A DNA stretch of 64,000 nt from Branchiostoma floridae (Eukaryota > Chordata > Leptocardii > Amphioxiformes > Branchiostomatidae): positions 34,111,272-34,175,271 of the forward strand of contig NC_049981.1 in the NCBI RefSeq assembly GCF_000003815.2, read 5' to 3'. Position 1 is the stretch's first letter, and each line of letters starts with the position of its first letter. A program made the translations under genes and the position numbers. The notes under the pieces are model-generated. The model searched no databases. It saw only the letters and a list, made by a program, of their open reading frames with translations, and was not told the origin of the DNA. Below are positions 1-64,000 of this stretch, piece after piece.

Positions 1-189
1 TCTCGATACATTTTTCAGTATGATCTGTCCTTCATGGCAGACAATATAGGAATAAAAGGGCAATTACTAGAGTTTCTGGAGAATAAGTGCCTCATTTGCG
101 TTTAATTATTATATTCATATTTATAAATAATTCTCTTTCTCAGTTACAAATATCACATGTTGCAATAGTATAAGACCATAATATATTAG

Positions 190-893
190 AACAGTTCCAA
201 ACCTACACGGTACACCACTTACTCTCGGCAGTTCCAAACCTACACCACTTACTCTCGGCAGTTCCAAACCTACACCACTTACTCTCGGCAGTTCCAAACC
301 TACACCACTTACTCTCGGCAGTTCCAAACCTACACCACTTACTCTCGGCAGTTCCAAACCTACACCACTTACTCTCGGCAGTTCCAAACCTACACCACTT
401 ACTCTCGGCAGTTCCAAACCTACACCACTTACTCTCGGCAGTTCCAAACCTACACCACTTACTCTCGGCAGTTCCAAACCTACACCACTTACTCTCGGCA
501 GTTCCTAACCTACACCACTTACTCTCGGCAGTTCCAAACCTACACCACTTACTCTCGGCAGTTCCTAACCTACACCACTTACTCTCGGCAGTTTCAAACC
601 TACACCACTTACTCTTGGCAGGTCCAAACCTACACCACTTACTCTCGGCAGGTCCAAACCTACACCACTTACTCTCGGCAGTTCCAAACTTACACCACTT
701 ACTCTCGGCAGTTCCAAACCTACACCACTTACTCTCGGCAGTTCCAAACTTACACCACTTACTCTCGGCAGTTCCTAACCTACACCACTTACTCTCGGCA
801 GTTCCTAACCTACACCACTTACTCTCGGCAGTTCCAAACCTACACCACTTACTCTCGGCAGTTCCAAACCTACACCACTTACTCTGGGCCAGA
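190..893. repeat. Minisatellite, 30-bp unit, about 23 copies
   Basis: A near-perfect 30-bp unit (core ttccaaacctacaccactta) runs from about 208 to 892, with scattered single-base variants (ttcctaacc, ggtccaaac) mostly in the second half. As 30 is a multiple of 3, both strands stay open and produce repetitive open frames that are not genes. No exon is seen next to it. Confidence 0.97.
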
Positions 894-1125
894 AGAGTAA
901 TCTACGACTACATAATCACGACCAAAAGCATGTTCAGATCTCATGATCAAACCCGGAAGTTCCACTGCAACACGCTATTATCGAAACAAGGTCTAATCAC
1001 GGCCCACCCACGTACCAATATTTCCATCTAGGCATACTGGAGTTAAATTGGTCAACTATACATATGAGACGTCTCTGTCAGATCTCTGCCTGCGACATCA
1101 ACCATCACCAGTGGTCAGCCCTCGC

Positions 1126-1470
1126 TGCAAACCGAGGCCTGGCGAAGCACAGTCCGGATATACCAGGCAGTATCCTCAAACCGAGGCCTGGCGAAGCACA
1201 GTCCGGATATACCAGGCAGTATCCTCAAACCGAGGCCTGGCGAAGCACAGTCCGGATATACCAGGCAGTATCCTCAAACCGAGGCCTGGCGAAACACAGT
1301 CCGGATATACCAGGCAGTATCCTCAAACCGAGGCCTGGCGAAGCACAGTCCGGATATACCAGGCAGTATCCTCAAACCGAGGCCTGGCGAAGCACAGTCC
1401 GGATATACCAGGCAGTATCCTCAAACCGAGGCCTGGCGAAGCACAGTCCGGATATACCAGGCAGTATCCT
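1126..1470. repeat. Minisatellite, 49-bp unit, about 7 copies
   Basis: Seven copies of a 49-bp unit containing accgaggcctggcgaagcac and ccggatataccaggcagtat. Copies differ by single bases. The unit is not a multiple of 3, so each forward frame cycles through all three peptide versions. The following 130 bases (1470-1610) are GC-richer but give no recognisable exon. Confidence 0.96.
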
Positions 1471-1749
1471 CTTTCGAGAAGAGCCGCAAATTAAAGCTGC
1501 CCACGAGGAGAAGCGCAGCAGAAGGAAGAACTGCCCCGCCGTGGCCCAGACCCCCAACGAAGCATTCCCCTGTGACCGCCGTGGACGGGTGTGTCTGTCC
1601 CGCATAGGAGACTAGCCATCAAGGAGCATGTGGCCGACGTGGACCTAGCCCCTAGATGATCTTCGTTCGCGAAGTCCAGCCAAGGAAGACATATGATACA
1701 TACATACACACACACACACGCAAACAAACGCTACAACCCCCCCCCCCCC

Positions 1750-1767
1750 CAGTCTGGATAGGGTTAA
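1750..1767. mobile_element. Solitary piggyBac-type MITE end
   Basis: CAGTCTGGATAGGG followed by TTAA is identical to the right terminus of the complete element at 40862-41779. It is preceded by a C-run and a (CA)n tract. No matching left end is found upstream, so this is a solitary or truncated end. Confidence 0.7.
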
Positions 1768-2640
1768 AAGTCAAGTCAAGTTTATTGCACAACGATTGTA
1801 ACAGGTACAATGTATGGCAAATTACGTATAACTAACAACTACAAACTACTTACATCAGTATACTAGTCTAACATGATAGAAAATATGGCGGCATAGTGTA
1901 TTTCACATTGTTAAAGCACTACTTCTCTTTTGCATAGCATTATATATATATTGGCCTAGGTGGCCAGATATAAAACGAGAGAAAGGGAGGGAAATAATTC
2001 TTAACAAATGAAACAGAAATAAAGCATGTCCATCCACGACCGCTGATGAACCCACAAACCCTTGGAGTCAGGAGTTGTAATGAGAGATGCGGCAAATCAC
2101 AAATCAGTATTCACCAGTTCGATCTGATCAGGCTGATAATGAATTGGCTATTATCTGTCGTGGTCGCAGCAAGGATGTTTTAATGATTTCTTTAGCTTGC
2201 ATTCATCTGTGCCAATTTCACACAATTTAGTACCTACAATCTTATCAGTTTCCGAGACTGTTCTACACACCTCGGAAATCACAGCTAATGCTGTACTCCT
2301 CACGGCACCGTGTGGGCCCTGCCGTATGCTTGGAAATGCCCTTTGACTAGTGTTTGATCCGACAAAATCAGGCTGTCATTTAACACCTTACTGATAGTGT
2401 AACAATGACCGCCACAGTACTGTGTAAATTGTAGAGAGGCCGTACCTTCCTCTATACATGCATCAAAACATGCATCATCATGTATCATGATACTGATGTT
2501 ATTGATTTATGCTAATTGATTGATCGACATTATGTTGTAATGTATTTTATTGGATTGTATATGTAGAGGACTCCAGAAAGAATAGTGTGATGTTCTCAAC
2601 TAAGATTCATAATAAACAAACAAATAAACAAACATTTTGA
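1768..2640. other. Unassigned stretch with a retroelement-like tail
   Basis: No exon or open frame of note. It ends at about 2610-2633 in an aataaacaaacaaataaac tract, the same kind of tail that closes the LINE at 38214, so part of this stretch may be a LINE 3' UTR on the plus strand. Confidence 0.4.
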
Positions 2641-2679
2641 GCGTCCCTAATATGTATGCTTGGAAGTATAAACAATATA

Positions 2680-3645
2680 ATGCGGTTTGCTATCATTATA
2701 CAATCTTTATTGAACGACAAAAGTACAGCGACTTTCGTAAGGTCTACAATTTACAGTACAACTAAACACATATATATGGATATCTATAGGTATGGATACA
2801 TCAACATAAAGGGTCTAGCGTGTCATTTACACTATTGGTTCTACGGTATAAACAATCGTGGATATATTTGCCTACTTGTACACAATGTGGATTATCGCCT
2901 CCCAGAATGTACTTGAATTTATCTATCGAAAAGAGAGTAGCAAAGTCTTTAGAGCAAGTGGAAAGTAATGTGAACAGCTGTGTGCGTTTATCATCATATC
3001 GAGAACAATCCATAACAAAGTGACGCTCGTCTTCGATCTCATTTGGGCAGAATGGACAAAACCTCTGGTCACGGGGAATTTTAGAATATCTTCCGGCTTC
3101 TATATTTAGTTTGTGACTACAGATTCTTATCTTTGTAATTGCTCTACGAAGTTCGAAATTGTGTACATTCGAAAGATACTTCTTTTGTCCGTATCTTTCC
3201 TTTAGCGTAGAATAAATGGAAAGTTTTGAGTTATTCTGGATAGAAGAATGCCATTCTTGAATGTATGTATCCTGTAAACGGAGTCGTAATTGGTCGATTA
3301 GCATATCAACATGATACAACCTCGGGTTTGTCCATACATACCCAAAACCATTATAGTTGAGAATGTCAGTTACGTGATTTGTCCAATCGTATTCACCGGA
3401 AAGTAAAACATCATATGCTTCACGTATTAAAGAATCTTGCTAGACGGTGCCAGTATTTGATTAATTGTATCTCAGCGTTGATCGAAATGGGAAATGTTCC
3501 TAACTCACCACGGATGCCATCATTTGATGATTTTGCATGTACTCCGAGTAAAAATTTTTGGAAATTCATGTCAATGGTATCAAATTCTGGGATACTAATA
3601 TGTGACGGAAGTCGTATGTTTTCAATTGCGAACTACTTACCTTTC
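2680..3645 (-). mobile_element. Non-LTR retrotransposon (LINE), C-terminal ORF2 remnant
   Basis: Read on the minus strand, one frame near 3640-3430 encodes a LINE segment with FLLGVHAKSSNDGIRGEL, and after a frameshift near 3420 a second frame continues to 2801. The end carries a Cys/His finger, CPFCPNEIEDERHFVMDC, typical of the C-terminus of CR1/Jockey-like ORF2 proteins. No reverse transcriptase core remains and frameshifts make it inactive. Fragments at 23.85-24.55 kb carry the same C-terminal module, so they are probably the same family. Confidence 0.85.
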
Positions 3646-3660
3646 GCAACAAGGGGCTGA

Positions 3661-4500
3661 ACTGCGAGGAGCTACAATAGGCGGACCTAAAACATCATGG
3701 GCATATAACACGTTCGCTACAAAGCTATAACTACAAAATGTAAGATTCGCTACGTGTCACACCTCCATCGATACATATTCATCGATACATATCAATTGCT
3801 ACATGACATCTCTGTTACTATATTATCTGTATAAGTGTGCCATTATAGGTTCATTAATCCCTATTACACCACTACATGTACATACCAGCCGTTAGGGACT
3901 CACTTTGCTACATCACACATTCATACCTTTACTATTGCAACATTGTACATAGGAAAGTCGTGTTTCCATGGAAACTATTTTCTAACACAGAGATTAACCT
4001 TCAGCCAGCTGAAGAAGCTGTTTGGTACCAAACCTCTGTGGGTTATACCATTATGCGCTAGGCAACAGGGACAAGGTTAACCTCTGTGGGTTATACCATT
4101 ATGCGCTAGGCAACAGGGACAAGGTTAACGGGAATCAGCGAATTTCCGACCAGCTCTTAGACTTTCTTCAGGTTGACTGGGACCTGGTTAATAAGAACAC
4201 GTGACCTTCTCACAGGATGACCCGAGTTCCAGTCAAAGGGTGTTGGTAGTCTGTATCGGCCACCGTCCTGGCTCAATGATAGTTGATGGGTCCTGATAAC
4301 GATGGCTTAGTTTACTCCACTAACAAAATTGTCATATGCGAAATTTTGTTGTTCCGTGTCTTGTTTCTCATGTTATTCCGTGAGGCCACGTGTTCAGAAC
4401 AAAGGGTCATCGTCATAAAGCACGGCGAATTGCATTTTCTTTTCGGCAAATAGTCTTACATCATACGGACATATTGTAACGATACACGTCATATCTATCA
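3661..4500. other. Non-genic stretch with one 48-bp direct duplication
   Basis: No coding signal. 4031-4078 and 4079-4126 are two almost identical 48-bp copies starting aacctctgtgggttatacca, a recent two-copy tandem duplication that could be an early stage of a minisatellite. Confidence 0.6.
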
Positions 4501-4574
4501 CAGCACTAGACTATATATCTATGGTAACACTGGCGGTTTATCATCAAGTTGATCCAATTCTTACATCGTGCGGG

Positions 4575-6180
4575 TTAAGATTACGCAGTCATGTTCTGTA
4601 CTGTTTTTCAACCGATCTCCTGCATGTTCTGTACGGTTCTACAGCCGACTCCAGCCTGTTTTGTACGGTTCTACAGCCGACTCCTGCCTGTTCTGTACGG
4701 TTCTACAGCCGACTCCAGCCTGTTCTGTACGGTTCTACAACCGACTCCTGCATGTTCTGTGCGGTTCTACAGCCGACTCCTGCATGTTCTGTACGGTTCT
4801 ACAGCCGACTCCTGCCTGTTCTGTACGGTTCTACAGCCGACTCCTGCCTGTTCTGTACGGTTCTACAGCCGACTCCTGCATGTTCTGTACGGTTCTACAA
4901 CCGCCTCCTGCCTGTTCTGCACGGTTCTACAGCCGACTCCTGCCTGTTCTGTACGGTTCTACAGCCGACTCCTGCCTGTTCTGCACGGTTCTACAGCCGA
5001 CTCCTGCCTGTTCTGTACGATTCTACAGCTGACTCCAGCCTGTTCTGTACGGTTCTACAAGCTGACTCCAGCCTGTTCTGTACGGTTCTACAACCGACTC
5101 CTGCCTGTTCTGTACGGTTCTACAACCGACTCCTGTATGTTCTGTACGGTTCTACAACCGACTCCTGCCTGTTCTGCACGGTTCTACAGCCGACTCCTGC
5201 CTGTTCTGTACGGTTCTACAGCCGACTCCTGCCGGTTCTGTACGGTTCTACAGCTGACTCCTTCCGGTTCTGTACGGTTCTACAGCCGACTCCTTCCGGT
5301 TCTGTACGGTTCTACAACCGACTCCTGCCTGTTCTGTACGGTTCTAAAACCGACTCCAGCCTGTTCTGTACGGTTCTACAGCCGACTCCTGCCTGTTCTG
5401 TACGGTTCTACAACCGACTCCTGCCTGTTCTGCACGGTTCTACAGCCGACTCCTGCCTGTTCTGTACGATTCTACAGCTGACTCCAGCCTGTTCTGTACG
5501 GTTCTACAAGCTGACTCCAGCCTGTTCTGTACGGTTCTACAACCGACTCCTGCCTGTTCTGTACGGTTCTACAACCGACTCCTGTATGTTCTGTACGGTT
5601 CTACAACCGACTCCTGCCGGTTCTGTACGGTTCTACAGCCGACTCTTTCCGGTTCTGTACGGTTCTACAGCCGACTCCTTCCGGTTCTGTACGGTTCTAC
5701 AACCGACTCCTGCCTGTTCTGTACGGTTCTACAGCCGACTCCTTCCGGTTCTGTACGGTTCTACAACCGACTCCTGCCTGTTCTGTACGGTTCTACAACC
5801 GACTCCTGCCTGTTCTGTACGGTTCTACAGCCGACTCCTGCCGGTTCTGTACGGTTCTACAGCTGACTCCTTCCGGTTCTGTACGGTTCTACAGCCGACT
5901 CCTTCCGGTTCTGTACGGTTCTACAACCGACTCCTTCCGGTTCTGTACGGTTCTACAACCGACTCCTGCCTGTTCTGTACGGTTCTACAGCTGACTCCAG
6001 CCTGTTCTGTACGGTTCTACAGCCGACTCCGGCCTGTTCTGTACGGTTCTACAGCCGACTCCTGCCGGTTCTGTACGGTTCTACAACCGACTCCAGCCTG
6101 TTCTGTACGGTTCTACAGCCGACTCCTGCCTGTTCTGCATGGTTCTACAGCCGCTTCCAGCCTGTTCTGTACGGTTCTAC
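4575..6180. repeat. Large minisatellite, 32-bp unit, about 50 copies
   Basis: Tandem units of 32 bp built on ctgttctgtacggttctaca followed by gccgactcctgc. Variants (tgcc/tgca, agcc, ttcc; cagcc/caacc/cagct) recur in blocks. A block of about 370 bp starting near 4990 is repeated near 5420 with the same order of variants, which indicates higher-order duplication. All plus frames stay open for hundreds of codons for this reason only. Confidence 0.97.
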
Positions 6181-6239
6181 TTTCTGTTTTCTTCTGTCTG
6201 TTTGTGATCTTTAAAAGACGACGGTGCGATTTGGGCTGA

Positions 6240-6670
6240 TATGAGACCGACTATCTGCTGCTTGTTCTGGGTTATTAATCTAACTCCTGCTGTCTGCTCT
6301 AGGTTAACATATGGCTGACTGCCTGTTCTGGGTTATTGATGAAGACTGCCTGTTCTGGGTTGTAATGAGGCTGCGCTGTTCTGGGTTGTTATGAGGCTGA
6401 CTGTTCTGGGTTGTTATGAGTGTGACTGCCTGTTCTGGGGAGTTATGAGGCTGCCTGTTCTGGGTTACGGATAAAGAACTGCCTGTTCTGGGTTGTTAGG
6501 AGGCTGCCTGTTTTTGGTCGTAATGAGACTGCCTGTTCTGGGTTTTTATAAGGCTGGCTGCCTGTTCTGGGTTTTTATAAGGCTGGCTGCCTGTTCTGGG
6601 TTTTTATAAGGCTGGCTGCCTGTTCTGGGTTTTTATAAGGCTGGCTGCCCGTTCTGGGTTGCCTAAGCAT
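6240..6670. repeat. Degenerate 29-bp minisatellite abutting the receptor stop codon
   Basis: Units of about 29 bp (tgcctgttctgggtttttat then aaggctggc), most regular at 6540-6660 and increasingly degenerate towards 6240. The unit matches the last bases of the receptor coding region and stop (tgcctgttcc...ttataaggcag at 6679-6708), so the array was probably seeded from the 3' end of that exon. It would lie in the receptor 3' UTR. Confidence 0.85.
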
Positions 6671-6698
6671 ATAAGCCTCATTGCCTGTTCCAGCGTTG

Positions 6699-7974
6699 TT
6701 ATAAGGCAGTTTCTTGCCGGCTCCGTCTGCGCATGTACCTGAGCAGGCTGGTGCGCTTCCTGGATGTGGTCATGCTGATTTTCCTCCTGCGGCTGCTGGC
6801 GCGGGACGGCAGGTTTTTCCGCACGTCTGAGCGGAACAGGCCGTAGATGATGGGGTTGACGCAGCTGTTGAAGTAGGCCACCCAGTGCGCCACGGGGTAC
6901 ACGTAGTAGAACAGCGTCGTCTCCGCGCCTTCCGAAAGCGAACCGAAGTCGTCCAACATCCAGCTGACGTATAGTGGTAGCCATGACAACGCAAACATCG
7001 CCACCACAGTTACCAACATTTTCGTCACACGAATCCTTCGTTTCGGCACCTGCCCCATGACGCGAGACTGGCTGGCGTCCTGGCCCATGACGCGAGACTG
7101 GCTGGCGTCCTGGCCCATGACGGGGGACTGGCTGGAATCCTGACCTGTGACCGCGGACCGGTTGCGGCCCTGCCGCATGAAGCGATGGTGGTTGGTGTGC
7201 TGCCGTATGGCCCGTGGTTGGGTGGTGTTCTGATCCGTGACACGTGGTGAACCATGGCCCCCATGTGTCACCCGGGACTGCCCGGGGTCCTGACCCATGA
7301 CCTGTGGCTGGTTGGAGCTCTGATCTATGACCCGGGGTTGGCTGATGTCATGACTTATAACCTGGGTATGATTTGTATTCTGACCCATGATCTGGGGCTG
7401 ATTATGGTCCTGACCTATGACCTGGGACAGATTATGGTCTTGGCCTATGACCTGGGACAGATTATGGTCTTGGCCTATGACCTGGGACAGATTATGATCT
7501 TGGCCTATGACCTGGGACAGATTATGGTCTTGGCCTATGACCTGGGACAGATTATGGTCTTGGCCTATGACCTGGGACAGATTATGATCTTGGCCTATGA
7601 CCCGTGGCTGGTTTGTGCCCTGACGTATGACGCGATGGCTGGGTTCCATGGTTGTGCTGACCGGGAGTGACGACCTATACCATATGCTGACGCCGATTCG
7701 GCAGTAAATGCAGGTGACTGCCACGAGTGGCCCACAGTAGACGAACACGAACAGGGTTAGTGTGTAGGCATGTCGGTACTCCACAGCGGGCCAGTTCTCA
7801 TGGCAGTACGTGGCTGTCTCCCCGTCCCGGTACACGACGTCGTACTTCTGCGTCTCCAGCACGAAGGGCTGCGGCAGCATGATCAGCGCCGCGCCGCCCC
7901 AGATCCCGGCTAGAGCCTTCCTCACCGTGCTTCCCGACATGCGCAGCTCCGCAGGGTACAGGACCACGTAGTAT
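6699..7974 (-). CDS. Receptor exon 3 (TM4 to C-terminus)
   Basis: The acceptor reads tttttgtgcag, then ATACTACGTGGTCCTG, completing the split Arg of the ERY motif left by exon 2. The exon encodes the end of TM3, TM4, TM5, the repeat-filled loop 3, TM6, TM7 and a basic tail (RRRKISMTTSRKRTS), and ends at a TAA at 6701-6699. No intron interrupts the last four helices. Confidence 0.92.
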
Positions 7975-10900
7975 CTGCACAAAAACAAACAAACAAATAA
8001 ACAAATAAACAAACACGTTAATGGAGTGTGCTTCCTGACATAGACAGCTCCGCGGGGTACAGGACCACGTAGTATCTGCACTAAAACAAACAAACAAACA
8101 AATAAACAAACATGTTAAGCTTCACAGAGCACAGAGCCACGCAGTATCTTCCCAAAAACAAACAAACAAACATGTTAAGCTTCACAGAGCACAGAGCCAC
8201 GTAGTATCTGCACAAAAACCGGAATCGCGTAGCGCAGCGGGACCGTGTTCGGCCCCGGCACTTAGGAAAGGCACTTTACACGACTTTCCTCACTTTTATC
8301 AGGTGAAAATGAGTACCTAGCTTCGGTTAGGGCCGTCCCTCGGATAGGACGTTAAATGGAGGTCCTGTGTCTGGGGAGAGCCATACCCCATGCACGTTAA
8401 AGAACCCACCACACTTGCAATGGTGCGATGTGAGTGGTTCAAAACCTACACTACCTTGGCCGCACCTGGGGCAATTACCTTCGTATTGAAGTCACCTGAG
8501 TGGCGCCGAGTGGCAGCTCGCTCCAGACCTTTGCGATTTAGCCCCGCCCGCCAAATGTAAGCTCCTCGCAATTCAGCTAATTCGGCCAGGGGGCTGCAAA
8601 GAGTGGCCCACCCCAATAACATAACATATAACAATTACAAAAACACGCAAACAAGCAAAAAAAACAACAGTTATGTGGAGTGCGCTTCCCGACATGCGCA
8701 GCTCCGTATGGTAAAGAACCACGTAGTATCTGCAGAAAAATAAACAAACAAATAAACAAACAAACACGTTAAGCGGAGTGTGTCTCCCGACATAGGCAGC
8801 TCCTCGGGGTACAGAATCACGTATGCCAACAACAAGCAAGCAAACGAACGAACGAACGATATGTATGTTTAGGGGTATACTTACCGTTCCACTGCGACGA
8901 ACGATATGTCTGTTTAGGGTTAGACGATATGTATGTTTAGGATTATACTTATCGTTCCACTGCGACGAACGATATGTATGTTCAGGGGTATCCTTACCGT
9001 TCCACTGCGATGAACGAACGATATGTATGTTTAGGGGTATACTTACCGTTCCACTGCGATGACGGACAGCGTGTAGACGGAGGCTGCCACAGACACACCT
9101 TGAATCGTCACGTTTAGCTTGCACATCACATCTCCGAACTGATAATCTGAGCAGGAACAACGAAAATAATAAAATGCGTCAATAATACCAAGGATAAAAG
9201 CTCCTTGATAATACATTCCTTTCTTTATAAATGCACAGTTTTAGTGCACGACATTGTGACTTTTGTTCAAAATTAAGTTTTCCTAACTATGACACTCTAT
9301 TCCAACAATTAACTTCTAGGAATGGAAGTTTCGCTGTTCCTCCGGAAAGGAGGGTCACCACCAGATGGAGTCTCTTTGTTGCGTCCGAATACAGTTTGCC
9401 AGGATACCTGATGCCTACTCCTTCTTCACTGTCCAGGAAGGCTTCGGCGAGATAGCTGTGAATATGATGCTGAAGAGTGTCGGCGCCAGGACACACCCTT
9501 GTTTGACTCCATTGGTCACTGGGAAAGCTGAGGACGTTTCCCCGTTGTCCTGAACATGGGCTGTCATATCATTATGGAACTGGCGTACCATGGAGATGAA
9601 GTGTTCTGGACATTCGAACTTAGCCGTGATTCTTCATAGCCCATCTCTGCTGACCGTATCGATCGCCTCCGTAAGTAGATGAACGTGACATAGAGATTTC
9701 TGTGTGACCTTGACATTTTTCTTGCAGTTGCCTTGCTGCAAAGGTCATATCCACTGTGCCTACCAGCACGGCAGCCAGAAATTTTCCCGGCATGACTAGC
9801 GGTCTCTTTCTTCTTGTAGGGCAGTGAAGACTAATGGAAATCTGTATTGGCGATAATGTAAAGTAGTCAAGTTCAGGGTGTCATAACCTCATCCGTGAAC
9901 ATTCCAGGTCATAAGAACTCACCCCACACAGCAGCCCGCTATCTCAAGTGTCCAACAGTCTGGTTTATAAAAACTGCGACCAGTTGAAGTCATCGTAGCC
10001 TTCAAATGTACCGTCATCTTGGATTTTCATGACGTCATTTTATGGACTGATCACATCAAATTAGGGGTCAGCACAGGCCTAAAAAATGGACCAAAACCTT
10101 GTTTTTTTTGGCCTAATCTGAACGTCTGCACCCTAATCTCACCAATATGAAATTTCTCTTACATTTTCCTCCTACAAGTCGAAAATAGGCTAAAATACTG
10201 TATGGACTCATTTTGGGCCTTCTGCGGCTGCGTCAATTAGGGTCATTGCCCTTGTAGAGGTGTATGATTGGGGCGTCTTTGGAGTCATGGGGAATGGCAC
10301 ATTTCTCCCATATAGACTGGAAGATGTCGGTTAATTTCTGAGTTAGCACTTGGCCTCCAGACTTATATACCTCAGTTGGTATGGTTTCCGGACCAGCTGC
10401 TTTCCCGCTGCTGGTCACCTGACTGATGGTCCTCTGGGTCTCGCAGACGGAGGGTAGTGCATTCAACAAATTGTTGACTGGGATCTGTGGCAGGCGTTCG
10501 ATGGCTTCGCTGTTGATGGTGGACGGACGGTTCAGGACAGCTTCAAAGTGTTTTGCCCATTGCCCCAGGATCTTGGCTCGGTGCGTGATGAGTGTTGTCC
10601 CATCAGCACTGATATGATATGCGGCGAGGATGAGTGAGTGAGTGAGAGTGAGAGCACTGATAGGAGGAGCGCTGGAACACTGGGGTCAGTAGAGGGCTCT
10701 GACTGATTCATAGAAGCTCTTCGAGTCCTTCTTGTCTACAAATGCTTCATTTCATCAGCCTTCATGCTGAGCCATTCGTTGTGCCTTCCTGAGTCGACAT
10801 TGAATTTTCCGCCACATGGTTATAGAGGCTGTTGTCTTAGCAGTAGATACAGGGTCATTTGTAGCCCGTTTGCGAAGGCGGTGCTCTTCGGCCAGGAGAG

Positions 10901-13900
10901 TGTCGTTTTCGTCAAACCAGTCCTGTTTTTTTTTTTCACTTTGCCGGGCCGAAGTGCTCCAGGGCTGTCGTGTGGATTATCTTCTTTAGGGTAGACATGT
11001 CGTCGTCCAAAGAAGCGTCTCCTATATGAAAGTCTGTCAGTTTCCTGCCCAGGTCACTGGCAAGGCTGGTTCTAATCTCGTCCTGCTTTGTGGAGTTTTA
11101 AGTCTCTTACATGTCTTTTTCCCTTCGCAAGTCAGGACGACTGGGAATAAACAGAGATGCAGCTATTTGACCCATAGATGGGGAAGGTCCCCTCACGTGG
11201 TTTGGCCCGCCTGCTGAAGCGGTTTACCGGGGTGTGGCGATTGGAGCCAGCACGTGAGAGTTAGAGGAAGGATGAGGGACAAGGTCATGTCCACCCTCCT
11301 GATGGTCGTTCGGGCGCAGCAGACAGCCGCCAGGTGACAACCCCTCTATCCAGAGCCACCTACACCCCACCTACACCCCACCTACACCCCACCTACACCC
11401 CACCTACACCCCACCTACATAGCATACATTTGTCACTTCTACAATTAATATCTATCGGAAAATAACAGTCCCGTCTGGAGTGGAATGCCCCTTTAATAAA
11501 GACATCCTGTTAGGAATCAGTCGTTCATTAGCTGTGTTTGTTTATTTGTTTGTTTATTCTTTGATGTTTATATTACATATATGTATATAGTAGCACGAGT
11601 AACAGTGTACTATTTGTTTGCAAAGAATATGTGCAAAAATGGAAAGGATTCAGACGTGATGAACTACTGTACTTTTGTCAGTTTGATTCCACACCAAATG
11701 GAAGTAGATGGAATGAGTTCTGTGCATTCTGGGCACGTCCCTCCCGTAATCCTCAGGCGCTCCGCCGATTTTCTAGCCACTTTCCTGCTCGCTGAGGCGA
11801 GTCAGAAGTGGGTGTTGGAGACGACGTGACCGATTCGTACAGACGCCCACCTTCAGCTGCATTTTGAGGAGCGGAATTTAATAAAGTACTTAGGACGGCG
11901 ATAGGCCGTCCGTTCTTTCATCCAATAAAACGACAACAAGAGTGCTCACCTCACCTCACCTCACCTCACCTCACCGTGCTATATTTAGATATTTAGAAAT
12001 CTGGAGTAACTTTAACTTCATAGACGTTATGCAGCACGTTACTGGGTACTGCAGCAGAACTCGATGTTTTGCTTTCTCGCACATTGAACAAGCTATGGTC
12101 CCGAGTTTTAGGTGTTAGATGCTTGGGAACAAGTGACGTATGTACCCCCTAGCAGCTAGGTTTGGAATTGCAAGGGCATATTTGTAAAAAAAAACTTTAA
12201 AGAGGAAAACCAAAGATTTCATTTTTTTTGTATTCTAGTAGCTTTCACAGATATTTACAAAAATAGAAATCATGCTAATTAGGCTCTCATTTGCATAATT
12301 AATGAGAATATTATGTCATAGCAGTTTCTTAGTGTATCACTTGTCCCGGTCTATAGAGAGATATGTATATAATGATATAGTTCAAACTGCTTGCTTCTTC
12401 TTCTCCAATTTAACCCTATTCAGACGGGTGAGGCTGGGGTTATATGATTGATGAGATAATATACCATACAAGCCCTGTTACCGTAGATTCAGGATTCTGA
12501 CTGTATAATCATTACCAGCGTCAATGTTGTAAGATGCAATTATGCCTTTCATAAATAATCTGTAGGTCCATAGAGCGATATGCATATAAAAATACTAGCA
12601 GTTCATAGTGGCTTCTTTTTTTTCAGTTTAATCATATACGGTGGGATGGGGAAAGTCACAAAATTTAACGTTTCCTAAGATTTATTTGGCAACAATTTCA
12701 TAAAGTGTTTAAAAGTTCGTTATTTTTCTTTCGTGTTTTGGTATAATGGCACCATTTGAACATTCATGTGGACTTTCCTTCAGTGTGGAAGCTATGGCTG
12801 TCTTGGATCTTCAGTCGCGTTGCTTTAAGCGGGGTGTGAAGGAGGCTATCTACGAACGGATTCACCAACTATCTCTGAATCACAAAGGAGGACTTAGAAC
12901 TGAATTTTCCCGTATGTGGGACAGTGTTTTGAAGTAATTGATCGATTTTTTGATACATTATGTGTAAAAGTTGCGTCCTTTCCTTGATTGTAATTTTTTC
13001 ATCATCATCATCCGGGCGTCCTAGTTGCACGGATGGCAATGACTCTCTTCCTTCATCCTTCCTTTTTTTTATTTGTTAGAATATATTACAGAACTTTTGT
13101 CAGTTACTTGTTTTGTTTATTTGAAAAATAATAAGAAGTATTATTTTCCGTAAGTTTTGTATACTTTTATTTTCTATTAATAATGAAAAAAAAAACAGTA
13201 GATGTTGTTTGAAACGTCTGATAAATTATATATTCATATCCAGCGGTAAAGACTAATTTTTCTACATATCTAAACCCCCTGGATGACTAATCTTTACAAA
13301 CTTATAGAAGATAATAATTTTTAAGCGTAGTGGACACAAACTTGGGATTCAGAAAGAAGTGTCGAATTTCCGCGATAATGTATCAATTCTATTTTTTAAA
13401 AAAATAGAAGGGTAAATTGTTTGTTTGCTTTGTCGACTTGAAAAAAGCCTTTGATAGTGTTTGGCGTGAAGGATTATATTACAAACTGTTACATTATGGT
13501 ATAAGTGGTAATTTCTATTGAAATCCATGTACTTGAATGTCAATTACGCTGTTAGAGTAGAAAATCCGACTTTTTTGTTTCATAATGTGGCGTCAGACAG
13601 GATTGTAATGTCAGTCTATTGTTATCTAACTTATTTATCAATGACCTGCCTCAATACTTGCTCAGAAGATGGGATAAAAATCCATACATTTATCATAGGA
13701 AAAGCTCTAGAATGTAGAATGTAATAATAATGTTTTGACAGTAACAATTGCATGCTGCTGTTTTAACTTCAAGATCTATCAATTGTCTGTCTTGGGCAGA
13801 CGACCTCACATTGATCTCATCCTCAAAACATGGTGTCCAATAATGTAATAGTTCTTTAATGTATTTTCGAGATCTCTATTCTTCGGCAGGAATTTAAATT

Positions 13901-16900
13901 TGGCGATAGCTTTCCGCTAGTGGAGTACAAGCTACAGATGGCTAGAGGTGTACAAGCTACAGATCGTTAGTGGAGTACAAGCTACAGATGGCTTGTGGAC
14001 TTCAGGCTACAGATGGCTAGTGGAGTGTAAGCTACAGATAGCTAGTGGAGTGTAAGCTACAGATGGCTAGTGGACTGTAAGCTACAGATGGCTAGTGGAG
14101 TACAAGCTACAGATGGCTAGTGGAGTACAAGCTACAGATGGCTAGTGGAGTACAAGCTACAGATGGCTAGTTGAGTGTAAGCTACAGATGGCTAGTGGAG
14201 TACAAGCTACAGATGGCTAGTGGAGTACAAGCTACAGATGGCTAGTGGAGTGGATGCCACAGATCGCATTGCGTACTGGTATTGATTTTCCATTCCAGGT
14301 CATTCTAGGCACGATGAAGAAGAGTGATGAAGCGTCCGGAGAAATCTGCGTTTCTTCGTCAGTTGTGGAGTTTGATTTGTCTTTAAACGTAACTCTGTCC
14401 GGAGATATAACAAGCTAACCAGCCGAATCTTTGTAACTAAGTTCGACAAAGTTCAACAAAGACCTGTCTGACCGAAACCATCTTGACAAAATAAAGACAT
14501 CTTGACCGGAGTCAAGAAATTTCTGCCAAATCCGCAGACGGATGCGATTTCGGACATTATTACCGCTATTTGGCAGGATAAACACCTTCATGGACCTAGT
14601 GACAACAACCTGTCCAAAAGCACGAGCACGAATCTTATCACAGCTGTCTAACTGTCTAGGCGTATCCGTGAAACACTTAATAAAAGTGTCACGTCAACAT
14701 GTCGAAATTCTTTCTCGAAACTAAAAGGAGTGAAGATGTTTTGTTGGAGGAAGGTCCTCTCCCCACAAATCCTTCCACTTCAACCTCCTGACATGTTGAT
14801 GGCTGCTCTCAGCTGGAAGCGAAGGGCTGAAGGACGCATCACTGAACAAATGTAATGCTGCTGTTACATTCCAAAAAATATATCATTGTGGATATAACTT
14901 CAAAGACTCGGCGTAGAGCCACTTATATTACATGGTCGGGTTATGCGTCCGCAGCGGCGCTAGCAGCCGGACTTATAAACGTTTCCCCTGACATTGGCAT
15001 TGCATATGTATCTGTATCTGTATCTATATAGCCGGTATAGCCGCCCTTTGGCGTAACACACCAGCTTCGCAGGCACGCGGCGCGGCAACAGTTGGTTCTG
15101 TATCTGTATCTATATAGCCGGTATAAGTACATATGTACAGTATGAAATATAATGGACTGCCGATAGGCGGAACTGGAGAAGGCTTGCCTGCGCTGCAGCC
15201 GAACGATGATGATGGACTGCGCACAATCCTCGACAGACCAAGCTCTATTTGCCACTACCATGTCATCTACTTTTCTTATCTGCTTGTTTTATAGGCTATT
15301 TCGTTCATGCCTGAACCGATTTCCTCACCTAAGATTGACTTTTTAAAAGTTTTTGATGTGTTGACAAAAGCGAAACAAATGTTGATAAGGATGCGAAGAT
15401 ATCGCGCCTTGCTGATGTTTTGCACATTTACAAAAGCCTTTCCTCTACGTGAACATCATACAAAATTAAAGCAGCACTGCAACATGTACAAGGTCTGTTG
15501 CATTTTCGGTCATGTAAATCCCCAAAATTGCATGCGCGGCTTTGCTGATCGTCAATGAATGATAAATGACTAAAAGTGGACTAGTTCCGCACAGAGGGTG
15601 CCAGACACTTCCCCATCTAGCTAAACAAGCTTTGCGAACGGCTGATAACACGTCAGCCGCGCCAATCAGTTGGGATGCGCAGACTGCTTCAGACTGCCGT
15701 GAAAGCCGACCTCAGGCGGAAACCAGTAAAAGATAGATGAAAAATGGCCAGGCTTTTCCTATCATGAACAACCCTGCAGCCTCCGTACAGGATTATCTAA
15801 AGCTTACTTAAACACGGATGAAACATAGCAAGGATTTGATATCCGCTAACAAGCCTCCAGTTTGATTCCATATCAAAAATGTAATGTCTTTCAACCAAAC
15901 ACGGGGCCGTAAATGTTTCCACTGTTTTCTGTAAAAATGGAGTCATCAAAAAGGCCTTATCATTCCCCAGCAGTGCGGCTGCGCAGTAGAGGCTGCTGCT
16001 AAGTGGTAGATCATAGGTACTGCAATTCAGCAGACAGCAATTACAATTGATTTTTCTACAAAATCGTATCAAAATCATATAATAGCTTTCTGATATATAT
16101 CAGTACCCCGTACATTTCACGTACCAGTGGGAATGGTGATCGCCTGTTGATCATTCAAAATATGCCTCACTAGTGTAATATGCATGGGACCTGCCCCACA
16201 AAATGTGCCCCACTGGTGTAATGTGCATGGGACCTGCCCCACAAAATGTGCCTCACTGGTGTAATGTGCATGGGACCTGCCCCACAAAATGTGCCTCACA
16301 AGTGTAATGTGCATGGGACCTGCCCCACAAAATGTGCCCCACTGGTGTAATGTGCATGGGACCTGCCCCACAAAATGTGCCCCACTGGTGTAATGTGCAT
16401 GGGACCTGCCCCACAAAATGTGCCTCACAGGTGTAATGTGCATGGGACCTGCCCCACAAAATGTGCCCCAATGGTGTAATGTGCATGGGACCTGCCCCAC
16501 AAAATGACGTACAGAATGTGTTCCGTCAGTGTGAGTTGCATGTGACTTACCGTACAGAATGTGTTCCACCAGTGTGGGGTGCGTGCGACTTACCGTACAG
16601 AATGTGTTCCACCAGTGTGAGATACATGTGACTTACCATGTGGGGTGAGATGCATGTGACTTACCTTGTGGGGTGGGGTGCGTGTGACTTACCGTACAGA
16701 ATGTGTTCCACCACTGTGGGGTGCGTGTGACTTACCGTACAGAATGTGTTCCACCAGTGTGGGGTGCATGTAACTTACCATGTGGGGTGGGGTGCATGTG
16801 ACTTACCGTACAGAATGTGTTCCACCAGTGTGGGGTGCATGTGACTTACCGTACAGAATGTGTTCCACCAGTGTGGGGTGCATGTAACTTACCATGTGGG

Positions 16901-17228
16901 GTGGGGTGCATGTGACTTACCGTACAGAATGTGTTCCACCAGTGTGGGGTGCATGTGACTTACCGTACAGAATGTGTTCCACCAGTGTGAAGGGTATACA
17001 GAAGACTGCCACCAGGAGGTCTGCCACGGCCAGGTTGAGGATGAAGTAGTTGGTGGCTGTGTGGAGGCGCGGAGTGGTGATAATGACCCAACACACCACG
17101 GCGTTTCCCACCACGTTCAGCGAGAAGACCAGGCAGTAGCCGAGGATGTAGAGAGCCATGACGACTGGCCCGTGCATGTAGAACGGCATGACGGGGACAT
17201 CCGGGGTTGTACTATTGGTGAGATTCAT
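6699..17228 (-). CDS. Neuropeptide FF receptor-like class A GPCR (three exons, complete)
   Basis: Predicted rhodopsin-class neuropeptide receptor, spliced from 17228-16964, 9146-9047 and 7974-6699; the phases agree (1, then 2) and the protein is about 546 residues. All seven helices are visible: TM1 with GNAVVCWVI, TM2 with NLAVADLLVAVFCIPFTLVE, TM3 with the disulphide Cys and an ERY motif in place of DRY, TM4, loop 2 with CHENWP, TM5 with YCRIG, TM6 with FALSWLP, TM7 with NPIIY. The loop-2, TM6 and TM7 signatures (YPVAHWVAYFNSCVNPIIYG) are those of NPFF/RFamide-type receptors, known to couple to G proteins at the plasma membrane; ligand and coupling are inferred. N-terminal NLTNST gives likely N-glycosylation sites. 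Odd: loop 3 is about 200 residues of decapeptide repeats, and all three exon junctions sit in tandem duplications. An orexin or QRFP-type receptor is the alternative. Confidence 0.92.
7045..7650 (-). repeat. In-frame 30-bp repeat encoding loop 3 of the receptor
   Basis: About 20 decapeptides of the form (R/Q)VxGQDxxxS/P lie between TM5 and TM6. Six or so central copies are nearly identical (QVIGQDHNLS); the flanking copies diverge, for example RVIDQSSNQP, RVTDQNTTQP and RVMGQDASQS. The frame is open throughout, so length change occurs in 10-residue steps. The array starts after the SLPVSTTME stretch and stops just before the basic RRIRVTKM entry to TM6. Confidence 0.95.
7975..8822 (-). repeat. 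Tandem copies of the exon 3 acceptor junction
   Basis: On the minus strand the block (TTTG)n-tttttgtgcag plus about 45 bases of exon 3 is repeated upstream of the real junction at 7974. Copies have boundaries at about 8075 (intact gtgcag), 8147 (gggaag), 8207 (gtgcag) and 8729 (ctgcag), and a degraded fifth lies at about 8780-8823. A SINE splits the array between the third and fourth extra copies. Splicing to 8075 would run into a TAA after 18-19 codons. Confidence 0.9.
8216..8640 (+). mobile_element. tRNA-derived SINE
   Basis: The head contains an A-box-like TAGCGCAGCGG and a B-box-like gtGTTCGGcccc, followed by gaaaggcactttacacgact, a segment shared with the copy at 63.1 kb, then a body with gttaaatggaggtcctgtgt and cacgttaaagaacccacc. 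The 3' limit is uncertain. It lies inside the acceptor-junction array of the receptor. Confidence 0.75.
8862..9060 (-). repeat. Tandem copies of the exon 2 donor junction
   Basis: Units of about 45-68 bp on the minus strand each contain the exon end tcgcagtggaacg plus a donor. Besides the real donor (GTAAGT, 9046-9041) there are GTAAGG at 8997, a destroyed ATAAGT at 8952 and an intact GTAAGT at 8884. The intronic part carries atacccctaaacatacatat and a GTTC-rich tail. Confidence 0.92.
9047..9146 (-). CDS. Receptor exon 2 (TM3)
   Basis: A 100-base exon bounded by tcctgctcag and GTAAGT. It reads D-YQFGDVMCKLNVTIQGVS through AVE, then the first two bases of Arg. It contains the conserved TM3 Cys and the TM3 face. 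It is too short to appear as a clear open frame alone; it was found from the phase-1 end of exon 1 and the phase-2 start of exon 3. Confidence 0.92.
9285..11000 (-). mobile_element. LINE (reverse-transcriptase fragments), minus strand
   Basis: Minus-strand frames between 10990 and 10230 encode the region upstream of and into the reverse transcriptase (SSGKAAGPETIPTEVYKSGG, then KDAPIIHLYKGNDPN). From about 9590 to 9285 the order resumes with a VTNGVKQGCVLAPTLFSI block. The intervening RT part, including the FVDL-type segment, is missing and replaced by unrelated DNA at about 9683-10215. Frameshifts and stops make it inactive. It resembles the widespread LINE family often annotated as craniofacial development protein 2-like. 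Confidence 0.85.
11001..11334. other. Unassigned, probably the LINE upstream region
   Basis: The sequence continues the composition of the adjacent LINE but I see no recognisable motif. Confidence 0.3.
11335..11425. repeat. Short 11-bp minisatellite
   Basis: About seven copies of acctacacccc in an otherwise unremarkable stretch. Confidence 0.9.
11426..12740. other. Non-genic receptor intron with a diverged ~200-bp duplication
   Basis: There is a (CTCAC)n tract near 11945-11973. Two diverged copies of a segment lie around 12355-12440 and 12570-12650, both with atatg-atataa, ttcttttt and a G-rich end. The first contains ttaaccctattcagacggg, a mutated form of the piggyBac-type MITE end, so this may be a decayed relative. 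Confidence 0.45.
12746..12937 (+). mobile_element. Penelope-like element remnant (C-terminal end)
   Basis: A 63-codon frame ends with RCFKRGVKEAIYERIHQLSL, NHKGGLR and MWDSVLK. This resembles the end of GIY-YIG-bearing Penelope-like proteins, where an (R/K)GVKEAI...PSLNRDGG...WD pattern is usual. The upstream endonuclease and reverse transcriptase are not visible, so it is a truncated remnant. Confidence 0.6.
13395..13905 (+). mobile_element. LINE reverse-transcriptase core, plus strand, frameshifted
   Basis: Consecutive plus-strand frames read FVDLKKAFDSVWREGLYYKL, LLFNLFINDLP-like (as LLSNLFINDLPQYLL) and INCLSWADDLTLISSSKHG. These are RT motifs A, B and C in order, the last with ADD in place of the usual FADD. 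At least two frameshifts separate them. The fragment ends where a 25-bp minisatellite begins. Confidence 0.85.
13915..14262. repeat. Minisatellite, 25-bp unit, about 14 copies
   Basis: Unit gctagtggagtacaagctac plus agatg, with variants (gtgtaagc, cttcaggc). It begins directly at the end of the LINE fragment. Confidence 0.95.
14263..15000. other. Non-genic receptor intron
   Basis: No exon or recognisable element was seen. Confidence 0.4.
15001..15135. repeat. Dispersed gtatctgta / ggcgtaacacaccagcttc module
   Basis: Two (gtatct)n-atatagccggtata blocks flank gccctttggcgtaacacacc-agcttc. The same module, inverted and tandemly repeated, makes up 34078-34400, so this is a dispersed family. Confidence 0.7.
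15136..16135. other. Non-genic receptor intron
   Basis: About 1 kb without splice-bounded coding sequence or a recognised repeat. Confidence 0.4.
16136..16980 (-). repeat. 43-bp minisatellite of the receptor exon 1 donor junction
   Basis: The 43-bp unit, read on the minus strand, is ctggtggaacacattctgta then cG and GTAAGTcacatgcacccc: the last coding bases of exon 1, the donor and the first intron bases. GTAAGT occurs 12 times between 16963 and 16545. Some units are shortened to about 28 bp, keeping GTAAGT. From about 16500 down to 16140 a second block of 43-bp units is a diverged version in which the donor is lost (ggggcaggtcccatgc). Confidence 0.95.
16964..17228 (-). CDS. Receptor exon 1 (N-terminus, TM1, TM2)
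   Basis: It starts at ATG (MNLTNSTTPDV) and ends in ...FTLVEHILY plus the first base of the next codon, followed by GTAAGT, phase 1. Reading past the donor gives a stop within about 16 codons, inside the second repeat unit. The start is chosen because it places a short glycosylatable tail before TM1. Confidence 0.92.
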
Positions 17229-17339
17229 GATTGCCTTCTTCCTTCACAGGGCTGAACTGGAAAGTCACACTCAACTGTCTAAATATCTCCCGGTGCGAAG
17301 TACCAGAGGACTAGGTTGTTATTCAGGCAGCACAGTGGA

Positions 17340-17640
17340 ACCGACATGAGGCCCGCTATTTGCCGACAGCAAGGCGGCAATGTGCCCGAGGTTTAGCGGG
17401 AGGAAGGCGGCAATGGGCCCGAGGTTTAGCGGGAGGAAGGCGGCAATGGGCCCGACGTTTAGCGGGAGGAAGGCGGCAGTGGGCCCGACGTTTACTCGGA
17501 GCAAGGCGGCGGTGGCACCGACGTTTGCCGGCAGCAGGGCGGTGGTGGGCCCGACGTTTGCTGGCAGCAGGGCGGTGGCGGGCCTGACGTTTGCCGGGAG
17601 CAAGGCGGCGGTGGGACCGACGTTTACTGGGAGTAGTAAA
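17340..17640. repeat. GC-rich 33-bp minisatellite upstream of the receptor start
   Basis: About nine copies of gtttagcgggaggaaggcgg plus caatgggcccgag. It lies 110-410 bases upstream of the receptor ATG, so it may be in the 5' UTR or promoter. Copies grade from gcgggaggaagg to gccggcagcaggg. Confidence 0.93.
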
Positions 17641-17830
17641 TATTACAAAGTCGTCAGTTCGGCCGTCAGAGATACGCACACAGGAAAGTGGTCTGTTTGG
17701 CCGTCACAGATACGCACAGAAGAAAGTGGTTTAACCGTCACAGAAACGCACAGAGCGAAGTGGTCAGTTCGGCCGTCAGAGTCAGAGATACGCACAGAGC
17801 GAAGTGGTCAGTTCGGCTGGATCCGAGATG
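17641..17830. repeat. Short diverged minisatellite, unit about 38-50 bp
   Basis: Four to five copies of a unit with gtcagttcggccgtcagaga, tacgcacag and gaaagtgg, directly following the 33-bp array. Confidence 0.85.
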
Positions 17831-18221
17831 CAGACCGAAATGCGATGATCAAAATGGACAGGAGGTGCGCAGAACTTACACAATCACATTCATCAGGGCG
17901 AGGCTGTGTATGGGGGTTTTCTCCATCATAACATTCAGTTTTGCAGCTTTGTATTTCATACGTTACAAATGAATCAATTATTGATTTTAAAAAAATCAAT
18001 TTATTAAGTGAACTCTTAAAGCCAATGCAGGCTCTGAATAGAATGGATCTTTGAAACCTCAAATGCACTTCCAATAGATGCATATTTTATTCGGAGTGCA
18101 TTTCAATCCGCTTCATTATTACTGCTCGAACCGCTAGCTATTCATGTTCAACTCCTCGTTGCTACTAAGAACATTTACTACTAAGAACAGTAAATATTTA
18201 TGCACTGCAAGACTAACTCCC
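17831..18221. other. Intergenic, nothing recognised
   Basis: No coding or repeat structure was seen. Confidence 0.4.
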
Positions 18222-18668
18222 GGACACTGATTCCGGACCATGATTCCCGGACCCTGATTCCCGGACCCTGATTCCCGGACCCTGATTCCCGGACCCTGAT
18301 TCCCGGACCCTGATTCCCGGACCCAGTGATTCCCGGACCCTGATTCCCGGACCCTGATTCCCGGACCCTGATTCCCGGACCCTGACTCCCGGACCCTGAT
18401 TCCCGGACCCTGATTCCCGGACCCTGATTCCCGGACCCTGATTCCCGTGTCCCTGACTCCCGGACCCTGACTCCCGGACCCTGACTCCCGGACCCTGACT
18501 CCAGGACCCTGATTCCCGGACCCTGATTCCCGGACCCTGACTCCAGACCCTGATTCCCGGACCCTGAACCCCGGACCCTGATTCCCGGACCCTGATTCCC
18601 GGACCCTGATTCCCGGACCTTGATTCCCGGACCCTGATTCCCGGACCCTGATTCCCGGACCCTGACTC
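18222..18668. repeat. 14-bp minisatellite, about 31 copies
   Basis: Unit gattcccggaccct, with gactcccggaccct variants clustered near 18450-18500 and 18540. Confidence 0.96.
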
Positions 18669-20584
18669 GACAGGCTAAAGCAGGAAGAAAGTTTCCATCT
18701 GTTGCTCAGTTCACCGCGTTAAAATCAAATCAGGTTCGGAAGTATGGTGGGTTTGATCGGATTTAGAGCGTGCCCTTGTTTCTGTAGGGTGTTTAGATTG
18801 ACTGTTTGAACGCCGAGAATTTTCCATTATCGCATTATCGTCTGACAAAGAGTGCAAGCAGCTTCTCGGTCGTGATTGGATGTGGTCATGGCAACCATAT
18901 CCACTTGCCACCAGCTGTTCGGAACGGGTCTGTTATACTACTTAAAGCATTAACATATGGTTTCTTTGAATTCCTCCCACCTGTGGCCATTCAAATTCCT
19001 CATAGAAAACCGTAAATAACAAATGTGTTTGCAGAGAGATGAGTCCTGGTTCGATACGACCCACAGCGGCACTTACAGTAATGTCACTGACTTCTCCGCC
19101 TTCGTGAAAAGCTTCTTTCGCTCCGCCAATTATATCTATCGCATCGCCATGACTTACAAATCAGCGGGAGCTGTTTGCAGACTTTAGTACGGCGGAGCGT
19201 GTTTGATTTGCCAGGTGCGGCTGTGAGATAGCGGCGCGTTCGGAGCTCCTGTGAAGTGCGGACATGGTCTCAGATTTCTGCCATTACAAACCTTTCCATC
19301 GACGCTCGTAACTCAGGATCGTCTCGTTGGGCCCATGCAGTAATTGATCATCAGGAGAATGACTGGAGGTGGCGTGCGAGCCTTGTGCACATTTCAAAAC
19401 GCATGACATAATGCACATGTCTAAGGCACTTGTGAGAGGATGGAGGTTAACCTGCTTACGATCGTTACATGAATGCAGACTTGCTACACGTTCATGCAGT
19501 CCCCTTCGTTTGGTTGTAGGTACTCTGTAGTAATACATGAATGAGACCTTAAAGTCTGGAACAAAGTCATGAGCATTTGGTCAAGGGATATCTTCGTGGG
19601 ACTCTAGTTTTTAAAGTATTTTTGAACAGTTGTCTGCTACTGACTGGGGACTGAAGCGGTTGCTTTAAGTGATGGCAGAATGCCCTGAATTCTTGCTACG
19701 TCGATGTAGGTTAGACATCCAGGTAATAAGATACACCAAAAAGTAGTTACTCAAGCAACTGGATATGGTTTTGGAAACGGTCAGACGTTTCGGATAGAAT
19801 CCACTATCCTTCGTCAGTGACACACTTACTCCTAACCCCGAGACATTAACCACTTAAAAATCATGAATTTGGCATTGGCAGAAAATTTGATCTCCAAATT
19901 TAAAGCGCAGTTGCAGAACCACAACTTGCCGCTTGGAATCCCATTAGTGAACTTGACCTTCCTTTTTGCCACCCCTACCGATCAACCAAATATCATGTAA
20001 TTATAAATCCATCAATAGTATCTTGATTTATCTTGTTCACAGTATAACGCACTTACGAACAAAGCCAGCTACAGCACCGTAGGTATGAGCCAGGTAAACC
20101 ATTTTCGCACTTGACCTTATTCTTCACAACCGCTACGTACCTGCCAAATATCGCACATGTACACATGCAAGGTAAGTTAACTTAAAGTTAACAAAAGGCA
20201 ACCTGCAGTGTCAAGTTCAAACACCAGGAGGCTCAAAATCAAACCTAAGCGTCAGCTACCACCAACCTTGCCCCACAAATCATCTCAATTGCACGATTCG
20301 ATCTGGAAATATTGCCGGAAACGCCCCACACACACACTCAAATGCTACTGAAATATTACAGGAAACGCCCCACGCACTTATTCGTGATAACAACGGCTCC
20401 TGTCGAAAAGCGTAGGTACTGCACGTTTCTGGTAATAACTACGCGGATATTGGGGGGCAAAATCTTAAAGCTTCCCGCCAATTTTACAAACGGACAGAAA
20501 ACGGCAGGTAGAAAACGTCACTGTTTCACCTCCAAACATCTGCTTGGAGATTACTCTCTTGCCTGTCTCCTGCTATTCGCTTTG
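18669..20584. other. Intergenic, mostly unassigned
   Basis: Apart from the hammerhead-like segment near 19.8 kb I see no gene or repeat. Confidence 0.4.
19788..19817 (-). ncRNA. Hammerhead-ribozyme-like motif, possibly from a Penelope-like element
   Basis: On the minus strand CTGACGA is followed by A, a perfect 6-bp stem GGATAG/CTATCC with a 6-base loop, then GAAA. This is the core layout of a hammerhead ribozyme except for the extra A before stem II. A short stem III (CG/CG) can be drawn downstream, but stem I does not pair convincingly, so activity is doubtful. Confidence 0.3.
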
Positions 20585-21560
20585 GTTACCGTATACGGCT
20601 GTTATGGTTACCATATACGGCTGTTATGATACGCAGTTACTATGGTTACCATATACGGCTGTTATGATACACAGTTACTATGGTTACCATATACAGTGTG
20701 TACGGCTGTTATGATACACAGTTACTATGGTTACCGTATACGGCTGTTACGATACGCAGTTACTATGGTTACCGTATACGACTTTTATGATACACAGTTA
20801 CTATGGTTACCGTATACGGCTGTTATGATACACAGTTACTATGGTTACCGTATACGGCTGTTATGATACACAGTTACTATGGTTACCATATACGGCTGTT
20901 ATGATACATGATACACAGTTACTATGGTTACCGTATACGGCTGTTATGATACACAGTTACTATGGTTACCATATACGGCTGTTATGATACACAGTTACTA
21001 TGGTTACCGTATAGGGCTGTTATGATACACAGTTACTATGGTTACCGTATACGGCTGTTATGATACACAGTTACTATGGTTACCATATACGGCTGTTATG
21101 ATACACAGTTACTATGGTTACCGTATAGGGCTGTTATGATACGCAGTTACTATGGTTACCGTATACGGCTGTTATGATACACAGTTATTATGGTTACCAT
21201 ATACGGCTGTTATGATATGCAGTTACTATGGTTACCATATACGGCTGTTATGATACGCAGTTACTATGGTTACCGTATACGGCTGTTATGATACGCAGTT
21301 ACTATGGTTACCGTATACAGCTGTTATGATACACAGTTACTATGGTTACCGTATACGGCTGTTATGATACGCAGTTATTATGGTTACCATATACGGCTGT
21401 TGTGATACACAGTTATTATGGTTACCATATACGGCTGTTATGATACGCAGTTATTATGGCTACCATATGCGGTTGTTATGATACGCAGTTACTATGGTTA
21501 CCATGAGGGGCGACTGTTATGATACGCAGTTACCATGGTTACCATGAGGGGCGGCTGTCC
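20585..21560. repeat. Minisatellite, 38-bp unit, about 25 copies
   Basis: Unit tatggttaccatatacggct plus gttatgatacacagttac. Recurrent variants (cgtatacgg, cgtataggg, acgcag) appear in blocks, indicating multi-unit duplications. Confidence 0.96.
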
Positions 21561-21644
21561 GAACTGTAACTGATTTATGGGCCAGTGTGCTACATACTGA
21601 CCTAACGTACTTTAATATACTGGTACTACATTCAACATGTGTTG

Positions 21645-21946
21645 TCGATGTGCACAAGTAATTCGTGTGTGCTCAAGAGCCGTTTGTTGGTCCCAATGAG
21701 CATTGCTTTGTATTTTTTTTGCATTTATTGATAAGCTATTCGCAACAAAATAGTTTGATAGTCTGTCTAAGTCAGATTGTAATGCCAGTTAAATACTTTC
21801 TAGGTCAGGATAGCTTATATATAGTACAGTATCGTGGGCATATAATGCAATCTGGCATGTAAGGACACAGTTTGGCATATCATTCACATAAATCATAAAC
21901 AACAAAGGGCCCAGTATGGAACCCTGGGGACTCCATAATTATCAAA
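21645..21946 (-). mobile_element. LINE RT fragment with a mutated catalytic motif
   Basis: The minus strand reads GVP, then after loss of one [21 protein letters not shown] and later [21 protein letters not shown] replaces the catalytic YADD, and stops follow. The fragment ends exactly where a hairpin sequence begins. Confidence 0.8.
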
Positions 21947-21950
21947 AGGG

Positions 21951-22012
21951 AATAACGACTAATCTAAATCTAAGTAGAAATAGATTTAGATTAGTCGTCA
22001 TGACCTTTTGAT
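21951..22012. repeat. Near-perfect 62-bp hairpin
   Basis: Arms of about 26 bases (outer atcaaaagg / ccttttgat, inner cgactaatctaaatct / agatttagattagtcg) around a 10-base loop. It abuts the truncated LINE. Confidence 0.85.
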
Positions 22013-22194
22013 TTATCTAGAGTAGAGTAGATTTTCTTCGGCCAGGTAGGAAACGGCTGGTTCCATTTTAGGCCGCTCTTCACTTCTACGTCACAGTCAT
22101 TTCCAGTTTGTGGGGGTTGTCTAGAGCTCGGTAGTCAAAGTACACTTTGTGTTTCCGCATGAGCCTGTCCAGCCTCTCCTTGAAGCAACAATCT

Positions 22195-22306
22195 ATGAGT
22201 ATCATTTTTCTCCTCTGTTAAGTATGACTATGTAAACCACTACCACTTTACTTTGTATACAATTAGCCCTCGGGCATGAATTTGCAATAAAGATTATTAT
22301 TATTAA
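22195..22306 (+). mobile_element. LINE 3' end
   Basis: The ending agccctcgggcatgaatttg then caataaagattattattatt matches in layout the tail of the LINE at 24.5 kb (agcccagtggggcaaaaatg, caataaagg). Only the 3' tail is present. Confidence 0.55.
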
Positions 22307-22753
22307 CATGTACAAAAATACGATGTATGGCCATTAACTGAAGTACAACGGGATCGTCCAGACGTAGGACTGGAACTTTGCGGACTGACCAACTATACCA
22401 TATGCTGACATGTATTCATCACCAGCCAACAAACAACAAAAATGTAGTAAAACTTCCGTCCTAACCTATATTTGCTGTTGTGTATCCACCAATAGCATAT
22501 TATATCAACTGCTCTTAAGCTACTACTTTCAACGATCGCCTTCGGTCCTTTCCGGTTGTGCACCGATAGTTGCCGAAGGCTTGTTCGGCAGCACTCGGCA
22601 AGTCTCGTGACTTGGCTTGTAATGGTGGAAGGTGGTGGGGACGGCACCAAAGCTATTACCGTGTATGCAGTGAGTTCGGCCCTTTGCAGACCCTCTCAGT
22701 CCCCCCTCTCGGCTGTTTTGTCGCCCTAATCGGTCCCAGAAACTCCCAGGAAG

Positions 22754-22886
22754 ATGTCGGCACCACGAAAGCTCAGCAACCCGCACGAAATTCCGACGCG
22801 CAGGATCCTGATCAGCGACCCGAGCGACCTGCCTCTCGACTACGGCACCACTCCGGGAGGCACCATTTTCTCCACCACACCGGGAG
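22754..22886 (+). CDS. EIF4EBP: 4E-BP exon 1
   Basis: It begins [19 protein letters not shown] at the ATG following gaaactcccaggaag and ends in ...STTPG plus the first base of a Gly codon. About 130 bases upstream are GC-rich and may be the 5' UTR. Confidence 0.95.
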
Positions 22887-25555
22887 GTTGGTTGCTTTAT
22901 CTGCTTCTTAGCGCCACCACTTTGTGTTTCCCATGGCCATTAGCAAGTGTACGTACCGACTTCCCCGCTCAGACCTTCCCATATTTTACTTGTTTCTCAT
23001 GACGTGGACGCCCGTGGCCATGTGACTTTGTTTTGATGACTGCGTAGCAGAGTTCGCGACCTCGGAGCGCCACTCACGCCATTCCTGCAGCCCCGAGCCG
23101 CGCACACGGCCCCGGCACTCCCCTAGAAACGGCACCGGTGTTGTCGGGCTCAGACGAGCGCCGTTTCTCTTCTGTAGCAGCGAAATTGTAAATGATGTAA
23201 TACTAGTATGCAGACCTGTCGCCATGTTGGCATGACGTAGGGGTGGGAGGGGGGCATATAGAGTGGGAGGGGGGCATCGGAAATAACTTGGGTTCCTGAT
23301 TCCTGTGTGTGTGTGTGGGTGTACCTGTACGTGTGTGTGTGCGTGCGTGTATGTGTGTGTACGTGTACGTGTGTGTGTGTGTGAGTGTTTACCATAACTA
23401 CCTAAGTCACGGGTTCCTCTCTGAGCACTCGCACTGGAAGTCTTGTGCCGAAGTTACGTCCGCACTAGGTGTCCAGTGGTGAGACATCTTCAGCACTGAA
23501 AAACTCCGAATCAGCACTGGAAACCGAGTGCTGAGAGTACCTTCCGCACTGGAAAACAAGTGACAACAATTCTTCCGCACTTGAAATCGAGTGCTGACAG
23601 CCTGCCTCCGTTACGTTGTAATATTTGGCAATGTTAATCATTAAAAAAAAAGTTATGAAGTAATGACCAAAATCAACACAACTTCCCCAAATGTTTCGAC
23701 GATGCTATGATAGATCATGATAGACTCTGCCACTAGAATCGCCACTCCCCCAATTTCTTTGAAGTGTAATATGCTTTCGTCTGGCAAAATGCCCAGTCAA
23801 CAGTCTCAAGTACACCTCAAATTATTTCATCAATCTACCAACGTTTAAAAGATATTTATTTCCAGACCTTTCTATCTGAAATCCTGAACGAAAGAAGAGT
23901 TGCGACTGCGAAAAACAAACTACGAAGATACAGACTATTAAAACAATCTTATAAAGAACAAGAATATCTTAAGATTGCCAATGTACGACACAGATCTACC
24001 ATCACAAAACTAAGAATCAGTTGCCACAAATTACGAATCGAATCAGGAAGACATAACCACACTCCTCTAGATCAAAGAATATGCCAATTGTAACAGTGGT
24101 GTTCAAGGACTGCTAAACCGAAGACGCCTAACGGCTTAAGCCATTTGGCCGAATCGCCCCTCTGGTTGTTTCACAATTTTGTAGTTTAGGGAAAGTAGAA
24201 GATGAAGTACATTTTACTACATATGGATTGTCCTTTGTATGATAGCGATAGGAGCATTTTATTTGACTATGTGTTAAGTAAATATCCCCACTTTAGATAC
24301 TTGAATAGTAAAGAGAAATTTATATTCCTGACAGCTTTTGACAAACCAACTCTAACCAACCATACAGCTAGCTACATTTATACAATTACCAAGAAGCGAG
24401 AGGAAGTCGAATGTCCTAGAATAGATTAGACGCACATCTATATATATAGATGTGTATGATTGTTTCCATTGTTACATATGTGTGATTCTTACCGTGTGAC
24501 CTGTACTTAGCCCAGTGGGGCAAAAATGTGCAATAAAGGTCTTCATTCTTCTTCAATATGATACACCTGGGAAATGCAACGTGCTAGGATGGTTTCCATG
24601 CCAACCTAAATCCCTTGGCATGCGCTGGGGGCGGCACAGCTCACCATGCACACACAGGCGGTAGATGTCAACAAAGACTATGAAACCTGCACGCGCCACT
24701 GCTGACTGACGGCAACTTTCAACGATATAAACAACAGATTTGCGTGGGGAAAATGATAGTTTTTTAGATCCCGCTGTCGTCTAAAAGCTTAAACTCAGCA
24801 CTGGAAAGTTCCAGTACTTTTGGGGTCATTTTGGACACGAGCACTAGAAGCCCAGTGCTGAAAGGTCCTAAAATGATCATAGCACTCGGCTTCTAGTGCT
24901 GAAGTGATGTTAGCACTCGGCTTCCTGTGCCGAAAAGTCACCAAGCACTGGAAAACCCAGTGCGGAACCCGTGACTTAGGTAGATCGGCACTCGGTTATC
25001 CAGTGGTGAATGACCTCCGCACTGGGTAACCAGTGCTGAACGACCTTTCAACCAGCCTTCCGCACTGGAAGCCGAGTGCTGAGCGGATTCTAGCACTGGA
25101 AAACTAGTGCCGAGACAAGGTTCAGCTCTGGAATTCCAGTGCTGACGGGTCTTCAGCACTCAAACAAAGCCGTCCCGCACTGGAATTCCTGTGCCGAAGT
25201 TTCTTCTGCACTGGGCCCCGAGTGCCGACGTCATTTTCTCCACAAATTCCGCACTGGGCGCCCAGTGCGGAACCCGTGACTTCGGTATACTCGCGAGTGT
25301 TTATTTATGTGTGTGTGTGTGTGTGTGAGTGTTTATGTATTTGTGTGTGTGTGAGTGTTTATGTGTGTGTGAGTGTGCTTGCGTGTGTGTGTTTGTGTGT
25401 GTGTGTTTGTGTGCGTGCGTGTATGTGTGTGTGTGTGTGTTTATGTGTGTATGTGTGTGAGTGTTTATGTATGTGTGTGTGTGAGTGTGTGTGTGAGTGT
25501 TTATGTATGTGTGTGTGTGAGTGCGTGCGTGTCTGTGTGTGTGTTTGTGTGCGTG

Positions 25556-25587
<32 letters not shown>

Positions 25588-28500
25588 AGTGTTTATGTAT
25601 GTGTGTGTGCGAGTGTGTGTGTGAGTGTTTATGTGCGTGAGTGCTTATGTCTAACTACATCTACGGGTTAGGGCGGGCAGGCCGCCTGCCTGGCATGGAA
25701 GCACTCAACGTTGGGAGCACTTACAACCATGCCAGGCAGGGCATTCCACTCGGAAATGGTTTGTGGAAAAAATGAGTTTTTGTATGTGTCGGAGCGGGCG
25801 AAGATGGGCTGGTATTTGTGGTTGTGTCTATATTAATGTTATTATTAACTACTTTGTAGAAAAAGGTGAGATGGGCGTTCCTCCTCCTTTCAGATCATTT
25901 TTCGGGGAAACGGCGCAGATTTCCATGAGCGTATACGCGTACGCGGCCAGTACTCTTTCGGTGATTTCGGTCGATCTCGCTATGACGCTACGAAGTAAAT
26001 GTTGTTCTTGGGGGAAAAGAAAACACCACACTGACGTTTTGAAATACAATTTTTACATAAATAACTTTTAGTTTTAATTTAGTAGTAGTTTATAGTCTCT
26101 GTTTACATCGTAAAGCAGCACCTTGCACGAGGAATTTCCGGTCTTGTGGTTCCATGCGCTTTCGGCAGCGAGGCGGAAGAGTGATTCGTTCACATAATAA
26201 ATGCTGGACGTAAAAATAACAACTAAAACTTCGTTTCCCTTGTGATATGAGTTTTGACACCGCAAATTCTCCCAAACGACAGGAATTCGTCGGTAAAAAC
26301 AGCAAGTTCATAATCATTTCTAAGCATCAAACCGCCACAACTTTCCTTTGTAGACGCATGTGCCATTATCGGCCGAGATGGTCACGTCGAAATAAAACTT
26401 TCTCTACGTAGGCTTATTTCTTTGACAAAAATCAACCTTAGTCTAGTTTTCAAATAAATAACTTTCATTTAATAGATTTTAATCGTTTTTATACCGTAAT
26501 CACTAGGGCTGGATACCGGTTCGGCCGGACCGGTTTTTACCGGTACAACATCCGAGAACCGAGTCCAAAAAACCGAAAGTCGTGAACCGGTTTTTTTGGA
26601 CCGGAAGGCTGAACAATTTCAAGAAATCTATTGTACTTAGAAATCTTACTAGTACTCCGGCCATGGAATGGCAAAATTGCCATGAATCAAACTAAATTAG
26701 CCTACAATAATTCATATTCGTCCCTTTATGTACCTGTAAGCTCAATTTTAGGTCAACATTGACAATGTGCTACGAAAAATCATCAAATTTTACCATGGCA
26801 TGAGGCCGACCGACGAGGAATTATCGAGTGGAAAATTCCTCAATTCTTCCGGTAAATTTTCACTCAAAATGAAGAATCCGCATCCAGAAAAAAATTACCA
26901 TGGGACAAACAACATTTCTTTCTTCTTCTGTACGTGTATTCAATCCATTTTTCCAGCTTTGAGGCGATTTGTGCGGTCTTGCAGGAAAAAAATTCAGCGC
27001 TCGGCGACAAAAAGGCCGCCATCTTGGATTCTCTACTCAAAACATAGCGAGTTCTCGCCAGTTCTCGCCTCAACTCTCGCGAGAGTGCAGTTTAACCTTG
27101 CTCGCTAGATGGCGTTGTTTGATTTGCATGTAGCATTATAGCCTTGTGTGCAGTGAATTACGGTAGGATTTTCTCTGAATAAGTATAAAACTGCTTTTAA
27201 TCTCCTCTCTGCTTGGTAGTCACTGACAAAAAGGCATAAAAAGTACACTAATCTGAATATTGGTTTAATGAAATTCATCTAATATAAGAATATGATACTA
27301 TATGATAATATAAGATTACAAAGTAAGATATCGACAACTACTATAGAGGATCAGGTTCAGGTTCAGGTCCGGACCTGAACCTAAACCTCTGGACTCGGAC
27401 CTGAACCTGAACCTGATCAAGCCAAAAGGTATCCAGCCCTAGTAATCACTGTATTAAATTTTTATGCTACACATCAGAAATCTTGTTGCGGTATTTTACC
27501 TTGGTAAAAGTGGAGTCGTCCACTGACCCCTAGTGACCTTGTTTATTAGCTGCTGCGACGCCATGTTGGAGAAAAACGCAAAGACGGAGATTTCCATTTT
27601 TGGCCCGCGGAATACCAAAATTGGGACAGCTTACATGCATTTCAAGAACCTAAAACATCAGATACATGAACGGACGGTCTATTTGTAAAATCTGCCCATA
27701 TAGCCTTCCAGTCTGCACAGAAATGACGATGTAGAGAAGGGTAGAAGTGCAAAGAGTCTGAGATGAGAAAAAAACGCCACGTGAATTCAACAACACTTCG
27801 CATAAAATCACATAATTTTGTACAATGTTTCCTTATTCAATGTCTCCTTCATAAAGAGTCCAAGTTGAACCGACATTTTGCTGATGTAGTACAGAAAAAA
27901 AAGGGATCCCCTCGTGGAAAATTTACTATTTAGCGCAGCGTAATGCGGCCGGCCACGCGCCCGTGACGGCAGTGTTGGCATAGCGGCCGGACTGAAAATC
28001 CTCTGGCCGCGACCGCATTCGACAGGTGACCGCTATAGACTATTTCTTAATGCTTAGGTCAACGGGAAAAATCCAAGGGACCGACGAAAACTGACCGCAT
28101 GGCCAGTTACGTGGCCCCTATACTCAGGTGACCCCTAAGGCAGGTTTCACTGCGAATTTTTACCTTTTATTAAAAAATTGAGGAAACATCATGATTCGAA
28201 CAAGATATCTATAGTTCTTCTGCTCATCATTTATAGAACTATCTGATGTGGTTCTTAGGCATAAATGAATAAAAAGACCTACCTGCTTATCATCTCCTTT
28301 TCTTTGGACAGAAGTAGCATGGTCACAGTTAAATACATGTCAATTTGGTAGTTTTCCGGGGGGTATGTTTATTCCAGGGGGTACGTTTATTAGATATTGA
28401 CGATTTGTCCGGGGGGGGTATGTTTATTCCGGAGGGTATGTTTATTAGGGACATGAGAGTACATATCAACTCTCGCCGCAGTACCATCAAATCTTTATAG

Positions 28501-31500
28501 GGGGCAGGGTCTATTTTTTTTTTTTTTCATTCTGTTTCTTTAGCCAGGGTAGCCCAACTCAGTATGGATATATAAGGTACTCTACTAAATTAGAATGTTT
28601 CTTCCAAATGTTACTTTGTAAAAATAATTATGAAATAAACTTGTGAAGATTTTAATTTCTTTAATTTTTATTTTCATTCATTCATTTTTATTTACTTTTG
28701 TTTTTATTCTTGTTGATACTGTGACACTCAGTTAAAGACACAAATTGTCTTTAACTGAGCCTTTTTGCCATAGTAATTACGTCAACATTGTAATTTTCTG
28801 GATTTTTAATTATATAGATAGTATAGCCTTTATAACATAATATAATATTATATCATAATATAATATTCAATGCCATGGATTAAAGTCCGGACTCATTAGG
28901 TCCGGACCTGAAACTAAACCTCCGGATTCGAATCCGGACTTGAACCTAAACGTGGGTTCAGGTACGCATCCCTACGTCTATACAATGTATGTAGTAATGG
29001 CTGCAGAACTAATCCACGATTAGAAAAATCAAGCAACACTCCGGCTGATTTGAACACTCATGAATAAAGGTTCAAAAAAGCATTTTGTACAGGATCAATG
29101 CTTTTTCCGTTATAATCTATGCAAATACTTAATTCCAGGTTAAAAACATTGATTAATAGGATTATACTTTGTATGGCTTAAGACGTTTGCTTGTGCTCCC
29201 AACCTTTCATAGTGGTGCTCCTAAATTTTTGCTAGGAGCGCCATGCTCCTAGGTCAAAAAGTTAAGTGTCTTGCATTTTAGGCTATTGAGAAGGCTTATT
29301 AATGTTATTTTATCACTTTTTAGGGCCATATCTACAATGATCGTAGCAGTCACTTAACTTCTCTTCTGCAGTTTGAAGTAAAAATATTTCGGGTCAAACT
29401 CAAAGCTTCAAAGACAACTAAAAACTCATAAACAACAAACTTTACTCAGCTCAACAGTACTTATAAATATCGTCCGGGTTGCCATCCAAAGTTGAAGCGC
29501 TTACTTATAGCGCTAGTATCTTCACTGCGCTGTTAGCCGCCGTGTGAGTTTTGTTGACGGTCTGATATCGCTGCCTCGCCGTTAGAGTTAGACGATATTC
29601 CAACGGACATGTTTCAAGAAAAATACCTGGCAAAAACTGCTGTTCTGCGACAGATTCTATTCTTTAAAACATGTGGGACTCGGTGTTACAGTCTAATAAA
29701 TATTTTGTAGAAGCACCGCTGTGGGTAAGAAAGTCCAAGGAATGTATTAACGTAGCATGAAGTTAGATGTACGGCACATGACTGTTTGAAACTTTAATCA
29801 ACAGCCGCGTTTGATTGATAGCTGGTGGTCCTTTGATGAAGTCGGCAAAACACTGCCGACACTGCCCTGGCGATTTGTGGGTGGCCGCGAAAATAACGCC
29901 CGGGTTTTACATACAAACTTATAATCTGGTTTTGAATCTTACGTTGCCGAAACAAAGAGCTTCAAATTTAGACAACAGGAATTTTGGGAACGCGACCCGC
30001 TCTTGTTCCAGAATTATGTCGGAAAGAATTGATGCTATTTCCCGCGCTGAAATAAAAATTACGCAACTACTAGTAACAGCCTAAGTTGGTCAACACCGAT
30101 CCCCAAATAAGGACATTCCCAGGGAACTGGCTGTTCCGTAGAGGGATCCCACCCCACTGATCACTCGCAGCAAGGCCCACTCGCTACCCTTTTTACATTT
30201 ATTTTTGGCGCGAACGCAGGGCGGCACACGCAAAATTTAGAACAGGAAATTTGGGAACCCGACCCGCTCTCGCTCTAGAAATGTGTCAGAAATAATTGAT
30301 TGTATTTTCCGCACTGAAAAAGAAATGACGCAACTACTAGTAAGAGCCTTTGTGTATATCAACCCCGCTGCCCATATAAGGAGATTCGCGGGAAATCTTA
30401 TACATATTGGCTGTTCCGGGGAGGGATCCCACCCCACTGATAACGTGCGGCAAGGCCCTCTCGCCACTCTGTTTGCATTTCCGCCGGGAACGCAAGGGCG
30501 GTCCTGGGTGGGAGGGGCTGCGAGACAGCGGTGCGGCGGGCCGGTGCTATAAAACGCCTCCCTTCGAGTTGATAACTTCCTGAAACAGCAAAGGCGCGTG
30601 ATATCAGCAGATGTCAGCAGATGTCATCAGCCTGATGATATTGTAATGATGATTTAAGACATGACACTGTTGTTGATGTTGCCCCGATGACACTGTTGTT
30701 GATGTTGCCCCGATGACACTGTTGTTGATGTTGCCCCGATGACACTGTGGTTGATGTTGCCCCAATGACACTGTTGTTGATGTTGCCCCCGATGACACTG
30801 TGGTTGATGATGTTGCCCCGATGACACTGTGGTTGATGTTGCCCCAATGACACTGTTGTTGATGTTGCCCCGATGACACTGTTGTTGATGTTGCCCCGAT
30901 GACACTGTTGTTGATGTTGCCCCGATGACACTGTTGTTGATGTTGCCCCGATGACACTGTTGTTGATGTTGCCCCGATGACACTGTTGTTGATGTTGCCC
31001 CGATGACACTGTTGTTGATGTTGCCCCGATGACACTGTTGTTGATGTTGCCCCGATGACACTGTTGTTGATGTTGCCCCGATGACACTGTTGTTGATGTT
31101 GCCCCCCTTTCCCAGGTACTCGCATCATCTATGACCGCGCCTTCCTGATGCAGATGCGAAATTCTCCCCATGCCAAAACTCCGCCCCGCAACCTTCCCAA
31201 GATTCCTGGTGTAACAAGCCCTGCCGACGCCGAACAGACTGCGAAGCGAAACCAAGTTAATGGAGAAAACAACCATGACAAGCCTCACGGTGAGTAAACA
31301 TCAACATCAACATAAACATAAACATAAACATAGATATGACAAGCCTCACGGTGAGTAAACATAAACATAAACATAAGCATAAACATAAACATAGATATGA
31401 CAAGCCTCACGGTGAGTAAACATAAACATAAACATAAACATAAACATAGATATGACAAGCCTCACGGTGTGTAAACAAAAACAGAAACAGAAACAGAAAC

Positions 31501-31654
31501 ATGACAGGCCTATGTGGTGAGTAACCAAAACATAAACATAAACGTAAACGTAGGAGTGAGCTGCTAAAGTGAGGATTTGTAATTTTCACTAATTTTTTAC
31601 TTGTTGACTTTTCCTTCAGATGCGGATGAACCCCAGTTTGAGATGGACATCTAG
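22754..31654 (+). CDS. EIF4EBP: eIF4E-binding protein (4E-BP), three exons, complete
   Basis: Translational repressor that binds cap-binding eIF4E in the cytoplasm and is released when TOR phosphorylates it. Exons 22754-22886, 31116-31289 and 31620-31654 join in phase 1 twice and give 113 residues, close to the usual length of about 100-120. Visible motifs: the repeated TTPGG phosphorylation sites ([15 protein letters not shown]), the eIF4E-binding motif YDRAFLM, RNSP and IPGVTSP sites, and the C-terminal FEMDI TOS motif that recruits TORC1. The RAIP motif of the vertebrate N-terminus is represented only by HEIP. The donor after exon 1 is weak (gttggt). The 8.2 kb first intron is full of transposons, and a tandem array of donor junctions follows exon 2. 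Confidence 0.97.
23301..23391. repeat. (TG)n-rich microsatellite, left of the foldback element
   Basis: An interrupted (TG)n run ends in gtgagtgttta, the same phrase found many times right of the element (25295 onward). It looks like one microsatellite split by the insertion. Confidence 0.85.
23424..23605. repeat. Array of GCACT...AGTGC short palindromes (left)
   Basis: Four to five imperfect palindromes of about 18-20 bp, such as gcactggaaaccgagtgc and gcacttgaaatcgagtgc, spaced about 40 bp apart. Confidence 0.8.
23845..24555 (+). mobile_element. LINE C-terminal fragment, plus strand, nested in the foldback element
   Basis: The plus strand reads [20 protein letters not shown] and LDQRICQL, then after about 100 unrelated bases VEDEVHF and, in another frame, [20 protein letters not shown]. 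The order matches the Cys/His end of the LINE at 2.8-3.3 kb. The 3' tail ends in gtgcaataaaggtcttcatt. Confidence 0.8.
24815..25270. repeat. Array of GCACT...AGTGC short palindromes (right)
   Basis: At least ten palindromes at intervals of roughly 35-45 bp, including gcactggaagccgagtgc, gcactggaattcctgtgc, gcactgggccccgagtgc and gcactgggcgcccagtgc. The arms are conserved while the central bases vary. An inner aacccgtgacttaggta copy of the element terminus occurs at about 24965. Confidence 0.85.
25304..25650. repeat. (TG)n microsatellite with gtgagtgtttatg phrases
   Basis: About 350 bases of interrupted TG repeats with recurrent gagtgttta phrases. The Cys/Val-rich open frames here are artefacts. 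Confidence 0.95.
25655..25830 (-). mobile_element. LINE C-terminal scrap
   Basis: The minus strand reads [20 protein letters not shown] followed by [20 protein letters not shown]. The YKNSFFP-TI-EWN-LP signature is typical of the extreme C-terminus of many LINE ORF2 proteins. The 3' side runs into the microsatellite. Confidence 0.8.
25831..26495. other. 4E-BP intron, nothing recognised
   Basis: Short open frames only; no element ends or exons were seen. Confidence 0.4.
26504..27441. mobile_element. Non-autonomous hAT-type element with 8-bp target duplication
   Basis: The termini TAGGGCTGGATACC and GGTATCCAGCCCTA are perfect inverted repeats, flanked on both sides by GTAATCAC (26496-26503 and 27442-27449). 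The subterminal regions are unusual: accggt-rich on the left, and on the right an inverted pair of caggttcaggtccgg-type repeats. The 938-bp interior has no transposase that I can recognise. An 8-bp duplication is the hallmark of the hAT superfamily. Confidence 0.85.
27450..28870. other. 4E-BP intron with a dispersed-repeat relic
   Basis: 27940-28150 shares phrases with the MITE at 49.07-49.55 kb (ggccgcgaccgcattcgaca, ctatttcttaat, aatccaagggacc), so a decayed relative lies here. 28350-28450 has four ggggtatgtttatt phrases. Nothing else was seen. Confidence 0.5.
28870..28975. mobile_element. Solitary end related to the hAT-type element
   Basis: gtccggacctgaaactaaac and the ending gggttcaggtacgcatccct resemble the right subterminal part of the 26504-27441 element. 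No matching left end was found. Confidence 0.5.
28976..29950. other. 4E-BP intron, nothing recognised
   Basis: No coding or repeat structure beyond a short gtgctccta...taggagcg inverted phrase near 29215-29255. Confidence 0.4.
29955..30490 (+). repeat. Two diverged copies of a ~240-bp unit
   Basis: 29960-30190 and 30236-30480 align along their length: ttgggaacgcgacccgctct / ttgggaacccgacccgctct, acgcaactactagtaa in both, and gagggatcccaccccactga in both, followed by gcaaggcc. The identity of the unit is unknown. It sits just upstream of a TATA-like sequence. Confidence 0.8.
30548..30554 (+). promoter_or_regulatory. Possible TATA box inside the 4E-BP intron
   Basis: TATAAAA in a GC-rich setting (ggcgggccggtgc before it, cgcctccc after), about 570 bases upstream of 4E-BP exon 2. 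It could drive an intronic start or belong to the duplicated unit; only the motif is seen. Confidence 0.25.
30660..31107. repeat. 26-bp minisatellite ending at the 4E-BP exon 2 acceptor
   Basis: About 17 copies of gatgacactgttgttgatgt plus tgcccc, with tggttgatg variants at 30745-30840. The last unit ends about 8 bases before the acceptor AG (ccccctttcccag, 31115), so the acceptor polypyrimidine tract is continuous with the array. No exon bases are included. Confidence 0.95.
31116..31289 (+). CDS. EIF4EBP: 4E-BP exon 2 (eIF4E-binding core)
   Basis: It follows tttcccag and starts by completing Gly, then [20 protein letters not shown]; it ends KPH plus one base before GTGAGT. It holds the eIF4E-binding helix and the proline-directed sites. 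Confidence 0.96.
31275..31555 (+). repeat. EIF4EBP: Tandem copies of the 4E-BP exon 2 donor junction
   Basis: The phrase atgacaagcctcacg plus GTGAGTaaacat, that is exon end plus donor, recurs with donors at 31290 (real), 31351, 31412, 31467 (GTGTGT) and 31517 (in a diverged atgtg context), spaced 50-61 bp and joined by (aaacat)n. Reading past the real donor gives GGT GAG TAA, an immediate stop. Confidence 0.94.
31620..31654 (+). CDS. EIF4EBP: 4E-BP exon 3 (TOS motif)
   Basis: After tttccttcag, it encodes [11 protein letters not shown] and a stop. FEMDI is the exact C-terminal TOR-signalling motif of animal 4E-BPs. Confidence 0.96.
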
Positions 31655-32479
31655 TTTCCCAGAATGCCCTGCAATGTGAGAAAGTGAAAGCGGCATCACC
31701 TTGTGGGGAAAGCGAAAGTGACACACCACCTTCATTCTTCAGGGATTGAGAATTGAAGATGACCTATGACCTTAGCTGGCAGTAAACCCTGCATCGCTGT
31801 AACCAGGTGCAATAAGGGACCGGCCAGGAATGATTGGGAGGGGAGGGATGGTATTAATATGGGACTGACCAATAATGGTTGTTAGGGTTAGTATGAATAA
31901 GGGATCTGCCAGGAATGGTGAAGAGGGGAGATCTTGTGGTGGATTCTCTGTGCAAATGACATCTCAACTCACCGGTGCAAATTTTGTTCAATTTTCTTCA
32001 TAGTCTCTGAGTTTTTCCCTCTTTGATCTTTCCTGGCCTGCCCCTCACCAGTAAAAACGAACTTTGTTAGTATCTCCTTCCAACGCTGCCATCCATCCAG
32101 TCAGTCGTCAGTGGATGGTAGGATATGGTTCAGTGTTGCGACTGTTACTTGGAAGAGACCTTAGTTTTCCCTTCTTTATTTGAAACGAATTTGCAGGCTA
32201 GAATTAAGACAATGACTTTGTACAACTTATGGTGATGTAATCAATAAAAGGTCCAGTTTTTCTGAACACTAACTGAAAAAGAGCCATCCTGCTGATCATA
32301 TTGAAGAGGGTATACCCATGGTTTTCATTGACACTTGAAAATGTCATGCTATCTAAAAACATACATGCATTTTAGCATACTTTTCCCCTTAACCTGTGTT
32401 CTAGAAATCTAGATAAATCTGTTTCTGGAGGCAAAGTAGAAATTCTCTAGGAGACCAAAACTTACAAAGAATCACAGGA

Positions 32480-32640
32480 TAACCTTCCATACATTTCCTG
32501 GGGATCTCATTACTGGCCTCCAGGAAAACTTTCCAAACATGGAATTTTCCTGGGAATCTCATCACTAGCATCCAAGAAAACTTTCCAAACATGGAATTTT
32601 CCTGGAGATCTTATTAATGTCCTCCAGGAAAATATTTCCC
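32480..32640. repeat. ~60-bp repeat, three copies
   Basis: Three diverged units with ctccaggaaaactttccaaa and catggaattttcctgg. Confidence 0.8.
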
Positions 32641-32999
32641 AAAGAAGAAAAGGCTTTTTTATTACTGTGGATGGTTTTAAAAATCGTGTTAGAGCTCTTG
32701 TTTGTGGAGAGAGAATGTCTTTCCACTGGTCAAAGAAAGTTTGTTTGGCATGCTTAGCTTGCTCAAGTTAATTTGACAAATACATGTCTTCATTCAACTT
32801 GAGTAATATTTGGACTGTAAGAACCCCAATCTTACGTTTTTGAAGAACTCCTGCTTGCAATGTATGAAGTTTGACAGTACAAACAAGCAGCTTGAAGTCG
32901 TATTATGTTTATTTATGACTCCTGATTTCTGGAGAGGCGTGAAATGTTTTGAAGATTCAATCATGATGCCCACGGGACATGCACCTTTGCAACTTGCTG

Positions 33000-33245
33000 G
33001 GCGATTCCTACTGCACATGGCACATGGATGTCCCATGGCTGATTCCTACTGCACATGGCACATGGATCTCCCATGGGCGATTCCTACTGCACATGGCACA
33101 TGGATCTCCCATGGCTGATTCCTACTGCACATGGCACATGGATCTCCCATGGGCGATTCCTACTGCACATGGCACATGGATCTCCCATGGGTGATTCCTA
33201 CTGCACATGGCACATGGATCTCCCATGGCTGATTCCTACTGAATA
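33000..33245. repeat. Minisatellite, 38-bp unit, about 6 copies
   Basis: Unit gattcctactgcacatggca plus catggatctcccatgg. It is nearly perfect apart from ggcga / ggctga alternation. Confidence 0.95.
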
Positions 33246-33660
33246 ACGTTCCTCCATGGGTGATTCCAACCACCATTCCTACAACATTGTTTAAGTTAAC
33301 CTTTAGCAAGCCAAAGTAGTCATTTTGCAGCAGATTGTCTATTGGTTATGGAGTAAGGCAGCACAAGAAGGTTAAGCTTGTACACTGTTGTCCTTACGGT
33401 CCATTTGTAAAATGCTTGATACAAACTAAGCCATGGATTGGCCTCTCTTCACTTGTATGCTGGGTGCGAGGAAAGAAGATGTGTTCATACCTGGTGGAGC
33501 CAGATTAAAACCAGACGATTGTTTAGGTGTGATCATGTGACCAGTTGCGCACAGGTGTGATCATGTGACCAGGTGTGTACCTCCTGTCACCTGTTTCCAC
33601 CTGTCCAGAGCAGGATGTTGGAACATGATGATGAAGGTGAATAAACTTGTTGGCCATACG

Positions 33661-34075
33661 CATTTGTTTTGTGGGTCATGTTTGCTTGGACTTACTTGAC
33701 TTTTTCAATTAAACACGGTCTTATAAATTAGGCACGGGTTTTATTAACTGAAGGCAGGCTCGCTTTTTATAAACCTGGAATCAAGCATGGTCTTTATAAA
33801 CCTAAATCAGCTATGGTTATCAAAAACCAAAAACATGAATGACGTTTTTCTCTTAATCTAAAATCAGGCATGGTTGTCATGAATTTGAAATCAGCAACCT
33901 ACATGTTCTGTAAATCTTTTATACCTGAAATCAAGTGAAGTTGTCTTCTATATACATCAACATCATATATGCATATATATATATAGTCTCTATAAACATA
34001 ACGTGTAAATGTTTTTCAACACAAGGCTAATACGTAATAGTAGTCTCCTAGAAGACCAAAAGAATAGATTCTTGC
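33661..34075. other. Intergenic, nothing recognised
   Basis: Repeated phrases of the type aaat-cagg-catggt suggest an old decayed tandem repeat, but no clear unit. Confidence 0.4.
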
Positions 34076-34077
34076 CA

Positions 34078-34400
34078 AATATATAGATACAGAAGCTGGA
34101 GTGTTACGCCGAAGGGCGGTTATACCGGCTATATAGATACAGACAGAAGCTGGTGTGTTACGCCGAAGGGCGTTATACCGGCTGTATAGATACAGATACA
34201 GAAGCTGGTGTGTTACGCCGAAGGGCGGTTATACCGGCTATATAGATACAGATACAGAAGCTGGTGTGTTACGCCGAAGGGCGGTTATACCGGCTATATA
34301 GACACAGATACGGATATGTTATACCGGCTATATAGATACCGATACGGATATGTTATACCGGCTATATAGATACCGATACGGATATGTTATACCGGCTATA
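34078..34400. repeat. Tandem array of the dispersed acgccgaagggcggttatac module
   Basis: Four units of about 57-60 bp (gatacagaagctggtgtgtt, acgccgaagggcggttatac, cggctatata), then shorter units of about 37 bp (tatagataccgatacggata, tgttataccggc). It is the inverted, amplified form of 15001-15135. Confidence 0.9.
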
Positions 34401-34408
34401 TATACATA

Positions 34409-35883
34409 AACTCAACACAAAAAGTTTGGAATATCGAATTCGGTTGATCATATTTTGGATGGTTCTCCATCAATTTCAATATATTATAGACCTATAGAAG
34501 GCTTGATCGATATTCTTTTCAATGGTATCAAACTCATTATCATTTTTAACTCAGGAAACACGTACTAGGCCTGCTTACGTGAGTGGGTCACGAAAAAAAG
34601 TGCCAAAATTCCCCCGTTTCTGATCAACACTGTATCGTCCGGTTGTTATTCCCGCGGGTGACAATAATTCAATCAATCCTTTTTTTTACCTAATGTTTGG
34701 TATACAGAACATCCAAGTTTATTTTTAGCGTATCTGAGTAAAAAATAAAGTATTTATGAGTGTAAATTCATGGAACGAGCACAAGGCCTGCTTACGTACA
34801 GTGGTCACAAAAATAAAGTGCCGAAATTACCCTACAAAAGTCAAACACTCCATTCAGCTCGTTTTCATCTGTCGGTATTGACTTGTGATTGTTGTGAATG
34901 CAGACAAGTTGAATAACCAGGACATGTCAATCAAAGACACTGTTACTCTTTATTCAAGGAACAATTTGAACCGAGAGGTGTTCAATCGAGTGCTAGCCAT
35001 AAGCCGTAGAAAGGCTATTCCATCCTAAGACTACCCCAGCATCCAATGGTCCTTGCGCATGCTCTGCGTGAACTGGTGTTGTAATCTTGCAGAAAAGCAT
35101 TTGGTCCAATATTGAAGGGGTAGGATATTACGACTGGATGGAGGATGGTGTCCCTATATCTCACCACATTGAAGTTGCCTGGAATGATGACGAGTCTTGT
35201 TTTTCCTATGGCGTTTATACTGCCCGACACCATGACGCTGCCTCCACTACCAAACGCTGAAAGTCACTCTTGTCGTGTCAGCGAGCGGCTCTCCTTGCCA
35301 CCCACGCTTTAATTCTGCCATCCAACTGCCGAAAAGGGCAGATATACTCTACTCAAGTGTGCTAAAACCTTGTATGTTCCTTATACCACATGGGACGTGA
35401 AAAGAGGATCGATCGAATCCCTGACACATGCGCCAATATCAACAGGACAATGCAGGGAACGACCCGTGGTCTCATGCATTTTCTGACGATTTCTTCATTC
35501 CAGGGCCATGGGTAGATTATTCTGTGGCAAAACATAGCGACCTGTCATGTTTACTCATCAAAACATACTGTATTTCAGTAGATTGTACACTCCTTCATGT
35601 GTTTTCCGGTGTTTTCCGGTGTTTAACTGTGTTTTCCTGTGTTTTCCGGTATTAAGCCTGTCCCGGAAATTTGGGCATTTTTTTTTCGTGACTCACTTAC
35701 GTAAGCAGGCCTGGTGCTCGTTTAATGTGTTTACAATCATAATAAGTTTGATACCATAGGAAAGAAAATTACACAAGATTTCTAAATTCCATTGATATGC
35801 AATACATTGTCATTGAAATTTATGCAGAAATAACGGACATATGATATACCAAAGTTGATATTCCAAACTTTTTGTGCCGAGTT
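34409..35883 (-). mobile_element. Tc1-like DNA transposon, decayed
   Basis: Inverted ends of 27 bp with two mismatches (AACTC, two variable bases, then CACAAAAAGTTTGGAATATC) are flanked by TA on both sides, as expected for Tc1/mariner. The minus strand at 35300-35015 reads SAFGSGGSVMVSGSINAIGK and later YRDTILHPVV and FLQDYNTSSRRACA, the middle of a Tc1 transposase with the second catalytic Asp (QDxN). The rest of the transposase is not in frame, so it is inactive. Confidence 0.85.
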
Positions 35884-36224
35884 TAGATATAGAAACGGAT
35901 ATACAGGTATCAGGCATGCTGCAGGCAGTCTGACGAGCCGGCTCGCGCATTCTGTCACCCAACCCCACTCTGCCGTGAAAGCACAGAATAGCCGCTTATA
36001 TTGCTACCTAAAATGGGCCCGGCACAATAGTGTCGCGTTACTGAGCACACAGTGCCAGCCGTGGCTGCCTGGTAACTGCTGCCCTCAGGTGCTTACACTG
36101 TAAACTGTGCGCCCCCAGGCCCACCCTGCCTGGAGAACGGCGAACTCAGACGACGCCTCCTGACAGATGTTGACGGTAAACTTGGCGTTCCAACTGTAGC
36201 AGGCCTTCACGGCCGACCAACCCG
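35884..36224 (+). other. Presumed 5' flank of the 36.2 kb exon
   Basis: GC-rich from about 36060. An in-frame TAA lies about 45 bases upstream of the ATG at 36225, which supports that ATG as the start if this stretch is transcribed. Confidence 0.35.
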
Positions 36225-36766
36225 ATGTTTACTAACGATGACTTCAGTCCCGGACTGACCAGAGCGGCGGAAGCAGACATGACTCTGTACGGGCAGAGGC
36301 GGGAGCTGCTCCCGAAGGACCGCTCCCCCGTCCCGATAAACGCGAACCCGCCAGGCTGGGTGCACCCTAAACCTTTCCCGGCCCGAAGTCTGGACCTGGG
36401 ACCGCACCAAGGGTTCCGGAGGAGGTCGGACGGCGTTCCCGGCACGGCCCCCACCTTCCCGCCGCCGCCGTCCCCGCAGCGCGCCGTGCCCGGCAGACCC
36501 ATCGCCAGGATCGGCCCGGACGGCAGGGTCACGCTCATCTACCCGGCGGACCCGCTGCACAGCCACCTGCACACCAAGCTGAGCCCCGCCGTACGGGAGG
36601 GCATATCGCACCACTGGAGCATTCCCAACGTCGGGCGGCGCGCCCTGCACCACCCCCCGCCCAGACTCTACCTGCGGGCCGGGAGGCAGGCCACGGTCAG
36701 CCGCGCCAGGCAACAGGTCTCCAGCTTCGTGGCGAGAAAACCTGTGCACTCCACACGCTTCGACAG
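36225..36766 (+). CDS. First coding exon of an unrecognised protein
   Basis: A 542-base GC-rich open exon starting MFTNDDFSPGLTRAAEADM and ending ...FDR with the last Arg codon split (phase 2) before a strong donor, GTACGT. The 180-residue product is basic and proline-rich, with no membrane segment; a PIARIGPDGRVTLIYPAD stretch and a WSIPNVGRRALHHPPPR stretch look structured or conserved, but I recognise no family. Codon use and composition differ sharply from the AT-rich surroundings, as expected of a real exon. WD40-like exons on the same strand at 47.9-49.0 kb could belong to the same gene; no linking exon with matching phase was found. Confidence 0.7.
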
Positions 36767-36776
36767 GTACGTACAC

Positions 36777-36865
36777 GTCATGTGTGTCTGTGTGCGTCTG
36801 TGTGTCTGTGTGCGTCTGTGTGTGTGTCTGTGTGTGAGTGTGTGTGTTTGTGTGTGTGTGGTGTG

Positions 36866-36896
<31 letters not shown>

Positions 36897-37138
36897 GGTG
36901 TGTGTGAGAGAGAGAGTGTGTGTGTATGTGTGAGTTTGTGCATGTGTGTGTGTGTGTATGTGTGAGTTTGTGTGTGTGTGTGGTGTGTATGAATGTACGT
37001 ATGTAAGGTGTGTGTGTGTGTGTGTGTGTGTGAGTGTGTGTGTGTGTATGTGTGAGTTTGTGTGTGTGTGTGTATGTGTGAGTTTGTGTGTGTGTGGTGT
37101 GTATGTATGTACGTATGTAAGGTGTGTGTGTGTGTGTC
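36777..37138. repeat. (TG)n microsatellite directly after the exon donor
   Basis: It starts about 10 bases after the splice donor at 36767 and runs 360 bases as interrupted (TG)n with tgtgagtttgtgtgtg phrases. His/Thr-rich minus-strand frames here are artefacts. Confidence 0.95.
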
Positions 37139-37172
37139 TCACCCTCAGTACAGTACAGTAACTCCCAATAAC
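37139..37172. repeat. First unit of the 38/43-bp minisatellite
   Basis: tctcaccctcagtacagtac plus agtaactcccaataac is one unit of the array that continues at 38215; the two parts are separated by a LINE insertion. Confidence 0.9.
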
Positions 37173-38214
37173 CCTTGAAAATGCAAATCAATGTTGGTTG
37201 GGTCACAGAAGTCCAAAGCTACTGACCAGTCACTACAGCTCCTTCTAGATGATACTGAACTGGAGCAGGTGGACACTTTTAAGTATTTAGTATTTAGGAG
37301 TTGTTATAGACAAGGCCCTTCTGTGGAACTACCACTTTCTTCACGTTAACAAGAAGCTGTCTAAGATAATCGGCATCATGAAATGCCTAAGGCCATATCT
37401 GAACAGGCAAGCGCTATTGACAATTTATACTACACTATTCCTCCCACACATTCAATATTGTAGCACCGTATGGGACCAGGGAGGAAAGGGGGGCATTTGA
37501 CAAACTACAAAAGTTGCAACACAGGGCGGGCAGGGTAGTGCTAGGGTGCGACCACCACACTCCAAGAGAGACTATTCTGAACACACTGGGCTGGACCCCT
37601 GTAGCGCAGCATCACAAGAGAAATAAGGCTGTCTTTATGTTCAAAGCACTCAATGGAATGTCTCCTCCACACATTTCCCAACTCTTCACCACATCTGCTG
37701 AAACACACTTACCCCACACCCGGCACAGTACACAGGGAGGGCTTCAGCTACCTAAAACACGTCTACAATACAAAAAAAAGTCTCTCTCGTTCTCCGGCGC
37801 ATCCTTGTGGAACTCGCTACCTCCACACTTAAGGGCAGCAGCATCCATTTCCACCTTCAAAACCATATACAAAACAGAACACCACATGGTCTAAAACGTA
37901 ACTATTATGTCTTTTCTTGTTTTGTTCACATTGTTAAGCAAATCTTCATTTATTTCATTTTGATAATGATTTTGAGTAACATTATGCTTACGTTGTATAA
38001 TAGATTTATTTTACTTTATCATTTGTAAGCTAAGTTTTGTTAATTTTCGTTAGTACTCGCTATGTTACCATTTATGTAATTTGATATCGCTTTTATGTTG
38101 CATGTATGTTCGGGGTTGCCGTTGCCCCCCCCCCTCCCAAGGGAACTTTGAAAAACGCCTAAATTGGCGATATGTAACCCTGGTTAAATAAAAATAAACA
38201 AACAAACAAACGAA
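37173..38214 (+). mobile_element. 5'-truncated LINE inserted in a minisatellite
   Basis: Plus-strand C-terminal half of a CR1/Rex-like ORF2: MLVGSQKSKATDQS, VDTFKYL, LSKIIGIMKCLRPYLNRQAL, TVWDQGG, KLQHRAGRVVLGCDHHTPRE, LGWTPVAQHHKRNKAVFMFK and SFSGASLWNSLPPHL to a stop at about 37894. A 7-bp duplication (tatttag) near 37280 breaks the frame. The tail ends aataaaaataaacaaacaaa. CAATAAC flanks it on both sides (37166-37172, 38215-38221), a target duplication. Confidence 0.92.
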
Positions 38215-40098
38215 CAATAACGCCCATGTCTCACCCTCAGTACAGTACAGTAACCCCCAATAACGCCCATGTCTCACCCTCAGTACAGTAACTCCCAATA
38301 ACGCCCATGCCTCACCCTCAGTACAGTAACTCCCAATAACGCCCATGTCTCACCCTCAGTACAGTACAGTAACTTCCAATAACGCCCATGCCCCACCCTC
38401 AGTACAGTACAGTAACTCCCAATAACACCCATGTCTCACCCTCAGTACAGTAACTCCCAATAACGCCCATGTCTCACCCTCAGTACAGTACAGTAACTCC
38501 CAATAACGCCCATGTCTCACCCTCAGTACAGTACAGTAACTCCCAATAACGCCCATGTCTCACCCTCAGTACAGTACAGTAACTCCCAATAACGCCCATG
38601 CCTCACCCTCAGTACAGTAACTCCCAATAACGCACATGTCTCACCCTCAGTACAGTACAGTAACTCCCAATAACGCCCATGTCTCACCCTCAGTACAGTA
38701 CAGTAACTCCCAATAACGCCCATGTCTCACCCTCAGTACAGTACAGTAACTCCCAATAACGCCCATGTCTCACCCTCAGTACAGTAACTCCCAATAACGC
38801 CCATGTCTCACCCTCAGTACAGTAACTCCCAATAACGCCCATGTCTCACCCTCAGTACAGTACAGTAACTCCCAATAACGCCCATGTCTCACCCTCAGTA
38901 CAGTACAGTAACTCCCAATAACGCCCATGTCTCACCCTCAGTACAGTAACTCCCAATAACGCCCATGTCTCACCCTCAGTACAGTAACTCCCAATAACGC
39001 CCATGTCTCACCCTCAGTACAGTAACTCCCAATAACGCCCATGTCTCACCCTCAGTACAGTACAGTAACTCCCAATAACGCCCATGCCCCACCCTCAGTA
39101 CAGTAACTCCCAATAACGCCCATGCCTCACCCTCAGTACAGTAACTCCCAATAACGCCCATGTCTCACCCCCAGTACAGTACAGTAACTCCCAATAACGC
39201 ACATGTCTCACCCTCAGTACAGTACAGTAACTCCCAATAACGCCCATGTCTCACCCTCAGTACAGTAACTCCCAATAACGCCCATGTCTCACCCTCAGTA
39301 CAGTAACTCCCAATAACGCCCGTGTCCCACCCTCAGTACTGTAACTCCCAATAACACCCATGTCTCACCCTCAGTACAGTACAGTAACTCCCAATAACGC
39401 CCATGTCCCACCCTCAGTACTGTAACTCCCAATAACACCCATGTCTCACCCTCAGTACAGTACAGTAACTCCCAATAACGCCCATGTCTCACCCTCAGTA
39501 CAGTACAGTAACTCCCAATAACGCCCATGTCTCACCCTCAGTACAGTACAGTAACTCCCAATAACGCCCATGTCTCACCCTCAGTACAGTAACTCCCAAT
39601 AACGCCCAGTGTCTCACCCTCAGTACNNNNNNNNNNNNNNNNNNNNNNNNNNNNNNNNNNNNNNNNNNNNNNNNNNNNNNNNNNNNNNNNNNNNNNNNNN
39701 NNNNNNNNNNNNNNNNNNNNNNNNNNNNNNNNNNNNNNNCAGTACAGTACAGTAACTCCCAATAACACCCATGTCTCACCCTCAGTACAGTACAGTAACT
39801 CCCAATAACGCCCATGTCCCACCCTCAGTACTGTAACTCCCAATAACACCCATGTCTCACCCTCAGTACAGTACAGTAACTCCCAATAACGCCCATGTCT
39901 CACCCTCAGTACAGTACAGTAACTCCCAATAACGCCCATGTCTCACCCTCAGTACAGTACAGTAACTCCCAATAACGCCCATGTCTCACCCTCAGTACAG
40001 TAACTCCCAATAACGCCCATGTCTCACCCTCAGTACAGTAACTCCCAATAACGCACATGTCTCACCCTCAGTACAGTAACTCCCAATAACGCCCATGT
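38215..40098. repeat. Large minisatellite, 38/43-bp units, about 45 copies
   Basis: Unit catgtctcaccctcagtaca, (gtaca), gtaactcccaataacgcc, with and without one extra gtaca, giving 43- and 38-bp forms. Variants (gccccacc, gcctcacc, tactgtaac) recur in order, indicating block duplications. A gap of 113 N interrupts it. Confidence 0.97.
39627..39739. other. Assembly gap in the minisatellite
   Basis: 113 N. Repeat length here is unknown. Confidence 0.99.
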
Positions 40099-40857
40099 AA
40101 CCCCTGCTTCGCCTATTGAGTCAGTGAAGTCAAGCTTGCCTAAGCTTGATGTTTCTGACTTAGGGAGAAGAGATGCTGCTACAGTTATCGCTATGGGCCG
40201 CTCTTCATCACCATGATGGTAACATCAGGCCCTACGACCCTGATAAAAAATTCAATCAAATAGACAATCAGTGTGCGTGCGTGTGTGTGTGTGGTTTTGT
40301 GTGTGTGTTTGTGTGTGTGTATGTGTGTGGTTGTGTGTGCGGGTGTGGGTTTATGTGTGTATGTGTGTGTGGTTGTGTGTCTGTGTATGTGTGTGTGTGT
40401 GTGTGTAGTTGTGTGTGTGTGTTTGTGTATGTTTGTGTGCGTTCTTATGTGTATTTGTGGCTGTCTGTGTGTGTTTACGTCATGAAATAACCTATAAGCT
40501 TAGTGAATACGTACAGGTATTTCTCTGTGTTTTGGGCGAATGCACGCGGATCCGACGAATGATTCACAACAAATCTTAACATCGGAAACCAAAATTCGGA
40601 ACCACAGTAATTAATTTTTGGTGTGAATCCGTAACAGATCCGAAAATCGGATTCCGCTATTCGAAACCTTTACCCTGTCTAGGCCGTTTTTTTTTTGGGG
40701 GGGGGGGGTGTTGGGGGGGGGGATCCAGGGGCCCGAGTTGAGGGCTCTTTTGGCTCGTTATGACGCAATGTGTCGTAATTATGAAGTCGTAATGCAATTC
40801 TTCGGCGAAAAACCGTCTAAATAGTGAATTTCCGTCATAATTAAACAAAAGTGACTA
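40099..40857. other. Intergenic, with a (TG)n tract and G-runs
   Basis: (TG)n at 40268-40480 and G/T homopolymer runs at 40687-40722; nothing coding. Confidence 0.7.
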
Positions 40858-40861
40858 TTAA

Positions 40862-41779
40862 CCCTATCCAGACTGAGGGGGGGGGGGGGGGGCTAAAAGT
40901 GCTCGCGGCAACTTTGACGTCGTATAGCTCCCAAACGGCTTGTGCTAAAATAGCCAAACTTAGTGACTTTTCCTAGAATCTTGGGAACAATTTACAAAAA
41001 AAGGGTAAATTTATGATTTTTTGTGTTGCCATGGCAACGGGTTTCTGAAAGGCAAATTTTACAAAAATCACTAATTTTGGTTTAAGCAATGGGATTTTAA
41101 GATTTTCTTGCTAAATTAATATTCTTTTCATATATCTTTAATATCTGACACATCTTTGATAAACATTTATAATTAAATATTCATGGTTTATGCTAATGAG
41201 ATGACGTAATTGGTCAAAATCTTAGATGGCCGACAATATCATGATGAAAAGTATAACCAGCTTATTTTCACTCGGATTTCATCACTACTTGGTATTTTCG
41301 TACAGAAAACATTCATGTGAACGTTTTTAATCCATTTTCATGGGGTTTCAGCGTTATATGTTGGAAAAAAATTATCTTAAGACATTTAAGGTTGATAATC
41401 CAAGATGGCGGATAGCTAAAGTACAGCTGACGTCATTTTATGACGTCATCTTGACGTCGTTGCGTCAGATTTTGACAACAGAAGTCTTATAACAGTTAGA
41501 TATTGATAAGAAACCTTTATTGGTAATTTTTTGTGTGAAATATTTAGGTATTATGGGAATTCCCAGTTGTAGCCAAAAGAAATCAATTAATGACGTCATA
41601 ATTACGTCATATTACGTCATAATGATATAAAAATTTCAGAAATTATAAAACTTGACGAGCTTATCACTTCCTGCAAATTTGGTGACCGTACAATAAGCCG
41701 TTTTGAAAATACGAAGGGGGGGGGGGGGGTCGAATGAGCCAGTCCAGGGAATGCAAAAAAAAACCCAGTCTGGATAGGG
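40862..41779. mobile_element. Non-autonomous piggyBac-type element (MITE)
   Basis: Perfect 14-bp inverted ends, CCCTATCCAGACTG and CAGTCTGGATAGGG, are flanked on both sides by TTAA (40858-40861 and 41780-41783), the piggyBac target duplication. Each end has an inner G-run. The 918-bp interior has no transposase but contains many tgacgtcat motifs. Related copies or ends are at 1750-1767, about 12410 and 53385-53871. Confidence 0.88.
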
Positions 41780-41783
41780 TTAA

Positions 41784-42196
41784 GGGTATTTAAATCTATA
41801 CCAAGTTAGTGAAAATGACTGTTCGACCTGTTATGTGACGTTTATATTGCCATACCAATTGAATTAATCAGAAGTTGTCCTTTTGTTCCCCTGCCACAAA
41901 AAGGCTTTGTTCATAACTGTTTCCGGTTGTTTGGCGTCCAGCTAATTGGAGTGTGCGTACCAAATTTAAGTTTACAAGAGGCTATAGTGCAATCTCTATG
42001 TTTTTGTACCGTACTACATACACTTTCGATGCCACACGCAGAAAGATACGCTATTCCTTCATTAACGGCCATATAACATCGCTATCCCTTCATTAACGGC
42101 CATATAACACCAATGATAGCATTATACAGGGTCTTCTGATGTCAGATTGTCAGTTTAGAAACTCTTCTTTAAATATGTGTAAATATTTTTGTATTT
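41784..42196. other. Intergenic with a ~30-bp direct duplication
   Basis: cgctatcccttcattaacgg-type phrases are repeated at about 42050 and 42080; otherwise featureless. Confidence 0.5.
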
Positions 42197-44475
42197 ACAC
42201 TACAAAAAATGAATTTTCTTATCTTTCTTGTTTTTTCTTGAACAAAGAAAACTAATCTTTCAGCAAGAATATTATTCTGTATTCAAGAATCCCTGTTTTG
42301 AGAAAATTCAAGAAACCCATATTTTTCTTGTGCTAAGAATTTTTTCTTATCGCTAATGGACCAAAACTTCTAGAATAGTTTTCTTGTGGTCAGAATCTAT
42401 TTCTGACACATGCATGCTGAAGAATGAATTTCTTACATCAAGAATGAATTCTTAATCTTGCATGAAGATTGAGGTTCTTGTATGAGGAATTACTTTCTGT
42501 CTCCAAGAGTGAATTTCTTATATGTAGTACAAGAATCGCTTTCTTGCATGAAGATTGAGCTTTTTTGTGCCTGCAATGCCATTCTGTCTTCAAGACTAAA
42601 TTTCTTGCAACTACAAACCTAGAATCAGTTTCTTACACTAAGATTAACATTCTTATATAAAGAGTACAAACAACTCGTGGTTGACATTTATGTCAATACA
42701 TGATGGCAATCATATTTATTATCATCAATATGATTCATACAAGTTTTGTGGTGTTTTCCTCGATTACTCATTCCTTACCAAAGATTGCAAAAATCAACCA
42801 TTTTGCAACTACGCTTGCTTATTGACATTTTTTCCTGATACAGTACCGTGCAGCCAACTATAACTAATTGTCCTTATCTGAAACCATTAGAGCTACAATG
42901 TTGCTGTTGCTGTAGTTATAATGAAGACTTCTCCTTGTTAAGGGCTTTTCCAAAGTTGAGATGGGAACATCCTCCTTGTACCAGTAGGTTTCTGAGCCTA
43001 GAACAACACACAAAGACCATGAATGATCATCAATTCTTATATGGCCCCCCTCCCCCTCCCCCTCAGTAAAGGCCAACATCTCTATACATTTCCTTCCTTA
43101 CAAATATTATAGTCAATTCTTTGTATTTTGAAGAATTTCATGCACTTTACTTACATATTCTGTAATTACTGTTTGGTCTTATGATAAACATCTACAGAAA
43201 TAGTAGCTTTGGAAATCGTATTCCAAGTAAGATGGCTAACATACCTGCATGGGGGAGGGGGGCATCCGGCTTGGCCTTGGCTTCAGTAGCATTTTGAAAC
43301 TCTAAAAAAGGTAGCCACGTTGTATGCAAGGTCCCACATGATGCAGAAAATAATCTTTGCAAAACACATCATATTTGTTCCCTGTTAATGTAAGAACTAA
43401 AGGACATTTGAGGCAAAAAAAACTGCAGAGCTGGAGCACTGTGACTTGCAACTGTGACTCCCAGTTCAAAATCGCAGCAAAGGATGATGGGAGTAATTTC
43501 CCATGATCCTTAGCAAAATGAAGAATCTGACTGCAAGAAAATATTTCTTAACTCTCGTATTGGGAAAACAAAAGAAAATCAATGCTAGCTCAAAATTATT
43601 CTTCATATCTTGATGCTCCAATTGTTTAAACGTAGTTGTCAAGAATATAAGGAGAAAATTATACTTTTATTGTTTTCATTAAATATTATTAAGAAAAACG
43701 AGAATCATCTTTCTTAAGTTTTCTTGATAAGAAACATAACTATAACATTCAAGAATATTCTGCTAGTCATAGCTTGTTTCATAATTTCTTGTTTTTCTTA
43801 TTAGTATTCAGTCAAGTGAGTTCTGAAAAACTTTATATGATAATATCTCCTTACATATCATCAAGAAAAACAAGAAATGTCTTTTCTTAAACTTTATGGA
43901 TAAAGATAACATTCAAGAACATTTAAGAATTTCATGCTAGTTATAAGTTGTTTTGCAATTTCTTGATTTTCTTTTTTTTTCTTTTTTTTGTTGAACAGTA
44001 TTTGCTCAAGAAACTGATTAAAAAACTATTGCATTTTCTTAAGTTATAACATGAAAACCAAGAATTACGTTTCTCGGACATTCTACATTGAGACAACAAG
44101 AAAGTTCAAGAATCTTATTCTGGTAAAAACAAATCCTAAAGAAAAAACTGGTATAAGGCAAGAATAATAATCTTCAGGATAGATTCTGCAATATTTTCCA
44201 TTTGAACAAACAAGAAGCAAATCTTGTGTGAAGACTGGAAAAGAAAGTTCTACTTTAATTTCTTGAACATTCTTGCTCGGTGATCATTATATTAGAAATA
44301 TTTTCTTCAGTTAAGAAAAAACAAGAATAAAAATCTTTGTGTAGGAATTAGCATACAAAGGTTTTACAGGAGGTTTCTTGCTTTTCTCAACCTTTCTTTA
44401 TACAAGAAACTTTTTCTCTCCGTAAGAAAAAACAAGAAAACAAGAAAAATAAGAAAAAAGATTTTTTGCAGTGTA
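42197..44475. mobile_element. TTCTTG/CAAGAA-rich element with inverted ends
   Basis: The left end acactacaaaaaatg, then ttttcttatctttcttg, is mirrored on the right by ...caagaaaaataagaaaaaag and attttttgcagtgt. Inside, for hundreds of bases from each end, short CAAGAA and TTCTTG phrases recur without a fixed period; the middle (about 42680-43080) is unlike this. No coding potential. It is probably a non-autonomous DNA element with expanded subterminal repeats. Confidence 0.6.
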
Positions 44476-44983
44476 GTTCGTGTTCTTATGTCTGTATGGC
44501 TTCTTATATGGGTCTTATACCTAAAAGAAAGAATGTTAAATTGTAAAATTTACAATGTTACATACAAATATTTTCCCAAACTATATCGCATTAAATAATG
44601 ATGTATGGGGTATCGTTACATTGTGTGCGAAAATCACGTATGTATGATAAGCCATTCTATCGAAGTTTGTGTTTTGGATGTGTGTGTATTTGCAGCAAAT
44701 GCAAACATATCCAACTTCAGAATGTATGATAGATTGTTGAAAGCCCGTATGCTGGATACAAGATTATTCGTGGCAAATACGTAAATACGGTTTCGTATCT
44801 GTCAAAAATCCTAAATAACAGAATTTGCCGTATTGAAGTTTGCAAATCCTTTGTCAGATCCACCCGTATTCACCCAAATACAGAAAAATACTTGTACGTA
44901 TTCGCCAGAATCCTCGGTCATTTCCTGCAGAACTACTGTCTTAACTATACAAGCCAGCCCAATTGTTTTTTGTTTACTTGCAG
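44476..44983. other. Intergenic or intronic, nothing recognised
   Basis: Ends in a good polypyrimidine-AG acceptor (attgttttttgtttacttgcag, split at 44983). Confidence 0.4.
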
Positions 44984-45040
44984 GAGGATCCATGCGGCAG
45001 CTCAGCAAGGAGGACAGCACACTCCAGATGCTTCAATCGC
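44984..45040 (+). CDS. Possible exon start running into a minisatellite
   Basis: After a strong acceptor the sequence reads (frame +2) GSMRQLSKEDSTLQMLQSQ, which looks like genuine protein, then enters the proline-rich array. This frame needs a phase-1 predecessor, so it does not follow the phase-2 end of the 36.2 kb exon; that phase would give a stop soon after. No donor GT is seen before the array. It may be an exon whose donor end is lost in the repeat, or a false exon. Confidence 0.35.
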
Positions 45041-45692
45041 AATCCCCACCGGCTGACTCTCCCGCCGTCCCGCCGGCTGACTCTCCCGCCGTCCCACCGG
45101 CTGACTCTCCCGCCGTCCCACTGCCGTCCCACCGTCTGACTCTCCCACCGTCCCACCGGCTGACTCTCCCGCCGTCCCACCGGCTGACTCTCCCGCCGTC
45201 CCACCGGCTGACTCTTCCGCCGTCCCACCGGCTGACTCTCCCGCCGTCCCGCTACCGTCCCACCGGCTGACTCTCCCGCCGTCCCCACCGGCTGACTCTT
45301 CCACCGTCCCGCTGCCGTCCCACCGGCTGACTCTCCCGCCGTCCCCACCGGCTGACTCTCCCGCCGTCCCGCTGCCGTCCCACCGGCTGGCTCTCCCGCC
45401 ACCCGCTGCCGTCCCACCGGCTGGCTCTCCCGCCGTCCCACCGGCTGACTCTCCCACCGTCCCGCTGCCGTCCCACCGGCTGGCTCTCCCGCCGTCCCAC
45501 CGGCTGACTCTCCCGCCACCCGCTGCCGTCCCACCGGCCGACTCTCCCGCCACCCGCTGCCGTCCCCACCGGCTGACTCTCCCACCGTCCCGCTGCCGTC
45601 CCACCGGCTGGCTCTCCCGCCGTCCCACCGGCTGACTCTCCCGCCACCCGCTGCCGTCCCACCGGCCGACTCTCCCGCCACCCGCTGCCGTC
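45036..45692. repeat. 24-bp-based minisatellite (ccaccggctgactctcccgccgtc)
   Basis: Units of about 24 bp, ccgtcccaccggctgactct plus cccg, with added cccgctgccgtcccaccggc modules that make a longer composite unit in the second half. It starts at the end of the possible exon above. All frames on both strands stay open because of the unit length. Confidence 0.95.
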
Positions 45693-45724
45693 GGCAGATA
45701 TTACATGAAAATAAACACTTTCCC

Positions 45725-45955
45725 CTACTAATAACCAACGTCCCGTACAGATGAGCAATGCCCAGTACAGATAGATATCGTATTGTACAGATAAACAACG
45801 TCTCGTATAGATGAGCAATGTCCTGTATAGATGAGCAATGTCCCATACAGATAATAAACGTCCCGTACGGATAAGCAACGTCCCGTACGGATAAGCAACG
45901 TCCCGTACGGATAAGCAACGTCCCGTGCGGATAAACAACGTCCCGTACAGATAAA
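45725..45955. repeat. 20-bp minisatellite, about 11 copies
   Basis: Unit gataagcaacgtcccgtacg, degrading leftwards to gatgagcaatgtcccgtaca. Confidence 0.93.
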
Positions 45956-45959
45956 CAAG

Positions 45960-46440
45960 GTCAACTGCATATCAAACGCAATGGGAGCATCCATACGAAA
46001 CTCTGCATTCCCCCTAATGGAAGAGTAATTTCGTTATGAAGACAACTACTTTTACACAAAAGCAAAACAAATAACAAATTACTTTACAGAGACCGTTACT
46101 TTTTGGGAAAAATACTTAATTCATACAATTGCATTTAATTTCTAGGGACAAATTGTGGCCTCGATCACGGATAGCAAGGAATAACAGATACTGTGGCATG
46201 TACGAGATACGTTACTGTAAAACGTTGTAATCATGAGGTATTCTTGGAAACTTTATTGGGAACTATAGATACTGCAGACGTTTACTTAACTACAATGTAA
46301 ATCTAGGAGCGGATATGTATATGATGTATATACCTAAATAAATGTAAATAACTTGCTGGATTGAATTTGTCGCGAAGAATGATAAATACAATAGTCATGT
46401 GACTTTTGTCTGAATATATTGTGTCTGAATAATTCAATTA
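45960..46440. other. Nothing recognised
   Basis: AT-rich, no coding or repeat signal. Confidence 0.4.
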
Positions 46441-46464
46441 TTCAGTAAGGGTTAGTGTTGGGGT

Positions 46465-46548
46465 TAAGGTTAGGGTTAGGGTTAGGGTTAGGGTTAGGGT
46501 TAGGGTTAGGGTTAGGGTTAGAGTTAGGGTTAGGGTTGGGGTTAGGTA
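46465..46548. repeat. Interstitial telomeric repeat (TTAGGG)n
   Basis: About 13 copies of ttaggg with rare variants (gagtta, ttgggg), flanked by unique DNA. Confidence 0.95.
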
Positions 46549-46684
46549 TACAGCAGATTCAACTAATTGGATAGGGTAGGCGGAGGTATACCTGACCGCA
46601 TCACTGCTGTTTAGTCTGATTACGGGCGGAGGGTTAGCGGAAATGTGGCAAGTTAAGAATGGGCTATATAAGCGAGAGTTTTTT

Positions 46685-47785
46685 TTTATTCAAACATTTG
46701 AACAATAACATAATATGACAAAGAGGTAGCGCATTCAAGTACAAGACTTAGTTTGACGCTACTTCTTACATAAAAAAGCATACATTTTTACAAAGAGAAA
46801 TCAAGTACAAATGAAAAGCAAAGGAAAATGACACCAGACAGAAAATAATACATTGTACATAATATAACAAGAAAAGATAAAAGCAAGTCAAGTTTCCCAG
46901 CCAATGATGAAATGGACACATTACAGAAAAATGCCAGGACAACTGTGTTTTAAAAGCGCTAGGTTTCAGTGATGAAATTTTGGGTTGTTGACAGGATATT
47001 GGAGTTAACAACAGATGGATATAGAGGACTACCACGGTATGAAAGGGAAACTTTGGCGTTGTCCGATAGTGATGAGATGTGTGTCCTAAGAGCCTGGAGA
47101 GTTTGCCGAGGAGGGTTGAGGAGGGTTGAGCGTTGGGCATTGTACATAGGGCAGTGGAGTTAATAATGTGGCACTGTTTCGCGTTGGCACCCGCAGGTAC
47201 ATGCTGGGCTGTTGACCAATCCTCAAGTAAAGAGACTGTGGATTAGACTACAGGTGCCAATGCGAAGGCGTAATAGGTGAACACAGGAAAGGCGAGGGCC
47301 ATGACTAAAATAGTTGAGCTTAACAGGTCACATGGTTTTTAGGAGAAGGGTTCGAAATTGACAGTAGTTTAAAGAGCGAGTTGACAAATCAAAGTTGTTC
47401 CAGTGGTGTGTCGAGTATGGAACAAAGGACCTGGCAAAACGATTTGTTGAATAATTAATAGGATTTAAGTTTATCCCGTTACGCAAGTCGTATGAACATG
47501 ATGAGAGGATAGGTGCGGGTGCTAGTTTGGACAGATAGTTTCGGGTTTGACCATTTACAATTTTATAAAACAAACATAATCTATGAAGGTGTCTTCTGTC
47601 TGACAGTGTTTCCCAACCAAGTTCATTCCTTGTTGGCAAGTAAGAAGACCCCTTGATGGCGCCTGTTACAACAAGGGCACAGTGATATTGTATGCGTTCA
47701 ATTTCCTCGGCTGTCCTGCCGTGCCAAATGATGTCGCCGTACTCAAGACAAGGGCGTATATATGATTTATATAAAGTTTCGAGGA
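46685..47785 (-). mobile_element. LINE C-terminal half with poly(A)-like tail
   Basis: The minus strand from about 47780 reads RPCLEYGDIIWHGRTAEEIE, GAIKGSSYLPTRNELGWETL, SDRRHLHRLCLFYKIVNGQT and FVPYSTHHWNNFD, then after a stop RLRIGTCSLIHSLF, CTCGCQRETVPHY and MYNAQRSTLL through FITETKRF. This is the order of an ORF2 end with a Cys/His module. The tail at 46680-46690 is A-rich on the minus strand. Several stops are present. It ends about 90 bases before the WD40 exon. Confidence 0.88.
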
Positions 47786-47875
47786 TATGACGAGGTAGTT
47801 AGGTATTTTAGGCCACTATAGAGGTTAATACTTTTGGATACCTTGGTTATAATGTAATTAGTGTGGGAATCCCAG

Positions 47876-49025
47876 CAAAAGCGAGACATGTACATGTATC
47901 TCGTGGAGGTGCTGGACAGCTCAACCTTCAACAGGGTGGAGCTGGTGCACTGCTACAGGAAGGAAGGTTTGTTTGTTTGTTTGTTTGTATTATTGTATCT
48001 CGTGGAGGTTCTGGACAGCTCAACCTTCAACAGAGTGGAACTCGAGCACTGCTACAGGAAGGAAGGTTTGTTTGTTTGTTTGTTTGTTTGTTTTCTTGTA
48101 CATGTATCTCGTGGAGGTTCTGGACAGCTCAACCTTCAACAGGGTGGAACTGGAGCACTGCTACAGGAAGGAAGGTTTGTTTGTTTGTTTGTTTGTTTTC
48201 TTGTACATGTATCTCGTGGAGGTTCTGGACAGCTCAACCTTCAACAGGGTGGAACTGGAGCTCTGCTACAGGAATGAAGGTTTTTTTTTTGTATTGTAAT
48301 GTTGAGTTGTGGCTATCCTCAAACACAGGACTTACACTTGACGTCCCTCTCCCATTGCAAGTCACAAGCATTGTATGAAAAAACTGTGAAAAAAATAAAC
48401 CAGTAGATAAACCCGAAAGTTTCAATACTCACAGTATTTTTTTTATCTAAAAAAACTAAAAGCTAAAATTGCCCATACATCAGAACAACCTCCCTGATCA
48501 GAAGATGCATCGGGAACGGCGCCCATCTCCACTTCTAAGCCCTGGGCCCCTCATAGGTGCAAGCACTATAGCAGGGGGCTAGTCCACTGGTAGTGTAGTG
48601 TGTTTAGCTTCCATACTCTTTCTCTTAGTAGGGAAAGAAGCGAGAAAGAAGTATGTACCATTTTTAAGAGTCTTTGGTATGACCCGGCTACAGCATCCCG
48701 GCCTCCTTAGTGGTCGCCCATTTAAGTAAGTTGACTCGACTGCCCATCCGAGATCAAGGGAACAGGATGGTATCAAGGGAACAGGATGGTATCAAGGGAA
48801 CAGGATGGTATCAAGGGAACAGGACGGTATCAACGTGCTACGGCCATTATAAGCCACTATCTTTTAATGTAGCATTTGGTTTATTATTTTCCAGTGCCTA
48901 TGTGTGCCATTGCCTGGTACGACGAGCACGGCAAGTTTGTCATCGGCTACTCCGACGGGAAGGTGCGGATGTGTGTGAAGGACCCGTACGATCAGGACGC
49001 CATCAAGACTATCGAGGCACATGAG
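47876..49025 (+). CDS. WD40-repeat-like protein, two internal exons
   Basis: Exon 47876-47966 (after ggaatcccag) reads QKRDMYMYLVEVLDSSTFNR then VELVHCYRKE plus one base, phase 1; exon 48895-49025 (after ttattttccag) starts with two bases completing Val, then PMCAIAWYDEHGKFVIGYSD, GKVRMCVKDPYDQDAIKTIE and AHE, before GTGAGC. The phases match. The pattern of a short LxVxD strand, a CAIAWYDEHGKFVIGYSDG hairpin and an IEAHE ending is that of WD40 beta-propeller blades, which serve as protein-interaction scaffolds. I cannot name the family. The first exon and its donor are repeated three more times in the intron. The start and end of the gene are not seen; the 36.2 kb exon may be its first. Confidence 0.75.
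47886..48285 (+). repeat. Four tandem copies of most of the WD40 exon plus its donor
   Basis: Units of 99-109 bp each contain tatctcgtggaggt-ctggac through tgctacaggaaggaag, then a gtttgtttg donor and a (gttt)n tract. Donors lie at 47967, 48066, 48175 and 48280 (the last gttttt). Only the first copy has an acceptor in front. The donor-to-donor step between copies 1 and 2 is 99, a multiple of 3, and the frame is open across it. Confidence 0.93.
48286..48894 (+). other. Rest of the WD40 intron
   Basis: Contains four copies of a 19-bp unit (atcaagggaacaggatggt) at 48757-48832; otherwise nothing. Confidence 0.7.
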
Positions 49026-49065
49026 GTGAGCATGGACATACTTTTCTTCTAATGCTGAGTATTTA

Positions 49066-49550
49066 CATTCAAACCTGTCTATAGCGGCCACTCAAGGGAC
49101 TGGAGAAATATGGCCACTATAGACAGGTGGCCACTATAGAGAAACTGTTGATCAATTGACCATGAGCGAGCTACACAAGATTTCATTTCCCACTAATCTT
49201 TCTCACCAAGTAACATTGTCTCGATCGGTAAATTCACCGACAAAGACTTGCACTTTAATGCTCAAGGGATGCACACCTTCTGCTACCGCCAACATAACCC
49301 AGTCAGGAACTCTAAATCCTCGCAAACTACAATTTCAAACTCGGTGCAGGGTGACAAAAGGCTGCAGTATGGTTCCAATTGGCAGTGTTTCTGTATCAAC
49401 GGGATCGGAAATCGTGTGGCCGTGGCCGCATTGGACAGGTGGCCGCTAAGCCTATTTCTTAATCATTACGAATCCAAGGGACCAACAAAAAGTGGCCACT
49501 AGGGCCAGGTGGCTGCTATGCAAAGGTGGCCGCTAATACAGGTTTGACTG
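49066..49550. mobile_element. MITE with TA flanks and CAxTCAAACCTGT ends
   Basis: Left CATTCAAACCTGTC and right ACAGGTTTGACTG are inverted and flanked by TA on each side. The inner parts repeat ggccactatagacaggtggc-type phrases. Related material is at 27940-28150 and, as a tandem array, at 52740-53165. It begins 40 bases after the WD40 exon. Confidence 0.75.
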
Positions 49551-49552
49551 TA

Positions 49553-50331
49553 CCTGCATAAATTGCAGGGTATAGTTTTCAGTACAATGGGGGGGGGGGG
49601 AGGGGGGGGTATCCGGTGCTATATCTCCAGAACCAACCTTCTATTTGCGATGCTCAGGTTTGATTCTGGGCCTTCTGGTGTTTGAAGTTGACACTGCAGC
49701 TTGCCTTTTGTGTGTGGACGGGGCGTTTCCAGTGTATCTCCAGAACGAAACACGCGATCGCAATGATATTTAGTACATGGGTTGGCGGTGGTGGCCTGAC
49801 ACTCATGTTTGATTTTGGGCCTCCTTGTAGTTGAACTTAACACTGCAGGGGCCTTTTTATTTTGGTGTGCTTGACCCTGGACATGCTGTGGTCTTCATTT
49901 TTCTCTACGCATACCCTTAAATGTAAGTTGGAAGTGGTATAGGTTTGGGCCCCCTTGCAGCATGCCCTAGAGCTGCAGGGCGAGTTTGGCCACAATGTTC
50001 TCCCACCTACATCTGCTTTGTTTACTTCTCAGGCCATGCTGGTAAGCCTCTGTTCAGGTATCTGTCGCCTGTTTCCCCTTGGCTAGATAATAGTCAGGTG
50101 ACATTACCATCTGGGATCTGTATCCGAGTTTTCCCTTACTTTGAGTGGGCTTTGCCATTCACCAAAAGGGGTGTGACTATTTCTATTTCTGGATATTTGT
50201 AGTCAGTGAAACTTCAGAACCTTTGTATTGATTGTGATTATAGACTATGTGGATAGGTTTTGGGAAGAATGAAGGTCAAAGTTAGTATTGGTCCCCTAAG
50301 GAGCTTGCTCTGGAATGTCTTACCTTTAATC
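49553..50331. other. Intronic or intergenic, diverged tandem segments
   Basis: A G-run at 49588-49609 and two diverged segments of about 120 bp sharing tatctccagaac, gtttgattctgggcc and tgaa-tt-acactgcag (49620-49700 and 49735-49850). Nothing coding. Confidence 0.5.
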
Positions 50332-50333
50332 TA

Positions 50334-51223
50334 CGAGGGTGCTTCAAAAAAGTAATGTCAATAGTTTTATAACAGGTTCATTTTTTCATCGAATGAGTTC
50401 ACCTTTGGCACAAAGGTAAAGCCATATCGCCTTTTGAGATTGAGATATCTCACTTTGTTGTTCACGTTTTTATGAGTGACCGAGTTAAGTTCAAGATGAC
50501 CACACCCTTGTTGTCCCGTCGAAAGAAATTAGAGGTTCAATTAATATGCAATTGATGATATCCCTGACTCACTTGTAGCTATTGTATGAAGATGAAACTG
50601 CACATGTATCAAGTTCCATTTCTTAATAAGGCACATGCCAATTTTCACCTTTGAGATCCAATCATGTTTCCTTTTTTCGTTCCTTGGGTGAAGTGAGGTA
50701 TGACCCCGGTCATCAGTGCCGTTAATCAGGGGTGGGCTGATTAAAGTTTATGTAGTGGACTTTTTCATACACTGAAAGAAACCAAACTTTGCACACCTAT
50801 TGGTGTTGAAACAGCCAATAACTGTGCCAAGTGTCGTTTCTTTTGGTTAATGGAAAATTAGTCTACAAAACCTTTAATAGATAAATCACGTATTTGGCTA
50901 TTAATCAAACTGCGTGTAATATAGTGACTCGCTCCTTTCCAGCAGCTGTAAAAGATGAACCACTGGGAGTTCAGAAATGAAATTTCGGCTTCCTACAGTA
51001 GTTACAAAAGGGTCAGATCTAGAAGAACTGATCTTCTGACAAGCTTCCAGGGGTATGGTTATCTTGAAATCAACTCAGTTGCTTATAAAGATCTGAACAA
51101 CAAATTGAGATATTATAACCCAAAAAGGATATATACTTTTACCTTTGTACCAAATTTCAACTCATTCGATGAAAAAATGAGCCTGTTATCAAACTAGTGG
51201 CATAACTTTTTGAAGCACCCTCG
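50334..51223. mobile_element. Mariner-type non-autonomous element
   Basis: Long inverted ends (about 63 bp, with small differences) begin CGAGGGTGCTTCAAAAA and include catcgaatgag; TA flanks both sides (50332-50333, 51224-51225). An end of this type with TA duplication is typical of mariner-like elements. The 890-bp interior has no recognisable transposase. Confidence 0.82.
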
Positions 51224-51225
51224 TA

Positions 51226-51880
51226 TAATTCAAAATGTTTTCCATATTGGGACTCTAACTGGTTTTGTTAAGACAACTCTGTCTGGAAAGCAATTGGAGA
51301 CCACTTGGGGAAGTAGTTCCAAGTGGTGTGATTAGGTTGATTTTTGAACGTCAAAGGTCAGAGAGCTGTATAAAATGGACTGTTGGACCATTTAGGAGAA
51401 GGGTTATCCTGTCAACATTAGTTTTCATGGACTTAAATTCATAAAGGGGAGATTTTTAGATGTGTGCTTTTAGAATTCCATAGTAGAACATATTGGAAGG
51501 GCATGCGCTGAACGTGGATTTGGATACCACTTTTACTTTGCAAGGAAAATGCAGCCAATGTTGTGTAGTTTCCTGCAGTACCATTTTATCCTGGTAGAAG
51601 TCACTTTGAGGATTAGAATAATTTATGTGAGATTGCTTCATTTAAAGCTTACAATCAAGAGGACTGACTGTTGTCAAAATTTATTATATGTTTGAAAAGA
51701 AAATCAAAATTTGGTTGCTTTTTAAATAAACTAGCTTAAATCAATGGTTTTAATCAGAAATAAGTTTCTTTTATCATGAATTATGCCACAAAAAGCATGC
51801 AAAGGTACAAGAGCACTTTCTCTGTGGGAAATGAAAGGGGTGGGTGGGTTGGCTTACTTCCTAGGATCCTAGGAAGGATG
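51226..51880. other. Nothing recognised
   Basis: AT-rich, no exon or repeat. Confidence 0.4.
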
Positions 51881-51881
51881 T

Positions 51882-52392
51882 CAGGGTTGACTCGCGGTCA
51901 GGGTTGACTCGCGGTCAGGGTTGATTCGCGGTCAGGGTTGATTCGCGGTCAGGGTTGATTCGCGGTCAGGGTTGATTCGCGGTCAGGGTTGATTCGCGGT
52001 CAGGGTTGATTCGCGGTCAGGGTTGATTCGCGGTCAGGGTTGATTCGCGGTCAGGGTTGATTCGCGGTCAGGGTTGATTCGCGGTCAGGGTTGATTCGCG
52101 GTCAGGGTTGATTCGCGGTCAGGGTTGATTCGCTGTCAGGGTTGATTCGCGGTCAGGGTTGACTCGCCGTCAGGGTTGACCCGCCGTCAGGGTTGACTCG
52201 CGGTCAGGGTTGACACGCGGTCAGGGTTGACTCGCGGTCAGGGTTGACTCGGCGGTAAGGGTTATCGCGCCGTCAGGGTTGACTGGCGGTCAGGGTTCAC
52301 TCGCGGTCAGGGTTGACCCCCGGTCAGGGTTGACTCGCGGTCAGGGTTGACTGGCGGTCAGGGTTGACTCGCCGTCAGGGTTGACTCGTGGT
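51882..52392. repeat. 17-bp minisatellite, about 30 copies
   Basis: Unit tcagggttgattcgcgg; the first half is nearly pure and the second half mixed (gactcgcgg, gacccgccg, gactggcgg). Confidence 0.96.
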
Positions 52393-52739
52393 ATTCCATT
52401 CGCCAGTCGATGAATGTTCAGAGAGCATAGCTGTCAAATGGGATTCTCTTGTGAGTAAAGTGTGAACCAATAATGTAAATGCTTCTCATCTATTTAACAA
52501 ATCAGACCCTCATTTACATAAATCATATCAGTTGATCATCTTCTCTAGCTAACCACAGTGACATTAAAGCATTTTCTCATTAATTATGCAAATTAGGTCT
52601 TTATTTTCAATATTATATATAATTCCCGGGAGGGGTGCCATATTCTGTGCTGTCAACACACTGGCCTGGTGGTCACAACGGTGGTACAATCATAAGTGCG
52701 CTAGCGATGTCCACCTCTACACAATAACCACCTAGTCAT

Positions 52740-53165
52740 TAATATACAGTCAAACATGTACAAGTGACCACCTCTACATAAGGACCACTTGGCCATCAAT
52801 ATAAATTCAAACCTGTCCTTGTGACCACCTCTACATAGTGACCATCAGGCCATTGATATATATACGTACAGTCAAACCTGTCCAAGTGACCGCCTATGTA
52901 AGGACCACCTGGTCATTGATAAACCGTCAAACTTGTCCTAGCAACCACCTCTACATAAGGACCACCTGGCCATTGATATACAGTCAAACCTGTACTAGTG
53001 ACCACCTCTACATAAAGACCACCTGGCCATTGGTATACAGTCAAACCTTTCCAAGTGAACACCTCTACATACGTACCACCTGGCCATTGATATACAGCCA
53101 AGCCTGTACTAGTGACCACCTCTACATAAAGACCACCTGGCCATTGATGTAAAGTCAAACCAGTT
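52740..53165. repeat. ~62-bp array derived from a MITE end
   Basis: About seven units with tacagtcaaacctgtc, gaccacctctacataa and gaccacctggccattgata. The first phrase is the terminus of the 49066-49550 MITE family, so the array looks like an amplified subterminal part. Confidence 0.88.
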
Positions 53166-53384
53166 ACAAAGGTCACATGTTGCAATGGTCCTATAATTGA
53201 ACTGAGCATGTTTAGACAATTTCCCAATTAATTATGCAAATTAGCTTCCAATCTGCATAATTGATATACAATTATTTAAAGTATCACGTAACCTATCCAC
53301 ATACCAAAAATCATAACAATCCGTCAATTCCTTCTTGAATTATTCCCTTTCAAAGTCTGATAATAAACCTACATTTCAGATACA

Positions 53385-53871
53385 CATTTTTCAACATATA
53401 ACGCTAAGATCCCATGAAAATGGGTTGAAAACGTTCACATGAATGTTTTCTGTAGGAAAATACCAAGTATTGATGAAATCCGAGTGAAAATATGGCGGTT
53501 GTACTTTTTATCATGATATTGTAGGCCATATTGGCTATTGACCAATTACTTCATAACATTACCATAATTTATGAGTATTTAATCATAGATGTCACACTAA
53601 GATATGTTAGATATCAAAGATATATGAAAAGAAGAATAGTTTAGCAAGAAAGTCTTTAAATCCCATTGTTTAAACCAAAATTAGTAATTTTTATAAAATA
53701 TGCCTTTTGAACAATTATAAACTTTCGCTATTTTTCTTAAATTTTTGCCAACAATATTTTAGGAAAAGTCACCAAGTTTGGTTGTTCTAGAACAAGTTGT
53801 TTGGGAGCTATACGACGTCAAAGTTGGCGAGGCACTTTTAGCCCTCCACCCCACCCCCAGTCTGGCTAGGG
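53385..53871. mobile_element. Truncated second copy of the piggyBac-type MITE, inverted
   Basis: Aligns in reverse with 40862-41350: the phrases gttttctgtaggaaaatacc, gaccaattac and ggagctatacgacgtcaaag are shared. It ends CAGTCTGGCTAGGG followed by ATAA in place of TTAA. The other end is missing. Confidence 0.8.
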
Positions 53872-54600
53872 ATAAACTCCATATTTGCACTACTTTTCAC
53901 CCGCCCCCTGAAAGTAAGTCTCCAGCGGATGAATACAAATGTTGTGCGGTTGCTTGTTGTGTTCAGAACGGAACGCCGCCAGACAGACAGTTTGATCGTG
54001 AGAGACTGGCAGGTTTGTGGCAGCTTTGTGTATGTCTAAGTCTATATTTTCTTAGAAATCAGTTGCCAGATTCAGCATCAAGACCCGTTCTTATCTGGGA
54101 CACGTTACAGGTACGTACGAGAAACTGGGATTGTTGATTTAGATCAGTGAACGGGGGAAGTGGTGGTTCAGAAACAAATTTAACTACACAACCGTACGTG
54201 AGGGTGTTCAGTAATGTGACGAATCATGTTTGTTCATGTGTTAGATTAAATAAAAGAAGGGGAAAATGCAGCTTTATCGCATTGAGATATAAAAAATTTA
54301 TATGCAGTTTTCCTGTCAGCTTTTGTAAAGTTACGCTAGTGGACTTGTGTAAATTTTTTCATTCGAACCATGTTGGTTAGTCGTGTAAAAGCCCCTTTGT
54401 GTACCCCGACCCAAAACTTGCCGCCAAATTCCCACATATGGTTTTCATTTCGGACCAGAAGCCAGATGGAAAGGGTGAAGATCTAGGGACGTTTCAGTGA
54501 CTGTTGTGGGGGCATGGCGCCTGTTCACTAACTGTCGCAAGGTATGGGGATCGTTCACATTTTGTTCCTTGAGCACCAGGAAGGAATAGGGCTAGGGGTG
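53872..54600. other. Intergenic, nothing recognised
   Basis: Open frames of up to about 100 codons exist but have no recognisable content. Confidence 0.4.
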
Positions 54601-54613
54601 GGACTGGGCTGAG

Positions 54614-55088
54614 AAACGGGTTAGGGAACGGGTTAGGGAACGGGTTAGGGAACGGGATAGGGAACGGGTTAGGGAACGGGTTAGGGAACGGGTTAGGGAA
54701 CGGGTTAGGGAACGGGTTAGGGAACGGGTTAGGGAACGGGTTAGGGAACGGGTTAGGGAACGGGTTAGGGAACGGGTTAGGGAACGGGTTAGGAAAAGGG
54801 GTTGGGGAACGGGTACGGGTTAGGGTACGGGTTAGGGTTAGGGTTAGGGAACGGGTACGGGTACGGGTACGGGTTAGGGAACGGGTTAGGGAACGGGTTA
54901 GGGAACGGGTTAGGGAACGGGTTAGGGAACGGGTTAGGGAACGGGTTAGGGAACGGGTTAGGGAACGGGTTAGGGAACGGGTTAGGGAACGGGTACGGGT
55001 ACGGGTTAGGGAACGGGTTAGGGAACGGGTTAGGGAACGGGTTAGGGAACGGGTTAGGGAACGGGTAGGGAACGGGTAGGAACGGTAG
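54614..55088. repeat. Telomere-like 12-bp array (ttagggaacggg)
   Basis: Nearly pure 12-bp units in which every second TTAGGG is replaced by aacggg; some ggtacgggtacggg variants. Runs into an N gap. Confidence 0.96.
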
Positions 55089-55345
55089 NNNNNNNNNNNN
55101 NNNNNNNNNNNNNNNNNNNNNNNNNNNNNNNNNNNNNNNNNNNNNNNNNNNNNNNNNNNNNNNNNNNNNNNNNNNNNNNNNNNNNNNNNNNNNNNNNNNN
55201 NNNNNNNNNNNNNNNNNNNNNNNNNNNNNNNNNNNNNNNNNNNNNNNNNNNNNNNNNNNNNNNNNNNNNNNNNNNNNNNNNNNNNNNNNNNNNNNNNNNN
55301 NNNNNNNNNNNNNNNNNNNNNNNNNNNNNNNNNNNNNNNNNNNNN
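55089..55345. other. Assembly gap in the telomere-like array
   Basis: 257 N. Confidence 0.99.
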
Positions 55346-55715
55346 GGGTTAGGGAACGGGTTAGGGAACGGGTTGGGGAACGGGTTAGGGTACGGGTTAG
55401 GGATCGGGTTAGGGACCGGGTTAGGGCACGGGTTAGGGTTAGGGTTAGGGAACGGGTTAGGGTTAGGGTTAGGGTTAGGGTTAGGGTTAGGGTTAGGGTT
55501 AGGGTTAGGGTTAGGGTTAGGGTTAGGGTTAGGGTTAGGGTTAGGGAACGGGTTAGGGTTAGGGTTAGGGTTAGGGTTAGGGAACGGGTTAGGGAACGGG
55601 TTAGGGTTAGGGAACGGGTTAGGGAACGGGTTAGGGTTAGGGTTAGGGTTAGGGTTAGGGTTAGGGTTAGGGTTAGGGTTAGGGTTAGGGTTAGGGTTAG
55701 GGTTAGGGTTAGGGT
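55346..55715. repeat. Interstitial TTAGGG array mixed with aacggg units
   Basis: Starts as ttagggaacggg units and passes into long pure (ttaggg)n stretches (55435-55545, 55630-55712) in the same orientation. Confidence 0.96.
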
Positions 55716-55774
55716 AGTAGCCTTCCCTTTCCATAGTCGGTTAGGGTTAGCGTTAAGGTTAGCTTTTAGATATT

Positions 55775-55880
55775 TGAAGGGTTAGGGTTAGGGTTAGGGT
55801 TAGGGTTAGGGTTAGGGTTAGGGTTAGGGTCCTGGTCAAGGTCAAGGTCAGGGTCAGGGTCAGGGTCAGGGTCAGGGTTA
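55775..55880. repeat. Second short TTAGGG run passing into ggtcag repeats
   Basis: About eight ttaggg units, then (ggtcaa/ggtcag)n from 55832, separated from the main array by 60 unique bases. Confidence 0.93.
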
Positions 55881-56719
55881 GGGATAGGATTATGGGTTTG
55901 ATGCCAAAACAATTTCGCCTAGGGGTACCGTAGCTGTAACCCCGAGGGCGGCCAATCTTAGTCGAGCAGAAGGGCGATTCTTAAAGAAGTGTTTAGGGTC
56001 GCGTCTCCATGAAAACAGGTAAGACGGTCATCTCCAAGCAGATGTTGGGATGACATTGTCTACAAAAGACAGGCCAGTGAGTGCCTGGAGTCTTGGCCTG
56101 GTGCAAATTTTGTCAGTATACCCAAATTTTCTATTCAGAGTTGCAATAGAGGGTACAGTGAATGAACTGCAAAAATTTCAAGCCCACATCCTCATCTTAA
56201 CCCATATTGCACCTGGCGTTCTGTGTTGGGTTCGGCTCAGGNNNNNNNNNNNNNNNNNNNNNNNNNNNNNNNNNNNNNNNNNNNNNNNNNNNNNNNNNNN
56301 NNNNNNNNNNNNNNNNNNNNNNNNNNNNNNNNNNNNNNNNNGGTCAACATACAATCATTATGACGCTTAAAAACTTTCGATCAGGAAACAACACGAAACT
56401 GTTAAATGAAGAATGGGAATTAGATGGTAGTAAATCCGGTCTATCTGCAGGAGGAGTCCCGGGAGGGAAATGTGCTTGTGGGGCAGGCCACAGTTTCACC
56501 GTGTCCTACCACAAACCTCAACTTCACAACATGAAGATGGAAAAAATGTGCATTTCTCTGATTGGAATGAAAGATTTAACAAGGAAAAAGTGAAGACACA
56601 GGCTCCCAAACAATGAGTGGGAATAAAAAAAAACTTTTATTAAATTTAATTAAATACTGGAGCAGCTCTTGACTATGTCCACTTTATCATGTGACCTTCT
56701 CTTCTGAACTGCTACTGAC
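55881..56719. other. Intergenic with an assembly gap (56242-56341)
   Basis: Exactly 100 N mark a gap of unknown size. No exon is recognised on either side. Downstream exons of the COX18-like gene would be expected on the minus strand below 56720. Confidence 0.6.
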
Positions 56720-57469
56720 CTTGACATTGAACTTTGACCTCATCTGTTTCTCGGACCAGCCCCGCTGGTGTCCGGCGACGGAGACCTGCCGGCGTAACGC
56801 GGCGGCGAAGCGTGCCAGTTCGGGCTGCAGGCCCTCCACACGGGCGATCACGTGAGCCTGGTACACCGCCAACGGGAACGTCAGGCCCAGCCGCAGCGCG
56901 ACCGTTGTCATGACAATGGTTGCCCACCACGGCAGGCCGGTGTGGAGGTGCACATGTTCCAGCAGGGTCATGGCGAGCCGTACGGGCGGCGACTCCGGCC
57001 CGAACATGTCCACGTACCAACCTGACGGGGGGGTCGGAGCGGACGCTTCTGTCGACACGTGTCTCCTACAGACAAGACGGGACGTGTCCTCGGACATCGT
57101 GGAGGGGAGGGTTCTTAGGAGGACTGTTCTATCACTTGAGAAAATCCTGGATGATCTTGAGAACTGCTGAGGTCTCATGTTACAAAAGCTAAAGTTGATG
57201 AATCCTGTGGAGGCCTGTTCATGTCTCATGTTACAGCAGTGAAAGTTTGTGAGAGCTGTGGAGGACTGTTCATGTCTCTTGTTACAGCAGTGAAAGTTTG
57301 TGAGAGCTGTGGAGGACTGTTCATGTCTCATGTTACAGCAGTGAAAGTTTGTGGACGCCTGTTCATGTCTCTTGTTACAGCAGTGAAAGTTTGTGGACGC
57401 CTGTCTCCTGGGCAGGTAACAGGAAACTTCCTGCGATAACAAACGTGTCGGCATCCTCGGGAGAAACAT
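56720..57469 (-). CDS. COX18: COX18-like mitochondrial inner-membrane insertase, first exon
   Basis: Member of the YidC/Oxa1/Alb3 family; COX18 helps export the COX2 C-terminus across the mitochondrial inner membrane. The exon ends GWSEKQMRSKFNVK before donor GTCAGT (phase 0). The recognisable part, LLEHVHLHTGLPWWATIVMT and the following LRLGLTFPLAVYQAHVIARV-EGLQPELARF, is the first transmembrane segment and the conserved loop of COX18 proteins. Upstream is a basic, Ser/Arg-rich segment (MRPQQFSRSSRIFSS) suited to mitochondrial targeting, and before that five in-frame repeats. The start at 57469 (MFLPRMPTRLLSQEV) is the longest choice; an inner Met is possible. Later exons (four more membrane segments) are not found in the window, so the gene is incomplete or misassembled. 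OXA1L is less likely. Confidence 0.82.
57195..57412 (-). repeat. In-frame 42-48-bp repeat at the COX18-like N-terminus
   Basis: About five units encoding NFHCC-N(K/M)RHEQ followed by SSTAL, AS or similar. Unit lengths (42, 48) are multiples of 3, so the frame is kept. It is nearly perfect at DNA level, so recent. Confidence 0.88.
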
Positions 57470-58500
57470 TGTTTTCTCGTGGAGGTTCTTTAAGGAACTG
57501 GGATGTCTGCTGACGTGCAGCTGGTGGCAGCTAAGACACCGGAGCTGTGAGGCCTGGGGAAGAACCTGCAGGGAACAGGAGACATCTGACTCTGCGTTCT
57601 GATCTCTGTCAGTGTGTAAGGATAATTTGTTACCTGTTTAGTATCAAGTAGGTTGAAGATTCTAACCTCGTTAGAATTAACCCGCGCCAGTAGATATGGC
57701 CACTTATCTTGACTTGAACACAGGTAAACTCACTCCATACTCTAGGCCCCGTGAGAATTTTATCATGCGCCACCGACTGCGCTTTACTGTCAACGGATGG
57801 GAACGCACTAGCATGTCCGCACTCTCGGACTTCCGGTAGCTTATCTCTAAATGGGAACATCGTGCGGTTTTTACCAGTATCTTTATGAGAAATTTACCAA
57901 CACTTTGACATAAATCTCTACCTCTTACCATTTTGAGAACTTTGCGTAAATAATTGCACAAGAGCATAAATTCTCACAGGAGTCTGCCCGTGAATTGCAT
58001 CAACTTTGCTTGCCAAAATCTGCTGATTACAATACACACAACGAAGAAGTCGCAGAAATCGCGATGATCCTGACCACGGAGGCACCACAGCCTCTGCGGT
58101 TCAGGTAAATTCAAGTAATATCTCGGGTCACCTACTAACGGAAAATTATGTCTGGGCTCGAGGGTGACGCCCCCCTCCCCACCTCCCATCCACTATAAAC
58201 AGATGTTTACCTTAAGTCCAGCAACTTTCCTAAAAACCAAACCACCAGACATCGTGCAGACCAACGTTAGGAACAGGTGGAGACGATCAGTATCAAAGAC
58301 AAGCTGGAATATTTAGCGGGAAAACGACGCCCTCNNNNNNNNNNNNNNNNNNNNNNNNNNNNNNNNNNNNNNNNNNNNNNNNNNNNNNNNNNNNNNNNNN
58401 NNNNNNNNNNNNNNNNNNNNNNNNNNNNNNNNNNAAAAAAAAAAGGAAGGGGAGGGGAAAGCAGGAAAAAAAAAAAGGGGGGAGAAAAATAAGGAGGAGG
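57470..58500. other. Intergenic with an assembly gap (58335-58434)
   Basis: 100 N followed by A/G-rich low complexity at 58435-58495. No exon is recognised; sialyltransferase exons 3' of 58538 would be expected here or in the gap. Confidence 0.6.
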
Positions 58501-58537
58501 GATTATACTGTAGGGGTTACTGTGAGGAATACTGTAC

Positions 58538-58633
58538 CTCCAGTTGAGCTGGGAGATGGGGTTGACTGTGGTCCAGTTTGCCTTCTGGCCGGTGTCTCGG
58601 GTAAAGTTTCCCGTCAGGGGTGGCAGGTTACTC
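58538..58633 (-). CDS. Sialyltransferase exon 5 (second half of motif L)
   Basis: After gtctccag it completes Arg, then SNLPPLTGNFTRDTGQKANW and TTVNPISQLNW, before GTACAG. Confidence 0.88.
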
Positions 58634-60517
58634 CTGGAGACGGAACAAACATAAAAAATAAACAAACAAACAAACCCAGACACCAAGGGGACAGGTTACT
58701 TCTGAGGCTAAACAAATACAAATTACATTGTGCATAGAATACAATAATCATTAATGTATTCAATACACAATGTAAGTCTAAGATAAAAACTGACCTGAAG
58801 ACGAAGTCTGCCCTGTCGATCTCCTGACCACACCCACTGCCGAGCAGCACGGCTCCGTTCCCCACCACGCTACAGCGCCGGTACGGCGTCGCGGGGAGGG
58901 GCGAGTCCTGCAGACAACAGGAAACAGTTTACACTAGCTGCGGCTAGTGGCAGTGACAGGCCATAGGGGCATGTCCAGGCATGACGCACCCGCTATGACA
59001 TACAAGTCGGGGGTAGGAGGAACCCCTTACATCCTAGGTAGGAAGACCTCCAAACAACAAACCTGCATCTGCTGGGGCCATTTTACACGTTGCATACAGT
59101 TGCCCCTGTAGGACATAGTGCTCCAGTGGACGAGAGGGTGAAGGAAGTGCACACTATTTCTTGGTAACACTTGAGTAAAATCCTCCCCTGTGACAAAGGC
59201 AGTTCATGAGGGTCCATCCCAAGACTTACCCTGGGTAGCGTGTTGTAGAAGCCACGGCTAGCCTGGAAAGTTTTTTCGTGCTGGATGTAGTAGCGGATCT
59301 TCTGCCCGACGCGAGTGTTGGTGCGGGTGAGGATAGCGTCGGCCTGGGTGTTGGTGCAGTTGTTGATTTCATCCCTACAGAAACAACAAGAGTTCCCAGA
59401 CCTCATACCTCTGTGAAATATTTTGATTATGCAACTGTGATGTACACTATCAACTTATAAAATCTCAGAAGCAAGAAATTTGCATTATTGACCACTTTGA
59501 TGAAGCATGGAACTTTCATGTTATTTCTGCTGATTTGGCCGTTATTTGTATAATCAGTAAATGTTCCCCTACCTCAAATAACATTCGTTGTGTTTTAAGT
59601 TTTATAAAAGATGCTGGAATTTTACTATCTATTATGCAAATTAAGTCCTAATTTCTGTAATTTGCATTGCGTTACCCTGTCACTTGATTTGTACCTCAGA
59701 ATTCACAGCCAATTCTTTTGCTACAACTTTACGACATGAAAACTTTACATGAGGTGTCGAGAGGCAGATCTGTTGTGTCGCCATGGTAACAGCAAGTCCT
59801 GCCCAAGGGTCCGGACATCAACGGGCGCTGTGGTTGGCTGCTGGGTGGTTACCGGGGAGACGAGCTCGGCAAGCAGCCGCGATTTGTTGAAGAGAATACA
59901 GGTGTCAGAATAGGGTTCCGCCTCTGCAGCTAGGAACAAACTGATAAACACACAAACAAGCGGCATTAGTTACTAGTTACAGTTAAGTACCACAGCAGTA
60001 GCACTGTAGTACCACAGCAGTACCACTGTAGTACCACTGCAGTAGCACTGTAGTACCACAGCAGTAGCACTGTAGTACCACAGCAGAAGTGCTGTAGTAC
60101 AAAAGCAGTTGTAGCACTGTAGTACCACAGCAGTAGCATAGCAACTTGAACTAGTACTAGTAATATATCAGTAGTACAGCAGTAATATGACAGTAATATA
60201 TCAGTAGTACAGCAGTAGCACAGCAGTAATATGACAGTAATATATCAGCAGTACAGCAGTACCACAGCAGTAATATGACAGTAATATATCAGCAGTACAG
60301 CAGTACCACAGCAGTAATATGACAGTAATATATCAGTAGCACAGCAGTACCACAGCAGTAATATGACAGTAATATAGCAGTAGCACAGCAGTAATACTAA
60401 CCTTGCCAGCATAGTTTGCAGTCCGGAGTGCCCCGGCCCCCCCACAGCGTGCATGTAGTACAGCAGTAGCACTCCAGTTGCCAGAACTGCGGCCAGAAGC
60501 CATTGTTTTACCCGCAT
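58538..60517 (-). CDS. Alpha-2,8-sialyltransferase-like (ST8Sia), five exons, 3' incomplete
   Basis: Golgi type II enzyme that transfers sialic acid from CMP-sialic acid to glycans. Exons 60517-60402, 59940-59749, 59374-59230, 58907-58795 and 58633-58538 join with matching phases (2, 2, 0, 2). It starts MRVKQWLLAAVLATGVLLLY, a short cytoplasmic tail and signal anchor; an in-frame TGA lies upstream of this ATG. The stem has N-glycosylation sites. Sialylmotif L is complete across exons 4-5: CSVVGNGAVLLGSGCGQEID, ADFVFR, SNLPPL, DTGQKANWTTVNP. The NLPPL...TVNP spacing points to the ST8Sia1/5/6 branch. Odd: RSN replaces the usual RCN. Motifs S, III and VS are not found; the frame leaves by a phase-2 donor (GTACAG) about 100 bases before an assembly gap. 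Confidence 0.9.
58634..58720 (-). repeat. Single duplicate of the exon 5 acceptor junction
   Basis: On the minus strand cctcag-aagtaacctgtcccctt at about 58701 resembles ctccag-gagtaacctgccacccct at the real junction (58633), 68 bases apart and joined by a (gttt)n tract. Only about 20 exon bases are shared. Confidence 0.65.
58795..58907 (-). CDS. Sialyltransferase exon 4 (first half of motif L)
   Basis: Bounded by gtctgcag and GTCAGT; reads DSPLPATPYRRCSVVGNGAV onward to DFVF plus two bases. Carries the motif-L Cys expected to form the disulphide to motif S. Confidence 0.92.
59230..59374 (-). CDS. Sialyltransferase exon 3 (stem to catalytic domain)
   Basis: Bounded by tttctgtag and GTAAGT; reads DEINNCTNTQADAILTRTNT and RVGQKIRYYIQHEKTFQASR then GFYNTLPR. 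The vG--i-Y pattern followed by f--LPR fits the region just before motif L in ST8Sia proteins. Confidence 0.88.
59749..59940 (-). CDS. Sialyltransferase exon 2 (stem region)
   Basis: After gtgtttatcag it reads SLFLAAEAEPYSDTCILFNK, then a Thr/Pro-rich stretch (SPVTTQQPTTAPVD) and HNRSASRHL, ending in two bases of Met before GTAAAG. Composition fits a flexible stem. Confidence 0.82.
59985..60400. repeat. Degenerate repeat following the exon 1 donor
   Basis: Two related unit types: gtagtaccacagcagtagca (59985-60135) and cagtaatatgacagtaatat with atcagcagtacagcagtacc (60150-60395). It begins one or two bases after the GTTAGT donor of exon 1 and shares tactgctgt phrases with the membrane-anchor coding sequence, but no exon end is copied. 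Confidence 0.85.
60402..60517 (-). CDS. Sialyltransferase exon 1 (membrane anchor)
   Basis: MRVKQWLLAAVLATGVLLLY continues to GLQTMLA plus two bases before GTTAGT. Short basic tail then one hydrophobic helix. Confidence 0.85.
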
Positions 60518-60544
60518 TATCACACCTGCCTCGCCGCAGGCCAA

Positions 60545-62160
60545 AGGTCAACTGTGCAGCCAGTCCAAGCAAGGGTCAATGTCTCAATCTGAAGGGGTTA
60601 AAGGTCAGAAGTCATGGTGCGACATGTGCTTTCCACATCTTTGTCCATACATGTTCCTCAGAGCTTCAAGGTCTAGTGCTGTTTCTTGCCACTATGTAGC
60701 CGATGTAGGTGGCGCTTTTGTGCATTGTGCACCGGTACTATGTACCAGTTCTGTACTGTAAAAATGTATCCGGTACTGGATCATGTAATGTAATGGTCAA
60801 TAACATCATCCAATATTCATTTTTACACTAGCTTATTTTGTGATTGAAGATGCGATAAAACCTACCACTAAAACGAAAATTTGCAATGGAAAAGCCATAA
60901 AATGCAGTGCTGAAACTTGAAATCAGAGTTTTTGAACCATATGGTCTCATGCCACACCAAAAGGGACCGCCAAAGTCCCCAAAAAAGCACTCCAGTTAAA
61001 ACCTCTGAGGAAAATGTCTGGTACCATACCAGGGTGGTAAGCAAAACATTCATTCATTCATTCTTTCTTTCATTCATTCATTCATTCATTCACTCAAATT
61101 ATCATGTCAAAATTTGCAAATTTATCGGCAGATGGACATTATCGGAAGAACAGGACAGTACTTACAGTGTATCGTTATGGCAAAACTACAAGGCTACCCT
61201 TATTACTACAAAATGTTACAAATAACCGCATGAAACATGTATGGAGTATAATGGACGTTCGACGGTCGAAGTACAAAGAGATGAAACCTTTTTAAGGTAC
61301 TTGTTCGTTCGGCAGTGCTCCGTGAGTCCCGCTCGAGCCGTCCCGGCTGGCTGCAGCGGTGCGGCCGGTGTTCCTGACTTTCGCCTGGGCTATGGTTCCT
61401 TTCCTTGCCCCGAACAGGGCCGGTAACCCGACCTAACCGTAACACGACCTCACCGTTACCCGACCGTCCCGTTATTTTTGGCACCGTTATAATTTAGTGC
61501 CGCACCTGTGCTGACCTCTGACCGGCCCTGTAGCCCTGGCGACGAACATCCTGTCGTCTGTTCGAGCGCAAGTTCCTCAGCAGACTTCGGGCGAACTGAG
61601 GACGTCCCGCCGAACGGAACAAACAGATGAGGAGATTTTCTGTACCAGGAAAAATGACGGGACGAATTTCCTGCCCCTGATTTCCTGCTGTGGGCTGGGG
61701 GTCAAGGGTTAACTTATATATACAGCATCGGCAGGTACCTGATTAGCTGCTTAATGTCAATTAGAACAAATTAACCATGATTGATTATCACTAGTAAAAA
61801 TAAAAAATGTTGCTATCCGTATAATTTATATTTTTTAAGAATTATTTGCTGTATAAGCTTATGATCTGTACTTGTGATGATTGTAACTCGTTTTGATGCG
61901 GTGCCAAGATGGCTGCCCCCATGAGGAAAGATCGTGTTCACGGGGGCGACCCTCACGGGCAGACATGGTTCTATATGGGGGTTTTGAGGCACACGGTAAT
62001 TCAACGAGGCCTATCAGTTTTCGGGTCACATTTTCAGGGCGTTTAGCAACAAAAAGCAGCGAAGGGGTTATCAACAAATAAAAGTTTAATATTTTATATA
62101 ATAATAACAAGTTATCCTGGTACCAGACGATATGCAGGGGCGGCAGGCTGTTTCTTCGGT
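60545..62160. other. Sialyltransferase 5' flank; GC-rich patch at 61.3-61.65 kb
   Basis: 61300-61650 is CpG-rich (gctcgagccgtcccggctgg, gtaacccgacctaaccg repeated) and could be a promoter for a minus-strand transcript, but it lies 800 bases from the first exon seen. (cattcatt)n at 61048-61095. No other exon. Confidence 0.45.
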
Positions 62161-62173
62161 GGCTCAATGCAGC

Positions 62174-62307
62174 CTGCCCGCCAATCCTAACTTAGCGCTC
62201 CGGGGAGAGCTCGATAACCTCCTTGGTCCGGGAGTTTAATTTTGTTACCGGCCCGGCTTTCGGGCTTTTACTACTCGGAGCGCCAAAAATTGTAGATTGG
62301 CGGGCAG
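62174..62307. repeat. Imperfect inverted repeat, 12-bp and 8-bp arms
   Basis: ctgcccgccaat (62174-62185) pairs with attggcgggcag (62296-62307), and gcgctccg (62195-62202) with cggagcgc (62276-62283), around about 70 bases containing accggcccggctttcgggct. Confidence 0.7.
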
Positions 62308-62985
62308 ACTCTCTTGCAAATAAGCACGTACTTCGGCATTTAGGACGAAATAATAATAATTTAACCGCAATAATTGTTATGGAAATTTATTACGATGGAG
62401 TGCCCTTGAAATGTTATACTTTTAAAATGGTTGTAAAGTCCGGAATCAATTCAGCTGCGGCTGCCATTTCTTGACTTGTATTATGCAATAAACCAGTATT
62501 AGAACTATTGTTTTGTGTTAGAACTCAATACGACAATCCCTTGGCGCACTTTCCGTTTTGCTTAATCACACACTAGGCACTATCTAAGGGAGGAAAATTT
62601 GTTTTGCGAAAACCGCGTCAGAACATAGACTGATTTTCATGTTTGCACTCTGAAGGTATTATTATCTCCCCCTTAGACCACTACTTAACCACTTGCTTAC
62701 AAAAAATATATGTGTTAAAACTGTGCCGCGTGGCCCGGAGAGTGCCTTGAAATCTTTTTTTCTTGTTGGCGAGAGGCGCACTATGTGTACAATGTTGCGC
62801 CTGAAATTTAAAAAGAAAAATTCGGCACACAGGATATACAATGCTGCGATGGGACAGTTTTCACTTTGGGAAACCATGAAAATTCGTTCAAAAAAACACG
62901 TTTGACTCAGGTCCAGAAGTAGCCTGATTAAATCTCGCTTATAGCAGCCCGCCAAACATCCGCCGGCCCTCTAGTTACAGCCCTG
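62308..62985. other. Nothing recognised
   Basis: An 83-codon plus frame (62223-62474) with a following AATAAA at 62486 exists but has no recognisable domain or junction. Confidence 0.35.
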
Positions 62986-63180
62986 GACAGCGGAGTTTGT
63001 GTTACACAGACTAGTCCAGAAGGTCCTGAGTTCAAACCCCGACTCAGGTCCAGAAGGTCCTGAGTTCAAACCCCGACGTGTCACCGATCTTGTGCCCTTG
63101 GGAAAGGCACTTTACACGACTTTCCTATATAGGCTACAAAAGTCTTCAGCAAATTGAAGTTGGTAGCCTCAAAAACGGAA
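62986..63180 (+). mobile_element. tRNA-derived SINE fragment with duplicated B box
   Basis: ggtcctgagttcaaaccccgac, a B-box-like segment, occurs twice, 41 bases apart, followed by cttgggaaaggcactttaca, the segment shared with the 8.2 kb SINE. It stops soon after, so it is truncated. Confidence 0.7.
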
Positions 63181-64000
63181 GGAAGAAAAAAATTCTTATT
63201 TGAAATTAGCTGCGAGCCGACGAGTACTTGAATCAAAGTGTACATGCCCGGATTTTCCCTTCAAAAGTAATGTTGTACATGGGAAATGGCGCGCCGTGAG
63301 GCAAGCACTGCAAGAAAAGAATAAAGTCGTAAATGTTAAATTGTATATATTACAGATTGATTATAGGCTATCCGAGTTCAAGATACGGTGTAGCCGTATT
63401 GATTTAAAGACGGATGCACAGTGTCCTTAGAACCAACAATACATGGACTTTTGCCTCTGGTAGATTGAAGACAAACGAATGGACTGTACGCTCTATAAGT
63501 AAAGGAAGATTAGAACTGCAATCAGCAGGGACATCACATAAGCCTAGTTTAGGAACTATCTATTCACTAGCTCCCATAGCAGGCTCTCTATGCCTTTTTT
63601 TGGCACTTTTGCTGCCCATTTCTTTTGTACTGGGGTCGCTGATTGCTAGCCTTTTCTGACAGCCGGCCATTTTTAAAAAGAAGCCTTCTAAATTGACAAA
63701 ATAAACAGTCATGTAGTCTCGATCTGCCGAAGCCGTGAGTGGTTGGAACGCGCCTGTATATGTAACAAGGCTAATCTGTATCCTTCCTGCCAAGTAAGTT
63801 TCAAATGATACAACTGCAAATTTATTCGTTTTAAATTAATTTCCCCAACACAAAACACTGGTACAAACACAGAAGATTTCTATATGACTGTCAACAGGGA
63901 TTTGTGGAGGCCCAATAGGTCTTTTCAGCAACACAGCCCTGAAACAGGGCCCTTAACAGTTTTCAGTAGACTGTATCTTTCAAATGATCTCAAATGATAC
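63181..64000. other. Nothing recognised
   Basis: Short open frames only. Confidence 0.4.

Follow-up and report, generated by a model that had tools for sequence, protein, structure and literature searches.

Minisatellites spanning splice junctions in a repeat-dense stretch of the Branchiostoma floridae genome occur at about the frequency of the local repeat background

Results

The window analysed here, a 64-kb stretch of the Branchiostoma floridae genome lying 72-136 kb from the end of contig C3, holds six gene models, built by joining exons in frame, in which we placed 23 splice junctions. The models comprise a rhodopsin-family GPCR (hereafter the receptor; 546 aa after in-frame joining), 4E-BP, a sialyltransferase, a COX18-like gene, a gene that we refer to as gene C, and a WD40-labelled gene, two doubtful exon 3 junctions of which (both scoring 21/40 on the scale defined below) were kept out of the 23. 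Pfam searches with the joined exons identified the receptor (7tm_1, 3e-41), 4E-BP (eIF_4EBP, 9e-45, running to the end of the profile) and the sialyltransferase (Glyco_transf_29, 2e-22). For the COX18-like model, Pfam returned 60KD_IMP only, at an E value of 0.048 that falls under that profile's cut-off. Gene C gave no Pfam match that counts, and neither did Pfam return a match behind the WD40 label, for which the best hit in PDB sequences had E = 0.056. Two tandem arrays were observed at the ends of these models: a 51-bp array at 57172-57404 (reverse strand), with ATGAGA in its unit, covers the COX18-like gene around its putative start codon, and a 24-bp array at 44984-45692 (forward strand) begins within the last exon of gene C, its unit carrying the stop codon TGA of that gene.

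Tandem repeats are abundant across the window, where a TRF mask (period at least 10) gave 48 merged arrays occupying 14,722 of the 64,000 bases. The tandem share was 20.3%, as compared with 7.2% and 2.5% in random interior samples of 17 kb and 62 kb (the 7.2% coming mostly from one piece of ten, L048, at 57%) and with 1.6-1.9% at kinase loci, while arrays numbered 0.75 per kb here and 0.22 per kb in randomly drawn 4-kb stretches. Elsewhere on C3, six neighbouring pieces ranged from 0 to 44% tandem and carried 0.74 arrays per kb, similar to the window. Pieces L001-L008, which were chosen by donor pattern, were left out of these group means and of the motif-cluster counts given below. By sequence class, tandem positions made up 10.9% of coding sequence in the window (4.2% without the receptor loop repeat), 19.0% of introns and 21.2% of all noncoding sequence. 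Subtelomeric location was rejected as a cause, as ten samples taken about 105 kb from other contig ends were only 3.0% tandem, no more than the interior. The number of arrays in those samples was intermediate, at 0.45 per kb (interior 0.22-0.23; C3 neighbours 0.74), so that something local to the C3 tip may still be at work. Overall, the stretch appears to belong to a part of the C3 tip that is rich in minisatellites. Telomere-like arrays of GGGTTA and of AACGGGTTAGGG were also observed, at 46448-46546, 54615-55085 and 55346-55898, about 80-90 kb from the C3 end.

Each junction was given a copy score, defined as the best ungapped match of its 20 + 20 bases within 1 kb, with a threshold of at least 32/40. 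An earlier note on this DNA had listed six junctions as copied in tandem. Five of these stood, with scores of 34-40 of 40, and the identical five were recovered using 24-, 30- and 50-base words; the sixth, the sialyltransferase exon 5 acceptor, did not (21/40). At all five the authentic junction (a putative one in the WD40-labelled gene) adjoins the copies in register, forming what are known as mirages, and the splice signals AG/GT are retained in many copies; receptor exon 1, for example, has 11 GGTAAGT beyond the authentic one. The note was also right that unit sizes differ, being 43/28 bp at the receptor exon 1 donor, 45-68 bp at the exon 2 donor, 60-101 bp at the exon 3 acceptor, 49-61 bp at the 4E-BP exon 2 donor and 99-109 bp in the WD40-labelled gene. 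The junctions and their arrays are as follows.

6700-7974 (low end approximate), reverse strand: receptor exon 3, the last coding exon; acceptor before base 7974
7927-8219, reverse strand: exon 3 acceptor mirage with a (GTTT)n tract; copies at -101, -173 and -233, best 39/40
8856-9062, reverse strand: exon 2 donor mirage; three extra copies at +49, +94 and +162, best 37/40
9047-9146, reverse strand: receptor exon 2 (TM3 region); donor after base 9047
16156-16506, reverse strand: older block of the exon 1 donor 43-bp unit; GC at the donor GT position in 8/8 copies
16508-16989, reverse strand: exon 1 donor mirage of 43- and 28-bp units; the authentic GGTAAGT and 11 more
16964-17228, reverse strand: receptor exon 1; donor after base 16964, from in-frame joining and 7tm_1
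31116-31289, forward strand: 4E-BP exon 2; donor after base 31289, with eIF_4EBP over the joined exons
31275-31502, forward strand: 4E-BP exon 2 donor mirage; 49-61-bp unit with an (AAACAT)n tail, best copy 34/40
47889-48297, forward strand: exon-plus-donor mirage of the WD40-labelled gene; four copies spaced 99-109 bp apart, best 40/40
58633-58700, reverse strand: sialyltransferase exon 5 acceptor and its claimed weak copy (21/40); common piece AGTAACCTG

The receptor exon 1 donor has a perfect copy (40/40) 43 bp away, and its 43-bp array continues with equal period into the older block, whose unit is identical to the young one at 30 of 43 positions, where the best of 2000 shuffled units reached 23. 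One of the exon 2 copies, that at +94, has lost its GT, and the exon 3 acceptor has a further, dispersed copy at -755 (near 8729). The last coding exon also contains an in-frame coding minisatellite (7040-7631, reverse strand) with a 30-bp unit, encoding the ten-residue repeat VIGQDHNLSQ, which, judged by eye, sits in the third intracellular loop of the receptor.

In 4E-BP the extra donors lie at +61, +122 and +177, with a degenerate one at +227 just past the array. Upstream of the same exon, a 26-bp array (30661-31105, forward strand) stops 11 bases short of the acceptor, which it does not include. For the WD40-labelled gene, the phase of the mirage exon agrees with that of the exon at 48895-49025, and it is this agreement in frame and phase that points to the exon and to its putative authentic copy. 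Junctions without a copy score 19-21, with one at 26 (the sialyltransferase exon 1 donor). Because the 21/40 of the sialyltransferase exon 5 acceptor, its best match within 1 kb and below threshold, equals this level, the copy claimed there was not confirmed. Intron 1 of the same gene holds an array of 11/22/44-bp units (59986-60397, reverse strand) that has GTGCTACTGCTGTACTAC (18 bases) in common with exon 1 at 60472; this array is either exon-derived without a junction or a chance likeness in simple sequence.

The earlier note had gone further, offering as one reading that junctions are preferred seeds for tandem duplication. Measured against the repeats around them, the junctions gave no such signal. 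Centres of 40 bases with a copy within 1 kb make up 21.8% of the window (20.5% without microsatellite-like sequence), and 5/23 junctions (22%) fall in tandem sequence against 4.74 expected under circular shift (P = 0.50), or against 5.3 expected with the TRF mask (P = 0.59). Split by type, 4/13 donors (expected 3.0) and 1/10 acceptors (expected 2.3) in the window are copied. Counted by array, five hold a junction where 3.8 would be expected (P = 0.30), or 2.6 when only arrays of at most 600 bp are considered (P = 0.11). None of these comparisons, whether of junctions or of arrays, therefore reveals a significant excess: the copies themselves are beyond chance, and their position is not.

Loci elsewhere in the genome, an assembly of 513 Mb, were chosen by kinase match rather than by repeats (42 loci, 12 of them with partial domains). 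In the 17 loci where profile hits end inside the domain, 37 junctions were placed using profile and splice-site scores, and two of the 37 had a copy, compared with 19 of 295 intronic control points. The 37 include three poor-scoring acceptors (L068, L069 and L070), the dropping of which gives 2/34, and the acceptor of L063, whose copy at 30/40, just below threshold, was scored as a miss. Both matches come from one exon of a single locus (L038, on C19), to which 11 of the 19 control matches likewise belong.

1182-1550 and 1819-2398 of locus L038: mirages of the kinase exon, at both its acceptor (147-bp unit) and its donor

A globin search returned nine matches with 18 junctions, two of them with a copy as compared with 11/90 control points; re-placing three donors (L093, L095 and L097) by the FD|V rule had raised this count from 1/18 to 2/18, the controls being those from before re-placing. 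One of these loci (L101) has a 158-bp acceptor unit, present in 3.2 copies within the piece, which fits the published BflGb6 mirage (150-160 bp), and another (L097) has a 157-bp donor copy (34/40), which fits that of BflGb9 (157 bp). Together these two are a positive control. Over all junctions outside the window, a small sample, 4/55 (7.3%) had a copy against 30/385 control points (7.8%), so that junction-spanning copies show no significant excess over matched non-junction positions either in the window or at the 55 junctions elsewhere. Window and kinases combined give 7/60 against 6.74 expected, with a Poisson interval of 2.8-14.4, which leaves room for junctions to be favoured by as much as about twofold.

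The ends of the arrays also bear on the idea that junctions, or the simple tracts adjoining them (polypyrimidine, GTTT and AAACAT runs), start duplications more often than other intron sequence. In the window, exon-facing array ends at most 80 nt from a junction numbered five on the exon side against 1.4 expected (P = 0.013) and four on the intron side against 1.35 (P = 0.050), or nine against 2.8 with both sides summed (P = 0.003, post hoc), and a simple-sequence tract lies directly at the splice site in 3/5 units. In introns, flanks 200 and 300 nt wide likewise consisted of tandem sequence to about 35%, as compared with 21% (P = 0.050 and 0.047, post hoc), with P = 0.32, 0.13, 0.11 and 0.44 for widths of 50, 100, 500 and 1000 nt. 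The pile-up of ends could reflect seeding at exon edges; however, it is also expected if arrays grow within introns until selection on coding sequence halts them. In the small kinase sample, moreover, there was one such end on the exon side and none on the intron side, against 0.72 expected for each.

Tests based on splice-site motifs were similarly divided. Clusters of GGTRAGT were tandem in 4/11 cases in the window compared with 0/10 for the reversed motif, but in 2/50 compared with 1/54 outside it, where acceptor-like motifs gave 1/75 and, reversed, 2/72. Genome-wide, pairs of GGTAAGT 16-45 bases apart outnumbered reversed pairs (2296 vs 1286; these are raw pairs, of which one long array yields dozens), whereas pairs at one fixed spacing were fewer than reversed ones (24 vs 58). 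The donor-motif tests thus give conflicting directions. Together with the finding that junctions are not significantly overrepresented in tandem sequence, either across the window or at the 55 elsewhere, these results lead us to regard a junction-seeded origin as unlikely. The same low probability attaches to a related form of it, in which duplications in minisatellite-dense regions are started or held at exon edges, leaving array ends within about 80 nt on both sides, perhaps seeded by simple tracts at the splice site.

To assess the effect of the extra copies on the products, each was joined in turn in the receptor and 4E-BP models. All 22 shorten the reading frame: 18 in the receptor (11, 3 and 4 at exons 1, 2 and 3), giving 103-194 of 546 residues, and 4 in 4E-BP, giving 104 of 113. 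The +94 copy at receptor exon 2, counted among these 22, has no GT and could not act as an ordinary donor. Of all the sites joined in this way, the exon-proximal one alone yields full-length protein. This site probably wins in splicing, as is reported for other mirages, and the truncating copies fit a duplication that is silent so long as it does.

Such an outcome agrees with one alternative offered by the earlier note, that the copies are tolerated, and goes against the other, that they are selected as decoys. Decoy sites might adjust expression by drawing splicing towards unproductive messages, an idea with which the shortening of the frame by every copy tested, and the splice signal mostly kept in young copies, would be in keeping. 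Retention of GT in young copies is not informative, however, because these copies are near-identical throughout, and in the diverged 43-bp copies the GT position reads GC in eight out of eight. Splicing is also reported to be undisturbed at the published mirages described in the relevant passages of PMC3087553 and PMC3902484. We therefore consider selection for decoys very improbable.

It is equally doubtful that the arrays were produced in assembly, by repeats being collapsed, expanded or wrongly placed. The window does contain 570 N, some of them in or next to arrays, and one haplotype of the BflGb6 mirage was misassembled in the draft genome, according to the globin account in PMC3087553. 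Yet the units differ among themselves, an old diverged block is present, and the same assembly contains two published globin mirages with fitting unit lengths, making an artefact a very remote prospect.

Discussion

These analyses suggest that the mirages in the window are probably neutral by-products of a minisatellite-dense stretch, with no mechanism aimed at splice sites. Short tandem duplications would arise throughout such a stretch, and some would happen to cover a splice junction. When a donor or acceptor is duplicated in this way, one intact exon-proximal site would remain, so that all further copies would land in the intron, where they would cost little while splicing keeps to that site; the array could thereafter expand, homogenise and decay as any minisatellite does. 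What is directly established is that the copies exist and in which register, how common such copies are in the background, and that those tested would truncate the protein if used; we infer that splicing uses the exon-proximal site and that the copies are neutral.

Lancelet mirages are so dense in this one region (5/23 junctions) that their number can be set against a background, and the local repeat background alone can account for them. The chance rate measured here sets the bar for any later claim of a junction preference. Receptor exon 1 offers a test bed for how splicing could ignore 11 further donor copies directly downstream, and the window mirages as a group offer one for the published idea that mirages can give rise to introns. 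Were duplication seeded at exon edges after all, mirages would be a steady supply of spare splice sites and new introns.

Among the known amphioxus mirages are those of Adh3, where Canestro et al. (2002, NAR 30:2871) are said to have found minisatellites over exon-intron boundaries, together with somatic instability. The earlier note had named these minisatellites at amphioxus Adh as a precedent, and later papers citing the work bear it out and add further loci. The arrays in the window resemble those of Adh3 in spanning exon-intron boundaries and differ from them in the genes affected, somatic instability being part of the Adh3 report. As related in the globin passages of PMC3087553, the term mirages was coined at Adh3, where units measure 10-72 bp; similar structures are cited there through titles on retinol dehydrogenase and a presenilin gene; and intron gain from mirages is proposed. 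The same passages describe acceptor copies at BflGb6 (150-160 bp) and donor copies at BflGb9 (157 bp), with RT-PCR and Adh3 data suggesting regular splicing despite the mirages. Tandem acceptor or donor copies are thus common to the globins and the window; the window differs in its shorter units and in the higher copy number at receptor exon 1. Furthermore, the globin mirages come with RT-PCR and haplotype data, whereas those of the window are known from sequence. In lancelet PGBD5, tandem repeats of 60 and 108 bp over splice sites are described in the corresponding passage of PMC3902484, which also cites troponin C mirages.

The mirages of the window thus belong with the known amphioxus mirages, in genes not named in the globin and PGBD5 passages. 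Among the literature matches listed, and judging by the listing, we found no genome-wide count of mirages, in a search outside which most subscription journals lie. As far as this literature goes, the estimate that mirage frequency equals the local repeat background is new. Where the PGBD5 and troponin C cases are described gene by gene in the passages concerned, the window brings three genes together, with the background rate measured alongside them.
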